Of a DNA stretch of 64,000 nt, positions 1 through 64,000 are shown piece after piece. The notes beneath the pieces are model-generated. The model made no database searches, was not told the origin of the DNA, and saw nothing but the letters and a program-made list of their open reading frames with translations. The first letter of the stretch is position 1, and each line of letters opens with the position of its first letter. Both the position numbers and the translations under genes were made by a program. The DNA comes from Meandrina meandrites. Its lineage: Eukaryota > Cnidaria > Anthozoa > Scleractinia > Meandrinidae. The DNA is taken from contig OY855907.1 in the NCBI GenBank assembly GCA_963693305.1, forward strand, positions 37,094,356 through 37,158,355, written 5' to 3'.

Positions 1-289
1 ATAAACGTGATGACATCATTACGTTGCTATGACAACTCCGATGTCAAAATAACACTGGTCATAACAAATTTTCATCTTTACCTAATTCAGCTGTGGTGAT
101 AGTTTTTCGATGGCATTGTTAATGACAGTCTGGTTAGTTCTCAAACTTGAGCGGTGTTGCCCCTAAAAAACCCAGTCGAGCCACCTTAAAGTTTCCGTTT
201 TTCTATTAGTGGCACAGTGTATATCATTGTATTTCAGTATGAGTTCTGTAGCCCTGTCGGCTGTTGGTAAGGAAGTTTGAAGCTTCTGG

Positions 290-720
290 AGCTCTTTAGC
301 CTAACTGGAACCATGTTGTATTTCGGGTTTTTGGTCCAAAGTTGTGGTCCTCCCAGTCGCAATTCGCGATTTATAGCCTTACTGGCACAATATATTTGTA
401 TTCAATGAGCTGATGATCAGCAGAGGGCTCCCTAGCCTAAAGTGCTATTGTACAAGAAGTTTGTTTGTCTTGCAACTTTGCTGGCCTAACTGGCACAATA
501 TATTTGTATATTCAGGGGATTTTAGTCCTCAGAAAGTTCGTTGCATTCTAGAGATTTTAGTCCAAAGTAGTGGGCTCCTCAGACTTATGGCAGTTGTACA
601 CGAAGTTTGTTTGCCTTGCTAGTTTGTTAGCCTGGCTCACATAGTGATTTTGTCTTAGGGGTTTTTTGGTCCTAAGTAGTGGACTCCCCTGCCTTACTGG
701 CAGTCAGTGATGTAAAGCTT
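290..720 (+). repeat. Degenerate tandem repeat, units of roughly 75-150 bp
   Basis: Two short phrases recur in the same order. One is AGCC(T)TAACTGGCAC followed by AATATATTTGTAT, seen near 297, 373, 482 and 629. The other is TTTRGTCCWAAGTNGTGG followed by CTCC, seen near 333, 558 and 668. Copies are diverged and unevenly spaced, so this is an old array rather than a clean satellite. No coding capacity is retained through the units. Confidence 0.5.
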
Positions 721-1099
721 GTTAAGGTCGCGTACTTACGCAAAATGATCGAGAAATAGTTATGCATCATGCTATATTCATTGACGTGAGATGGTTCGCA
801 GGAATCCACAAGGACGCTACGCTAGTGGCCAGTGGTGACGGTTTTTTTCCTATCAAGAAGCAAGTTATTGAGTGTGTGATGTAACGTAGTTTATATTAGT
901 TCTTGCAGTTGCTGTATCGTGGTTCGGGTTGGTTCTTGACAGGCCGCCTTCCTAAATAAACTTATTTGTCCTTAAGCTGTGTGCTTATTTGTTGTGAAGT
1001 GGAGGTAAAATATGGGGTTTCTGTTATAAGAATAAATTGTAAAAAGGCAGAAGAAAAACCTGTTTTGATGGGCTTGCTTTGGGGTTGCTTTGGGCTTGC

Positions 1100-1360
1100 T
1101 TTGTATAGGTTTACCAGAGCCAATCGAACGCAATCCATTTAATTGTGTTCGATTGAGTTCGGTTTCCGAACCCAATCAAACACAATCAGATGGATTGAGT
1201 TCGATTGAGTTCGATTTTTTCGTTTGAATTCGATTTGTTCGGAAATCGAACTCACTGAAAGTCTGGTGTTCGATTTCGTTCGATTGCCGAACTCAATCGA
1301 ACTCAATCCACGGATTGAATTCGATTGAGTTCGATTTTCGAACGTTCGATTGACTATGCC
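1100..1360. repeat. GTTCGATTGAGTTCGATT direct and inverted repeat cluster
   Basis: The motif GTTCGATT, often paired as GTTCGATTGAGTTCGATT, occurs many times in both orientations (the inverse reads AATCGAAC) over about 260 bp. The arrangement could fold into several alternative hairpins. It looks like the internal part of a palindromic element, but I could not define flanking target-site duplications. Confidence 0.55.
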
Positions 1361-2085
1361 GGGTGTATCAAAGCTTCAAAATTCTGCATATTTCTGAAGC
1401 CGTGAGATCCTGCATTTAATATTCACGCTAAAGCGTAAGTTTAATTTTAGCCCGACGGCTTTTTGCAGTCAATTTTTCACTAAGTGGCTTTACCGATCCT
1501 TCTAAAAATTCCATTTAAGTTCGAAGCAATATTGTACATTACCATTTTCCTGTCTGAATTCTTGAGAAGCTGCTGTCGTGATCAAGTCCGTGAATTGTGG
1601 TCAAAACAAAAGATTGCCTGACGAGCTAAAAATACTTCTTTCAATGAAGACTACAAACAATAGACTTGTAACAATAGAAAATAGCATTGGCCAATATCCT
1701 CTGACAATGAAGATTCGCAGCAGCTTTTAAGCATGTAAAACTAAGCAATTCAATCGATGAATAGCACAGATCTTTAAAAAATACCTACCTGTAGTTTGCA
1801 AAAGGCTAGACAGGCTAAATGACGAGCGACGCGTGAAAATAACATTTCGGGATCGAAAACGGCGGACGCATTCCTATCCAGTGACGTTTTATCGCCCACA
1901 GCGAAAAGTATTCCCTTGACAAATTAAAACAGTCCCTTGAGAGTATACAAAAATGTGTGTCAGAGAGTGCCACCAATGATCCCAATTCTTACCATTTTCC
2001 TTGGTAACCAAGCAAAATAGTCGAAAAAAATGGAGTCTCGCACACCACAGTGTTTGGAGCATCCAATTGGTACCTGGAAGGTCAT

Positions 2086-2203
2086 GGTTTTGACTAGGCT
2101 CGATTTCCCGCCGTCCTCTCGTGTTCGGTCTTTCCTCCCCGATTCGGGGAGGAGCGCAGGCTCATTCCCCGAACAGCGGCTGGTAATCGAGCCTAGGTTT
2201 TGA
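2086..2203. mobile_element. 102-bp MITE with perfect 8-bp TSD (hAT-like)
   Basis: The element occupies 2094-2195. It begins CTAGGCTCGATT and ends AATCGAGCCTA, forming short terminal inverted repeats. Identical 8-bp direct repeats GGTTTTGA lie on both sides (2086-2093 and 2196-2203). An 8-bp duplication is the usual footprint of hAT-superfamily transposases. The interior has a GC-rich hairpin around CCCCGATTCGGGG. It has no coding capacity and depends on an enzyme encoded elsewhere. Confidence 0.75.
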
Positions 2204-2289
2204 CTCCCATCAATCAGGGACTAAAATTTCAGATTCGACTTGAGAGTACCTTCAGTTAGTCCCCTTAAATCGTTAAAATGAATCAAATG

Positions 2290-2811
2290 AATGTATTTTT
2301 AATTGACATTTGGTACCAGGATCCCATCATTTCCAAGTACTGGCTGCAAGTCGAGAGAAGTGGTGTCCTCAGCATGGAACTTGTCGATCACGTGTTTTCC
2401 AAGTTCATCCAACAAGGCCTTGTCAAAGAAGACATCTTGGACATGATGGAGAAGTTTGGATTGATCGCAAAGTTCTCTCCCTCCCCAGATGATGTCAAGT
2501 TCTTCGTGCCAGCTCAACTTAAGTCATCCCCCGAGATCCTTTTTGAAGTAGAGCCTTCTGACCATGATCCCTGCCATGGACTTCTGTCCCTGCCCACTGT
2601 ATCTTCGCTTCGTGGTTGGGTTTGTCCCTCATGGACTGTTCCCACAGCTGGTTTCAAGAACCATTTCCTGGTGTTCCAAGACCGGACCCGCCCAGTCCCC
2701 AAACCTGTATCTCAATGGTGCTTGGTTTGTTATCGGGAGGCAGGTAATCCACGATTTTATTCTGATTTGCAAGAGGGGTTTTATCAAAATTGTCCATTAA
2801 ATGATTTTTGA
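2290..2811 (+). pseudogene. Roco (COR domain) protein fragment, frameshifted
   Basis: Frame 1 encodes a winged-helix-like stretch (SGVLSMELVDHVFSKFIQQG, then KEDILDMMEKFGLIAKF, then VPAQL) typical of the COR dimerisation domain that follows the Roc GTPase in Roco proteins. After about 2570 the COR-like reading continues in frame 2 as CPLYLRF, GFVPHGLFPQLVSR and NGAWFVIGRQVIHDF. The shift can be explained by a 19-bp insertion at about 2574-2595, bounded by the microhomology CCCTGC. No Roc GTPase motifs or LRRs are found upstream, and no continuation downstream. It is therefore a truncated, broken copy. Family recognition is from motif memory; a COR-bearing NLR-like protein is an alternative parent. 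Confidence 0.7.
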
Positions 2812-3145
2812 CAATACTGTTTGCTAGAAATAGATCAAATAATGCCCAGTTTCATTTTTCGGTGTAAAAATATTATATAAACTTGTCGCTCAGTGCGATA
2901 AGGAAGAGGGTCCCCTATACCCCTTTGCAAAACTGAATCACGTAAAAATATTTGTCCTTTTCACGCGTCACGAATAATTACCAAAATGTTTTCACGTTCA
3001 CGCAAAAATCAAGGCGATCGCAGTTTAGACTTTAGCGCTCGGAAGGCGTAAAACCGCAAAAATTTGATTTGAGTGTTGCATATCACGTCTCGATAGCTTA
3101 CAAAGTTTCATCTGTTCAAAACCTAACCACAGAGCTGTACATTTA

Positions 3146-3312
3146 TATATGTTGTGGTTTAAATTTTTCTTTGGTTTAAAATTTTTCAAACCAGTTTGAT
3201 TTTTAGTTTTCATTGTCTTGTATTGATTATCATAATCTAAAACAAAGGGAAATAAAAATCAAACTGGTTTGAAAAATTTTAAACCAAGGTAAAATTTAAA
3301 CCACAACATATA
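3146..3312. repeat. Foldback element with 60-bp arms
   Basis: Arm 1 is 3146-3205 and arm 2 is 3253-3312, separated by a 47-bp loop. Reverse-complementing arm 2 reproduces arm 1 with only two or three mismatches; outer ends read TATATGTTGTGGTTTAAA. It is probably a MITE or foldback transposon that would form a long hairpin when transcribed. No convincing target-site duplication was found. Confidence 0.75.
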
Positions 3313-3589
3313 CTCGAACACTGAAAGAATTGATAATTAAGCCACGAACAAGATATGATTCACCAATCACGTCTAATTCAACTCTTCGTTCACGGGTCAC
3401 GTTTAAGTTAAAAATTGCTTTCGCGTGCACGTGAAAAGATCTTGAAATTGGCAATCACGAATCACGAAAAAATAAAAGCTTCAATCACGTTTCATGGAAA
3501 AATAAATTACTCCAATCACGCTTCACGTAAAAAGTATAGGGGACCGTCAAGGAACTGCTCTTTTATGAGCTACTAAGAATAATGAAACT

Positions 3590-3804
3590 AACCACATAAT
3601 ATCATAAGAGTACTACAGTTCAATTTTTCAGAGTCCACATAATCTCAGAAGAGTACTACAATTCAATTTTTCAGAGTCCACATAATCTCAAAAGAGTACT
3701 ACAATTCAATTTTTCAGAGTCCACATAATCTCAAAAGAGTACTACAATTCAATTTTTCAGAGTCCACATAATCTCAAAAGAGTACTACAATTCAATTTTT
3801 CTGA
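3590..3804 (+). repeat. 43-bp tandem repeat, about 5 copies
   Basis: The unit starts GTCCACATAATCTCAAAAGA and continues through GTACTACAATTCAATTTTTC. Unit starts at 3633, 3676, 3719 and 3762 are exactly 43 bp apart, with one diverged copy upstream (about 3590). Units are nearly identical, indicating recent expansion. Spacing lacks the unrelated spacers of a CRISPR array, so this is an ordinary minisatellite. Confidence 0.9.
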
Positions 3805-4098
3805 GTGATGATAATCAGCAGTATTGTGATTTCTATTTCCTTTTTTCTGTTTGTTTCTCCTTAAGCAAATTCAGAAAAACGTTTAAGGCAACTTGCCTTT
3901 CCAAATGTTCCGTTCAGTTCTGGTAACTTTGCCAAAAGATTTTTCAAAGCTTATTTGTTCTTCTCCTGTTTGATTTTCGTGAAGGGCAAGCCATTGAATA
4001 CGGGTGGCAGTGCCGTAACAACATCGAGGAGTTGTGTTAGAGAATGGCGTCGGGCATGATAGAAAAGGTTCCTCAGTCTTTCTCAGCCCACTTAAGAT

Positions 4099-5409
4099 AT
4101 GAATTCAACAGTTTTTCAACTTGCATTAGGATTTAAAGAAACTGTGGCTTTCCTTCATTTTTGTAGCATTAATTTGTCTTCTTCTTCCATTCGTGGCACA
4201 TCTCAAGGCTTACCAGTACAAGGCAATCCAGGGATGCCCGCATTGAGAGTAACACTCTTGGCCAGTGAGTGGAGTTTATCTATGGGAGGTTTGTCAACCA
4301 TAAACAGAGAGCTTGCCACGTTATTGGCCAAACACAAGCAAGTAGAAGTCACACTCTTAGTCCCACAGTTTGCCTGTTCTGAGGAAGAAAAGAGAGCTGC
4401 CAGAAGTCACAACGTTGCCGTTAGAGAAGCAGAACGACGTCCAGGCTACACCGAGCCCCTCGACTGGTTGAGCTTCCCACCAAGAGACCTTGCCATTGAC
4501 ATTGTGCTGGGTCATGGAGGGAAGCTTGGTAAACAAGCCCAAGTCATTAGAGAGTCACACAATTGTAAATGGGTGCAAGTAGTGCACACTGCTCCTGAAG
4601 AACTTGGAATGCACAAAGACTATCCCAAAGCCATTTCCAAAGGTGAAGAGAAGAATAGAACTGAAGTAGACTTGTGTAAAATGGCAAATCTTGTTGTGGC
4701 AGTTGGACCAAAATTGACAGAGGCTTATTCTTCTTACCTGCGCTCATGCAAGACACGCCAAGGTATAATCCAGCTGACTCCAGGAACATTCAGGGAATTT
4801 TCAGACGTACAACAAGCAACAAACGAGAGTGACAAGTTCAAGGTGTTGACTTTTGGCCGTGGTGATCCTGAAGATTTCAGTCTCAAAGGATATGACATTG
4901 CTGCCAAAGCAATAGTTGAACTGAAAGACAGATCTTATCGTCTGATTTTTGTTGGCGCACCTGAGGGGAAGCAGGAAGAAGTCGCAGACAACTTGCTGCA
5001 AAGTGGAATCTCTAAAGATCAGTTGATTGTCCGAAAGTTTGTGACAAGTAAAGAAAGATTAAAAGAGCTGTTTTGCGAGGCTGATCTTGCCATTATGCCG
5101 TCCAGGACTGAGGGGTTTGGACTGACTGCACTGGAAGCCTTGTCTGCTGGTCTTCCCATTCTTGTGAGTGGTAACTCGGGTTTTGGAGATGCACTGCGCA
5201 TTTTACCATTAGGCAAGCCACTTGTGGTGGATTCTGCTGACCCTAAAGAGTGGGCCAAGGCAATCAGAGCTGTCCGCCTGAAAGACAGAGCAGAGCGACT
5301 TGAAGAGATTCAAAGGCTGCGGACGAGTTATCAAGAGAAGTACAGCTGGGAGAAGCAATGTGAAGACCTTGTTGACACGATGTGGTGTATTGTTGGTAAT
5401 TTTTGTTAG
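4099..5409 (+). CDS. GT4-family glycosyltransferase-like protein (single exon)
   Basis: The 436-residue ORF resembles the GT-B fold family GT4, whose members transfer sugars from nucleotide-sugar donors with retention of configuration. The N-terminal Rossmann half starts at M46 (MPALRVTLLASEWS, then GGLSTINREL with the glycine-rich acceptor loop). The C-terminal donor half contains TFGRG, KGYDIAAKA and LIFVGAP, and ends in the EX7E signature TEGFGLTALEAL (E338 and E346). An in-frame TAA lies just before the first ATG (4093-4095), but M46 fits the domain start better. No signal peptide or membrane helix is evident. Cnidarian genomes carry GT1/GT4 domains fused to NACHT or TPR modules, so this may be a relative or a detached domain of that group. 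A possible donor (GTAATT) at 5396 leaves open a further exon. Acceptor and donor are unknown. Confidence 0.8.
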   Translation: MNSTVFQLALGFKETVAFLHFCSINLSSSSIRGTSQGLPVQGNPGMPALRVTLLASEWSLSMGGLSTINRELATLLAKHKQVEVTLLVPQFACSEEEKRAARSHNVAVREAERRPGYTEPLDWLSFPPRDLAIDIVLGHGGKLGKQAQVIRESHNCKWVQVVHTAPEELGMHKDYPKAISKGEEKNRTEVDLCKMANLVVAVGPKLTEAYSSYLRSCKTRQGIIQLTPGTFREFSDVQQATNESDKFKVLTFGRGDPEDFSLKGYDIAAKAIVELKDRSYRLIFVGAPEGKQEEVADNLLQSGISKDQLIVRKFVTSKERLKELFCEADLAIMPSRTEGFGLTALEALSAGLPILVSGNSGFGDALRILPLGKPLVVDSADPKEWAKAIRAVRLKDRAERLEEIQRLRTSYQEKYSWEKQCEDLVDTMWCIVGNFC

Positions 5410-7375
5410 AGTACTTCGAGACATTTATCGTTTTGTGTTGGATTGTAGCGTACACTTAATTGCATTTTATAGTGCCTCGAACCTAATTCAAACATAAACT
5501 GTTTCTATTCCCTCCCTTTCTAACTGTTGTTTGCGAACATATATATAAAGCGAAACGAGACGGCGTTGGGTAGGGGTTCATGTGATATGTTATGTTTTTG
5601 TGAAATGTTGCGATTGAGTGGTTTTCAATTGAGTGCCGTAAAACTAAAACAAAATTAATCACTTTAACCAATCACAAAGGAAACAAACGTCCCATTTAGC
5701 CAATTAGAGGGGAAGAAAATGCATGAAGCCATAGCCAGCCAGCCAGCCAGGGCCGTAACCAAATCCAGAAGCTCTGAAACACTATTTTCAGCACTTCTCC
5801 TGAGGTATTTCTTCAGAAAAGGCAATCTCGTTCAACTGGGGATTATTTTCCCAACAAATCGTATTTTGTTTTTTAATTTTGAGTTAAATCTAGACAAGTC
5901 AAGTGCCTCGTCTTGCTTCTTGTTAGCTGCGGCCCTGGAAGCATGACCAGCATGAATCGCGGGAAAACGTGTTCGAGGGAGTCATGATTGATTTCGGTTT
6001 TTATGGGAAAGTGGCGCAAGTTTTTTAAACCAGTCATACAGCATAGAAATGCAAAACCAAAGTGAATGCGAGTTACGTTCGACACACAATTGAAAACCGC
6101 TCTAAATGTGTGAAAGAGGTGATTTTGTCCGAGAGTGTACTTCTGTGAAACATTGCTATTTTGGACATCAACTAATGGTAGTGTCAGGTTGATATGAAGG
6201 AGGTTTGGATACCCGGTCTAAATAAGCATAGATTTTTACGATTTTATTTCCCCGTTTACTCCTTAGTTTTTTTTCGATTGAGAAGATATATCAAACACTT
6301 GAGACAGTGTTCCATCGGCTGTCCAAACACCTCGAATTTCGTCCACGTCGTATTTTCAACTCTCTTCTTGGTGTTTGAAAATCCCGATAAAAAGGGTTCC
6401 TCGTGTTTGATATTATTACGTCTAGATTTTCAGAAGTGGTCATTACGCCGATATGAACTGAGAAAAGAAGCGGAGAATATCAGTGTTCATTTATTTCTAA
6501 ATTTATTTTCTAGTATTTTGGGATAATTCTTGAGAACTACTCATTAAATTTATTAATAGTTACTTAAAATTAGTTTGCAATTCAGCAATAATTTAATTTT
6601 ACAATTTCCTTCTTGTGAAGCACCATCGCACAACATGGATACTATTACTGGAACGCACTCCACTAATAAATGGTAAATACTAGGAATAATACTATCTGAG
6701 ATATTTTGGACAACAACAAATGAAAGAAATTAGATTCATCGAGATGTCATAACCGTTAGTCATTTAAATTAATTAACTAAAGATAGTTTATCAATAAGAC
6801 ATTGTTTTACCAGTATAATGCTTTGTTGATAAATAAATCTATATACTGTACTGTCTACTTAATACTTTCGGCGATGGAAATGATTACGGAGCATGATAAT
6901 CAACGATGCTGACACTACATAACAGACTACAAAACAGGGTACCTCGTTTCCAGGGGTGGGAGAGAGAGGGACCCTGAGAATGAAGTTGATTGCGGGCGGG
7001 GGTTGATTGTTATTAAATTTTTCCAGCAAGGACCCTCGTCATTTTTTCATGGAAACCCCAGCCCCTTCTCTGTGGCTTGTGTGAAGTATCTTCTGCCCTT
7101 TCCTCGGGAAAATGCAACAGCACCTGGGAACAAGGCCAGCAAAAAGAATGAGGCTGAAAAAAAAAACAAGCTGACAAAGAACTGGGGCAAGAGCAGGAAA
7201 TAAATAATAGTAGTAGTGACGTTAAGTTGGCCAGTCGTAATTATGGTCAATTAATTAGCAATGTATTCCATTAGAAAACATGCCATTCCAGAGCTGTGAG
7301 CCAGTCATATGCTGTTCTGACTAGAAACAATAGGTCTGCTTTGTTGATGCCTTGCATTTACTGTGTTCTGCCACC
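5410..7375. other. Intergenic DNA between GT4 ORF and zinc-finger gene
   Basis: Apart from the MITE at 5611-6105, I recognise nothing. ORFs at 5719, 6194 and 7003 are short, unsupported by domains, and AT-rich. This space holds the 3' flanks of two convergent genes (GT4 on plus, zinc finger on minus). Confidence 0.6.
5611..6105. mobile_element. MITE with GCGGTTTTCAATTGAGTG-type termini
   Basis: The left end reads GAGTGGTTTTCAATTGAGTG. The right end, reverse-complemented, reads GAGCGGTTTTCAATTGTGTG. Both sub-terminal regions contain CCAATCACAAAGG or its relatives and a GCGGGAAAACGTGT-like block. A second copy of the same family lies in the myosin gene at 28611-28857. The middle (about 5735-5943) is absent from the second copy, so it is probably a nested insertion. 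Confidence 0.65.
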
Positions 7376-9991
7376 TTAAATAACATCTTCAAGAACAATT
7401 ACCTCCACACCAAAAGTACCTTCTAATGTATCAGCAGCGACACCATCACTGTCCTCATGTATGTTGTTTTGAGGTGAACTGAAACATTCATTGAAATTGT
7501 CACACTTGTCGAGTCCTTCATTGTTACTATGTTTGGAACAATAACCATTGCCAGGTGAATATTCATGTGGAACAGTCCTATCCCATTCAAGAGGCTTGCC
7601 ACCACAGTGATTTCTAACATGCTCTGTAAGTTGAGAAGCATCTTGGAAACACTGGTAACACTTCACACATTTGTGCGGGACTTCTTGGCTGTGACTTTCC
7701 ATAGTTTCAGTGACATCTCCTGAGTCACTCAAACCTTCCTCATTCTGAGTCTGCAAATCAACATTTGCCTCACTACAATTGCCTGCTACAACACTGGAAG
7801 AAGTCATAACAGACTTTTTATAATGTAGAAAGTGTACTCTTCTTATGTGTTTATTGCGGTTTGTTGAGATGGCAAATCGCATGTCACATTCTGAACACTT
7901 GAAAGGTTTCTCTCCTGTGTGGATTCTCTCATGATTCCTCAGACCATCAAGCCGTGCAAAGCTCTTACCACATTTTTTACATTCGTGCGGCTTTATACCC
8001 AAGTGAACCTTTGTGTGAATGCATAGAGACGATCGATGGAAAAACGTACTATCACAATAGGTACACTTAAAAGTTTCTCTTTCTGTGTGGGTTAATCTTT
8101 CATGATTCCTCAGATCTTCATATCGCAGAAATTCTTTTTCACATTCTTTACATTTGTGAGGCTTCATACCAGGATGAATCTTTCTGTGTTTTCTGTAAGT
8201 TGATTTACTTAAAAAAATCCTTTCACAAGCATCACATTTGAGGGGGCTTTCTCCATGAAGTGTTATTATGTGAGTTTCAAGGTCACCTGGTAGTTTGAAA
8301 GACATTTGGCACCGTGGACACTTATGGCGTCTCACCTCTGAATGTGTTCTCTGATGTTTAACAAGATGTGGGGCAGATGAAAAGAAACAATTGCAATGAG
8401 TACACTGGTAGGATAATTTCTTGTCACCACATACTCTCTGTGCATGCAACCTTAGTAGTATAGGACTCTCAAAACACTTGCCACATTGGCTACAACTGCT
8501 AAGATCCTCCACACGGCTTATTTCAGCTTGATGTACCTTCAAGTGGAACTGCAGATAGAGACGTGTCCTAAAGCCTTCATTGCAGTGATGGCATTTATAG
8601 GGTCTCTCACCAGTGTGAATCCTTTCATGAATTTTAAGTGCTGTCCAGTTTCGTAAGCGTTTACCACAATGGGTACATTTTGGGTTGTGAATTTGTTCAT
8701 GATATTTCAGACCAGTAAATGATGTAAAAAGTTTCCCACAGTGACCACATTTCCGGGTCTTTCTAAGATTATGAACTCTTTTATGTTCTGATAAACTTAT
8801 AGAATTCTTGAAGATCGTGTTGCAGTGGGGACATTCTACAGGCTTTTCCTCATGTCTTTTCATGTGTTTTCTCAAATACTTTGTTGTCTTGAAAAAGGAG
8901 TTACAGAAACTACACTTTAATTTTCTCTCCTCTGTGTGAATGTGCTTTTCGTTATGTTTTCTAAACCACGCAGCATTCCTAAATGTCTTGTGACATTCAG
9001 CGCATTGGAAGAGCATCTTCTCATGCATGCGTTCATGTACACGACGCTGTGACTTGGTCGCAAATGAGCAGTCACATTTCCCACATTTGTAAGGCTTCAC
9101 ACCGGTATGGCATCTTTTGTGCACTTCAAGCATTGACTTTGTTAAAAAAGCCTTGTCACAGTGAGTGCAGTTATAGGGTTTTGGTTCTTTAGTATGTGTT
9201 TGTTTGTGTTTACGGCAGGATGACCTTGATGAAAAAGACTTGTCACAGTGGGTGCACTTGAAAGGCTTCTCTCCTGTGTGCCGTCTTTCATGTGCTTTGC
9301 GCCTCGATGGAATACTGAAGGAACTATCACAGTAAGAGCACTTGTAACGTTTCTCTTCACCATGATGACTCTGCTTATGATAGCGTAGGTTTGTCCTACT
9401 AACAAAAGACTTGCTGCACTGGTCACATGGAAAGGGCCTCTCTCCAGTGTGAAATCGCTCATGCATTTTCAGCTGTGACTGTATCCTGAAACTCTTTTCA
9501 CAGAATGAGCATTTAAATGGTAGCTCACCAGTGTGTCTTCTTTCATGTTGTTCAAAGCGACCCTGGCTCTTAAAAGACTTGTCACAATATGTGCAATTAT
9601 ATAGCACCGTAGACTGTGTAGACTTGATGCGCTTTGGGCGAGGTACTTTTCTTTTAAGTGGCTTTCCACGCTTTAATGGAGAAACAGACACTTGTACCTC
9701 ATTAGATGGTGCCTGCAGCTCATTAGATGGTGCCTGCAGCTCATTAGATGAACTTGAAGACTGTACTTGTTCCTCATGTTTCCTGGCATGGGCTTTTAAC
9801 TTCCTCTCCTCTCGGAAGTACATGCCGCAGTGTTCACATCTGAGGAGCTTTTCTATGGGGTGCAAATACAGGTGGGTTTCCAATTCCGAAGGAGAACCAA
9901 AGCACATGCCACACTGTATACAAGTGTAGCTCCTTGCACTTAAGCCAACAGGAGAAGTAAACTTTAAAGCTCCTTGATAAGTATTAGACAT
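7376..9991 (-). CDS. C2H2 zinc-finger protein, about 24 fingers (single exon)
   Basis: This 871-residue ORF encodes about 24 C2H2 fingers of the Kruppel type (CX2C-X12-HX3-5H), many joined by TGE(K/R)PF/Y-like linkers. Two fingers lie at the N-terminus, followed by a Ser/Gln-rich spacer containing a small repeat of SNELQAP. About 21 fingers follow without a long break, and one isolated finger (HKCVKCYQCFQ) sits near residue 795. One finger is degenerate (second His replaced by Cys in RLHAQRVCGD). I see no KRAB, SCAN, ZAD or BTB domain. Such proteins bind DNA in the nucleus; the target cannot be read from sequence here. The start is the ATG at 9991, with an in-frame stop at 10004-10006 just upstream on the minus strand. 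That upstream sequence (TTCCTTAAACAG) also resembles a splice acceptor, so a 5'UTR intron is possible. The orthologue is unidentified, as is usual for expanded ZNF families. Confidence 0.93.
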   Translation of the reverse strand: MSNTYQGALKFTSPVGLSARSYTCIQCGMCFGSPSELETHLYLHPIEKLLRCEHCGMYFREERKLKAHARKHEEQVQSSSSSNELQAPSNELQAPSNEVQVSVSPLKRGKPLKRKVPRPKRIKSTQSTVLYNCTYCDKSFKSQGRFEQHERRHTGELPFKCSFCEKSFRIQSQLKMHERFHTGERPFPCDQCSKSFVSRTNLRYHKQSHHGEEKRYKCSYCDSSFSIPSRRKAHERRHTGEKPFKCTHCDKSFSSRSSCRKHKQTHTKEPKPYNCTHCDKAFLTKSMLEVHKRCHTGVKPYKCGKCDCSFATKSQRRVHERMHEKMLFQCAECHKTFRNAAWFRKHNEKHIHTEERKLKCSFCNSFFKTTKYLRKHMKRHEEKPVECPHCNTIFKNSISLSEHKRVHNLRKTRKCGHCGKLFTSFTGLKYHEQIHNPKCTHCGKRLRNWTALKIHERIHTGERPYKCHHCNEGFRTRLYLQFHLKVHQAEISRVEDLSSCSQCGKCFESPILLRLHAQRVCGDKKLSYQCTHCNCFFSSAPHLVKHQRTHSEVRRHKCPRCQMSFKLPGDLETHIITLHGESPLKCDACERIFLSKSTYRKHRKIHPGMKPHKCKECEKEFLRYEDLRNHERLTHTERETFKCTYCDSTFFHRSSLCIHTKVHLGIKPHECKKCGKSFARLDGLRNHERIHTGEKPFKCSECDMRFAISTNRNKHIRRVHFLHYKKSVMTSSSVVAGNCSEANVDLQTQNEEGLSDSGDVTETMESHSQEVPHKCVKCYQCFQDASQLTEHVRNHCGGKPLEWDRTVPHEYSPGNGYCSKHSNNEGLDKCDNFNECFSSPQNNIHEDSDGVAADTLEGTFGVEVIVLEDVI

Positions 9992-12299
9992 CTTAATTTC
10001 TGTTTAAGGAACCAAAATGAAGCTGTTGTTATTTAAACATGATATGAAGCATACAGCTTAATACAAAAGCAAAATTTTACAACGTCATAAGGGAGCATGA
10101 GAGCAATGCGAGACATAAAGCATAAAGGTAAGTACTAGTTAGCCAAACTGGCACTTGCCATATTTGGAAGAATGCGAAGGATGGAATGATGGGTTGATGG
10201 AACCAAAATTCTTGATTGCTTCAAGGATACGAAGCCTGCCTATCGGCAGCAATGTGTGATTCCAGAAAATATCCATACCATCCCTACGGATGGTCAATGG
10301 ATATTCTGAGAGGGAGGGGGGGTTTAAACCCAGAAATGTCCAAGGAGTGGAGGGGGTTCATGGGCTGCTCTTTTTTCAGAGGGTGAAGAAACATGAAAAA
10401 AATCAAAGTCACTATGTGCAAAAACTGTTTTTTTTTTTCTTTTTGAAGTGGCTATGAGCCACTGAACTTGGAAAATGAATTAATAAAACAAGGATTTATC
10501 CAAACCACAACGCAGTCTAGCCTGCATCACAGAGTCTAATCTAAGCAATGGCTCCAAAAAGTTGTTGCAATAAGGTCCTTTGTAACCCCTCTCAAAATTA
10601 TGTGTTTGTCATGGTTTCGAATAGAGTAGAAATTGCTTTATTGCTTCATTGATGAATATTTTACAAAAAAGAAAAGATTGCAAACAAAACCTGTTTGCTC
10701 AGGAAGTTTTGAAAGTTTGTGTCAAAGAAATTTCCCAAATGTTGTTGGAGACTCCGTGGCGCCCACTGAAAACAGGAATTAGTTTAATTAGTCATTTAGG
10801 CATCTTGATGATTAGCACTTCTAATGTTTCACACATTTAATACATCTTGTTGACTTATTTCTTTGAATAATGGGTATTTGCGTTTATTTCAAATGGGTTT
10901 GCTGTTAAAATTGAATCAACCACGATCAACAGAATAAGAACTTGTAATTCCGTAACAATTTAATGGCTGGTTTTTACTGTCACACAGCACAAAAGTAAAT
11001 CCAAAACTATTGAGTGAAAAAAAAATCAAGAATATTACAGGTTGTAGAAAATTACTAGACATTTGTTTGTCCAAGTCTTGGGTTTGTATGCTATTCTGTA
11101 CTAGTGTTATCCATCAAAATGTTCCACACAAATTTAAAGAGCATAGTATGGAAATGCCATGTTGATGCTCATGCAGGTGGGCATCAACATGGTGGCCGGA
11201 AATCAATGGAAACATCTGTAATTAACTTCTGCTATAAAAGGCAGTCAGAGCACTCTCAAAAACCTTCAACAAGATATATATTTAGGATTTCTAATAGCCA
11301 GTGAATGATAAAAATTCAGGGGTCTTGCAAGCGAATTTGGATGAATTTAGATGGCAGCACGTGAAAACCAAGAATAATTAAATTAGCTCTTGTTTTTCAA
11401 CTGAATGAAAATCTACGTTTTAAATGAAACAAATCTTTGTTGAAAGAACATTGACCTACAAGTAACCTACACTCTAACATGCCCTAATAATTCTCTTCCA
11501 CTACCCAACAGTCTGAAAACGTTTCTAAAAAAACTCTTGCACGCATTGCGTGCATACGTTTACATACATTTGTCTGAAATCCGAGCCGTCATTCCCGAGG
11601 AAAAACGTAGAACAATTTGTATGAAAAACTGAAATACGCACTCGCTTCCCACCATAGATGTGTCCTTCAGATTTAACCTTTTGCTAGATATATTTACATT
11701 GTAATTCATTGAAGTTGCATTAAACTCCGAACTTTTCCCAAACACTTACTGTAAATTTTGCCGTGTTTACCCCATCTAAGATGCCGTCAGAAACCATGAA
11801 AAGGTCTTTTTATTGAGAGCTAACCGTGAGCAGGCTAACCAGAATGTCATTAGGCCTATTAAACGGGAGCGCGCACCATTTAGGCTTTAGAACCGGTACG
11901 TTAGTACAGAATACCAGTCTGCAGATGTCGTACACTCAAGGTCTGGAAGATTGTCAAATCAAAAGCAAATATATTACTGATACTCACAAAATTATTCCTT
12001 TGCGTTTAGTAGCTGTGTGACCGTTGTAATTTGTTGCGTTCCTGATCGATTTTACGCAATAGGTGAGCTGTTACATTCACTGTCGAGGTAAACGTTCTCA
12101 CAATACCACGAAAAGTTCAAAAATACTCTCACAAACAGAGCGATGCGAGCTACAACTCTGCGATCGTGAAATGGCTTGTCTCGTAAGCACAAAGGAGTTA
12201 TGGGAAATATTGGGAAAGCCTGTCATGTATTCTACACCACTCGTCCACCCAAAAATCTCATGCACTTCGTTTTCCCACGAACGGAAACTGTTTATTACT
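9992..12299. other. Intergenic DNA, no gene recognised
   Basis: The region is upstream of the minus-strand zinc-finger gene and far upstream of the myosin. Short ORFs at 10649, 11104 and 11826 show no domain. I see no repeat with clear boundaries. A promoter for the zinc-finger gene is expected just right of 9991, but no TATA or Inr could be fixed. Confidence 0.5.
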
Positions 12300-13050
12300 G
12301 GCAAGAGATATTTAGAAAGATATTTAGAAAGTGATGACGTCATTAATTGTTCCACAAAAGGTAAATCACTGAATCAAGCATATGGCATATCTCTTGGAGT
12401 ATTAAGTGGTGTTCAAACTTGGACACAAAATCAGTTTTGCCGCAAAGACTGATTTTTGTTTATACATGACATTCCCAGTTTATGCTTAACCAAAGGTGAT
12501 ACACTCCCAACAAGCTAAAGAAGACAGTTAAGGTAATGTGGGTACCTGTGTTCCACGCATGACCCTCTGTTCCACTTTAAAGAGTTGCAAATGGAAAAAT
12601 TTGGCTTATAACAGAAGGAGACTGGAGCAAAGGGTGTTGCCTTGACAAAGGCGCAACAGGTGCCATCTTGTGCCTTTTATGATGAACATATATGGGAGGC
12701 GCGGTGGCCTAATGGTTAGTGCGCTAGACTCCGGATCGGGCGGTCCAGGTTCGAGCCCTGTTCGGGACACTACGGCGAATTTACTGCTGGCGGTAACGCT
12801 GCGATGGACTAGCATCCCATCCAGGGGGGAGTAGAGATACTCCTAGTCGCTTTATGCTACGGAAACCCAGATAAGCTCCGGCCTGATGGGCCACTAGGCC
12901 CGTATGCAGACCTTTACCTATAGGGTGCCAAGTTTGAAGAACACTGCTCTAATATTTTAAGAGATATCCATGATTCAGCTTATATCTTTTCGTGGAACAA
13001 TCAATGACGTCATCACTTTCCTCATTTGCATAATACGAAAACATAAATAT
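12300..13050. mobile_element. Long inverted-repeat element interrupted by a SINE
   Basis: The left arm (about 12300-12425) and right arm (about 12925-13050) are inverted copies. The shared core is GAAAGTGATGACGTCATT (12329-12346), matched inversely at about 13003-13021. It is followed in both arms by ATTGTTCCAC, CTGAATCA, ATATCTCTT and TTCAAACTTGG. Both arms carry the CRE palindrome TGACGTCA. The SINE at 12694-12924 lies between the arms and abuts the right one, so it inserted later. No coding capacity is left. Confidence 0.65.
12694..12924 (+). mobile_element. tRNA-derived SINE
   Basis: The head has a pol III A box (TGGCCTAATGGTTAG, 12705-12719) and B box (GGTTCGAGCCC, 12748-12758) at tRNA-like spacing. 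The body (CGAATTTACTGCTGG, ACTAGCATCCCATCCAGG, AGTAGAGATACTCCTAGTC) is shared with the copies at 19918 and 57308. It is the best preserved B box of the family in this window. The acceptor stem does not pair as in a functional tRNA. Confidence 0.85.
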
Positions 13051-13347
13051 CTCCAACACAAAAAAGATTCGAGTTTTCAAAAAGGAAAACGCCATTCTTC
13101 TTTATTTTAAACAGCCTTAAAAAATAAGCAGCAATTCTTTTTTACCTCGTGGCCACTTTAAATGGTGAACGGTTATCAAAGGGAGAACCTCGTGACGATT
13201 TTTTTTTTATTCTTGCCATTTTACGTCGGAGAAGACAACGAGAGAAGCAGCGGAAGCACCGATTTTGGGTTCAAATGTTTTTGTATTTCTTTCCTGCTTG
13301 CTGCTTCCGCTGCACCTATCGCAGTCTCCAATTTCTTTGGCGTATAT

Positions 13348-13531
13348 CAGAGGCGGATCCAGGGGAGGGGCCCGGGAGGCCGGGCCCCCACCTTATTTTT
13401 TCGGAATAGCGCAATTTCTAATTGAAGTGCCCGAATTATCTTCGCAGAATTCAACATTCATAGTCAAACCTTTAAAAGCGCCCCCCCCCCCCCCCCCACC
13501 CTTCTTAGCTGAAGGTCTGGATCCGCCACTG
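13348..13531. mobile_element. MITE with AGNGGCGGATCCAG termini
   Basis: The left end is CAGAGGCGGATCCAG and the right end CTGGATCCGCCACTG, so termini are inverted. GTATAT-like flanks border both ends, but the duplication length is ambiguous. The interior carries a run of about 18 C. It lies about 190 bp upstream of the myosin start codon, within the probable promoter. Confidence 0.7.
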
Positions 13532-13722
13532 TATATTTATCTTTGTAATCTCGTTAAAAATAAATTTTCGTATTTTTCGACTTCTTCCATGAAACGCGCA
13601 GGAAGAGTTGTATTGGTGGTTTCACGCAAAATCACGCAAAACGCGCGTGGGTCCCGCACGAACTCAAAGAAATTTGAGAAAACAAGGAAGTGGACTCCCG
13701 AGGGGACTCTTTCAGGACAAAC

Positions 13723-16700
13723 ATGGCGGGCGGCGAGGGTGACGATCTCGCTTCACTGGATGCCAAAGCAATCAACGAGAGTGCAGTGGTTGAGCTGATA
13801 CGAAGAAGGTTCAGCTGTGACAAAATTTATGTGAGTAGAGCACTCCTTGCAAGAAGCTGAAAGAACTTGTTTGTGTTTTATTTTTAGCTTTTCGGGTCGC
13901 TGCAATCTGACGCGCTCCGAAGATAATTGTCATTTTGCTGACGCGCTCCGAAGATCATTGTCATTTTGCTGATTGTTTTCTGTTTTTTAACGTGCTTCAA
14001 TCCGTACAATTGCAGACGGCCATTGGTGATATTTTGCTCTCCGTAAATCCATTTAAAAGTCTTCCGATATACGGTACTGAGGTGAGAGTGCAAATCCTTG
14101 TTATATTGATCTTTGTTGATATTTTAGGCATAATACTGCAGGCACATTAAATATTCAAATACCTGTTGATACGTAGCACTATAAAGCTGTCACTACCTCA
14201 ATGAATTGCGATCCATATTATCGAAGTTATAGACGTAAGAACGGAAGAAATGCGACAAAAACGAAAACAGAATTTGTCAACATATGGCTTGCATGGTCAA
14301 GTGATGTCGCGTGATGCCGCAATATTTAGGCGCAACGTTTGTTTAATTTGTGTTAATTTGATACAGCAGATCAAAACTTAAACAAATCCATTTTATTCTC
14401 GTACGAATGCAGATAACTTATCTTGCTGTAACAGATGTTTCATATCAGGAATATATAACTGCAATGTCTCAGATGCGGCAAGATAAGGGACCCCCAGCAG
14501 TTACATGAACCTGAAGTTTTGACTGTGAATGCATATATTGCCTGCATGATATTGCTAGCATACTTCAAATTTATATCACATGTTAAGTCTATGTTTGAGC
14601 CCAGTGACCCATAAGGCCAGACGGAAAGAGGGAACCACAACGGAAAGGGCCGGGAATTGGTTGTAAACGGTGCAGGGAAGTGGGAGGTTTATAGGTCCCC
14701 CTGTCCCTTCCATTAAGTCAACTACGTGTATAATTTGCCATCATTGAAGTCCAGAAATATTACAATTGAATGGAAATAAATTTAAGAAGTGCAGCTGATA
14801 AATTTTTGAGAGGTTAAGAAGTCAGTACAGCTAATTATATAAAGTGCTGTTGAGCAACCCATGGCCATCAAAGAATGAGCGTAAAACTAATGCTAATGGG
14901 GGGAGGGGTGTGTGATGATTGTGCAATTTTTCTGTTCTCAATTTTTTTTTTCTGTCTTGTGTTTGTGCAGGAATATTTTTTCACCTTTTGCTTGTGTAGC
15001 TAATAACCTCTAACTTGTTGTGCATGCATTTTTTTCTCTTCTTTTACTGTGCAATAGAATTTTGGTAATTGTCCATTACCTCCCCCCTCCCCTAAAAATA
15101 AAATGGTCCATCTTAAGTTGATATGATATTTCCCATCTTGCCAGGTAGTACAAGCTTATCAAAGTTTACCTGCAGGAGAGAAACAGTTTTCGCCTCATGT
15201 GTATTCTAAGTGCAAGGCTGTTCTTAAATCAATGTGCTGCTCTTCAAGAAGTCAGTGTTGTGTTTTGACTGGTGATAGTGCCTCAGGCAAAACAGAATCT
15301 CTCAAGCATATCCTGGACTACATTGTCAATGTGGTTGTACCTACACGGGCCAGCTTGAAATCTAAGTTTTTACAGGTACAGTGAAAAGTAGCTAGAACGA
15401 CGACCAATGAGAAAGAGCTGGGCATTAATATAAGTGTCTTGTGATGCTTATTGTGATATTATCCAAACCTTGGCCTCTAGCTTATTCCAAAGGCTGCATA
15501 TATTGAGGTTAATTTCTTAAAGTTTTCTTGCCAAGAATTTGATAGGCTTAATTAATAAGCTAAGATTTCTAAAGCATCCTGGCAAGTTTTCTTAACCAAT
15601 ATGTCACTGCGTTCTGTGTGGTACTGGCAGATTTTCTTGAGGTCTCACCAGCCAAACCAAGATCTTTTTTTGTATAGTGGAGTAAAACAGGGGAGAGGAA
15701 GCAGGGGGCATGAGGCAGGGGGGCAGGAACCTGCAGGGAAAGTAGAAGATGAGAGGGGTATGAGAGGCAGGAGAAGAGAGGGCAGGAAGTTGACTTCCTT
15801 AGAGGTGGTGAGAGCTGGAAGAAATTCCAAAAAAAAATGCAACATTGTGTTATGTTTTGCAATTAAAAATTACACAAAAAAAGGAAGGAAAGGGAGGGCA
15901 GTTTTTGTAGCATTTAGTATTTCTACTCCCCCCTGGATGCATGGGATGCTAGCTAGTTCATCGCAGGTTCCTCCCCAGCATTCTGTCAAGTAATTACCAC
16001 CAACAATTCCCTGGTACCCATTTATACACCTGGTTGGAGGAAGACACTATCCCATTAGGCCCGCACACCACCCACTCGGGTCAATTTTTCACTGCATAGT
16101 CAATACTACTGAAGTTCAGTTAAGTCTTCATGATCAAGCTAGTTAAGGAGGCTCGCAATGGTTTCCAGCACTTTCCAGCTCTTAAACTTTGATGGGTCAG
16201 TAATGGGGGTCACCAGACTCGTTTTTGAGTTATAAACACTTAAAGGGAAAATTAAGGGTGTTTTTAACAGGTAAAACTGTTGCTATAGTAACCAGTGACG
16301 TCATGAAAATGACCTCAACTTATTCAGCAATGATTGGACATTTGTTTGATGTCATTATTGTAGCAGCAACTGATAAAGATTTGTAGTACTGGCCCATCAA
16401 AGTTTAAGAGATTGAAATTGCTGGAAACCGTTGTGAGCCTCCTTAAATAGAGTAATTTATATTTGACTTGGTAATAAGTAAATCTATTTGAAGTGTGTAT
16501 TTACATTGATGTCAGGTTCAGTTTATTCTTGAAGCTTTTGGGAATGCCATGACTCTACATAACATCAACTCAAGCAGGTTTGCAATGTACTATGAAGTCT
16601 ACTTTTCACCTGAATTCAAGCTATCTGGAGGTAAGTTTAGTGGTGTATGTGATCACGACCTGGATTTTTTTTTTTGGGGGGGGGGGGGGGGTGTTTGATG

Positions 16701-19700
16701 ATCAAATAGTGAATCAATGAATACAGCTTTCCGATTAAACCAATGAATTTATTGTAGCATTGTACAGAGTCAAGCGCGTGGTTCTAAAAACATGTCTGTC
16801 ACACAAGCTAAAATCGCATCTCAAATTACAGTATAATTAAATCCCTATCGTAACTTGGGGGGGGGGGGGGGGTAATATTATTAAGCAATTTGTTTATTTA
16901 TACAAGTGTGGGCATGGCCTTAAATTATTGGCTTTTATGTCTAAATTTTATAGGCAAGATTCACCACTACATGTTGGAGAAATCACGAGTAGTACATCAA
17001 GAGAAGGTCAGTACATATGTGACCCTCCACGGGAAAACAGGGAATAAGGTGAACGCACGCGCACGGCACGGAAGCAACACATTCGCACGGTCTTAACTCG
17101 ACACGCTTATCGTGCGATTATGCAAATTAAAACAATTGATTTCCAGCAACGTGCTTGTGGCCTTTGTTTGCATCTGGCTAACACGGTAGAGCTTTGTTTT
17201 ATAACACGGTAGATTGACACGGTTATTTTCAACACGGTAGATTTCTTAACACGCTAAGCTTCTTAACACTGTAGATTTCTTAACACGCTAGACTTCTTAA
17301 CACGGTAGGCTTAACACGTTAGACTACTCAACACTCTTTCTTCCTCGACCGAGTACATTCAAAAAGTAGATCCGGAAATCCTTTTTATAGCGAAACATTA
17401 CGAAAAGAAATTGTTTGACGAATTACGTGTTTAGCAAAGTTTGTAGACTGCAAGCAGACCCTCTTTCACTTGGTCCGTAAAACGGCTTCTAGTTTTTCGC
17501 TCGCGATTTTTTCCTCGCTCGATAGACTGAGTCAAAGATGAACTGCCCGAGATAAACAAGGTTTGACTCGCAACAGCCCTGCGAACGCTAATTAGTTTTC
17601 ACTGCATGGAATTGGAAACAACTAAGCTTCCCTGGTAAGTACGAACAATAGTGATGAAATTGCTCGATCATTTCCCTACCCGGCGAAGTTATGGTTTGTT
17701 GACACGGCCATCGTGTTAACATTTTGCACACAGTGACACGGTGACCGTGTCAAGATGACCGTGTTAAAAGACCGTGTCACCGAAACACGATTATCGTGTC
17801 TTAACACGCTGCTTTGTTTTAAGCGTGCGAGGAAAAGCAATAGCTTTGCTACTAATGAGGAAAGTGACTTACACGGTGCTACCGTGTTGAGACACGCATC
17901 TTTTGTTTAAACGTGCGAACGTGCCGTGCGCGTGCGTTCACCTTATTCCCTGTTTTCCCGTGGAGGGTCACATATAGAGAAGGCAAATTCTGAAAATAAG
18001 CCATCAGGACTTGTATCTGTTCAATATTTCTTTCACTGGTGGGCTTATATTTTCGGTGAGAGTCTTTGTACAGTTGTTAATCGAACATAACAGGCCTAAA
18101 TCTAACAACAATGTGAATAATAGAACAATGCAATGGGGCCTATAAAAATGAAAATGTTATATGACTGATATCATCGGCTTATTACTTTCAAAGTTTTAAA
18201 ATGAATGAATCGGCAGGCTGCCTGACTTATATTACCATGTTCATTTTCTTTGTAAATTTCACTGTTCAGGGAGGCAAGAATTTTCATATTTTCCACTACC
18301 TTCTGTACGGGATGGATGCAGATCAGCTTCAGGAGTATCATCTTACTCCTGACTATCCTCACAGGTCAGTGAATTGACCATAATCAGTTAAATCAATCAG
18401 TCATACAAGAGTGGTGAATACTTACTTACTTAGGCCCGTCGCTCCAGGTGGAGTGAAGTGGTGAATGGTCAATCAAAAAATATTAAAAATCTCCAGAGTG
18501 TTGGTCAAATTTCAGCTTATGTTTCACTGTCTATAATTTTTTCCTCTACACCATCTTCGCTGGTCACTTTTTATTATATTTCCGTGCATTGTATAGCTAA
18601 ATCTTAAATTTTAGACATTTTTTCAATACTTATAAATAATAATAATACTAATAAATACTGATAAATACTTAATAAATTCAATTGCTATTGTCTGTTATTT
18701 GTACTAGATGTTAATAAAGGAATTCATATCAATTATCATTAATTTAATAACCTCAACTTAACTAAATTCAACCATTTTCCTAAAGGTACCTTGCCTATGA
18801 CCCATCTGTTTCCCCAGAAGATAGCGCTAGCAAAGAAATTTTAAGTGAGAAGTATTCAAAGCTCTTAAGTTATATGGAGTCTGTTGGCTTTACAAATGAG
18901 GTAAGGTTTAACTTAGTATTTGATCAAACAGTAGAATCAAGAAGCAATTTTATTGTCATTTAACAATATTGTTATTAAATATAATTATGTTACTGAGTGG
19001 CATAACCCTGTATTTTAATTCCCTTGTCATTTATTTAATTATTAAAAGTAAATGTCATGATAAGCTGTTATATAATTTGATAATGCACCACTCCCTGGAG
19101 ACAAAATTAATTTAGGTTTAATTGATTGTGCATCGTTTTGTCTTAATTTGGGTCTGAAATTGGGTCTTGTTTAACATAAATTTATTTTTCCCTTAACCTT
19201 GGGCTTTTCATCTTCAAATGAACAAGAAGGAAAGAGAAGGGTATAGAATGGTCCTTGAAAAATCATGGGTCTCGGAAAATTTTAGGCGAGTCTCGAAATC
19301 TCGGCGTAGCAAACTACAGTCTCGGAATCTCGAGCTTGCAAAAAACAAGGCTCGTCTCGGAATCTCGAATTTTGAAATTGACAGAGGCTTCGAGTCTCGC
19401 AAACCAAGCGAAAGTTTTAATCAGTTTGAACCGTCAAACAACAACGGCAACAACAACAGCAAAGCAGAGAGCTACAGAGCGTTAGACTAGCGCTGTAATA
19501 GTCTCGCGCTGGGATTTCTAGATCACGGAGTCTTGCGCTCGGATTTTTGAATCGCGGTGTATCGGGCTCGGATTTGAAAATAATTGTAAGTCTCTGTCTT
19601 GGATTTTGAATGAGGGTCTCGGTGTCTCGGCGAGTCTCAGATTTTACCATTCTATACCCCTAAAGAGGGGTAACCGAAACTGAACTATATTTATAAAGCC

Positions 19701-22700
19701 TTGATTTTCCAACTCGAATACATGTATTATATATGGATTATAACAACATATTTTGGTCTGAAGATTTACCCAGGCAGCACACCTTCCTCAAAATGTTCCA
19801 AGGAATTAATTAAATGCCGGACTGCAAGATTTAGGATCTCTCAATGCAGTTTATCTCTTCACTATAAATTTTGATGGCGGTCAAGACAAGTGTATTTTTG
19901 GCCTGTGATGATATTCAGAGGGGGGTGAGGTGGCCTAATGGTTAGTGCACTGGACTCCAGATCAAATTGCCTGGGTGAGCCCTGGCCATGGCATTGCATG
20001 TGTTGTGTTCTTGGGCAAGACACTATATAGTGCCTCTCTCCACCCAGATATATATAAATGGGCACCGGTGATAGAACTACCATCCCATCCAGGGAGGGAG
20101 GGGGGAGGGGGAATAAGACGTACTCACACCTAGCTAGTTGCTTCATGCTATCGCTATGGAAACCAGGAATTAGGCCTGATGGGCAACTTGGTTGGAATGC
20201 AGACTCAACCTTCACCTTAATTGAACTGTTAAGCATATATATTATTATCATTTTTGCCCAATGCAATGTCAGTGGTGAAGTGGCTTTTGTCTTGTTCCAT
20301 TTTGCAGGAAATTATTAATATTTTGAAGGGTTTAGCATCTGTCCTCCACATTGGAAATGTCACATTTGGCGCAGCAAACCAACAAACAAATTCAGCATTT
20401 GTCAAAGACCCTCAACCTGTCCATTGTGGTAAAATTTACGTTTATATTAAAAAGACCTTACAGTAAATAAAATAATAAAAATATTATTGCAATTCTTAGC
20501 TGATCCCTTTTTTCTTAAATTGCCATAATTTATCTAAGGCATTATATCTATTTTATAAGTTTAAATATTAATATTAATATTAACAAGATTTACTGTTAAA
20601 TATCTATCCAAGCTCATCTGGATGCAGTGTTGAGTGAAGTTTAAATTTGGAATGAGTAGTCACATATTGGGCAAATATTGGACTTATTTTAATTATTACA
20701 TACGTGAACCAATGTTGATCCAATATTGCCTTATAATTTACCATATATGTAACTGTAATATTATAATAGATTTATTAAAATTGTACATTTATCAAAATTG
20801 ATCTTGGACTGAAAAATATAGCAACACGGAAGGTTGATAAAATGTTAGTAATATTGTTATCAATTTCTTCTGTAGAAATACTAAGGCCAGCATTTCAAAT
20901 CAAGCGTATGCGGGAAGAACCAGCTGCTATACTTAGTGTAGATTATATTAATAGCCCATAAAAATTTTGGCCAATCGCAGCATTTAATTTTATTACTCAG
21001 TGGCTATCCTTGTGCAGGTTCCCATTTTAGAAAAGGTAATACTTAGGTGCTTTGATCAAGGTAAAGAATGATATTGTGTGCACTTACATGATTGCTATAA
21101 ATAATAAATTATTATTGCTCCATAATTTGTAGCCAGTTCTCTCCTTGGTGTATCAGTGGATGAATTGGGAGAGGCCCTTGTCACAGGAACAGCCTACCAA
21201 AAAGGTAAATAACAGTACTTGGCAAGTAATGATTTCAGCAAAATATATTAATTAAGCTAGCTTAAAGTTGTTAACTGTATAAAGGAACTTTAAACTGGTG
21301 TGGCTAATTTAAAAGGTGTTTCATTGTTTAATCATGTCATTATATTATAATTTTCAAAGGTGTGAAAGTTTCCATTCAAAAGTCTGTCAATCTGGCAGCT
21401 GAAGGACGGGATAACCTGGCCAAAACTCTCTACAGTCGGCTGTTCAGTTGGCTTGTGTTAAAGGTTAACAGCTGTTTAAAGGAAAGAGCTGGAGATGACG
21501 AGCAGAGGTAAATCACAGAATTAGCGAACACCTAGACAACAAGGCAGTGTTGAAACATGCTAAACTATAAAGTAGTTGGTAGTCAAGTCAAAGCAAAGGA
21601 CTCTCCAATCCATAGATCCTTTTCAAGTTCAAATCACTTAATCTGCTGTATGTCGTATTTAATTAGTATTGTAGTAGTGTAATTTTGATGTGTTATTTTT
21701 TTCTAGTGTTTATTTAATAATATTTATTTAATTCAGGACTCTGTTTAAACTAGCTTTATAGCTAAACCAGATGCTCCTGTATAAATATTAATTTAAATAA
21801 GAAATAAAATAAATAAAAATTCCAATTGTCGCATCCCTGAAAGGCCGGCTCTAGACGTTGTGGAGGCAGTATATTAATATTATACAGATCAAAGTTGTGT
21901 GCCCTTGCTAGTGATTTAGTTGCTGGACTTGTAATCCAGAGGTCCTGGGTTAAATCCGCCTCCCTGCCCCTGGATAGATTTTTGTTTGGGGTTTCAAATT
22001 CAACTCCTTCATGCTTTGTATGTTAAGCTAACAGTTACTATCCCAACTGTTGGAATTTTTAACAAGTTTCTGTTTAAAATATATATTATACATTCTTTAT
22101 AATCATATTCATTAATGGCCAGTACTTGTTTAGTCAGTAATATGTTTATCTTATAAATTAAAGTTATTTTATATTTTTGACAAGACCCAGAGTCATAGGT
22201 ACATAATATGTGCAAACAGCACTGCAGCAATCTGCACAGATGGCAATTTACACTTATTTACATGTTTTTGATGCTAGGTGAAATTATTTTTGGAGGGATT
22301 TTTAACTGGATGTTTTTCTTAATGCCTTTTCAGGCATGCTGTTGGCCCATCAGTGGGATTGCTGGATGTCTTTGGATTTGAGAGATTTGAAATTAACAGT
22401 CTTGAACAACTATGCATCAACACTGCAAATGAACAACTGGCGTATTTCTACAACCAGCGTGTATTTGTTTGGGAACAGGTGCAGTGCAGTTATTTTAAAC
22501 ATTAATGAATTGTCCTGTTCCTACAGGCTTTTGTCGTCTTCACATGGTGCAGTCGCTATATAGTTGTATCTTACAAAGTCTTCATTTATATATGAAAGGT
22601 CCTTTTCTTAGTAGCTTTGTTGTGAACAAGTTATACATGTAGTATATGCTGTCATTTACCATTTTCAGGCAGAACTTGAATCTGAAGGGCTGCGAAATCA

Positions 22701-24790
22701 GAAGATATCATTTTATGATAACAAGAAAACTGTTGACCTTCTTCTTAATGTGAGTGGTTAGAACTTGTATTTTTTAAAAATTATTTACAAAAAGCCTTCA
22801 GTTGTTACTCTTAATTCAATTGATCTTATTTTAGAATAGCAATAAACGTCAAGAATAGAATCCCCAAATTTTGAACGGGAGTGGAGGTTAACAATTATGG
22901 AATTGGGAGGGCATGGGGGGAAATGCGGCGCGCCGCATCTTGGAAGCTGTCTGTGGTTGGGTTTGGATATAACTGGTATTGCCCATTTCACAAAATTAAT
23001 GAAATAACTATTTTTTTATAGTTTTATTGACAAACTGGATGAAATGGCTGTTGTCATATTCTTACATATTCTGGTACCGGTAACATAAAAAAAACACTGG
23101 AAATGGTTGTTGTTTTTTGAATAAGATACTTATATATTCTGGAAATAAGGTTGATCAGTTGAATGCGCCCTAAATATTTAGTTGGCCATTAGTATGTTGA
23201 GCCAATCGATCAACCAGTGCTTTTTAAGCTTGTGCTGTGTCCTCTGATTTATCTTAAGGTGATTCCACTGAAAAAGAAGGAGTATTTAGAATTTTCTAAA
23301 ACTTGGTCCAGTTCATAACTATGTTATGAGCGTTACAAAAATGCAATAAAAAATGGGGGTCACCGTGCTCGTTTTTGTGCAACCTGGATGGCTATTATAG
23401 TAAACATATGACCCACGAGGTTCATACTAGGAACGCTCATAATCCGAAAAGGGAACTATCATTTCTAGAAAAAATCATTTCTTGCGTTAAAATATCGAAG
23501 CAGTTCAACGAAATAGACTTTAATCTTACATAATAAACCATTTTAATTAAACTGGAATTAAGATTATGAAAGAAATTAAAGATTTTGCTGCGTGCGTGCG
23601 TAAGCAGCACTACCTCAAAACGTACTTTTTAAAGCATTGAAATATAAATATCTCAAAGTAGAGTATTTAACCTTTCTTTAAATTGCGATATTCATATATT
23701 GTAGTCAACCGGATGTCTTTTAAATTTATGCATTAAAAAATGGGGGTCGCCGTGCTCGTTTAGAAGAAAATGACCATTTATTTCTCTTCTGAGCTTAACC
23801 TAAAAGAAAAGCCGTAATGTTGTGTGTGCGCGCGCGCTCTTGCACGCGCTAAATGACGCGAAAACTCATGCGCAGCAAGGATGCGCAATGCAATTCAGTG
23901 GAATCATCTTAATGTTTCAATGACCCACTGTTAATTTCTACTCATGTAGCAACCACAAGGATTACTACCAGTCTTGGATGACGAAAGCCAATCTGTGCAG
24001 GCCACTGATGCAGGTTTTGTAAAAAAATGTGATAACCTCCATCGGAAACATCCCAATTACAACATGGCTAAGCTTTCATATCCTGCCTTCACTATTCAGC
24101 ACTATGCTGGCACTGTAAGTTTCTCTAACAGGAATTAATGTCATTACTGTTCACCAAGTCAATAATATGTCATTTAATTTATGGCTGTTCAGATGTACAG
24201 CCACATATAAACAGTTAAAATAAATACCATTAACAGTAATAATAGTATTACTATTGTTGTTATTATTATAATTGTTATTATATTAATTATTATTGTTATT
24301 GTTATTATTACATTATTATTGGCTATCATTTTATCAGCGTTTGTTTACAAGTAAAAAAAAGTGATGACGAAGTGGACATATATGAAGGCTATGTATTATA
24401 ATTTATTGCACAAAAATGACCCCACAGACCTATATTTTACAGACTTTCTGGCCTACCTTCCTCCTTTTAGCCTGTGAAGTTAGCTAGTAGCCAGCTCTTT
24501 AAGTCCCATCCTTGTTATCCCCATATGCTCAAGGGATAATAGATTTTTAATAATAGTTTAATAATTCCATTTTTTAGGTCACATATGTAACGTTGGGGTT
24601 TTTAAACAGTAATCGAGAAATGCTGGGTGCTAGCCTCCAAGAATGTATGCAAGGTAAGTATGGTATAATTTGTCTGTAGTTAAGAAATAGAAAACATGTA
24701 CTGTGTGGAAGTTTGGGAGAACGAGAAATGTTGTGGGAACACAAGCCGATTGGCGAGTGTTTCCACAGCTTTTTCGAGTTCTCCCAAACT

Positions 24791-24823
<33 letters not shown>

Positions 24824-26179
24824 AAAAAACATGTTTTCTATTTCTTTTAGAAAACACCGCGACAAAAAAATGAAAACAGCTTGTTAGCTTTGACTATCAA
24901 AATGTAAATTCTCTTTGCTTGCGCCATCATCACGTCAACAGCTCGTAATAGTTCTGTGTATCGAGTTATAGAAACATGATTTTTAAACAATCAGCACGCA
25001 TATTTTCTTAGGACTGTTTTCTAATTTATGATATTAACTCTTCTTAATCTAAGCTTGAATAGAAGGGTTGAAATGAAGTGAATCTTCTTGATCTATGAAT
25101 CCCTTCCATGTATTCTGATCTTTAGATTGCCGCATGGACATTTCTATTACCTTGTTGATTTCTTTCTTTATTCTCCTCACCTTTATGTGTAACAATGCGT
25201 TGATAATGTGTGGAGAAATTACACTTGGATCACTGTTAGAAAGTCACCAGAAAAAAATGAGGCTAGTACTATCAAAATCACTGGTCAAAGAGTGGGAAAA
25301 CTTCTGTTAGAAATTTTGATTCAAAGCAGTTTGTTTATCAACACGTGATGTGAAAAAATTGTCATCCATGATATGAAACTAAATTCTCCAGACTAGGGCA
25401 AATAATAGCAAATGACGCACAGTAAAATATTTTGACATTTGTTTGTGTAGGAAGCAGTAATGAGTTCATCAGTAATGTGTTCAAAGCCAAGATTTCTGGG
25501 ACCGGATCACTGGCACTACAGCCCGAAAGGTAATGGATCCAGATTAGAGCTGACATTGTGATATTACTATGTCTTTTCAGAATTACCAGCTGCATACTGC
25601 AAAATCTGATAATTTCTTTTTAGCATGAAATTGAATCATTATGGTTCTAATATAGCTGCTTGGGTTTTTATATGTATTGCATGAGACTTAGTGCCTGCAC
25701 GTAATAATGTCATGCTTCTTTGAAAGTCATTTTGTCTTTCATGTTGATCACAGTTTTGGACTTATCCTTTTTCCTTTCATTTTCTGGCCCAGTTATTTGA
25801 TCTATAGACTCTTTTCTTGTTAATTAGTATTTAAGTATTGTAAGTAAATTGCTACTATAATGTAAGTTTTATTAACATGGTAAGTAATTTTAGTGTTGTA
25901 ACTAGTTTTAGTATTGTAAGAAATGTTAGTGTTGTAAGTAATGTGTGTATTGTTGCTCTTGAAGTCGCTTTTACTATTTTTCTACTTTTTTTTTTAAAAG
26001 ACACTGTATTATTATGTAAATAATATGTTTATATACAAAGTTCTTACTCGAATAGTCAAATCATTGTAATTCCTTTAGAAATTGGTTAATATACAAAGTT
26101 CTTACTCGAATAGTAAAATCATTGTAATTCCTTTAGAAATTGGTTAATAAATTATTATTATTATTTTTTTAATTAATAA

Positions 26180-26212
<33 letters not shown>

Positions 26213-26215
26213 GTT

Positions 26216-26246
<31 letters not shown>

Positions 26247-26249
26247 CTG

Positions 26250-26327
<78 letters not shown>

Positions 26328-27049
26328 GACTCTTTCCAAGATGTGTTCATTTCCTCTTTTTCAAATCTAACCCTAACACTAACCCTAAACTGAGTCCTCG
26401 AAATGAGTTTTACTTTAATAATACTTTATTCAAATACAGTATACAGTATACAAATGGTATTTGAAAAGGAGAACCATGAGGTTATCCCTATTTAGGTCCC
26501 CTAACTAAAATTACAATCACTGTCCACTGTCATATGTTCACTGTCTTGCAAACCAAACTCATCAGCATTTCCATAAGTAAGGTTAATGTACCAGAACTTG
26601 TTTTGAAACAAAGGTAAAAAAGGAAACCAACTTAAATTGGTTCATACAGCCTTACCTTAATTTAATTGGCTCTGATCTGTTACTTACAGTGTGATGTGAT
26701 TTTCGTATTTCCATTTTCCTCTAGACTGTCAGCTGTACCTACTATTTTGAGGCAAATGAAAAAGAACAAAAAGTAAGGGATATGAATAAGTCTAACATTA
26801 GTTTCACTAAGGTTGATTTTTTGTTTACATCATTATTCTTTTATCTTCTCATTAGCTTAGGTGTTTTAGAAACTGAATTTAATCAAGCAAGCCAACAGAT
26901 GCCAATAATTTACATCATTTGTGTCATTTAGTAACCATTGCCATTGTGGGAATATTGAATAAGATATTTTCTTTGAATAATATCTGTTTTGTAGGATGAT
27001 GATGATGTCAGCAAAGGTCGCCCTATTAATATTGTTCATTAACCAGTTT

Positions 27050-27088
<39 letters not shown>

Positions 27089-27089
27089 G

Positions 27090-27121
<32 letters not shown>

Positions 27122-30100
27122 TCATCAGAAGCAGCAACAACAAGAATAATAATTTATTACACATAATAATATGGTCAATAAAAATATTTACCTGGGTTAT
27201 TAATGAATCATTTTGCAGGAATCCAACTATAAGGCACAAGGCAGCGGTGTAAGTCTTATTGCAAGTGATAATGAATTGAAATCCCTAATGCACTTGAAAA
27301 TCTTGTCTCTTTTCAGCTGATAGGGTAAATTATGACGAGTAATGGCGGTAATAATTGTAGTTTTCGTCAAATTTAGCAAATTGACAGGGGACATACAATA
27401 CAGTAAAGTGAGTAAGATGAAGGAAAATAAAAGAGGGAAAAAGTTGGATATTTCACCCGTTTTTCTTTGTCTTCTCCTTCTCCACACTTTTCCAGACGAA
27501 CTAACTGGAAAGACCGCTAGCCAGGTCTCTTGCGGAACGGTAGCGCTAAACTCGTACCCAGACCGTCTCGCTTTTCACTGCTCTTTGTTGCCTAACACAA
27601 ATGACAACTTTCTGAATAATGAAGTGAAACTTTGATTTATTTTTAGTGTTCAACACTTGGCCGCCACTGAGACTCATCAAGCCAAGCAAGGTTTTCACAC
27701 AGTTGGATCACAGATGAGGGTGAGTAGCTAATTCTGCTACGCTTCGGGTAACCTAAGTTTTCTTAATTCTCCCCTGGTATTACAGTACACAAAATAGTTA
27801 ACTTTGTAAGAAAATCAGAACCTTATTTTCGTGAGCAATTAAAAGCGAGTTAGTCTCATTTGGATTGTCACGCAGTGGTGCTCTCTCCAAAGCGTTGCGT
27901 GACGACGAGAGTATTAAACACCTGCAAAGGTGACAAGTCAATTTTTTCCTGCCACATTAAAATACGTAAAGTTCAAGTTGAGATATAGATTTTGATACAG
28001 ATTTGGATTTGGCGGCCAAGCTAAAAGCCTCCATATAGCGGTTCCTTCAAAGTTGTTCCCCTAGTACTTTAAGCTTATTTTAATGGATCAAAATGTATTC
28101 CATTTAGAAATGTTTGTATAACCCTTTCTTTCGCAGACGTCTATTGCAGAACTGATGGAGAAGGTGCTGTCATGCGAGGCTCATTTTGTCAGGTTTGGTT
28201 TTTTCATTTGAAGCTTTGTGAAAAGTGGTCCAGTCGATACAGCAACGATTTTTTAATCCGGACGTAGTGGGTTTGAATCTTTCTAAGGTCATATTTTTTT
28301 TTTCCGTTCTGTGTGGTCCCTCATTTCCGTACTAGGCCCAAAGCTAAGACAGAAATACATGGATTTATTTTCAGCGCTTAAAAAATTACTATTAAGGTAA
28401 TGCTTCGATTTCGAGATTGTATAATCATGTTCATGCTCGTGGCTCAACATTGTATAAAAATACAAACACACTCCTTTTATTTGGTTCTTGCTAGGGATCG
28501 TTCATAACAGAAGCACGATTGCGAGGAAATAAAACTTTTGAACGTTGTGCGCACACGTTTTCATGGTGAAATATAAGGGCTCTTGAGCTTGCACTCACTC
28601 GTCCCTGAGCGGTTTTCATTTGAGTGCCGTGAGAACAAGACCAAAGTAATCACTCTGGCCAATCACAAAGGACACAGACATTCCACCGAACCAATCAAAA
28701 CTCGAAGTAAAAACATGTAGCCGACGCGAAGCGCGGGAAAACACGTGTGAGCGAATAATGATTGGTTTTCCTTAAGAAAGTGGCGCGAGTTTTTTTAACC
28801 AATCACAAAACCAAATCAAACACAAAATACTTTGGACATTCAAGTGGAAATTACTCTACCTGCAGCGTGGTTCACCTTCAAGTCCTTTAAACTTGATTGG
28901 TTGTTTATTTGATAGGTGCATCAAACCAAATTGGCACCAGTCTCCTGATCGTTTTGATCCTGACGCGGTTCTCGCCCAAGTGAGGTCGTTAGCTGTTGTT
29001 CAGACGGTGCAAATAAGGAATCTTGGTTTCCCTGTTTGGTTTACATTTGATGCCTTTGTTAAAAGGTACTGACCTTTATTTACTCTTGTATTGCATTCTG
29101 TTTTTATCTTTTTCTGACAGCCAACAGTTACGCTTTAGTGTAGCCACGCAACTTTGCATCCAAAACGTCTAAGTTTTTAAAAACATTCCTTCGAATTCCT
29201 TGTACTGCAAACCATATTTTTCTAAATAATATAAAAATCATAAAGTCTGCTCTCTCGTCTACAATCAGTAATTATCTCCAGTTACGTAACATGAAGCGGC
29301 CAGGAATATTAGCACTCCCTGTTGGATGGGATGCTAGGCTATCACAGATCCCCCACCCCTCCTTACAAGCTTATGAGAGCTGCTACGGTACTGAATGATT
29401 TACTCACTTAATCTTTCATCCTTGGAGACCAGGAACAGTTAATTGGCGAGAAACTAGTTAAACCCGGCAAAAATCGGAGCGATGAGGGTTTCAAGATGAG
29501 CTGTACGAACCTCACTTTTGTCGCTTCGATTTTGTCGGGTTTACTTCGTTTCGCCTCGACTAACTGCCCCTAGGTTTTCGAGGATGTTAATCGTGGAACC
29601 AAATTAGGGGTGCATGTTTATAAAGTACCATACCGTAAAATTCCGGTTATAAGCCCCCCGCTTATAAGCTCCCCCGGTTATAGACCCATCTACCTGAAAA
29701 CAATAAAATACATCCGGTTATAAGCCCCACGGATATAAGCCCCCCTCTGCTGGATGACAGTACTGGACAGGGCTAAATGTTGCTTGATTATGACTTTAAA
29801 ACGTATTTCAAGCAACACTGCCGTGGCTCGTTTCGAAACGTTTTTTTTTATTCCGCTTATAAGCTCCCCGGATATAAGCCCCTCCGCTTATAACCCCACC
29901 CAAAACCCCTTACGAAGTCGTATAAGCCCAGGGCTTATAACCGGAATTCTACGGTATACGCCAATTTTTCCGACTGTATTGTTGTTAATTAATTGAGAAT
30001 TGAACTGACTACAAATAAACGCTCATTTAACAGGTTTGGCATTGTGATCGGTTTGCTGCCAAACGCTCACATCAAGGACATGAATCAAACCTGTCAAAAG

Positions 30101-33100
30101 ATGCTTCGTCAGCTGGCTGATCCCAGAGGATGGAAGATAGGAAAAACCAAGGTACATACAAATTCTCCTCACTGGCCTCTATACTTTGCTAAGGTTCTAG
30201 CTGGGAGAATTTGATAGTGCATCATTCCCTATCCTACAAGCAGGCTCTTTTGTTTGGGGTTAGGGTTTCTACGCGAGCGGCAAAGCCCGCTCGCATCTCG
30301 GTCACGCGACAGCCAACGTGAACCAATACACGAGAGCTGCTCGCAGTCTTATTTAGTTTAGTTTGTAAGAAATTAACCAGTAACTGAATTTTTACCGTTG
30401 TTTACAGGTCTTTTTGACATATTGGTGTTTGGAAAGGTTAAACGTGTTTCTGGATCGACTGGGATCTGTGGCTGTTGTTATACAGAAAGGTAATTCAGAG
30501 ATCTTCGCTGTCAACGAGAGATCTCCGCTAAACTGCACAGTGAAACAGGAGTTGTCAGCTCGTACAAAACTAGCTGGATATCATGCGGTTGTGCTGCGTA
30601 ATGCTTACATGATGCGAATTAGCTATAGAGTTCCGTCCTGATATGTAAAGACAATGCTTATATTTGATCAGTAACTGCCACGGGCGTAAAAGTGGCTTCA
30701 AAAAGACGCAAACAGATTGAATCTCAGATCTAGGGGGACCAAAAGAGGTAGACAATTAAGAAGTCACTGAGAGGTACAAAATTAGGGGGCTAGTAGAAGT
30801 ACACAATTAAGTGACCAAAGAGGGCCACGAGAGGTACACAAATAAGGGGCCACAAGAGAGGTTGCTCTACAGATAATGATGATCACAATACAAGTCGTTC
30901 TTCTTTAGTTGTTATTGTTGCTGTTGCAATCATTAAAAGGAATGTTTTACAGTTTTCAGAGGTTGGCGGGCCAGAACATTCTTTTCCAGGCTTAAACGAC
31001 TCAAAGTGGTACAAGAAAACACTGTCAAGAATTTTCTAGATCCGGTGAGTGTTGAATATAAATGTAAACCGGCCTAGAAACTTGCTCTCCTTTTGCTTGG
31101 TCTGTTATTTATTACTATGTCAACATTCAAATTTTCTAGCCCCATACATTCCGTATGATAATAGGTACGAGAATTCGATAAACATAATTTTCCTTTCGTT
31201 TGTTCATCAGTTTACTCTCGTGATTTTATTAACGTGGATGCACGAACTCGTACTTAAACCTGTCTACAACCTTTCGACCTCGTAAAAGGAAAAAAAACTC
31301 GCGAACTCTTAATTTTCTGAGAGACATAATGGAAATTCCACAGGAATTTTAATATTTGATGTTTGATTAAAAAATTGATACCGCTTTCACCTGCATTGGC
31401 GGAATACCCATGCAATAGTCGTTACAATTTTGCGTTATTCTTGCAGATCGGCAGTGGAAGCGAATTGGTATTTCAACATAATTCCAATCAAGCGTTGGAA
31501 GAAGATGCGAAGCAAAAGCTGAGACTAAACGAGGTACTGCAGCGTGCAGCGTGCAGCGTGCAGCGTGCAGCGTGCAGCGTGCAGTGTGTGATACAACTTA
31601 TTAGTATATACCACACAAGTGAATTGCGCTGTTCGCTGAAGTCAAAGAACCGTGAACTTAAAACTAGTTACAATGCCTTTCGGGATTGTCGTGTGTACTT
31701 TTCTCAAAGTAGCTGTACGAAGTTGTTTAAAAAATTTTTAAGGCTATATGTACAAAGTTTAAAAGATGAATTAAAAACCAAACATTTTCGACTTAAAAGT
31801 CTGTTGATGCCGTTTAGGTCGAAAACGTTTGGTTTTTAATACATCTTTTAAACTTTGTACATATAGCCTTAAAATTTTTAAACACTGTATGAAGTTGTAG
31901 CTTGCATTGTTCATTTCGTATTGGGGAACACTTGTGTCGTGTGTTTTATATTTATAGACTACGCCTTCTACTCTGTCCAGCTTGCAAAAACGAATTCGAC
32001 CCGACGCTTGGCCAATAACCCACATTAAATTATGTTTTCCTCACTCGCCCTATGCGGCTGTACACTGTCAGCAACAAGTACAAACCTTTCATTTGCTAGC
32101 TTGCGAGCAGGCTCTCCGCGCGAAAAAAAAATAAGACCAACTGTGGTGACGATGCTCGCAAATCAAATAACCTCCTTCCCTTCTTTTCTTTTTTTTTTTC
32201 GCGCGGAGAGCGCTATTCATTTGCGGGCATCGTCATCACAGTTGGTCTTATTGACACTTGTTACTGCTGTCTCTTGTTTAGCAAGCCAACGTGCAGAGAC
32301 AAGCATGGAGTCCCACCTTGTTGAATCAAAAGAGTCCCTCTGCTTCCTCACAGGCAACAGGTTTGTAGTTTATTGTTATTGTTTCCGCCTTGGAAAAGGA
32401 CGTGGTGCAGGTATGCGGGTGATGGAATTTACCCACAACTATTGAGTCACTTTTTGGTGTTAAGATAACTTTGAAGGTAGAAGAACATCAAAGTGGTAAT
32501 AGAAATCCAAACCGAACAAGGATGGTTAAGATTGAGGCGGATTATGAACAAACCCTTGAAAAAAATCGTGTTGCAGGTTTTTTAAAGTCGGTAACAGTCC
32601 TTGGTATCGGAAAAAGTCGATTCTCTTATGCTCCCCCTAGCCGGTGAGCAGGCTTTCTTCTTGGGGAGTGCGCGAGCGGCGCGCGAAGCCGCGAGCTACG
32701 TCCCCAAAGTGAGCGTGCAGGCTATACTCTCCCAGGATGGTATGGTAGCCCATTGCAGACCCCCCACCCCCCGTCTCCTCCAAACACCTTGTTGAGTTGC
32801 CCCAATAATTTGCCGGATCCCATTTGGGAAGAGGCGCTATGAGAGTCTCAAGAACACAACATAATGATCCTAGCCCGCAAGCCAGCGGGTGTTTCGGTGA
32901 ATGCGCAAAGCCTGTGACATGTCACCGTTTACGACAGAACCCAGACCAGCTTGAGCCGAGAACACCTAGGCACCAGACTGGTTGGCCTGTACTCGAACGA
33001 ACCGTTCAATCCGGAGTCTGGCTTACTACCACAATGGCTTCACTAGAAATTGTTTTGTCACTGAATACGTACAGACGGTCATCGGAGCAGATCCAACTTA

Positions 33101-36100
33101 ATCAGAAGGGGAACGATCTTGACAAAATAGGAGAATGTTTAACTAGCGATCTTGCAAAGGAATCTTGCAAACTTGTGTTTCATGCCCTTCTTGTTTTCAT
33201 CCATACATGCTGAAACCTGCTTGCTAAACTAGTCAGTAGAAATTATATTTAGCTGTCTTTTAAATGTGGTCCCATTGAGTTTCGTATTTGATCGATAATT
33301 GAGTAATGTAATTTCTGATGATTGAGTAATGATATGGGAACGATTAAGACAGAATTTAAAATTCTGAAAGCCCGAGTCGTAGTAGTAGTAGTCCTAGTGC
33401 TCAGTATAGTTTTGTTTAATTTTGGTTCATCTCTAACATGTCCGGTTCCTTCTTTCCTTAGGTTTTGATGACATAGATTCCCCGGATGGATTTTCACCGA
33501 CATCTCCTCGCCCCGGGTCTCCGCAGAAGAAAGTCTCAAACTTATCACTGGGTTCTATCTCAGATCTGTTCGGCCCAGACTCCCCGACTCGCCCCGGACC
33601 CCCACGGTCAAGGGAATCCGACTTGTCCATAATGTCCATTGAATCGACGTTTTCAGTTGTGAGTTGTTGTTTTTTACATTAGTCATGTACATTGTAAATA
33701 AATACACTGAAACGCACCAACTTTCATTGTTTGTGGAATCTAGGGTTAGTTTGGTTAGCTCACAAGTTCCATTATATTTGGAGAACTGAAAGAAGGGGGA
33801 GGGGAGGGTCTGGGAGTCAGAAATGGATACTGATGTAATAATAATGTTGGCCCGACCCCCGTCCGGTCTGCAAACATTTTTTTTCAAAATGCGAACTAAT
33901 TTTTTACACATATCGTGTTTGCAAGCAATTTATTTTGTCTTTTTAGGCCCTGCGAACAATCTTTTAAATATTTTTCATACCCCCCTCCAGAAGGATTTGC
34001 ATTTTTGAAATTGATCTTGTGGTTTTCTTTTGAAGAAACGTTTTTTAAGTTAAGTTTTATATTATTCACTTACAGGAATCTGACGATTTTGACGCTGCGC
34101 CACAAGTTTGGTGTAAAATCACCTGTTTCGAAAGAGAATCACCTCGAGGAGAGTTCTTTATTGATCGCCCTTCAATAATTATTGATGGCTCTAGCAACGC
34201 GTTCGATGTAACAAGGTACTTTATAGCATAGATTTATAGCATGCGAACACGTTCACCTCTTGGGGATTCGGGCGTTCCTCCCACTTTCTAACTCCCGAGC
34301 GCCAAAATCCCCAAGGGGAGATCCCACGGGAAAACTCTACCAAAATTATTAGTAAACCTGACTACCGTATTGTTAAACAATAGTTTTGACTTCAGTGAAC
34401 CGCTTTTGTAATTGTTGTGTTTTATAATTTCGTATCAAAAACTGCATGTCTTATAAGTGAACATTTCGAGATACGGTTGACTAATGAAAATAGAGCGAAA
34501 TTAAACTACGGCGTTTCGATGTCATCTTGGCGCCATTATCGAGTGGAAAGATAACGATTGCAGTTTCGAGTTTAAATACAAAGAAAGGTAACAGAGTATA
34601 TTAGAATATCACCTTTATATTAGAATGTTTTAAAAAACGTTTCACGGTCATTAGCGTTCAAAGTGTCAGCGCGTGCTGTATTTTAATTAAATAAGTACTT
34701 TCGCACGTATTGCGTCCAGCTGCATAATTAGTTTGGGTCTTCGTTCACGAATTAGGAGCATTTCGTGAACAAAACAATCCAGTTTTTTATGGCATTTCTT
34801 TAACACGCGTACGGAAAACATTTTTGTTAGATTAGGGTCTGCGACACCGTGACTTCTTAAATAACTTATATCGAGCTATGTTTTATAAAGCCATTTTACG
34901 ATGCACAAAATTCACGTAAAAAAACTAAAAACAATAGTCTACGATAGATGGAGAACACTTAAGATTTAATAATAAACCAAAATGGAACCAGGATAGTTAA
35001 GATTGGATTAAGATGAAGTTGGATTACGATTGGAGTTGTTAACTTGCTTCCATTGTCACTTTCCAGAATCGGCCTGGGAACCTTACCACCGAGTTCTGAC
35101 TCTAAGGTTACGAAAGTACGTAGCTTCGTTGGAAAGGTGAGCTCTCTTGTTTAATATTTTCTCTGAGGAGCAATTCTCAAGTGGATATCTACTCTTCATC
35201 AGAGCAGTTTGAATGGATTGTAGAAAACTAAAACCAAAGCAAACACTAGTCACAGAAAACGTAACCCACAATTGACCAGCTCGCAGAGGCTTGCTCGCTC
35301 ATTTTATAAAGTACCTCCACCGTAATTTCAAAGATATCGGTTTTATAAATTCCGTCCAAGCATTGGCATTATTGTAATTTTGTTTAACACAATATCGTCC
35401 TTTGTTTGATCAACACCAAGACTTTGGCCAAGGCATGCTCAGAGTTTTCATTGTCGATTTCCAGCTAATCAGCAGTCTCGACCCCAGAGTCTTCGGTTTT
35501 TCTTCCCCTATGCACATGCGTGAAAGAGCTCTGGAGTCGAGAATGGCCAATCAGCTGGATGAACTCTGAGCCTGCGCACAACGACAGGAAGTCTTTGAAT
35601 TGCGGAGTCTCAAAAAGGACCTGGCCAGTCTGTGTTCTTGGTGTTAACCAAAAAAAGCTCGCTCTTTATACGAGATAGTGCTTGGCAAAAACTCGTGCGA
35701 CATGTTCCAACCATAAGAGCAAACTTCATTTCAACCAATCAGAAGTAAGACAAAATTAATAGTGACTTAGGTTGCACGCGTTTTCCCGCGCTTAGCGACG
35801 GTTGTACATTTTCCCGCGCTGTGCACCAGTTGGACATATTTCCGCGTTTCATAACGTTTGACTTTGTTTTATGACAGTCATTACGCCATAAAATAGAACT
35901 TTTTTGTGTTTTTTTTTTCGGTAGTATAAATGTTTCTGTCTTCTGACCATGTGTTTAATTTGTTATGCAGGGTGTGGAGATTGTGTATGATGAACAGGGC
36001 AATGTTTGGGCCACTCGAGGAAGCAAGAGTAACATTTTTGTCAAGGTAGGAGAGAGCGTGCAGTGATCTGAAAATTTGGGTCGCCCACTACCTCTCGGAA

Positions 36101-38737
36101 CGAGTTACTTCATTGGTTCTTTAAACTGATAGATAACAGGTCATAACAATGCCCCTAGTCCTGAATAACAAAAGAGGTAGTGTTTACAGCGGGCGAATGA
36201 AAATAGAGGTTCCAGAGAGGTAGTGTCTTACTGGAAAATTTACGCTGATACAAAGAACGTTGACGCTTATGGAACTCATGCATACCAACTCTGATGCTGT
36301 CTCTCGTCGAACTTGAACCTGCTTTGACTTTAACAATGTTTGACGAGATTTTTGTGCATATCACTGGCAGATGATTATAACCCGTGAGAAAAATGAAGAC
36401 AACTTCTGTCAAACTTTTGTCGAACAACTCTCGCCGACTCTTGTTTTCATTTGATTCAGCTTTAGTACCTAGATTTGGAAATTCCTCTGAATCTGAATAT
36501 ATTACTTGCATGGCGAGGATCACACACCACGACATTCTCGTCCCCAGAGGCCGCGATCCTTTTGGTCTGCGCCAGGGATCAAGACCTCTGGCCGGTCCCA
36601 ATTTCTGAGCATGTGTAGAGTACTCGCCCTGTGTTTTTCAGCCAATCAGATTTGTCTGATTTGACAATGAGTCATTGAATCGCGGACTTACGGTGTTTGA
36701 GGCGCCAGAGGTCTCGATCCCTGGCGCAGACCAGAAGGATCGCGGTCTCTGGGGACGAAAATGATACCACGAGCAAGTAGTGTTTTGGTAATGACCGTTC
36801 TTTACGGTGAGATTGATTTTGTGTTCATATTATGAAAGCTGTTGGTTGATTTGTTTGTAGGGTCATTTCCTATCCGAGGAGGTGATCGCTTTACAAGGTG
36901 TGTTGGAAAAAGATACCACACTGCAGGTAGGTTGTTCAGTTACTTATTCATCTAATTTTAGATTTTAGACCAGGCGTATTGCTAACCCTACCTCTTCCCC
37001 CCACCACCCCAGAAATTCGTCAGGTTGCCCTGACGGTTTGGCAGGACCACCCATTTACATGTATACACCCTGGTGGAGAGAGGCACTGTTAGAGTAAAGT
37101 GTCTTGCCCAAGAACACACTACAGTGACCCCGGCCAGGGCTCAAAACATGGACTTGGCGTTTCAGAGTCCAACACGCTAACATTATGATTGACTAAACTA
37201 CAATTTCTCGTTAATACATTCCATACGTTGTTAACGTACATGTTACGAGAATTAAGACACCGGTCATAACGGGGAAATAGACCATACTCGTATTCTCGCT
37301 GTTGTACTGAAACTAGCTTACAATGAAAGCTATCCAAATGACATGATTCTGGTATTTATGATATTCCCCCGCATAAGCCTCCATTGCAAGCTACATCCAG
37401 TCCAACATACCGAGAATACGAAAATGGTCTGTCGTCATCATGACATCCCTCTTTCTGCGTTTCAGGTTTTTGACTGGGAATCTTTCGCTGCCACAGTTCG
37501 CCATTACTGCTCGCAGTCGAAGAATTTTGACTCCTCAATCGAGACTAGCATCTTGTCGAGTACCTCGATCTACTTTAGCTTTGTAAAAGATGGAGAAGAT
37601 GACGTTGACACGCCATGTTGGGTTCAACTTGACGTGTTGCCAGCCATGGAACAAGGAAAAGGTAGTGTCACACGAGGAAAAGATGAAAAAATCACTTTTA
37701 TTGTCACGTAAGCAAAGGGTAACTTGTAAAGGTTACTTGAAATGGCACGCAATTATAAGGAAGTGTTCCGAGAAGCAAGGAATCCCCTGAGGAAAAGATG
37801 AGAAAAAGGAAATCCCACGTACAAGATATCTCCTGAGGAGGAGGGAGTTCCCTGGGGAGATCTCTTCTGAGGAGATGTCTCCCGAGGAAGAGGGAATCCC
37901 TAGGGGAGGAGATCTCTTCTAAGGAGGAGGGAATCTCACGGGGACGAGATCTAGGGAGGAGGGCACCCCTAAAGAGAGGAAAGCCCCAAGGGGAACTTTC
38001 TGTTGAATAAGGGGAGAAAAAAATTGTCACGTACCACGCAGCTGTCTGCTTTTAGTTTCACTGCGAAGTTTGAAACCAACAGAAAAAAAATCAAATCCTC
38101 AAGTTACTGGTGCGGCATCGTCGCATTGAAAATCGAATTAAGAATACGTTGATTTTGCTTCTTTACAGCTGCCTGTAAATATGCCCGCGATAAAAAACTG
38201 CAGGAGAAACAAAAGATGATGAACTCGTTGCCGCCAATTCTTCGTCCCAAAACAAAGACATCACGTGAATTGGCCGCTGTGGCGCATTTTCAACAGAAGA
38301 TTCGCCCCCGCCGGTTCGTCGACACGGACAAGTTCAATCGAAAGCAGTGGGCTCGAACAGAAGTGGCTATGAATCCGTTTCTGTATGGAAAAAAGGACGA
38401 ACTCACTATGGTTCGTCAGAGCCCCTTGAAAGGGCTTGAAACGAAGGACAAGAATAACCCTGAAGAAAGCTTCGATGGCGCCTCCCCCTTGCCCCAGTCC
38501 CTGTCGGATGCATTTGGCAATAGTTCTGACGTGACGGATGCAGGACCTGGGCAGATCAATGAAATAAACTTGGAATTTACGCAGGGGATCGGGAATGAGT
38601 TGCAGAATCAGGAAACGAAAAATACGGTGACATCGCCATCTGGTCGCGAAAAACCCAAGAAAGTCTGGGCCAAGAAAAAGTTGGCTGACGACAAGGCTGA
38701 AAAGGCAAAGAAAAGATCTTCGTCTAAATTTAAGTAA
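13723..38737 (+). CDS. Unconventional myosin with C-terminal MH2 (SMAD-like) domain, 32 exons
   Basis: Joined exons (1265 residues, all phases consistent): 13723-13830, 14016-14081, 15145-15375, 16516-16630, 16954-17006, 18270-18364, 18786-18900, 20308-20428, 21133-21204, 21360-21507, 22334-22478, 22669-22749, 23950-24114, 24578-24653, 25451-25529, 26725-26772, 27219-27248, 27647-27719, 28137-28192, 28916-29065, 30034-30151, 30408-30489, 30953-31044, 31447-31533, 32282-32360, 33462-33658, 34076-34215, 35067-35136, 35971-36045, 36861-36926, 37466-37661, 38169-38737. All introns are GT-AG. The start ATG has an in-frame TGA at 13675-13677. Order: motor (1-715), one IQ motif (740-750), short helical region, Ser/Pro-rich linker (about 815-895), MH2 domain (905-1075), basic tail. 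An actin-based ATPase role follows from the motor; the MH2 suggests binding of a phosphorylated or SMAD-pathway partner (inference). The motor class is unresolved: motifs recall class III, but there is no kinase domain and no N-terminal SH3-like subdomain. Confidence 0.93.
13907..13968 (+). repeat. 31-bp tandem duplication in myosin intron 1
   Basis: Two adjacent copies begin CTGACGCGCTCCGAAGAT and continue with (A/C)ATTGTCATTTTG; they differ by one base. It is a simple local duplication 46 bp before exon 2. Confidence 0.85.
15925..16080 (-). mobile_element. SINE fragment, reverse orientation
   Basis: The words TGGATGCATGGGATGCTAGC, GGTACCCATTTATACACC and GGTTGGAGGAAGACACT are the reverse complement of the body found in the SINE copies at 12694 and 57308. 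The tRNA-like head is not preserved. It sits in myosin intron 3. Confidence 0.65.
16143..16446. mobile_element. 304-bp TTAA-flanked MITE (piggyBac-like) in myosin intron 3
   Basis: The ends read TTAAGGAGGCTCGCAATGG and, inverted, TTAAGGAGGCTCACAACGG. The inverted repeats extend through TTTCCAGCA and the inner block CTTAAACTTTGATGGG. TTAA at both ends (16143-16146 and 16443-16446) is the usual piggyBac target duplication. The interior carries AATGGGGGTCACC followed by ACTCGTTTTT, shared with the element at 23254. Confidence 0.8.
16668..16875 (+). repeat. Two long G runs (about 18 and 16 nt)
   Basis: G homopolymers lie at about 16674-16691 and 16857-16872 in myosin intron 4. Similar runs occur near 46828, 46876, 61450 and 63446. 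They can form G-quadruplexes and are prone to slippage, so base counts here are uncertain. Confidence 0.85.
17018..17972. mobile_element. 955-bp DNA transposon, 53-bp perfect TIRs, internal ACACGGT array
   Basis: The left TIR (17018-17070) begins TGTGACCCTCCACGGGAAAA and the right TIR (17920-17972) is its exact reverse complement over 53 bp. TA dinucleotides flank both ends, compatible with a TA target duplication. The interior is packed with AACACGGTAGA, AACACGCTAGA and their inverse (ACCGTGTT), about 20 occurrences in both orientations. There is no ORF longer than about 70 codons, so it is non-autonomous. It is in myosin intron 5 and starts only 11 bp after the exon 5 donor. Confidence 0.9.
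19239..19660. mobile_element. About 420-bp MITE with GGGTATAGAATGG termini
   Basis: The left end GGGTATAGAATGG and right end CCATTCTATACCC are inverted copies. The interior is built from GTCTCG words (GTCTCGGAATCTCG, GAGTCTCGAAATCTCGG) in one half and related ones in the other. Flanks both contain AAAGAG but the duplication is not clean. It lies in myosin intron 7. Confidence 0.75.
19918..20215 (+). mobile_element. tRNA-derived SINE in myosin intron 7
   Basis: The head GAGGTGGCCTAATGGTTAGT with CACTGGACTCCAGATC keeps the A box, but the B box is degraded (GGGTGAGCCCTGG). The body shares GCCTCTCTCCACCCAG, ATAAATGGGCACCGG, CATCCCATCCAGGGA and TAGGCCTGATGGGC with other copies. Confidence 0.8.
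21905..21975 (+). mobile_element. tRNA-Thr(TGT)-like pseudogene or SINE head
   Basis: GCTAGTGATTTAGTTGCTGG is followed by an anticodon arm CTGGACTTGTAATCCAG (5-bp stem, loop with TGT) and a T-arm-like CCTGGGTTAAATCC. The T loop lacks one base (GGTTCAAATCC is expected) and the acceptor stem does not pair. It is therefore a decayed tRNA-derived sequence in myosin intron 10, different from the GGCCTAATGG SINE family. Confidence 0.55.
23254..23912. mobile_element. 659-bp TTAA-flanked element in myosin intron 12
   Basis: The left end is TTAAGGTGATTCCACTGAA and the right end, inverted, is TTAAGATGATTCCACTGAA. TTAA is present at both boundaries (23254-23257 and 23909-23912). The interior contains AAAAATGGGGGTCACCGTGC plus TCGTTTTTG near 23350, and a second near-identical copy (GGGGGTCGCCGTGCTCGTTT) near 23742. 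There is no coding capacity. The right end is 37 bp from the exon 13 acceptor. Confidence 0.82.
24682..24848. mobile_element. Palindromic MITE in myosin intron 14
   Basis: AAGAAATAGAAAACATGT at the left is mirrored by ACATGTTTTCTATTTCTT at the right, with inner inverted blocks GAAGTTTGGGAGAAC and GTTCTCCCAAACTTTC. The centre includes ATTGGCGAGTGTTTCC. No clear target duplication was found. Confidence 0.65.
25840..26150 (+). repeat. Retroelement-like 3' tail with 58-bp duplication
   Basis: Repeats of the type TTAGTGTTGTAAGTAATT at 25850-25945 are followed by two copies of a 58-bp unit starting ATACAAAGTTCTTACTCG (26033 and 26091), then by the TAA microsatellite. Tandem short repeats before an (A)-rich simple repeat resemble the 3' end of a non-LTR retrotransposon. 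No reverse transcriptase is present, so this is a guess about origin; the duplication itself is clear. Confidence 0.5.
26150..26330. repeat. (TAA)n microsatellite
   Basis: About 55 near-perfect AAT/ATA triplets with two short interruptions lie in myosin intron 15. The minus-strand open frame of poly-isoleucine here is an artefact of the repeat. Confidence 0.97.
27051..27124. repeat. (ATC)n microsatellite
   Basis: About 23 ATC triplets with one interruption (CGATC near 27087) lie in myosin intron 16, some 95 bp before the 30-nt exon 17. Confidence 0.97.
28611..28857. mobile_element. Second copy of the 5611 MITE family, myosin intron 19
   Basis: The element starts GAGCGGTTTTCATTTGAGTG and contains CCAATCACAAAGGACACA, GCGCGGGAAAACACGTGT, ATGATTGGTTTTC and AAAGTGGCGCGAG in the same order as 5611-6105. 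Its right end (CATTCAAGTGGAAATTACTC) is the degraded inverse of the left. It lies immediately upstream of exon 20. Confidence 0.7.
29631..29956. mobile_element. 326-bp MITE with TACCGTARAATTCCGG termini
   Basis: The left end TACCGTAAAATTCCGGTTAT and the right end (inverse TACCGTAGAATTCCGGTTAT) match over about 27 bp. The phrase (C)GGTTATAAGCCCC recurs inside at least six times in direct or slightly altered form. TA flanks suggest a TA target. It is in myosin intron 20. Confidence 0.82.
30408..31044 (+). other. IQ motif (light-chain/calmodulin site), exons 22-23
   Basis: The residues [11 protein letters not shown] (740-750) match IQxxxRGxxxR perfectly and are split by the intron between 30489 and 30953. 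No second IQ follows; the next residues ([19 protein letters not shown]) are helical. A single light chain, probably calmodulin, is predicted on a short lever arm. Confidence 0.9.
31536..31588 (+). repeat. (GCAGCGT)n heptamer minisatellite beside exon 24 donor
   Basis: About seven exact copies of a 7-bp unit begin a few bases after the exon 24 donor (31534). The donor itself is GTACTGCAG, so the array may have grown from the first intron bases. Copy number is likely variable. Confidence 0.93.
31723..31884. repeat. Foldback with about 65-bp arms in myosin intron 24
   Basis: The left arm (31723-31792) includes AAGGCTATATGTACAAAGTT and AACCAAACATTTTCGAC. The right arm (31818-31884) is its inverse with few mismatches, around a 25-bp loop. 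A strong RNA hairpin is expected in the pre-mRNA. It is probably a MITE. Confidence 0.85.
32063..32270. repeat. Interleaved inverted repeats (A-B-A'-B') before exon 25
   Basis: A is 32112-32131 (CTCTCCGCGCGAAAAAAAA), B is 32130-32162 (starts AATAAGACCAACTGTGG), A' is 32191-32210 and B' is 32220-32252. A' is a perfect inverse of A; B' is an inverse of B with two mismatches over 33 bp. A weaker outer pair (GTCAGCAACAAGT near 32068, and its inverse near 32256) encloses them. The order A-B-A'-B' cannot form nested hairpins; only A-A' or B-B', or a pseudoknot, is possible. Exon 25 starts at 32282. Confidence 0.8.
32735..32960 (-). mobile_element. Degenerate SINE fragment, reverse orientation
   Basis: The phrases CATTTGGGAAGAGGCGCTAT, CAAGAACACAAC and CCCAGGATGG resemble the reverse body of the GGCCTAATGG SINEs, but divergence is high. 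It lies in myosin intron 25. The assignment is tentative. Confidence 0.4.
35408..35651. mobile_element. Foldback MITE in myosin intron 28
   Basis: The left end GATCAACACCAAGACTTTGG and right end TCTTGGTGTTAACC are inverted, and inner blocks (AGAGTTTTCATTGTCG, and its approximate inverse GACAGGAAGTC) continue the symmetry. The centre carries TCTCGACCCCAGAG. Boundaries are approximate. Confidence 0.6.
36538..36758. mobile_element. 221-bp palindromic element, ends TCGTCCCCAGAG
   Basis: The left arm TCGTCCCCAGAGGCCGCGAT continues through CTTTTGGTCTGCGCCAGGGA; the right arm is its inverse with few mismatches (about 55 bp per arm). The same terminal motif is found in the short foldback at 62394-62455. 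It lies in myosin intron 29. Confidence 0.85.
37010..37200 (-). mobile_element. SINE copy, reverse orientation, myosin intron 30
   Basis: Body words GGTGGAGAGAGGCACTGT and GTCTTGCCCAAGAACACA precede a degraded head (GGCCAGGGCTCAAAACATGG, then AGAGTCCAACACGCTAAC), which is the reverse complement of the tRNA-like head. Order and orientation are consistent with a nearly complete copy. Confidence 0.7.
37775..38000 (+). repeat. Purine-rich degenerate tandem repeat, myosin intron 31
   Basis: Variants of GAGGAGGAGGGAATCCC and GGGGAGATCTCTTCT alternate about six times. The strand is almost all purine over 200 bp, a composition that can form triplex DNA. It lies between the MH2-coding exons and the last exon. 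Confidence 0.7.
38169..38737 (+). other. Basic C-terminal tail of the myosin-MH2 protein (exon 32)
   Basis: The last 189 residues start with a charged stretch ([18 protein letters not shown], then [12 protein letters not shown] and [10 protein letters not shown]) that looks conserved in composition. A hydrophilic, probably disordered region follows, and the protein ends in a Lys-rich stretch ([20 protein letters not shown]). No known domain is recognised. The tail does not end in SSxS. It could bind membrane, RNA or actin, but the sequence does not decide. Confidence 0.8.
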
Positions 38738-38778
38738 AGTTAACACATTGCAGTCTATCCACCCTAATCACCTTCGCT

Positions 38779-38852
38779 GTAATTTGAGTCGTCATGCAAC
38801 ACTTCGTCACGCGACTCTTTAGCCAAAGCTTTGCGTGACGACCCAAATTACA
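38779..38852. repeat. Small foldback with 22-bp arms
   Basis: TGTAATTTGAGTCGTCATGC (38779) pairs with GCGTGACGACCCAAATTACA (to 38852) with three mismatches. The inner TTGCGTGACGAC motif also occurs near 27893 in the myosin gene, indicating a dispersed family. Confidence 0.7.
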
Positions 38853-39026
38853 TTCACGTACGAAGGAGGAATTTCGTCACGCAATCGACGCATTTAGTTG
38901 TATTCTTAAACTCTAACAAAATGTTATGGCATTTTTAGCGCATATTTTTGCGTTACGCAGTCGACGCATTTAGTCGACGGAACAAGTTGGTTGGAGACCG
39001 ACTGAGTCCGCGACATAACTGATTAC

Positions 39027-39032
39027 AATAAA
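39027..39032 (+). terminator. Candidate polyadenylation signal AATAAA for the myosin gene
   Basis: It is the first AATAAA I noticed downstream of the TAA at 38735-38737, in CAATAAATTATTG. The position 290 bp after the stop is plausible for a 3'UTR. No transcript evidence is available. Confidence 0.5.
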
Positions 39033-40940
39033 TTATTGCCTGATTGGACAGTCAGACCGAAAGATCTTCGGATGCTTAAGCGCAGATTTGCCGACATGTT
39101 TTCTCGACTAGAAGCGTCGCTATGTAGCTTTTCTTTGATTAAGTGAGTTAACTCTTTGTCGTAAGTGGGAGTCCGATACGAGATGATTGTATCACATACT
39201 GTAGATCATGAAGGCAATCCTTGGCTAGTTTTCCTCTGATAGCCAGTAGGCGACAGAAAAGATATATGTATAGTTAAAAACAGCCCAATTATAACGTGCG
39301 CTCTGATAGGCTGAAAGCCATCAGTTATAGCGGAATGTACGGGGGCATACTAAAAATGCTTCGTGATAGCAAAAAGGAACCTGTGAGTAGCTATGGTAAC
39401 ATTCAGAAAACGTCCAAAGTAACTCTAAAACGATCATGTCGTTATGACACCCGCGAGGTTTGGCTTATCATTTAGTGAATAAGTTGATAGACACGCTCAC
39501 TTCCAGTCCCCACCAACAAGTAAAAATCGCGGAGCCATGGGCGTACAATGAAAGTTTCGAAAGATTTATTGGAGATGTGAACGAAAAGATCTGATGTGAA
39601 CAAAAACAAGGGAAAGGAACAGGGATGTAGTCTGCCCAAAAATGAGCAACGTATTTACTTTCTTATTTACACATAATCAAGCACGCGGGGTGATAAGACG
39701 TTCATCAATTCATCAAAGAGAAATACCGGGGTAGTTTTGATATTTAAGCAATTCTCCCAACAAGTAGCATTAAAAATGTGTAGAGGCTAGTACGGAGAAT
39801 CTACTATTTATATCTGGAAGTAAATAGGCCTTACTTCTGCGCTGACTTGCCGGATCAGGGAGGCGCGAAAATCAATATGGCCTACAATGAAGGACAATTA
39901 TTAGAACTGACTATTTTTAGTGGTAAACGTGATTTATCGATGACCTTCTGGAGCTTACGTTTGTTGATTGTAATACTTTTTAAGAAATCTTTTTAACGTA
40001 ACGTAATATAAGGTAACGCACCAACCCTCGGAAGCGGGGGGGGCTCAACAAAGCTTCATACGTACATAGAGGCTCCGCCCCAACGTTTGACAGGTAAAGT
40101 AACCCTATTGTATACGTTTCACAGAAAATGCTAGCCCTTCCCATACCTACAGTAGTCACACTGATTACCTTTGATTTACTCCTATATTGAGTAATTTCTT
40201 AAAATACTTGGATGAATCATTTGAATTAGCCGTTAGGTGCGTTTTTTCGAGACCTTTTGAAAGGGCCTCCACGGCAACCTTCCCTGGTTTTTTATAAAAT
40301 TCAACCCATGATATACTTACCCTTTACATGCCTCTAACCTGAACAAGGTACCTCCTCTCGGGCGGAGCCTTTCCTTATAGTACACCATAGGGGGTACCTC
40401 CCATTCATTCATGAGATGTAACAGCGCACAAACTTGTCCTTGTAGAGACTCTGCTGTGATATACACAGCGTCGTACATTAGGTTTTGTAATAAATTTTTG
40501 TAATAGTCGTTGATGAGTTATTGTAGAAATCACTGCAAGTAAATGACAAACGAACGATCAATGGACAGTTAGCAGTTATTGGATAAAGCTGGAACTATCT
40601 TGACGAGCTTAGCCTCGTCTTTGAAAAGTACATATATTTAAACAATTTTAGCCTTTCACTGCCAGCTCACCGCAAACTTCACATAGCCCGCAAGAAGCTA
40701 GACTTTCAATAACGTCCTTCGTCTTTGTTATTGCTTCGTCGCTCGCTAGGCCGCTTCGCTTCGACTTGTAGCAAGTCTAGCAAGCAGCCTCCACCCCGGG
40801 CCGGCTCCGCTTGGAGATCAGATTTTTTTCGGGGGGGAGGGGGGAGAGGGAGGAGGAGAAAGACAGTATTATTTCTTCTTTCCATCTCCATCATCTAGGT
40901 AATCACCGAGCGGAGAGCCCGTTGGCAGGCAAGGGATAGC

Positions 40941-41025
40941 TACTTATCAGTAGCCTGCGTACAGATGTCTCCTTTTCGGCGTGAAGCAAACGAAATGTAG
41001 ACGTCTGCAGGTAGGCTACTTATCA
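40941..41025. mobile_element. 67-bp MITE with perfect 9-bp TSD (MULE-like)
   Basis: The element is 40950-41016. It starts GTAGCCTGCGTACAGATGTC and ends AGACGTCTGCAGGTAGGC, forming a near-perfect palindrome. TACTTATCA is duplicated exactly on both sides (40941-40949 and 41017-41025). A 9-bp duplication is typical of Mutator-like elements. Its TAGCCTGCGTA terminus is shared with the elements at 48137 and 63488. Confidence 0.85.
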
Positions 41026-42339
41026 AATCCCGTAACCCTGCCTCTAAGACAATTTCAGCCATATTGTTAAAACTTGCAGGTGCCTATAAGGTCATTTTAC
41101 GTGCCAAGGTAATCGTACGACAAACTTTGTTGTGTGGAGGCAGCCCACACTCAGTATGTGACTCTTCACATTTGTTTATGTAATAGCGACTTGGTGTTAT
41201 GAAACGAACGATTTGTAGACTTTAAATGTATGGGAAATTCAATTTAGTCCTAACTAGTCTAAAATAAAGCTTTTGATGTAGAATTAAACTTCACTTACCT
41301 CTGTGTAAAGTTGTCTATCTGTCTTGCGCAGTGTCCATTTTTGACGAGTTTGTGGTCGAAGATTTTTTTGATGTCGTTGGTTATGAGGGAAAACGACGAC
41401 CATTATCCTCTTAGCAGTTGAGATTCTGTAATGTTGTGACAAACGAAAAATATTGTATAATACGAGAAGATCAGAAACAATTCCTTTGTTGAAAGTTAGT
41501 ATTTCTTGTGCAAGTCAAAAGTAGCAGTTTACGAGGGTCTATTATTGGGGGTCGTGTTTCCCGCAAGCCGCCATTTACATGTATATTGTTTTTTATAGAC
41601 TGCAAACCGCTTTCCTTTTCTTCTAACTAAAGACCGCGCGATGATTTCTTGACCGCAAACCGCTAGAGAAATCAGTAGCAATGTAGCCCCGACACTCATA
41701 ATTGGTTAAAACCACCAGACCGCCAGAGTATAATATAGACCCTCGTTTACCTCGGGAAGACAACTGCGACTAACTAGTGAAGAATGCCGGATCTTTTGTA
41801 GACCGCCGGATCAGCCCCTAGCAGCCGATTTTTGGTGTTAACCAAAAGGAACCCGGCCTCTGGAAGAAAAGCATTGTGATTTGTTCTTCCGCTTTTGCTT
41901 GCCACTCCAATCTAGTTTTCACTGGATCATAAGCGATGGAGTCGTAATGGGGAATCCGAAGGAAATGGAAATTAAACGTTCTGATTCCTCCGACTCGATT
42001 TCGTCAAAATTTTGACTCCATTTACGACACCGATTTTCGAGCGTCCGACTATTTTCCAAAAGTTCCCGGAGATTTACGAAGTTTGCTCGTAAGTCATTTG
42101 AAGTTTTCCGATTATTTTCTAAAAAATTAGCTGGCTGGCTGGAAAACAAGTCAGCTGAAAAGGTGGCCTTGCTGGCTGGCAAGAGAAAATGAGAATAAAG
42201 TAAAAAATAAAGGTTTTTAATTAGTTAAACCGTTTTGTAGCTTTTTGTTGCACCCTATGTAGCTTGCCCGGCTTTATGTCGAATTATTTGTCGTCTGACA
42301 TTTTAGAAGGGGAGGGCTAGGGGTGGTCAACTTTTCGCG

Positions 42340-42408
42340 CCATATATGGCGGGAGCTAGCGTGCATGCGTGTAAACATCACCACGTGACCACGTACAACA
42401 TGGCGGCA
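42340..42408 (+). promoter_or_regulatory. Candidate promoter cluster of the DIDO1-like gene
   Basis: Within 70 bp lie a perfect CArG box CCATATATGG (42340-42349, SRF/MADS type), an E-box CACGTG (42382-42387) and a YY1-like CAACATGGCGGC (42397-42408). The last is typical of transcription starts in TATA-less housekeeping genes. The cluster is 240-300 bp upstream of the start codon. Occupancy is inferred from motifs only. Confidence 0.5.
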
Positions 42409-42645
42409 TGTGAAAGGCTCGGAGCACAGCAGCTCAACACATTTACTTGTTGTTTTGGTGCTCATTTATAGTTATATGTCGGTCAATTCTTCTATCTGGT
42501 TGTTATTTGTGTGGTAAGGGTATTTTTGTATACGTGGAGAGCCATCGCGTAGGAGCTTTTGCACATCTTGGAAGACACTCGTGAGGATCGCAGCAGACTG
42601 GAGGTGTTTTGAAAACAATTTGAGATAAGTTGCGTTCTGTTCCGC

Positions 42646-45600
42646 ATGAAGACGAAAGTTACATCTGATAACAGTGTAGACGCGGTGCCTTCGCAGACAA
42701 CGGCTGTATCTACAATTGCAAGCACTGCACAGTCAAGCGTCTGGTCAATATGTGATATATCAACAGATTCGCATGTGGAATTGCGAGACATAACGCCATC
42801 AATTAGTCCTGTTTTTACCGACGACCAAGTGCACGAGTTAACCAGAAATCCCACCGAAGTAGATGTCTTAAGCGAACATTTTCTTCCACCAGACACTTTT
42901 AAAAGGATCGATGAGGTTCTGAGCTCAGGTGGTCAAACAAATCTGCTGTACAGCGACCCTGTACTCAGCGATACCCTGAAGCAAAACCATGATGTCCTTC
43001 TTTCAGGTGACCTGGGTTTCCATGGCACCATGTTCCCATCATTTGATTCAATAGTTGAAGCAGATAGGATCCTTAACAAAAGGGACGGGTCATTGCCTGA
43101 AACAAGTAATTCAGATGTCGCTCCTTCAAATTCCGCTAACTGGCCTAAAGATGGCACGTCATCAGCAGATGCCACAGGAAACTCAACAGAACTAGATCAG
43201 GAAGATGGAAAGGAGTCTGGGGCTGACAAGGGACTGAGGCGCTCTCCTCGTAAACGCATTCAGGTAAAGAAGGATTCCGAGACGTTAAAAACAGGGAACC
43301 CAGCATCAAAATCTGTATCAAGAGGCAAGGACATATCAAAACTAAAATATACAAATGCTAAACCAGAAGTTGAAAAGAAGGAAGTGCGTAGGAGTGGTCG
43401 TGCACAGAAAAAGGCTGAAAAGGAGGAAAGCAATGCAGAGAAGAAGACAAAACAAACAAGCGTGAGTTCTAAAAAGGAAAACAACAAAGATGAGGAAGAG
43501 ACGGGCAAAGATTCACCAGCACAAGAAGATTCTACATCAAAAAATGTGCGAAGGTGAGATCTTTAGATAAAGTGAAAAACAGAAGGGTATGCAGTGTAGG
43601 TGTGTAGTGCAAAGTCAGCTACACTTGATAATTTTTCGCTTGAAAAGTTTATTCTTTGTTAAAGTTCACACAAAACCTAAATTGTGTCGCCCTGCATACA
43701 GTGCTACAATTGTCAATTTCAGAAGTATCTTGTGTGTAAAAAGAGAATGTATGATGGGTGCATGTACATGTAATTTTATTTGTTTTGTTTCAAGTTATTT
43801 TAAGGTCATTTCCCTGTTTTGCACTGCGCATCCTTAGTGCGCACGATTTATTGCGTCATTAGCACACGCTCAGAGCGCATGCAAGTCCAAGACCTTATAA
43901 GTTTGCAATGAGGCCAAGCTCACTAGGATAGGGAATGGTTATTTACTCTTAAACAAGCACGGGGACCTAACTTTTTTTCTGAGGAATTTTTACTTGTCAT
44001 TCATCCTCTTTTTGTTCAAAGAGTTAGAAAAAAGGTCACATGTTTGAAGACTAACTTATTGCTACATGTAGAAATGTGTTACTCACGGAGATAAAATCAT
44101 GACCTTGAGAATGCGCACACAAGGACGTTTTTGAGCCAATTTCGTCTGATGCTATGAGTATTGGTCATAAAACATATATTAAATTGTTCCTTGTTAACGG
44201 GATAATATGTTTATTACGTTGTTTTAAGATTTGCTTTAGTTGTGTGATTCCTGTTCCTACGGAAAGATGCATAAAGAGAGCAAGTAAGCGTGTGTTTGTT
44301 ATGTGAAATTACAAGCACTTATGGGGTAACTTGAGACGATAATATCTCGTAAATGGACCCCGGGACCTATTCTTTTTAACATGTAACAACTTATGAAAGT
44401 TTTACGAAAATCCTATGTTTATTTCGGGGGAAAGACCTTAATATTGTCATTTTGTGCTAGGTCACCCAGGACTCAAACCAAGGCACCTGTGGAAGGGAAA
44501 CAGAGAGCTTCAAGAAGACGACCAGCAAAAGAAACAGAAGATTCAGATGAAAGTAAAAAGGAGACTTCCACTGCAGATGATGAGAAAGAACCTGTTGATA
44601 AAGCACTTTGTGACACAGAAAACAAATCAACAGAACCAAAATCTGAGGCACAAAGGGAAGCAAGTAAAACAGATATTGATGAGAAAGAAAGTAACAAAGA
44701 GAAAAAATCAGAAATAAGAAAAAGTGGACGATTAACAAAAAATAAGGAAAAACAAACAAAGGAGGAAGAGGGTAAAGCGGAAAATGAAAAGAACGAAGCA
44801 ATGGCTAAAGAGAATAAAGAAAAAGCAGAAGAAATGGAATTGAAAATTGAACAACAAAAAATTGAATCAAAGAAGTCAAGTAAAAAAGAAGACAATAAAA
44901 GCATTTCTAAGAAGAGTAGCACTTTGCATAAAGCTGATACAAGTGAACCAGGGAAGGGTAGTGACAATGAAGAAAAAGCTCCAAGAAGGAGGAAAACACA
45001 AACAAAAATTGAATCATCAGAAGATGATGAAATGGAGAACACAAAAAGAGTTGGCAGCAGAAAGGAGGAGAGAAAAACAAAAGAGCCTAAGAAAGAAAAT
45101 GCTGCCGAAACAGAAACAAAGCTGACAATATTTGAAAAAGCAAATGAAGGTAAACATAGTACTGAAAAAAGTGTTGTGAAAATGTCAGACAGTGTGACAG
45201 GCAAAAGAAGTAAAATATCGAACAAGGAGGGTGAAAAAAGCAAGAAGGAAGTTACAATGGACAGCTCAGTCGGAACAGCAGTGGGCAAGGATACTGCTGA
45301 GGACTCTGACAAGAAGGAACAGAAGGCAAGAGCAAAAGACTCAAAACCTAACCAGGAAGAAGACAACTCTGAAGCGGAGTCCGTGGATCACGATGAAGAG
45401 TTTAATGATGATTCTGACTATGATCCTGAATATGATCCAGATCGATTGTGGTGTGTCTGTCGTAAACCACATGGCAACAGGTAAATGTTCAATGTACATG
45501 TTACAGTCTTCTAGATGTTTTTTCTTTTGCCCACTTGTGATCATTTTAATGTCATACTGTACAGTAATCACTTTATTGTTTGTACATCAAACAATGTGGA

Positions 45601-48600
45601 GCTTGATTACACTGCACTAAGAACACATTTATTATTGTGGTGGTTCATTATTACAAGTTTGCATGTGTTTCTGAGGCTTTAGGCAAGCAAATCTCCTGTT
45701 TCTTTTTACTGTAGATTCATGATTTGTTGTGACCATTGTGAGGAGTGGTTTCATGGAATATGTGTGGGTATCACCATGGCACAAGGTCGTCAGATGGAGA
45801 AGAACGGACAAGAGTATGTGTGTCCCAAGTGCAAGTGTGAGTTAAGATGTTTTAAATGTTGATTTACACGTAAATTTAAAATGCTTACTTTGCTTTGTGT
45901 TGGTAAGTTTATTTAAGGGTACTTTCCATTAATTCAAAATGTTCAGAAATTTTAGATGCAGTTCAATGCAATTTAACAGAGTTAACAACAAAGAGCGCCA
46001 GTGTTGTTTGGAGTCAGCGGCGTTTCATACATGTGCATGCGCCAGATCCCATGTGCTCTTCAACTGAAGTGTGCTTTAGCGTTCTTGGGCGTTAGCATGT
46101 TTATTAGCGTGGCAGTTCATGGGACCTCATCTTCTTGGGAGCAGTGATGCAGTTGTTAATCAAGTTTAATGGAAAGGTCTTTTTCAGTTAGGCCTAACCA
46201 GAATAATTGAGATCACCTCTGGAAGTGGACGACTTTGATCAGTCAAACCAAAATTTGTAATGTTGCCTTAGTTCAGTTCAGTAGACTCTCAGTGAACGTT
46301 CACCTCAGTTGGCCTGTTTTTATCAGAATTGTGAATGAGTGTGTCTTAATAATTTCCTCTCACTGGTGAAAACATTTTATAAATTTGCACCTTTGTTGCA
46401 CAGCAAAACTAGAGGAAGAAAGCAATAAGGAGGTGCAACCAACACCAGAAATTGCTGACAAGGAAAATGGAAAAGTCACTGCTACTTCTCAACAAGCTGA
46501 AGGCAGGGAAGAGAATCCATCCCCTTCACCTGAGCGCCGTCGAAGAAAGGAACACTCTCTCAAGATGAAACTCCCTGGGGAGCAAGAGGAGACGAGAAAA
46601 CGTCGACATTCTAGTCACAGGAGAAGTAGAGAGGAAATGGTTGAGGTAAAGTGACAAACTACAAATTCTCTGTACCCTTCTCTATACAATTCTTATGGTG
46701 GTACTAGTGAGGAGAGATTGTTTAAGAATCAAGGCAAATTTGCATTAGTGACCATTTTCTTATTTCTTGTAAACCACTTACCATGAAGGTGTAGCAACAG
46801 GGCCCGCACAGCAAGATTTTGAGTGGGGAGGGGGGGGGGGCGGGGGGCTCAAGCGTGAGCCAGATTTTTTTTGGTGGGGGGGGGGGGGGAGATGGAGCGG
46901 AGGCATGTTACCGTGGAAAAATTAGGGTTTTAGTTACTCTCAGATATCGGAAGGTGGATTTAAAATTGAACAAACAGTGTGTTAAAGCGCAGTGTTTTTA
47001 CAACTTGTAACAGCAACTGTCTGCAAACAACAATGGTGCTAACATACCAGGATCTAAAAGAGATTATTGCAATTTATTTGCACTGGCCTTCGAGCTGGCA
47101 TTATTTAGATTTGCTACACCACGCAGATGAGCCCCAAAATGATGGAATGGCTGTCCGCGATTGTAACCCTACTTTATTGTTCTGGTCGTGTTGGTATCTT
47201 ACAAAGTTACTTTTTCACATAGTACTTATCGGCCTTGCTACTTGATCTTGATTTCTCCTGTGTCTTGAAGTTCCACTTTTTAAAATATCTGTAAATTGCC
47301 AGCTTTGTTTTTTTTGTTTTTTTGTTTTGCTATTTTTAAGGACTTCAGTAGCAAAAGATCCAGAGAATCTGAAAAATCATTCCTCAGTGTGCATACAAAG
47401 GAAGAAAAGAGGAAAAAGGTTCCAGAACACAGAGGCTTCAAGATACCCAAAAAGGTAAATTTTGTGCATCACATTTATTTTGTCTTTCTTGAGTGAAGAC
47501 ATGCACACATCATTTAGAAGACTTTTTAGTACTGTAGGTGTGATTGGGTCATATGGTCCGAGTTCAATTTCCGGATGGATTCTTTGTGTTGTGACAGTAA
47601 CTTACACATACCTTACATTACCAATAAGGTCAGTCCAAATGTTTCACACAATAAATCAGGAAGGAAATCGGTGGGTGCGAAAAGTAATCTGTATTGCACA
47701 TGACTCCTCCACTCCAAAAATTTGATGATTCGGAAAATGTCTGTGGCAGTCACACATCATTTTATGTTCAGCTGTAATAGACCCTTTTCTGTGAATGAAA
47801 ATGCTACTTGCAAAAATATTGACGATATTAAAACAAATTAATTTTTATTATGATTGACTCCAGTGTCTTCAATGTTTGCCAAGTACATGTAACTTGTCTT
47901 ATGTACATTGTACCATTTTTTCAAAACACTTTCCTACAAAAAAAAATAATAGCTCTGCAGTGCTTGCACTTAACTAATATACATTATACATGGACAGATT
48001 TGCTTCCCAATTTTTTGTGCCCAGCATTTTACGCTATTAGATGGATCCAAGAGAAGCCCAGTGTTGTATCAATTGTGCAGTGTACAATACAGCTTGAAGC
48101 ACTGGAATCTTGTGACAAAACTTTTTTATGTTATCATAGCCTGCGTAGCAAGCGTTCCCGTACGAGCGAAGTGCTATGTGTTGCGTACGAGCGAAGATTC
48201 TAGTCGCGCGAAAATTGGGGCGAGAGCAAAAAAGGGAAAGGAGCGGGGAGGGGGTGGGGCAGCGAGGGAACGCTTGCAAGCAAACCCCACGATTCTGAAA
48301 AACCCGTTCGCCCACGAACGGGGCTTCTGATTGGTGCGGCGCGGTCATGCTGACTGATAAGTGTATCAAATTCGCCTGATTGATTTGAACCAGGGCGCGA
48401 AATAATATTCGAGCGTGACTCGGGCGACGAGGACAAAACGTTTAATTGTTTGTGAATCGTTCTAGCTTCGATAAACTAGATCTGAGCTCAGCGGAATTCG
48501 CTTGTTCTCTGAAGATGGACCAACGTAGGATATTTTATGCCATCAATTTGTGTATTGATTGTGCCTGTCTGATGGATTTGGCAAAAGCTTTTAACATTCT

Positions 48601-51600
48601 TCAGCTCAGTAGTGCGGGAGCGAAGGAAAACGGCAAGGAGGAACAGGTTTTGCCAGCATTATTTGGCAACTTCAACTTAGATTTCCGAGTCGTTTTACTT
48701 ATTCTGACGTGAAAGAAGTCGGCGGCGACTCATCCTTTGTTTTGCAAAATTTAACGCCAGCCAATTTGCTCGCGCTGACAGTTTTCAAAACAACCGCTTC
48801 CAGTGCGGACGCTTAACAGTTTTAAATAAATTTTCCCCCGTAGGACAATATAATACCGTTAAACTGCTAAACTGTAGAAGTTCAACCTCACGAAAACCTG
48901 CTCTTTAAGCCGAACATTCTACTAATTATTTAAAAGCTTCAGACAAAGTGTAGAGTGCTTTTGTGATTTCCCTTTGCGAGTTTCCGGCCAATTGAAATGT
49001 GAGCGGTCTTGTTCAGCACGCAAAAAATTGTTCTGTGTTAAATTTAAAGTGTTGAGACCATCACTTTCGCTAGATGGAAAGCGCTTCTTTAATTCCCCGA
49101 AAATTTGAAGTATTTTGGCTTTTAAAAAGGCATTTTGAAGCTAAATGATGCTGTTGTGTGACGAGTTGTCAATCTATGAATGAACTCACCCGTGAAGAAA
49201 TCGGTGGGCGTTTTTCAGAATCGTGGGGTTTGCTTGCAAGCGTTCCCTCGCTGCCCCACCCCCTCCCTGCTCCGTTTCCTTTTTTGCTCTCGCCCCAATT
49301 TTCGCGCGACCAGAATCTTTACTCGCGCGACAAGGGAACGCTTGCTACCCAGGCTAATGTTATCATTGCTGACATGTTTTATTCTATGAAGGTGAGAACA
49401 ACACCCACTCCAGCATCATACGTGAACCATCCCACCCAACCCAAGTGCATTGCAACTGGCTGTACCATGCTTGCCGACCATCACTCACTCTACTGCAGTC
49501 TAGAGTGTGTACAAAGGTACTAACAATGGATATGTTCTGGTTAAAATTTGTTTTGGTTGGTCATAACAAATACAAATTAGAACCACCTTACGCAGCATAA
49601 TAACATAATAACAGTAACACATGAATGTTCTGCTCAATAACTTTCATTTAAATGGTCATACACTAGGGTTTCATTCACAGATGTAAAAGTTGCATGTAGA
49701 ACCACTTCTCAAGGTCATTCCTCTTTTTTACATTGCGCATCCTTACTGCGCATAAATTTACGTTTGATTAGCGCACGTACCAGCGCGCACACATTAAGAA
49801 AATAGCTGCTTTTTCTTTTCGCCTTGGCTCGTGCGCGAGGTAAATCGTCGTTTTCTTGTAAACGAGCACAGTGACCTATCAATTTTTTCTCTTTTTCTGA
49901 GTCCAGTGAACGCCTCCTTTCTATGCAGTGAATATAAACAAATTTTTATTGTTGAAACATCAGTAATCAACGGAAACGTGAACTTCGCCGCTATCAGTGA
50001 AGATAAATTTGCGTCCTCAAGAGCACTGTACGTTTGGAACAAGTTGAATCGCTGTCATGCCTTTGTCCTGAAACAAACAGTAAATTTTTTCTTGAAGTTG
50101 ATGCAGTGTTTCTATTGATAAATACCGCGTTTTGCATCCTCCCTATTTTTTTCTGCTGCCACGAAACGTTAACTGAATGGTTGAAATGACACTTTTCTGG
50201 AGGCTGATATTGTAACGAATTATGGGGTAGATTCAAAGTCCTCCTGCTCCCAAACGAATACGGGGACCCCTCTTTTTTATTTTAAAATTTAGGTTCCCTT
50301 AAGATGAACAATCAATAGACAAAGTTTGAATGAAAATTTATTGTCAGTTCTATTTCAGAGGAATGACCTTAACTACAGCATTAGAACAGTACTACACGAA
50401 AGTACCGGAATTGCATGTATTTAGTAGGACCAAATTTTGGCACCACACCAATTTGATCATTTTTATTTTTGTGAATAATTATTTCTTGTCAACAGACGTG
50501 CTGAGGAATCATTAAAAATCCTTGCAGAAGAGAAGAACAAGAGAAATGGATTAAAATCCTCAGGTTCATCTTCCAAGAGTGTAACATCACCAACAGTAAG
50601 ATTAAATGCTCTTATAAACTGTTCAAATGGAAAGTTGTTGGTTTTTAAAATAATTTAAAGTAGGCTAAAGTAGCTTACTGCTCTTTTTCAGTCGACGCTA
50701 CAATAATCCCCAGTCAGTGGTGACAAGGGTTTTGTCATTTTCTTGACATACATGTAACATGTTTCCACAGCAACTACATAATCTGTTAAACACACCCTTA
50801 CTTTAAGCTTTAACTCAAAACACAAAATCAGTGATGTAAGATATAGTTTTTTTTTTTGACAAAGTTCAGAAAATCCTACAGAATGGATTCAGATCTGACT
50901 ATTTTTAAACTTTTAAATTTTAACTCACAAGAGGTGTTGGGCTAGGTGTTGCCCATTGACTAACCTAAGTGTTTTATTATAATTTAGTCCAGCCTTCTTG
51001 GCCCAGTCCCCTGGAACACCTACCCTGCACCAGTCTCCTCTCAGGCAGAATTTGCACTCCCAAAAGAGGGTATAGCAGTCATAGAGAGGTCCACCGGGAG
51101 GGTGATTGCAGGCGTGGCTGCACCTTCTCAGGAAGAGATTGTTTACTGGCTACAGGATCATCCTACATTTGAAGTGCTTCGCCCATCAGGTTTGTTTGTC
51201 TCTGCCTCAAGTTTTCCTATGAGTTCTTCCCCCGCCTCCCGTCCCAGGAACGGTACAGGAACCCTCATGGGGCTCTCACCTTCAAGTACAGATAATGTAT
51301 TGTTAATTGTTGGGTTAACTTGAGTGACACAAAGAAACCAACCAAAAAAAAACAAACTTTAATGTTCTCTTACACTTATATGAATATTACTACAGAGAGG
51401 AAAACTTTCTGTACATGTGAAAGACCAGAGTAGTCTTAACCCTTACCATTCCAAAATATTAAATTTCCTTTTGTTTTTCATGAATTTATTTAAATTAATT
51501 TGTAGATTGTATCACCAGTATTGGTTGTGTGTAAAGGTGAAGTTGTGTTTGGAGCTTATCCTGGTTTCTGTAGCATTAAGTAGCTAAGAGTATGGTATAT

Positions 51601-54600
51601 TCATCCCTGGAAAGGATGTTAGGTCGTAGCAGGGTTGCCTCCAGCATTAAAATCACCAGTGCCCATTTATACACCTGGGTGGAGAGAGACAGTACAAGAA
51701 GAGTGTCTTGCCCAAGAACACAGTAATTCTAGCCTGGAGAGAGTGGAGACAGGCACTATGAGAGTAGTGTTTTGTGCAAGATCCCAGCTATGGCTCGGAC
51801 CTGAGCCTCTTGATCCAGACTCCAGTGCGCTATCTATAATTTGGGTCACTACACTTCTCACAAATGTGTTATAATAGGCCATATTCGTATTCTCGGTATT
51901 GGACTGGATCTAGCTTGCAATGGAGGCTAATGCAGGGGAATATCATTAAAAAGAGCTTCATGGAGCTTCGTGTGATTTGCATGTGAAAAGATTAACCCGC
52001 ATAAGTCTCCATTGCAAGCTAGTTCCAGTCCAATACCAAGAATACAAATATGGCCTATTATGTAGTGTAAGCTTGTTGTTAATGCGTTGTGTGTTATTTT
52101 CAATTTCAGTTGGAAAAGATGAGAAAAAGAAAGAGAAAAAGGAAGACAGTGAGAAGACTGTGAGAGATAACATTAGAAAATCTCTAAAAGAAATCTTGAC
52201 AACAAGGTACTGTGCACATCAAAAGAGGCTATTATGAACATAACCTTTTTTTATGTCTTAAAATAACTATATCATCTAGTTTTGACATTGGATGAAACCT
52301 CTAAAATACGTACTTATTTTGAAAAACCAGATAATTTTGGTGGGTTAATGTGCAAATAATTTTATTTACTGAGTTACAAAGGGGCTTTTATTCCTCGAAC
52401 AAGCTCTGATTTGCTACCAAAACGGTAGCATTAGATTTTAAAATGTCCATATTTTCACAGAAATCTACATGTAGCAATATTAGGTCAGTGATATTGCAGG
52501 AGATCAGGACCGAACAAGCCTTGTGATTGGTCCATTTTGAATGTGGCTAGGGTAAAAGAAACAGTCAACATACTTTTAAGTGATTTTGATTGGCCTTTTG
52601 CAGATCAAAGGAACTACAGGATCTTGGCATAAGCGAAGAGGACATTGACAAGTGCTCTCATAATGTAGAAGGAGAAATGTTCTCGTTCTTTGGAGATACA
52701 GGGCATCGCTACAAGAACAAGTATCGCAGTTTGATGTTTAATCTCAAGGACCCCAGAAACAAGGTAAGATGTATAGTAGCACAGTCTAAGGGAGGCATGG
52801 TGGCCTAATGGTTAGCGAATGATCAGTTGAGTGGCAGCATTGTTCATTGTTTTGTGATACACTTGATTGTATTTGGTGAGATGCATTACTTTCCCAGTGC
52901 CTCTCTCTACCCAGGAGTGTAATTGGGTACCAGCAAACTGTAGAGAAACCTAACAATGCTTGGGCAGGGTGGTGTGTTGTTTGTACGTCACGGGTTGACA
53001 AAAACCATCATTGTAGTCATCCATGGGTCAGGGAGATCTTCTGCTGTGGGTTCGCAGGTGGCTGACTAGTCCAATCCGCTCCCTGAAGAGACAATGCGGG
53101 GTGGTGTACAGTAAAACAGGGCAGGGTGGTGTAATGTTAATTTCGTGCTTCCAAAAACAAATAAAGCTACAGATGTTGATTTTCAGAAATAACTTCATAA
53201 ATTACCTTTACAGCAATGTCTACATGTACTCTGCTTTACTTAATGTTACATATCTGAATGTGCATGTTGGTGCAGTATGTAAATTTGTTCTTGACCATGC
53301 TTGATAAATGTACAATTCATAGTCAGTGAGCGGACAGACTTAAAATTAAAATAAAAAAAACTGACCTGAGCTTGTTTAATTGACTCACAGGTGCTGTTTC
53401 GACATGTGCTATCTGGGGAAATAACTGTGGATCGTCTCGTACGAATGACGCCTGAGCAGCTTGCCTCACCCGAGCTAGCCACTTGGCGTGAGCAGGAAAC
53501 AAAACATGTTAGTATTTATTCTCAAACTACCTTTCTTTTCCTATCTGCAAAATTATTAAGGTGTCCCCTAATAACGGCTGCAATGATACATTTGCTCATG
53601 ATATGATACATATCTTGATACAAGCGTCATTGTCTCTCGAGTCGAGAGTCTCGTCTCTCGAGACGAGATTGAGATTCTCGTCTCGCGAGAGGGTGGTAAC
53701 TTACTTTTGAGCGGTACTGTAGTACCATACATCATACATGTAATTTTTCTGAACGGTTCTCAAACTCAGTTTGAAGTTGCCATTAACTCTGTGTTGTTGC
53801 TCATTGGGACACGATACTGTTTCAACTGACAATGACGTGAAGCAAGGATAGGACTTTCTTGTCCCTCTGTTTAATAAAGGCTATAAAGGCTTGGAATTCG
53901 GCATGAAGTCATTAAAAACAGAAGTTTATGAATGTAGACAAAGAATATTTTGTTGTTTTGCAATATCGATTTTTGTATCATGACAAAAAAATATCGCAGT
54001 TTACCAAAGCACCGGTTTATCTTGGAGTACTACCCCTGTGGAAGTTGTCCACTTGTGGCAGGTGTCCCCATTATGGAAGGTGTACATTCCCTTATGAGAA
54101 GGGAACCCTTGACCAAATGCAGGGTTTTGACTATTCTGTTGTTGTGTTTAGACATTGGAGATGATCAGGATGAATCAGGAGGAAATTAATGCAACAAAAG
54201 CGCACATCAAGAAAACTCACAAGGTGAGATTTGTTAGTGTTAATATTTCCCCTAAATTCCCCCCTGTCCCCTCCCCCCCAAAAAAAACAACAAAAAATAA
54301 CTGCCAAAATTTCACTACCCACTGTTGTGAAGGACCTCTCCATGCCCACCTCCACCCCCCAAAAGAAAATCCTTCTCTCCAGCACTACCACCCAGGGTTA
54401 CATCACTGCTTCTTACATGTAACTCTTATTTTGTATTGTCGACAGGGTGAAGTCGAAATAGATGATGATGATTTGAGTAGTCTCGAGGTGAGAACAGTCC
54501 CTTGTTGCTGTAAATATTTAGCTATTATGATTTTTAATGCCTTGAAATTAAAAAAGGGTTATCTTTTCTCTTCTGCACGATATTCTCAGAACTCTGTCAA

Positions 54601-57600
54601 GGACAATCCAGAGCTGAAGGTGGAGAAAGGTCTCCCAGATAGCAACACAAGCTCCAGTACATTACTACTTGACACCACAGATGAACATCGTATTCACTTG
54701 TTTGATCTCAACTGCCGCATCTGCACTGGCAAAATGGCACCCCCAGGGGAGCCCCCAAGGAGAGAAACACCAGCTCCACTTGTTTCTACAACGTCAATGT
54801 AAGTTGTATGTTTTCTTGTTTTTTGTGAAAATTTTAAACTGTGATTTTGAAAAGAACCCTTCACTGAAGAACTTTGTTGCAATTTGGTGAATGCTTTGAT
54901 AGCAAGCTTCTTATAAACCTTTTCTGTTGTCATCGACGGCCAGGTACATGTTTGAAAATTGAGGAAAAAAATAAATGAATTATATTAAAAGTGCCTTGCA
55001 GTCTATTGGTTGCTGTTCATCTTTGGTTAGACTTTCTAAAAGTCGGTCGCTTCTCATTTCCGGTTTTATAGTAGACCCCGGTGTGACCGACTTTTATCAC
55101 TTGCAGCGCGCCAAATTTACAGGAGGAATTATCCTCCTGTCGGGTTAACCAATCAGAGAGCAGCGATGTCAAGTAAACGTCAATCATAACAGATCCTTGC
55201 CAGACAAGATCGATCAAGCGCGTAAGATGAAACCAACAATACTTTCGAACTGATCATCTCGTGAGTGTCTTTCGATTTCTTGATTTCTCTGTTTACTGTT
55301 TCGAACATTTACTATGCGTTCAATCAAGGACGCAATCGCTTATGGTTTGCGGAAAGCAAACTACAAGGAAGTTCATGAACATCAGCGGAAAGCTATTGAA
55401 GGTTATTGCAGCGGTAGAGATGTCTTTCTCTCGGCGCCTACGGGATCGGGAAAAAGCTTGACCTTTGAAGTCGCACCTTTTATTTTCGACTTTTTAGAGC
55501 ATGGGGAACAAGAAGTGCTGTCGTCCGTTTGTTTGGTTGTGGTGCCACTGGTTGCTCTAATGAAGGACCAAGTAACTTCACTGCTTTCACGAGGGATTTC
55601 GGCCGCTTCGGTAGGAGAAGATTGTTCCAGCGAACAACTGAAGGAAATTACGGATGCAAAATACTCACTGGTCTTTCTTCGCAGACTTCTTCCACTGAAA
55701 TAGCGGACTCGCTTGCATCAAATAAAGCTCTTCTCTTTGTTGAGGATTTTTTCGCACCTGCGTGTTCGTTATGATCAGATGCCCTCGTCAATCGCTTAAC
55801 ATAAACAGAGCTTCCCATACGAGCTTCCAACCCTTCTTTCGTCTTGGAGAAGTTCTCTCTTGCGATAAAAATTTTCTTACATAGCGTTTCGTTACGGTCC
55901 GAACAGTTTCGGCAAACAATTGCAGATTTCTCCTCCACCGCTTGGAACGCATCTCCAAGAAGAAGCTCTAGGTTTTGGCAAGCCTTAGTCTTATTCGATC
56001 TGGAAAATAACCTTCTTCGTAAGGCAGCATTTTCTACCAGTCCACCACATTGTAAGCAAATATTTTCAGGAACAGCAACGCGAACAAAACATTTTGTTGG
56101 GGTGCTTTCCTCATCCATGAGAGCTCTGAGCGCAGACTTGACTACATTTCGAAAATCGAAGAGAGCTAGAAAATGAGCAAGTAATTTTTGACAGCTTGAC
56201 AGTTTAACACCCCGGAGACACCGGAGACCCGAAAAAGTTCGCGCCAAAATGACATCATTTGATTCGTTTTCCTGCAGGGGAAACAAGTCGAGCTCTCACG
56301 AAATTTTTGTGATGTCAGATTTTCATTATGTTTTTTTAAAACCCAAAGATTCCATGTCGCCAAAATAGAACATTACTTATTTCTTACAAGAAATGTTTAT
56401 CAGACATCCGAAATTTGTTTAATGTTGTGAAATATAACCATTTGAAAATATCAAGATAAAGATGTCAGGAACATTTCATGTAATAAGGTAGTACTGCATA
56501 ATTTTGAGTATCAGTACTCTGATGTGTGGTCAACCAGAGCATTCAATAGTACAATCATCAACATGTAACTTCTCCTTACAATATTCCATATATTGTAAAG
56601 CTCAGGGTGATGTGAGTAAAGGAAATCATCAACTGATGTAAAACCAAATTCTCACAACTAACATTAAATTAAAGTTTCAATCCTTGAACTTAAAAAGTTG
56701 ATAAAGGTTTTCTTGTTCTTGTGCTTTGTATCCAACAGTGTACAAGCTGTAGCTGAGAGTTCAATCCCGTCCCCAACACCCATGGATATTGTCACCTCGG
56801 CAAGGTATGTTTCTTTGTGAAACTACATGTAAAGCTAATGTCACTCTCAAGCTACTGGTCCAAACTGCCGAAGCTTATTACAGTTTGTATAGCATGATTG
56901 CTATCACCCCTCCCCCCTGGATAGGATGCTTGTCTGTCATGGGTTATCGCCCTAACCCCCCCTCCCCCCCAAAAAAAGCATTTTCTCGGGGGTGCCCTGC
57001 ATTATGTTATACACCTGGGTGGAGAGAGGCACTGTGACAGTAACATTTCTTGCCCAAGAACACAACACTGTAAAAGCTTCCATTGCTTACATTGCTCCTA
57101 AGCTGCTCCTTCTTTGTTCAAGCTGTTAGGCAAACACATCTCTCAATGAGAAAACACCAAAGAGGTAAACACAAAGCAAAAAGGAAGAAAGATTGTTCAG
57201 ATTAGGAATGATTGAGGCGGATTGTAAACAGCAGCCTTGAAAAATGTTGGATGTATGCTGACTTTACCGTAGCATTTTGGCCATTTTTTCCACCCTTTCT
57301 CTCTAGCAATGTGGGAAGTGCGGTGGCCTAATGGTTAGTGCGCTGGACTCCGGATCGGGCGGTCTCTCCTGCCTCTCTCCACCCAGGTGTATAAATGGGT
57401 ACCGGCGAATTTACTGCTGGGGGTAACCCTGCAATGGACTAGCATCCCATCCAGGGGGGAGTAGAAATACTCCTAGTCACTTCATGCTATGGAAACCGGG
57501 ATAAGCTCCAGCCTGGTGGGCCACTAGGCTCGTATGGTGACTCTCTAGCACTGGGAAGGAGAGGTTAAAAAAACATGATCATTTTTTTCTGCAGTTCACC

Positions 57601-60600
57601 GGACTCAGCTACAGTTACCCAGCCCCCTGTCTCACCTTCTGTACTCAGCAAGACTCCTAAAAAGGTGCCAGCAGTGTGGAAAGGGTTTGTGATGATGCAG
57701 AGTGTCGCCAAGTTCGGTACCAGTGCTTACCGTGTGTCTGGGTCATGTGATGACCTGCTGCAGTTGTTACCTGACACTCTACATGTCCAGGGCAGGATAG
57801 CTCATGAGCAAGTTTGGGATTACCTCTTGCAGTTGAAGAGCTCCACATCAAGGGTATGTATTGTAGACACCTCCTTAAAGCCTGGTTCTCATATGCCACC
57901 GACCTTCCTGCAACATAGCCTCTGGTACATGCCTTGGATACTGTTCTCATAAAATATCTTTATTATCGCCGGCGCTCTGAAAAAACCACCTTAGTGCCTG
58001 CAGAGTTGAACTCAAGTCAACTTTGCAGGCATGCCGGCGGTAAAGACCTGCCATGATCTTTGTTGCTGGCGGCATATGTTCTCATATGTGGGAACAGTAT
58101 CCCAGGCAGTACCTGCGGCTGTGTCGCAGGTAGGTCGGTGGCATATGTGAACCAGGCTTAAGAGACGTTCTTTTGGGTCATCGTGAAATCTTTGGGAAAG
58201 GAAGATTGTATGAGGCAAAAGCACATCTGTTTGCGTTGCGATGTTAAGTTCGTCTGCAACGCAGGCTACCTTAAAAAGTGTTGACACAATTATTATTATT
58301 TTTTTCCAGGAGGTGTGTGTGATCAGATATGAGGCATCGTCTGATGATGAGAAGCTGAGTTATGTGTCCCTGTACTCATACTTTTACAGTCGGAAGCGCT
58401 GCGGAGTGGTCAGTAACTGTTACACCGGAGTCAAAGACATGTACCTGGTGCCTTTAGCCTCACATCAACCCATACCGCCAGAATTACTGCCATTTGATGG
58501 ACCTGGTAAGTATTATTTTTCTTACTACACGGAGCAGCTGTGAAATTTATTTTGTAGCGATAGTTCTGAGTTTTGTGTACACGGGGAGTTAGGAGGGGAT
58601 TTACCACACAGCGGTGAAACGTCGCACGTTTGTACATTTTCCCGCCAAAACTGCTCCATACAAACGTCATAAATTTTCCGAGATCTTTCGCTTTAAAGCC
58701 AAAAGTTAAGACAGTCACTGAAAAGTTAAGGTTTGTACGCCACTTATGCATTGGAAATTTTGATAATTGTTATCCCCTGAGTTTCCCAGCTAGTCTGCTA
58801 GAAAGTTTCTTTCACAATGCTATTTTTACATTTTGTTTCAAACTCTTACAAAGTTCGAGGCGGCGAAAACCGTGTCGTTGGATTTTGCGTTTGACTGCTG
58901 TGAAGGGATTTACTGCTAGTAGTGCCAACTTGCGAAATGTTAGTTCGCTGAATTTGACCTGACGTGTAATAAATGTTTTTCACTTGCTTGCTTACACAGC
59001 GCAATAAAGCATATGCAACTGATTGACTCTTTTTTCTCACCTTCAGGGCTGGACGAACCTCGTCCTCATATGCTGCTTGGTGTCATAGTCCGATCCAAGG
59101 CCGTTTTTAAACGCCCGCGTGCACTCAGTCAGCGTTCGTTGTCACCACCGCCAAAGCGACGAACCAGTTCAGCTAGTGCCGAGACCACCAGCAGCAGTGA
59201 GGGAGGTACAGTGGACAGCCCGGCTAGCAAGCAAAGCATGCTCAGTGAGCTTCACGACTCACCACCAGCTGATATTGATGACATTGTGTTCCAATACAAC
59301 ACCACACAAGCCAAGGTCACAAGCAAAGAAACCAAAGATTTGCCAGCTAAAGCTTCACCCGCTTCTGAGACCTCAACACCTTCAATGGCATCCTCCTCTG
59401 GAGCCGTGACCTCACCCACTGTCTCCAGCGACAAGGTGTCAGTTCCATCTCTTGAAGCACAGAAACAGCAGTTATTAGATCTTCAAGAACGTGCTCGGCA
59501 GTACATCTTAGCACAGACACAACGGAAGGAAACGGCTTCGGGAAACAATGAATCCCAGGAAGTGAGTGAGGACAAACCGGAAAGCTCAGACACTGCTAAA
59601 GTCGAGATTAAGGAAGGGGAGGGTAAAGGGGCTGCTGATGATGATGATGCTCCGTATGATCCAGAGGAAGGGTTAGAGCTTGATCTTAACCCCACCGACC
59701 CCACCCCAGCCAAACCTACAGTACCTGTGACATCGGAGGAGTCGTCTAAACCTTCTAGCTTCCAGATGCTGGTGTCAACGCTTCAGAGGCTTCAAAATGC
59801 TGCCGTTAAAAGCGTAAGTCCCCACTTGGCAGCACTGAGCACAGTGCTACCAATGGGATCCACTGCTGTATCCAGTGAGACTTCCGCTGCAGCCACAGCA
59901 AGCACAGCCAGCCAACCCACCATTTCTCCAGGCTGTGGCGTCCAGTCTGTAGCATCAAGAAGCAGTATACTGCAGCCTATTGTACCAGTCAGTCGTGATT
60001 TGAAGTCAGTGTCTTCTCCAGGCGGTGCATTACAACCAACAGTTTCCAGTGGTCATGAAACACAGTTTCCGAGTATGATTGATAAACAGCCAACGTCATT
60101 TGGTTCACCTGGACACCTGATGCAGCATTCGGGTGCTTCTGACCGACAGGCAGTGTCTGCTGATAGACATGCACCACCGTCTTTACCTGTGGCTGGTCGG
60201 CAGCCCGTTTCTGCAGCTGGACACACAGTGCTGCCTTCAGGTGTGGCTGAGCAAAAGCCGATGTCTGCAGGTGGACACACCTCACACCCTTCAGGTGTGG
60301 CTGACAGACAGCCAGTATCTGGAGCCGGACGCATAATGCAGCCTTCTGGTGTAGCTGGTCAGCAGCCGATGTCTGTAGGTGGACGCATAGTGCATAATGA
60401 CCCTCCAATCGGACGTGGACCACAGTCTCCAGGTGTCGCCGACAGACAGCCAGCTGGCCACTTGCCACACCGTGATGTTTCTACCAGGGGAGGTCCACAT
60501 TCACCGGTATCTAGTATTCGTATCCACTCTTCCTCCTCTGACCAAAGCTTTCAGTCCAGACCTCCCTCTGATCAAAGACAGCAACCGGTTTCTCAGGACA

Positions 60601-61085
60601 GTGGTCGCACCAACAGATGGAACCCATCCGAACCTCCACACGTTACTCGTCACGTGAACAACGTCACTCAGCAGACAGGACAACAGTACAGCGGTCTTCG
60701 ACCAGAAGAGCGTGCGCGGTTGGCGGCTCATGAATCGCGTATGGAATCACGGGAAAATAGACGAGTGCCAAGCGAGCACAGAGATGAGCATTACGAGCAA
60801 AGAAGGACGGAGGACAGGCACAGAGGCGGTTGGTACAATGACACCCGCGTCCCTCGAGATTCCCGACCTGGTGATTCAAGTGAGCCTCGTTTCCCTCGGG
60901 ATTCCCGAACCTCAGACTCACGGAATGACTGGCGACATCAACACAGGCCCGGACGCCAATGGTACGATGATGAGCAGCGTCGAGACAGACATGATTATCC
61001 GTCAGACGAACGACCAAGATACGAGGAACGCAGGGAAGAGAGAAGATTTAAAGAGCATTGGAGCCGGGATAGATGGAGGCGGTGA
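42646..61085 (+). CDS. DIDO1: DIDO1-like protein: PHD finger, TFIIS-central domain, SPOC (18 exons)
   Basis: Joined exons (2029 residues, all phases consistent): 42646-43553, 44461-45480, 45715-45836, 46404-46645, 47341-47454, 49392-49516, 50496-50595, 50988-51189, 52110-52206, 52604-52763, 53391-53507, 54152-54223, 54446-54487, 54590-54798, 56739-56804, 57595-57853, 58310-58505, 59047-61085. An in-frame TGA lies at 42610-42612. Domain order PHD (about 629-683), TFIIS central domain (about 962-1070), SPOC (about 1222-1368) is the hallmark of the DIDO1/PHF3 family. In vertebrates these nuclear proteins read H3K4me3 through the PHD and contact RNA polymerase II (the SPOC binds the phosphorylated CTD), affecting elongation and splicing. 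The first 600 residues are Lys/Glu-rich and disordered with RRSGR-type basic patches. The C-terminus has 18-residue repeats and ends in an Arg/Asp/Glu-rich tail, as in the long DIDO isoform. PHF3 or a common ancestor of both is an alternative name. Confidence 0.93.
43801..44370. repeat. Dispersed repeat in DIDO1-like intron 1 (copy 1)
   Basis: Phrases AAGGTCATTTCCCTGTTTTG, CACTGCGCATCCTTAGTGCG, ATTAGCACACGC and later CACGGGGACCTA occur in the same order as in intron 6 (49700-50290). Identity is partial and the outer boundaries are approximate. It has no coding capacity. Confidence 0.6.
45438..45836 (+). other. PHD finger of the DIDO1-like protein (exons 2-3)
   Basis: RLWCVCRKPHGNRFMICCDH and CEEWFHGICVGI, then EYVCPKCK give the C4HC3 pattern. 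The intron falls after HGNR. FMICCDHCEEWFHG is the core typical of H3K4me3-reading PHDs. An acidic stretch (DDSDYDPEYDPD) precedes it. Confidence 0.95.
46825..46892 (+). repeat. G-rich low-complexity block, intron 4
   Basis: Two G runs of about 12-14 with GGGGCGGGG lie around CAAGCGTGAGCC. G-quadruplex formation is likely. The neighbouring plus-strand ORF of poly-glycine is an artefact. Confidence 0.85.
48128..49366. mobile_element. 1.2-kb MULE-like element in DIDO1-like intron 5, 9-10-bp TSD
   Basis: The element is about 48137-49356. Ends are TAGCCTGCGTAGCAAGCG and, inverted, TAGCCTGGGTAGCAAGCG. The terminal inverted repeats run about 160 bp with small gaps (GCGCGAAAATTGGGGCGAGA, then AGGGAACGCTTGCAAGCAAA, then CCACGATTCTGAAAAAC, all mirrored on the right). 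ATGTTATCA(T) is duplicated on both sides (48128 and 49357). The interior has no recognisable transposase. It sits just before the exon 6 acceptor. Confidence 0.88.
49392..49516 (+). other. Exon 6 with a CX4C-CX3C zinc-binding motif
   Basis: The exon encodes VRTTP through CIATGC and YCSLEC. It fits the short conserved Cys segment found between the PHD and TFIIS domains in DIDO family proteins. Its acceptor (TTTTATTCTATGAAG) is weak in pyrimidines and lies only 26 bp after the target duplication of the transposon at 48137-49356. Confidence 0.8.
49700..50290. repeat. Dispersed repeat in DIDO1-like intron 6 (copy 2)
   Basis: AAGGTCATTCCTCTTTTTTA, CATTGCGCATCCTTACTGCG, ATTAGCGCACG and ACGGGGACCCCT match copy 1 in order and orientation. 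Boundaries are approximate. Confidence 0.6.
51600..51850 (-). mobile_element. SINE copy, reverse orientation, DIDO1-like intron 8
   Basis: CCCATTTATACACCTGGGTG, GAGTGTCTTGCCCAAGAACA and CTCGGACCTGAGCC, then CCAGACTCCAGTGCGCTA give the reverse complement of body, B box and anticodon-arm region. The order is correct for a complete reverse copy. Confidence 0.75.
52110..53507 (+). other. TFIIS central (TFS2M) domain exons 9-11
   Basis: Residues TVRDNIRKSLKEIL, DLGISEEDIDKCSHNVEGEM, YKNKYRSLMFNLKDPRN, LFRHVLSGEITVDRLVRMTP and LASPELATWREQE follow the TFS2M consensus closely. Exons 12-13 add TLEMIRMNQEEINATK and KGEVEI, the usual family continuation. The domain in TFIIS binds RNA polymerase II. 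Confidence 0.95.
52788..52975 (+). mobile_element. Truncated SINE, DIDO1-like intron 10
   Basis: GGAGGCATGGTGGCCTAATG with GTTAGCGAATGATCAG keeps the A box only. Body words GCCTCTCTCTACCCAGG and GGGTACCAGCAAACTG follow after a diverged section. Confidence 0.65.
53630..53692. repeat. TCTCG/CGAGA palindromic cluster, intron 11
   Basis: GTCTCTCGAGTCGAGAGTCT and CTCTCGAGACGAGATTGAG are self-complementary phrases packed into 60 bp. The GTCTCG word is also the building block of the element at 19239-19660. Confidence 0.7.
55314..55703 (+). pseudogene. RecQ-like helicase, N-terminal fragment
   Basis: The reading starts MRSIKDAIAYGLRKANYKEV, with HEHQRKAIEGYCSGRDVF (motif 0), Walker A APTGSGKSLTFE and motif Ia VVVPLVALMKDQV. 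It then runs SLLSRGISAASVG as in RecQ-family superfamily II helicases. DEXH and later motifs are missing; the frame is lost after YSLVFLRR. The full enzyme would unwind DNA with ATP; this 129-residue copy cannot be active. It is inserted in an intron on the gene's strand. Confidence 0.75.
55648..56118 (-). pseudogene. Cys-rich (ZAD-like) protein fragment, probably transposon-encoded
   Basis: From the ATG at 56118 the minus strand reads MDEESTPTKCFVRVAVPENI, then CLQCGG, a basic RRRLFSRSNK stretch, LELLLGDAFQ and IVCRNCSDRNETLCKK. The CX2C pairs about 50 residues apart resemble a treble-clef or ZAD-like zinc module found at the N-terminus of transposon proteins. An open frame also continues upstream to 56286 without ATG, with a possible splice acceptor (TTTCCCCTGCAG). 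No catalytic domain is present. Function unknown. Confidence 0.5.
56920..57075 (-). mobile_element. SINE fragment, reverse orientation, intron 15
   Basis: CCCTGGATAGGATGCTTGTC, TTATACACCTGGGTGGAGAG, GAGGCACTGTGACAG and CTTGCCCAAGAACACAAC are the reverse body of the SINE family. The head is missing. Confidence 0.7.
57308..57545 (+). mobile_element. tRNA-derived SINE, DIDO1-like intron 15
   Basis: GTGGGAAGTGCGGTGGCCTA then ATGGTTAGTGCGCTGGACTC and CGGATCGGGCGGTC match the 12694 copy. The B box is deleted at the jump from GGTC to TCTCCTGCC. Body phrases (ACCGGCGAATTTACTGCTGG, CATCCCATCCAGGG) are nearly identical. It ends about 50 bp before exon 16. Confidence 0.85.
57595..59110 (+). other. SPOC domain exons 16-18
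   Basis: VPAVWKGFVMMQSVAKFG, LLQLLPDTLHVQGRIAHEQV, EVCVIRYEASSDDE, YLVPLASHQPIPPELLPFDG and HMLLGVIVRSK form the SPOC beta-barrel consensus. In PHF3/DIDO1 and SPEN this domain recognises phosphoserine in partners such as the RNA polymerase II CTD. Confidence 0.93.
57875..58161. mobile_element. 287-bp TTAA-flanked MITE, DIDO1-like intron 16
   Basis: Ends are TTAAAGCCTGGTTCTCATAT and, inverted, TTAAGCCTGGTTCACATATG, followed in both by GCCACCGACCT. TTAA at each boundary points to a piggyBac-like mover. The interior has CATATGTTCTCATATG words. There is no coding capacity. Confidence 0.85.
60135..60404 (+). repeat. 54-bp (18-residue) coding repeat in DIDO1-like C-terminus
   Basis: Unit starts at 60189, 60243, 60297 and 60351 are exactly 54 bp apart, with a more diverged unit at 60135. 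Each encodes a variant of VA(G/D)RQPVSAGGH followed by a PSG ending. Period is a multiple of three, so expansion keeps the frame (about residues 1714-1803). Confidence 0.9.
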
Positions 61086-61330
61086 AGCTCAAAATCCGTT
61101 AGAGACAGCTCTGTCCAAAGTTTGTAGTAGTTGTTGATCGTTAATAGAATCTCTATCGGAGTCTTCCGAAGACTTCGCGAAGAAAACTCGGACAGTCGAG
61201 ACCCAGTTATCGATAGATTCCCCGAATTCGGACACGTTTGTGTTAAGCATGGAATTTTACTTTTAGTCGGTTGTATTTTGTGTACAAAACAGTCGAACGT
61301 TTTAGAGGATTCGTGGTTCTGTAGAATTTT

Positions 61331-61336
61331 AATAAA
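61331..61336 (+). terminator. Candidate polyadenylation signal AATAAA for the DIDO1-like gene
   Basis: The motif TTTTAATAAAACTG lies 245 bp after the stop codon; a second AATAAA follows near 61365. Either is plausible. Confidence 0.6.
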
Positions 61337-62393
61337 ACTGTTTCAGTAACGTTTCTTTAACGGCTAATAAATGGTCTTTTCGCGTAACTGTTTAATGGTG
61401 ACTTGTCATAATTTTCTTCAATCGTTGAACACGGAAGAAAAGAGTCGTATTGGGGGGGGGGGGGGGGGAACAATTTTCTTTCACTCGCTCTCCTCGCTAC
61501 CTGTCCCCATCCCCTCGTCCTTTGGCATTGTTTGTTTAGCTCGCTGTCTGTTTTGCGTTAAAATGTAAAGGTTGTGGACAGTCTATAAATAATAGGATGT
61601 GGAGTGAGATTCCCAAAACAATTTTCTCAACATATTTTGTAGCAGAAAAAGTACGAAGAGGTGAGTGGGGCGGGAACCAGAACAAAAACTTCAAAAATTG
61701 GAAAGTTAAAATGTCCCTCCATACCACCCTGCTTCCCCAACTAGCAAGCGAATATAAAAGCCGTTGCAAAAGCGAAAACAGCACATACAGTGGAACCTCT
61801 TGTGCGACGACTTCTCGTAAGAGATCATCTCCCATAGGCGACTTGTTTACAAAATACCAACATTTTCTCAGTCAAACGACTGGCGGGAACCTCTCGTGAG
61901 TAGGCGCCTGCGACCACATTTAGGGCTGATGAGTTGAAATCTCACAACTTTGATAAAATTTGTTCTTGCATTAGAATAGTAATAAGCCCCCAATCTCAAA
62001 CGCCCTTGGTTGAGATGAGATATGGGAAGAGGCGGAAAAGAGCGGAAGGTAAGGCACAAAGGCGAGGCATCGCTGCGGGGAGGAGGGTGGGGCGACCAAG
62101 TGTTGTCTAATCTGTCGTCCGTTTTACCGAAGAGAGGAATAATTAGGATCAGAAACAGGCCTATTCGTATTAAACTCGCGTAAAATTATGCACAACAGAC
62201 TCCCTTGAAGATAATAAGTGGGGGATGCATGAGTGGCTTTTCTTCTACTTCGTCCAACGTGCGCTTTATTATTTTTCCTGATATCCAATATTTCATGCTT
62301 TACTCGTCATTGCGCTTGCTTGTACAGGCGAGTTCATGTGCTTATTTAGTGTTTTGTCCTCCCATTCTAAGCTTTGTTCCGCCTCCGAACAAT

Positions 62394-62455
62394 CTCGTCC
62401 CCAGAGCTCGCTTTTCTTCGTGTTGCCAAAAAGAAAAGCGGGCTCTGGGGATGAG
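62394..62455. repeat. 62-bp foldback, ends CTCGTCCCCAGAG
   Basis: CTCGTCCCCAGAGCTCGCTT and TCTTC at the left pair with AGAAAAGCGGGCTCTGGGGA and TGAG at the right. Termini match those of the 36538-36758 element, while the interior is different. Confidence 0.8.
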
Positions 62456-63478
62456 GTTGGCCTCCTGCCAGCTATTCCCTGACGTCACGAGAAATTCATT
62501 CTGACGACCAAGCAGCATATTTTAAATAGTCACGCGAAATGTTGATCAAACTTCAGTCTGACTTTTAGCGTGGTGTCTGTAAACGAAGCAAGGTTACTTC
62601 TGATTATCAACAAATTAAGGGTAATGTATGTCATGTTTTTCAGTTTTCTTGAGTTAGCTTCGATCGGTGAATAGTGGACGTATGCGCCTAGAAACCAGTG
62701 ACAATTTCCTCTTTCATCGCTTCAGACCTAATTCAGACGACTTGAAGAAAGCATTGTTCTCGCGAAGTACAGTGAGATTCAGAGAAATTCAATCTTCGAT
62801 TGCTGAATACACCTTGACTGGAAGTGGTAAGTTCGAATTCTTTGCTAGTTTCACGTAGAAACGAGCTAAAACCTATGTTTTAAGATTTCTTACCATATTT
62901 TAAATAAGCGTCCCTATTTACTCGCGCGATTCTCGCCATTAATTGACATAGCCTACAGTAGTCACGCTTGTTTGTAGATCGTCGTATGATCCAAAGACAA
63001 TATGAAATTGTAAAGAAAATCTGGTGTAAGTGCAGTACAGAGTACACACCTCATAAAGCGTGTTCGTGAAAACAGTGGAAAAGCGAAGACGCGTTCGCAA
63101 AACATGCCTCATGACCAGAAAAGCAGAATACTGCGTCGGCTGACCGGTGGCGTATCACGCTATATTTTAATTTTATGTATTTCTCGTATCCACTTCTCAT
63201 ATCTTTTAGAAAAATAAAATAAAAGAATGGCTTTTTCGACGGCGTAGCTTGTTATTCGCGTATCGTTGTTTCCACTTTATAATAAACTCCCGGGAATAAA
63301 CTCAAGTACTAGTGAATCCTATTTATAAGCATACAAAAATGAATGCGTGACCTGTTGACTCTGCTGTTGCGCAAATTGACAGCGTGTGTCTCAGACTATT
63401 GTTTGCGAATTCACAATACAGTGCAAAGGAATTCGTTGAAATTGGGGGGGGGGGGGGGGGGGAAGGGGCTCCTCGCTT

Positions 63479-63690
63479 CGTGCCATCTAGCCTGCGTAGC
63501 AAGCGTTCCCGTAGAGCAAAAAAATAAATAAATAATAATTATTATAATAAAAAGAGAGAAAGGGGGAGATTGGGGGAGGAGGCTTTCCTCATCTCCCGTC
63601 CCTCCCCTCCTCTTATTCATTTTTTTGCTCCGGCCTCAATTTTTGCACGTCCATAATGTGAAACGCTTGCCACGCATGCTAGGCGCCATC
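63479..63690. mobile_element. TAGCCTGCGTAGCAAGCG element, short copy
   Basis: The element is 63488-63681. The left end TAGCCTGCGTAGCAAGCGTT matches the 48137 element exactly; the right end (inverse TAGCATGCGTGGCAAGCG) is degraded. Flanks CGTGCCATC and GGCGCCATC agree at 7 of 9 positions. A deletion derivative of the same family, at 194 bp. Confidence 0.8.
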
Positions 63691-63828
63691 CGTTTTGCGC
63701 TGGCGTCTAGTCTCGCGATAACCTTTTCCTGCTTTCAGAGATCCAATAAAAATACGATGTGAACAGTCTAGATTGAAAATTAGGTGTTTGTACGATTTCT
63801 TTTAGTTCTTTTGACTATTTTTACGATC

Positions 63829-64000
63829 GGATAATGCACCTTGTTTACCCCCCCCCCCCCTCTCCATCACCTCTCCCCCCCCCAAAAAAGTGTTTTTCAT
63901 GAGCAATATTGTCACTTTCTTTTTGGATTTACAATCGTCCCAAGAGGGATTAAAACAATGCTCATGTACAACTTTTGGGGGGTAAACAAGGTGTATTATC
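63829..64000. mobile_element. MITE with GATAATRCACCTTGTTTACC ends
   Basis: The left end GGATAATGCACCTTGTTTAC and following C run are mirrored by a G run and GTAAACAAGGTGTATTATC at the very end of the window. An inner pair (TTCATGAGCAATATTGT and ACAATGCTCATG) continues the palindrome. The right flank is outside the window, so any target duplication cannot be checked. Confidence 0.75.

Follow-up and report, generated by a model that had tools for sequence, protein, structure and literature searches.

The gene described here, from the coral Meandrina meandrites, is confirmed by its sequence-derived model to encode a myosin motor and a SMAD-type MH2 domain in one chain. The MH2 is closer to that of the Drosophila protein Expansion than to those of SMADs, and its L3 loop is short and free of the basic residues that the SMAD loop holds; on both counts it is an Expansion-type MH2. 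Taken as a whole, the explanation we judge best, and consider slightly the likelier to be right, is that of an apical, actin-based adaptor whose MH2 would dock its cargo without reading phosphate.

The window, the whole 64-kb stretch of DNA that was analysed (GC 40%, no N), carries the gene on its forward strand at 13723-38737. A first-pass annotation had proposed 32 in-frame exons and 1265 residues, in the order motor, IQ motif, Ser/Pro linker, MH2 and basic tail. An independent rebuild from splice signals and open frames, which took the coordinates of that annotation as its starting point, gave the same counts and the same order, with identical junctions at 31044/31447 and 33658/34076, GT-AG borders at 31/31 introns and a single stop at the end. 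Without the micro-exon at 27219-27248, already a splice candidate, the chain has 31 exons and 1255 residues; alignment with seven homologues exposed a gap of 10 residues, which this exon fills. The model leaves out candidate exons near 14362 and 24340, since in each case the neighbouring exons fuse in frame to myosin-like sequence without them.

Exon 1 (13723-13830) holds the start codon, and the Oculina orthologue has a similar start. The motor is encoded by exon 2 (14016-14081), exon 3 (15145-15375; P-loop GDSASGKT, aa 101-108, 15271-15294), exon 4 (16516-16630; switch I NINSSRF, aa 151-157, 16561-16581), exons 5 to 10 (16954-17006, 18270-18364, 18786-18900, 20308-20428, 21133-21204 and 21360-21507), exon 11 (22334-22478; switch II DVFGFE, aa 386-391, 22365-22382), exons 12 to 15 (22669-22749, 23950-24114, 24578-24653 and 25451-25529) and exon 16 (26725-26772), whose basic stretch we take to be the loop-2 region. 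Exon 17 is the micro-exon of 30 bases and 10 residues, placed on the basis of the homologue alignment. The motor continues through exon 18 (27647-27719), exon 19 (28137-28192), in which RCIKPN (aa 626-631) begins at 28191, exon 20 (28916-29065), in which it is completed, to 28931, and exon 21 (30034-30151). The motor match ends in exon 22 (30408-30489) at aa 718, about 30416, and the IQ motif (aa 738-749, 30474-30972) begins in the same exon and is finished in exon 23 (30953-31044). Exon 24 (31447-31533) codes for lever and linker, exon 25 (32282-32360) for linker, exon 26 (33462-33658) for Ser/Pro-rich linker and exon 27 (34076-34215) for the end of the linker and the start of the MH2 (aa 905, at 34106). 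The MH2 runs on through exons 28 (35067-35136), 29 (35971-36045), 30 (36861-36926) and 31 (37466-37661), ending at aa 1066 (37630). Exon 32 (38169-38737) holds the tail and the stop. Between exons 24 and 25 the intron contains two inverted repeats, one at 31731-31879 (67-nt arms, 94% complementary, 15 nt apart) and one at 32111-32252 (37-nt arms, 92% complementary, 49 nt apart).

The first-pass identification of both ends of the protein holds up in Pfam. In the 1255-residue version Myosin_head matches at 1.9e-173, and MH2 at 7.1e-26 over residues 895-1056 (905-1066 of the 1265-residue chain). For the IQ motif the score is 15.8 bits, below the curated cut-off of 20.3. Serine, threonine and proline make up 39 of the 114 residues of the linker (exons 24-27). 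The tail, 189 residues from aa 1077 in the last exon, includes a 17-residue stretch conserved among corals (aa 1134-1150, 38339-38389) and a basic C-terminal region beginning KKVWAKKK (aa 1240-1258, 38657-38713); 13 of its final 28 residues are K or R, and it ends in KRSSSKFK, 199 residues past the MH2 match.

The motor is myosin-III-like. With the motor region as query, 8000 candidates were scored, 4210 passed 1e-20 and the best 120 of these were examined. Eight of the best 120 of 4210 carry an MH2 (three named corals, two coral-like proteins, Lingula, Lytechinus and Liolophura) and six an SH2; most of the other 106 go by the name myosin-IIIb or contain the kinase domain of that protein. Coral and coral-like MH2-myosins rank first in this set, followed by those of Lingula and Lytechinus and then by MYO3B, with Lytechinus (502 bits) and rabbit MYO3B (498) almost tied and Liolophura ranking below Lingula and Lytechinus. 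The motor of MYO3B is 35-37% identical to that of the coral; unlike myosin III, the coral protein has no kinase domain, a single weak IQ motif and another tail. In a motor tree of 19 rows, with a single ambulacrarian row, cnidarian and bilaterian MH2-myosins are joined at only 56/86, a value that neither establishes nor rejects this group or a place of the coral motor in class 80. Class-36 myosin-chitin synthases of molluscs, a rotifer and an annelid, which differ from the coral protein in having a chitin synthase within the same chain, do not appear among the best 120 of 4210. The six SH2-bearing myosin-III-like motors (P0142, P0173, P0183, P0192, P0233 and P0239) come from a sponge, three fishes and two further sources; SH2-tailed myosins are also described from filastereans and choanoflagellates in PMC3942036.

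The coral motor keeps GKT, SSRF and GFE, and adjoining positions are unusual: the P-loop GDSASGKT and the switch I sequence SSRFAM differ from other aligned motors. Because the catalytic loops deviate in this way, the motility of the coral motor is uncertain. DVFGSE stands at switch II in the Acropora homologue and in two others, P0004 and P0005. The predicted motor of the Xenia homologue (P0007, residues 2-713; GESGSGKS, CNSSTRC and DVFGWE) is very divergent, with a branch of 5.39 in the motor tree, and looks as if it were decaying; the MH2 of the same protein is still 40% identical to that of Meandrina.

Against all solved structures, the coral MH2 matches Drosophila Expansion (4r9p) most closely, at 67.2 bits (E 1.2e-17); the best SMAD structure, SMAD2, reaches 40.3 bits (2.2e-9), and Expansion scores 26.4 bits against its own best SMAD. 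Profile comparisons agree in direction. Bilaterian myosin MH2s match Expansion at E 1e-45 with 39% identity, cnidarian myosin MH2s match those of bilaterians at 4.9e-38 and Expansion at 4e-27, and SMADs match Expansion at 3.7e-15. Expansion and its relative Rebuf (Drosophila exp and reb) thus hold the nearest solved MH2 by sequence. They differ from the coral protein in architecture: the 120 Expansion-type proteins among the matches listed have no motor domain, the MH2 of fly Expansion lies in the N-terminal part whereas that of the coral is C-terminal to the motor, and the tails differ. The CM2 motif of Expansion (DDPYYCGxRARxPNF) is not convincing in the coral tail by eye; NPFLYG was considered as a counterpart of DPYYCG, and the likeness, again by eye, was too weak.

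A tree of 40 MH2 domains places Expansion among those of myosins. Its Expansion-type rows are 4r9p and 24 of the 120 proteins among the matches listed (there were 68 further matches), selected for less than 82% identity, at least 140 residues and no X; one myosin homologue, P0006, in which the first part of the MH2 is missing, was excluded. SMADs separate at 100/100, and the Expansion clade (100/99) lies among the myosin MH2s, with cnidarians on one side (94/87). Expansion joins Liolophura at 93/87, these join Lingula at 97/91, and Lytechinus, the third of the bilaterian myosin MH2s, is added at 95/83, a branching order that broadly resembles the one expected from animal relationships. When SMAD7 and Xenia are removed, the position of Lytechinus collapses. 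SMADs stay apart and Expansion stays among the MH2-myosins, nearest to the brachiopod and the chiton, in the full tree, the tree without SMAD7 and Xenia and the reduced trees. The grouping of Expansion with lophotrochozoan MH2-myosins has bootstrap values of 92-97 in the full set and four reduced sets; that of Expansion with all bilaterian MH2-myosins drops to 69/29 when Lingula is left out, and the best tree of two reduced sets lacks it. When all MH2-myosins are forced into a single clade that excludes Expansion, p-AU is 0.018 for the full set and 0.046, 0.071, 0.060 and 0.136 for the four reduced sets, and forcing the three bilaterian MH2-myosins together gives 0.044. A nested position of Expansion within the MH2-myosins is favoured, though not proven.

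A separate character points the same way as the trees: the N-alpha segment of Expansion, the 20 residues that precede the MH2, is matched in all three bilaterian MH2-myosins in an anchored test with 20000 permutations. Scores as high were reached by 0 permutations for Liolophura, 8 for Lingula and 63 for Lytechinus, counts that are generous because the test was designed after the alignment had been seen. In a sliding control over 400 positions, the true one ranked first for Lingula and Liolophura and second for Lytechinus. The segment is not matched by sequence in the Meandrina protein (10084 of 20000 permutations as high) or in six other cnidarian rows, where the lowest count was 1520 of 20000, for P0003. 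An unanchored HMM for the segment found nothing clear, with negative scores in 9/9 myosins; the lowest numbers of shuffles scoring as high were 84 of 2000 for Liolophura and 123 for Lingula. Since the segment is absent by sequence, the coral MH2 appears not to be built exactly like that of Expansion. The Expansion family is described as conserved in Mollusca and Annelida (PMC4388265), and motor-less Expansion copies may therefore coexist with MH2-myosins in these phyla. A link between Expansion and MH2-myosins was not found in the titles and abstract openings of the open-licence papers listed by the searches; PMC4388265, PMC9894549 and PMC4305360 do not use the word myosin anywhere in their main texts, and absent too are Rebuf, trachea, expansion protein and CG13188 from those of PMC3942036 and PMC5583752.

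The coral protein is a single-chain unconventional myosin, with a myosin-III-like motor, a short lever bearing one weak IQ motif and a flexible Ser/Pro linker, followed by an Expansion-type MH2 and a tail whose C-terminus is basic. The analysis shows the structure of the gene, its domains, its kinship, the Expansion type of the MH2 and the altered L3 loop; what we infer concerns its location, its cargo and whether it moves or only tethers. The motor would walk on, or hold, actin bundles in microvilli or other apical protrusions, a placement suggested by its likeness to class III and by general knowledge of that class. The MH2 would serve as a phosphate-blind docking module that brings a membrane or matrix-secreting complex to the protrusions, or anchors it there. 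A motor-borne, phosphate-independent adaptor of Expansion type is in our view rather probable. Export of chitin or apical matrix is the best single guess at the cargo pathway, because the insect members of this MH2 lineage, Expansion and Rebuf, are needed for chitin export by chitin synthase; for chitin in particular the guess is a doubtful one. The deposition of extracellular chitin by the synthase Kkv is reported to depend on Expansion and Rebuf; in flies, chitin translocation needs the MH2, and complete apical accumulation needs CM2 (PMC9894549, PMC4305360). Chitin synthase genes are present in the stony corals that were queried in PMC10216261. It is on these grounds that we propose the apical adaptor with this guess at its cargo. 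Counting against the proposal, the fly MH2 by itself is neither localised nor sufficient, and binding between Kkv and Rebuf was not found (PMC9894549). Against chitin export, the octocoral Xenia has an MH2-myosin, though octocoral tissue is described as being without chitin; PMC10216261 reports that description and yet finds chitin synthase genes in octocorals.

The alternative that survives best, and which is a real possibility although we would not bet on it, keeps the adaptor and changes the load: the MH2 would dock an unrelated cargo, for instance a receptor complex or a scaffold at the tip of a protrusion, and the part that Expansion plays for chitin would be an arthropod novelty. Among the best 120 of 4210 motor matches, the nearest relatives without an MH2 are MYO3 and the SH2-tailed myosin-III-like proteins, and the tails of these serve other cargoes. 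The coral tail is only 15-21% identical to those of the three bilaterian MH2-myosins, and work cited by PMC4388265 also gives Expansion a part in receptor tyrosine kinase signalling that controls the terminal branches of the trachea. What speaks for chitin instead is that the MH2 lineage is specifically common to the coral protein and Expansion, whose best-worked role in the papers examined is chitin deposition (PMC9894549, PMC4305360).

The first-pass annotation had read the protein as an actin motor for carrying or anchoring phosphorylated partners, or for tying proteins of the SMAD pathway to actin. In SMADs, phosphoserine is read by the loop L3. Between FVK and TPCW the coral has 7 residues (DGEDDVD, acidic) where SMADs have 13. 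Measured from FVK to W, the stretch is 14 residues in 11/11 myosin MH2s (aa 1050-1063 of the coral protein, 37580-37621, in exon 31), 20 in 5/5 SMADs and 14 in 119/121 Expansion-type proteins, with 15 in the other two; fly Expansion and the coral are equal in length here. Three to five acidic residues lie in the loop of 11/11 myosin MH2s, with no basic residue in 8/11 and one in 3/11. The coral MH2 does belong to the same Pfam family as that of SMADs, retains their GKGV, FVK and TPCW landmarks and has a real profile similarity to them (E 4.1e-20). However, the SMAD-type long L3 loop, the MH1 domain (by Pfam) and the C-terminal SSxS of SMADs are all absent from the coral protein, Expansion is closer than every SMAD matched, and SMADs keep to their own side in the MH2 trees. 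PMC4388265 showed that Expansion itself plays no part in TGF-beta signalling. Phosphoserine-tail binding by the coral MH2 is unlikely because L3 is shortened by six residues and acidic, and the carrier or tether reading as a whole is left unsupported and very improbable. The phosphate-independent adaptor appears to be the better inference.

The motor and the MH2 also occur together elsewhere. A query with residues 880-1255, the MH2 plus tail, returned seven proteins (E at most 10, 3804 candidates), from Oculina, Stylophora, Acropora and Xenia together with P0003, P0004 and P0005, and 7/7 carry both PF00063 and PF03166; bilaterian homologues pair the two domains as well. The stony-coral orthologue from Oculina patagonica (P0001) likewise has 1265 residues and is 87-88% identical overall, with 88% in the motor, 86% in lever and linker, 90% in the MH2 and 86% in the tail. 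P0003 (690 aa, contig 2787 b), P0004 (1261 aa, longest contig 4126 b) and P0005 (1242 aa, contig 5136 b) have motor and MH2 in a single frame, with 2.1-3.8 kb of coding sequence. These contigs are probably transcripts, because at 2.8-5.1 kb they are far below the 25-kb span of the coral gene. As all seven MH2-plus-tail matches carry both domains, the join is not due to chance and a mispredicted join is unlikely. That the exon model merged adjacent myosin and MH2 genes, for which we see next to no prospect, is contradicted by the seven doubly equipped homologues, three of them on such short contigs, the identical length of the Oculina orthologue and the same domain order in bilaterian relatives.

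The first-pass statement that MH2 domains are described in SMADs and insect Expansion only does not stand, since myosins with an MH2 tail have been published. A 2014 paper (PMC3942036) described myosin-III-like proteins that bear an MH2 at the C-terminal end, from the choanoflagellate Salpingoeca rosetta and the sponge Oscarella carmela, and suggested that MH2 arose first on myosins and joined MH1 later to make SMADs. In 2017, class-80 myosins with a C-terminal MH2 were defined in Ambulacraria, and similar orphan myosins, polyphyletic as a set, were described in molluscs and annelids; by motor, these lophotrochozoan orphans are sister to, or grouped with, class-36 myosin-chitin synthases (PMC5583752). 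Like the coral protein, all of them join a myosin head to an MH2 placed C-terminally in the same chain. The pairing is thus a known architecture, not a new one, encountered here in Cnidaria, a phylum not named in the available portions of PMC3942036 and PMC5583752; the published proteins are from Ambulacraria, annelids, molluscs, a sponge and a choanoflagellate. No function for MH2-myosins is given in the portions of the literature searched.

Expansion and Rebuf are described as a protostome family that is obligatory for insect chitin synthase, in a model that includes a partner termed Factor X (PMC9894549). It is conceivable, if rather unlikely, that they are what remained, as the tail, of an ancient MH2-myosin after the loss of its motor, and that MH2-myosins are the original, motor-borne device for export of chitin or apical matrix. 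The motor would then supply the apical positioning that Expansion must obtain otherwise, and the MH2 would license export. The octocoral Xenia, to judge from its long predicted motor branch, may be losing its motor in a similar way. The Expansion-type reading, which replaces the SMAD inference, makes matrix export, instead of SMAD signalling, the matter in question and could be tested in flies, anemones and urchins. If these proteins form one lineage, each side informs the other: a role for the motors of corals and sea urchins can be predicted from fly genetics, and the motor-borne form leads one to expect that Expansion acts on an actin-rich apical surface. The same material bears on the idea put forward in PMC3942036 that MH2 arose on myosins before joining MH1.

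Other features lie on either side of the gene in the window. Downstream, at 42613-61082 (+), there are long low-complexity ORFs, three of them with no Pfam match, and a CVCRKPHGN stretch that by eye resembles the start of a PHD finger. The same region contains a BRK domain at 50988-51320 (+; 3e-12) and a DEAD-box helicase fragment at 55284-55700 (+; 6.9e-13), and may be a DIDO1/PHF3-like gene. Upstream, a long unbroken ORF at 7379-10003 (-) encodes a C2H2 zinc-finger protein, and another unbroken ORF, at 4096-5406 (+), encodes a glycosyltransferase (Pfam GT4-conflict, 5.9e-90).
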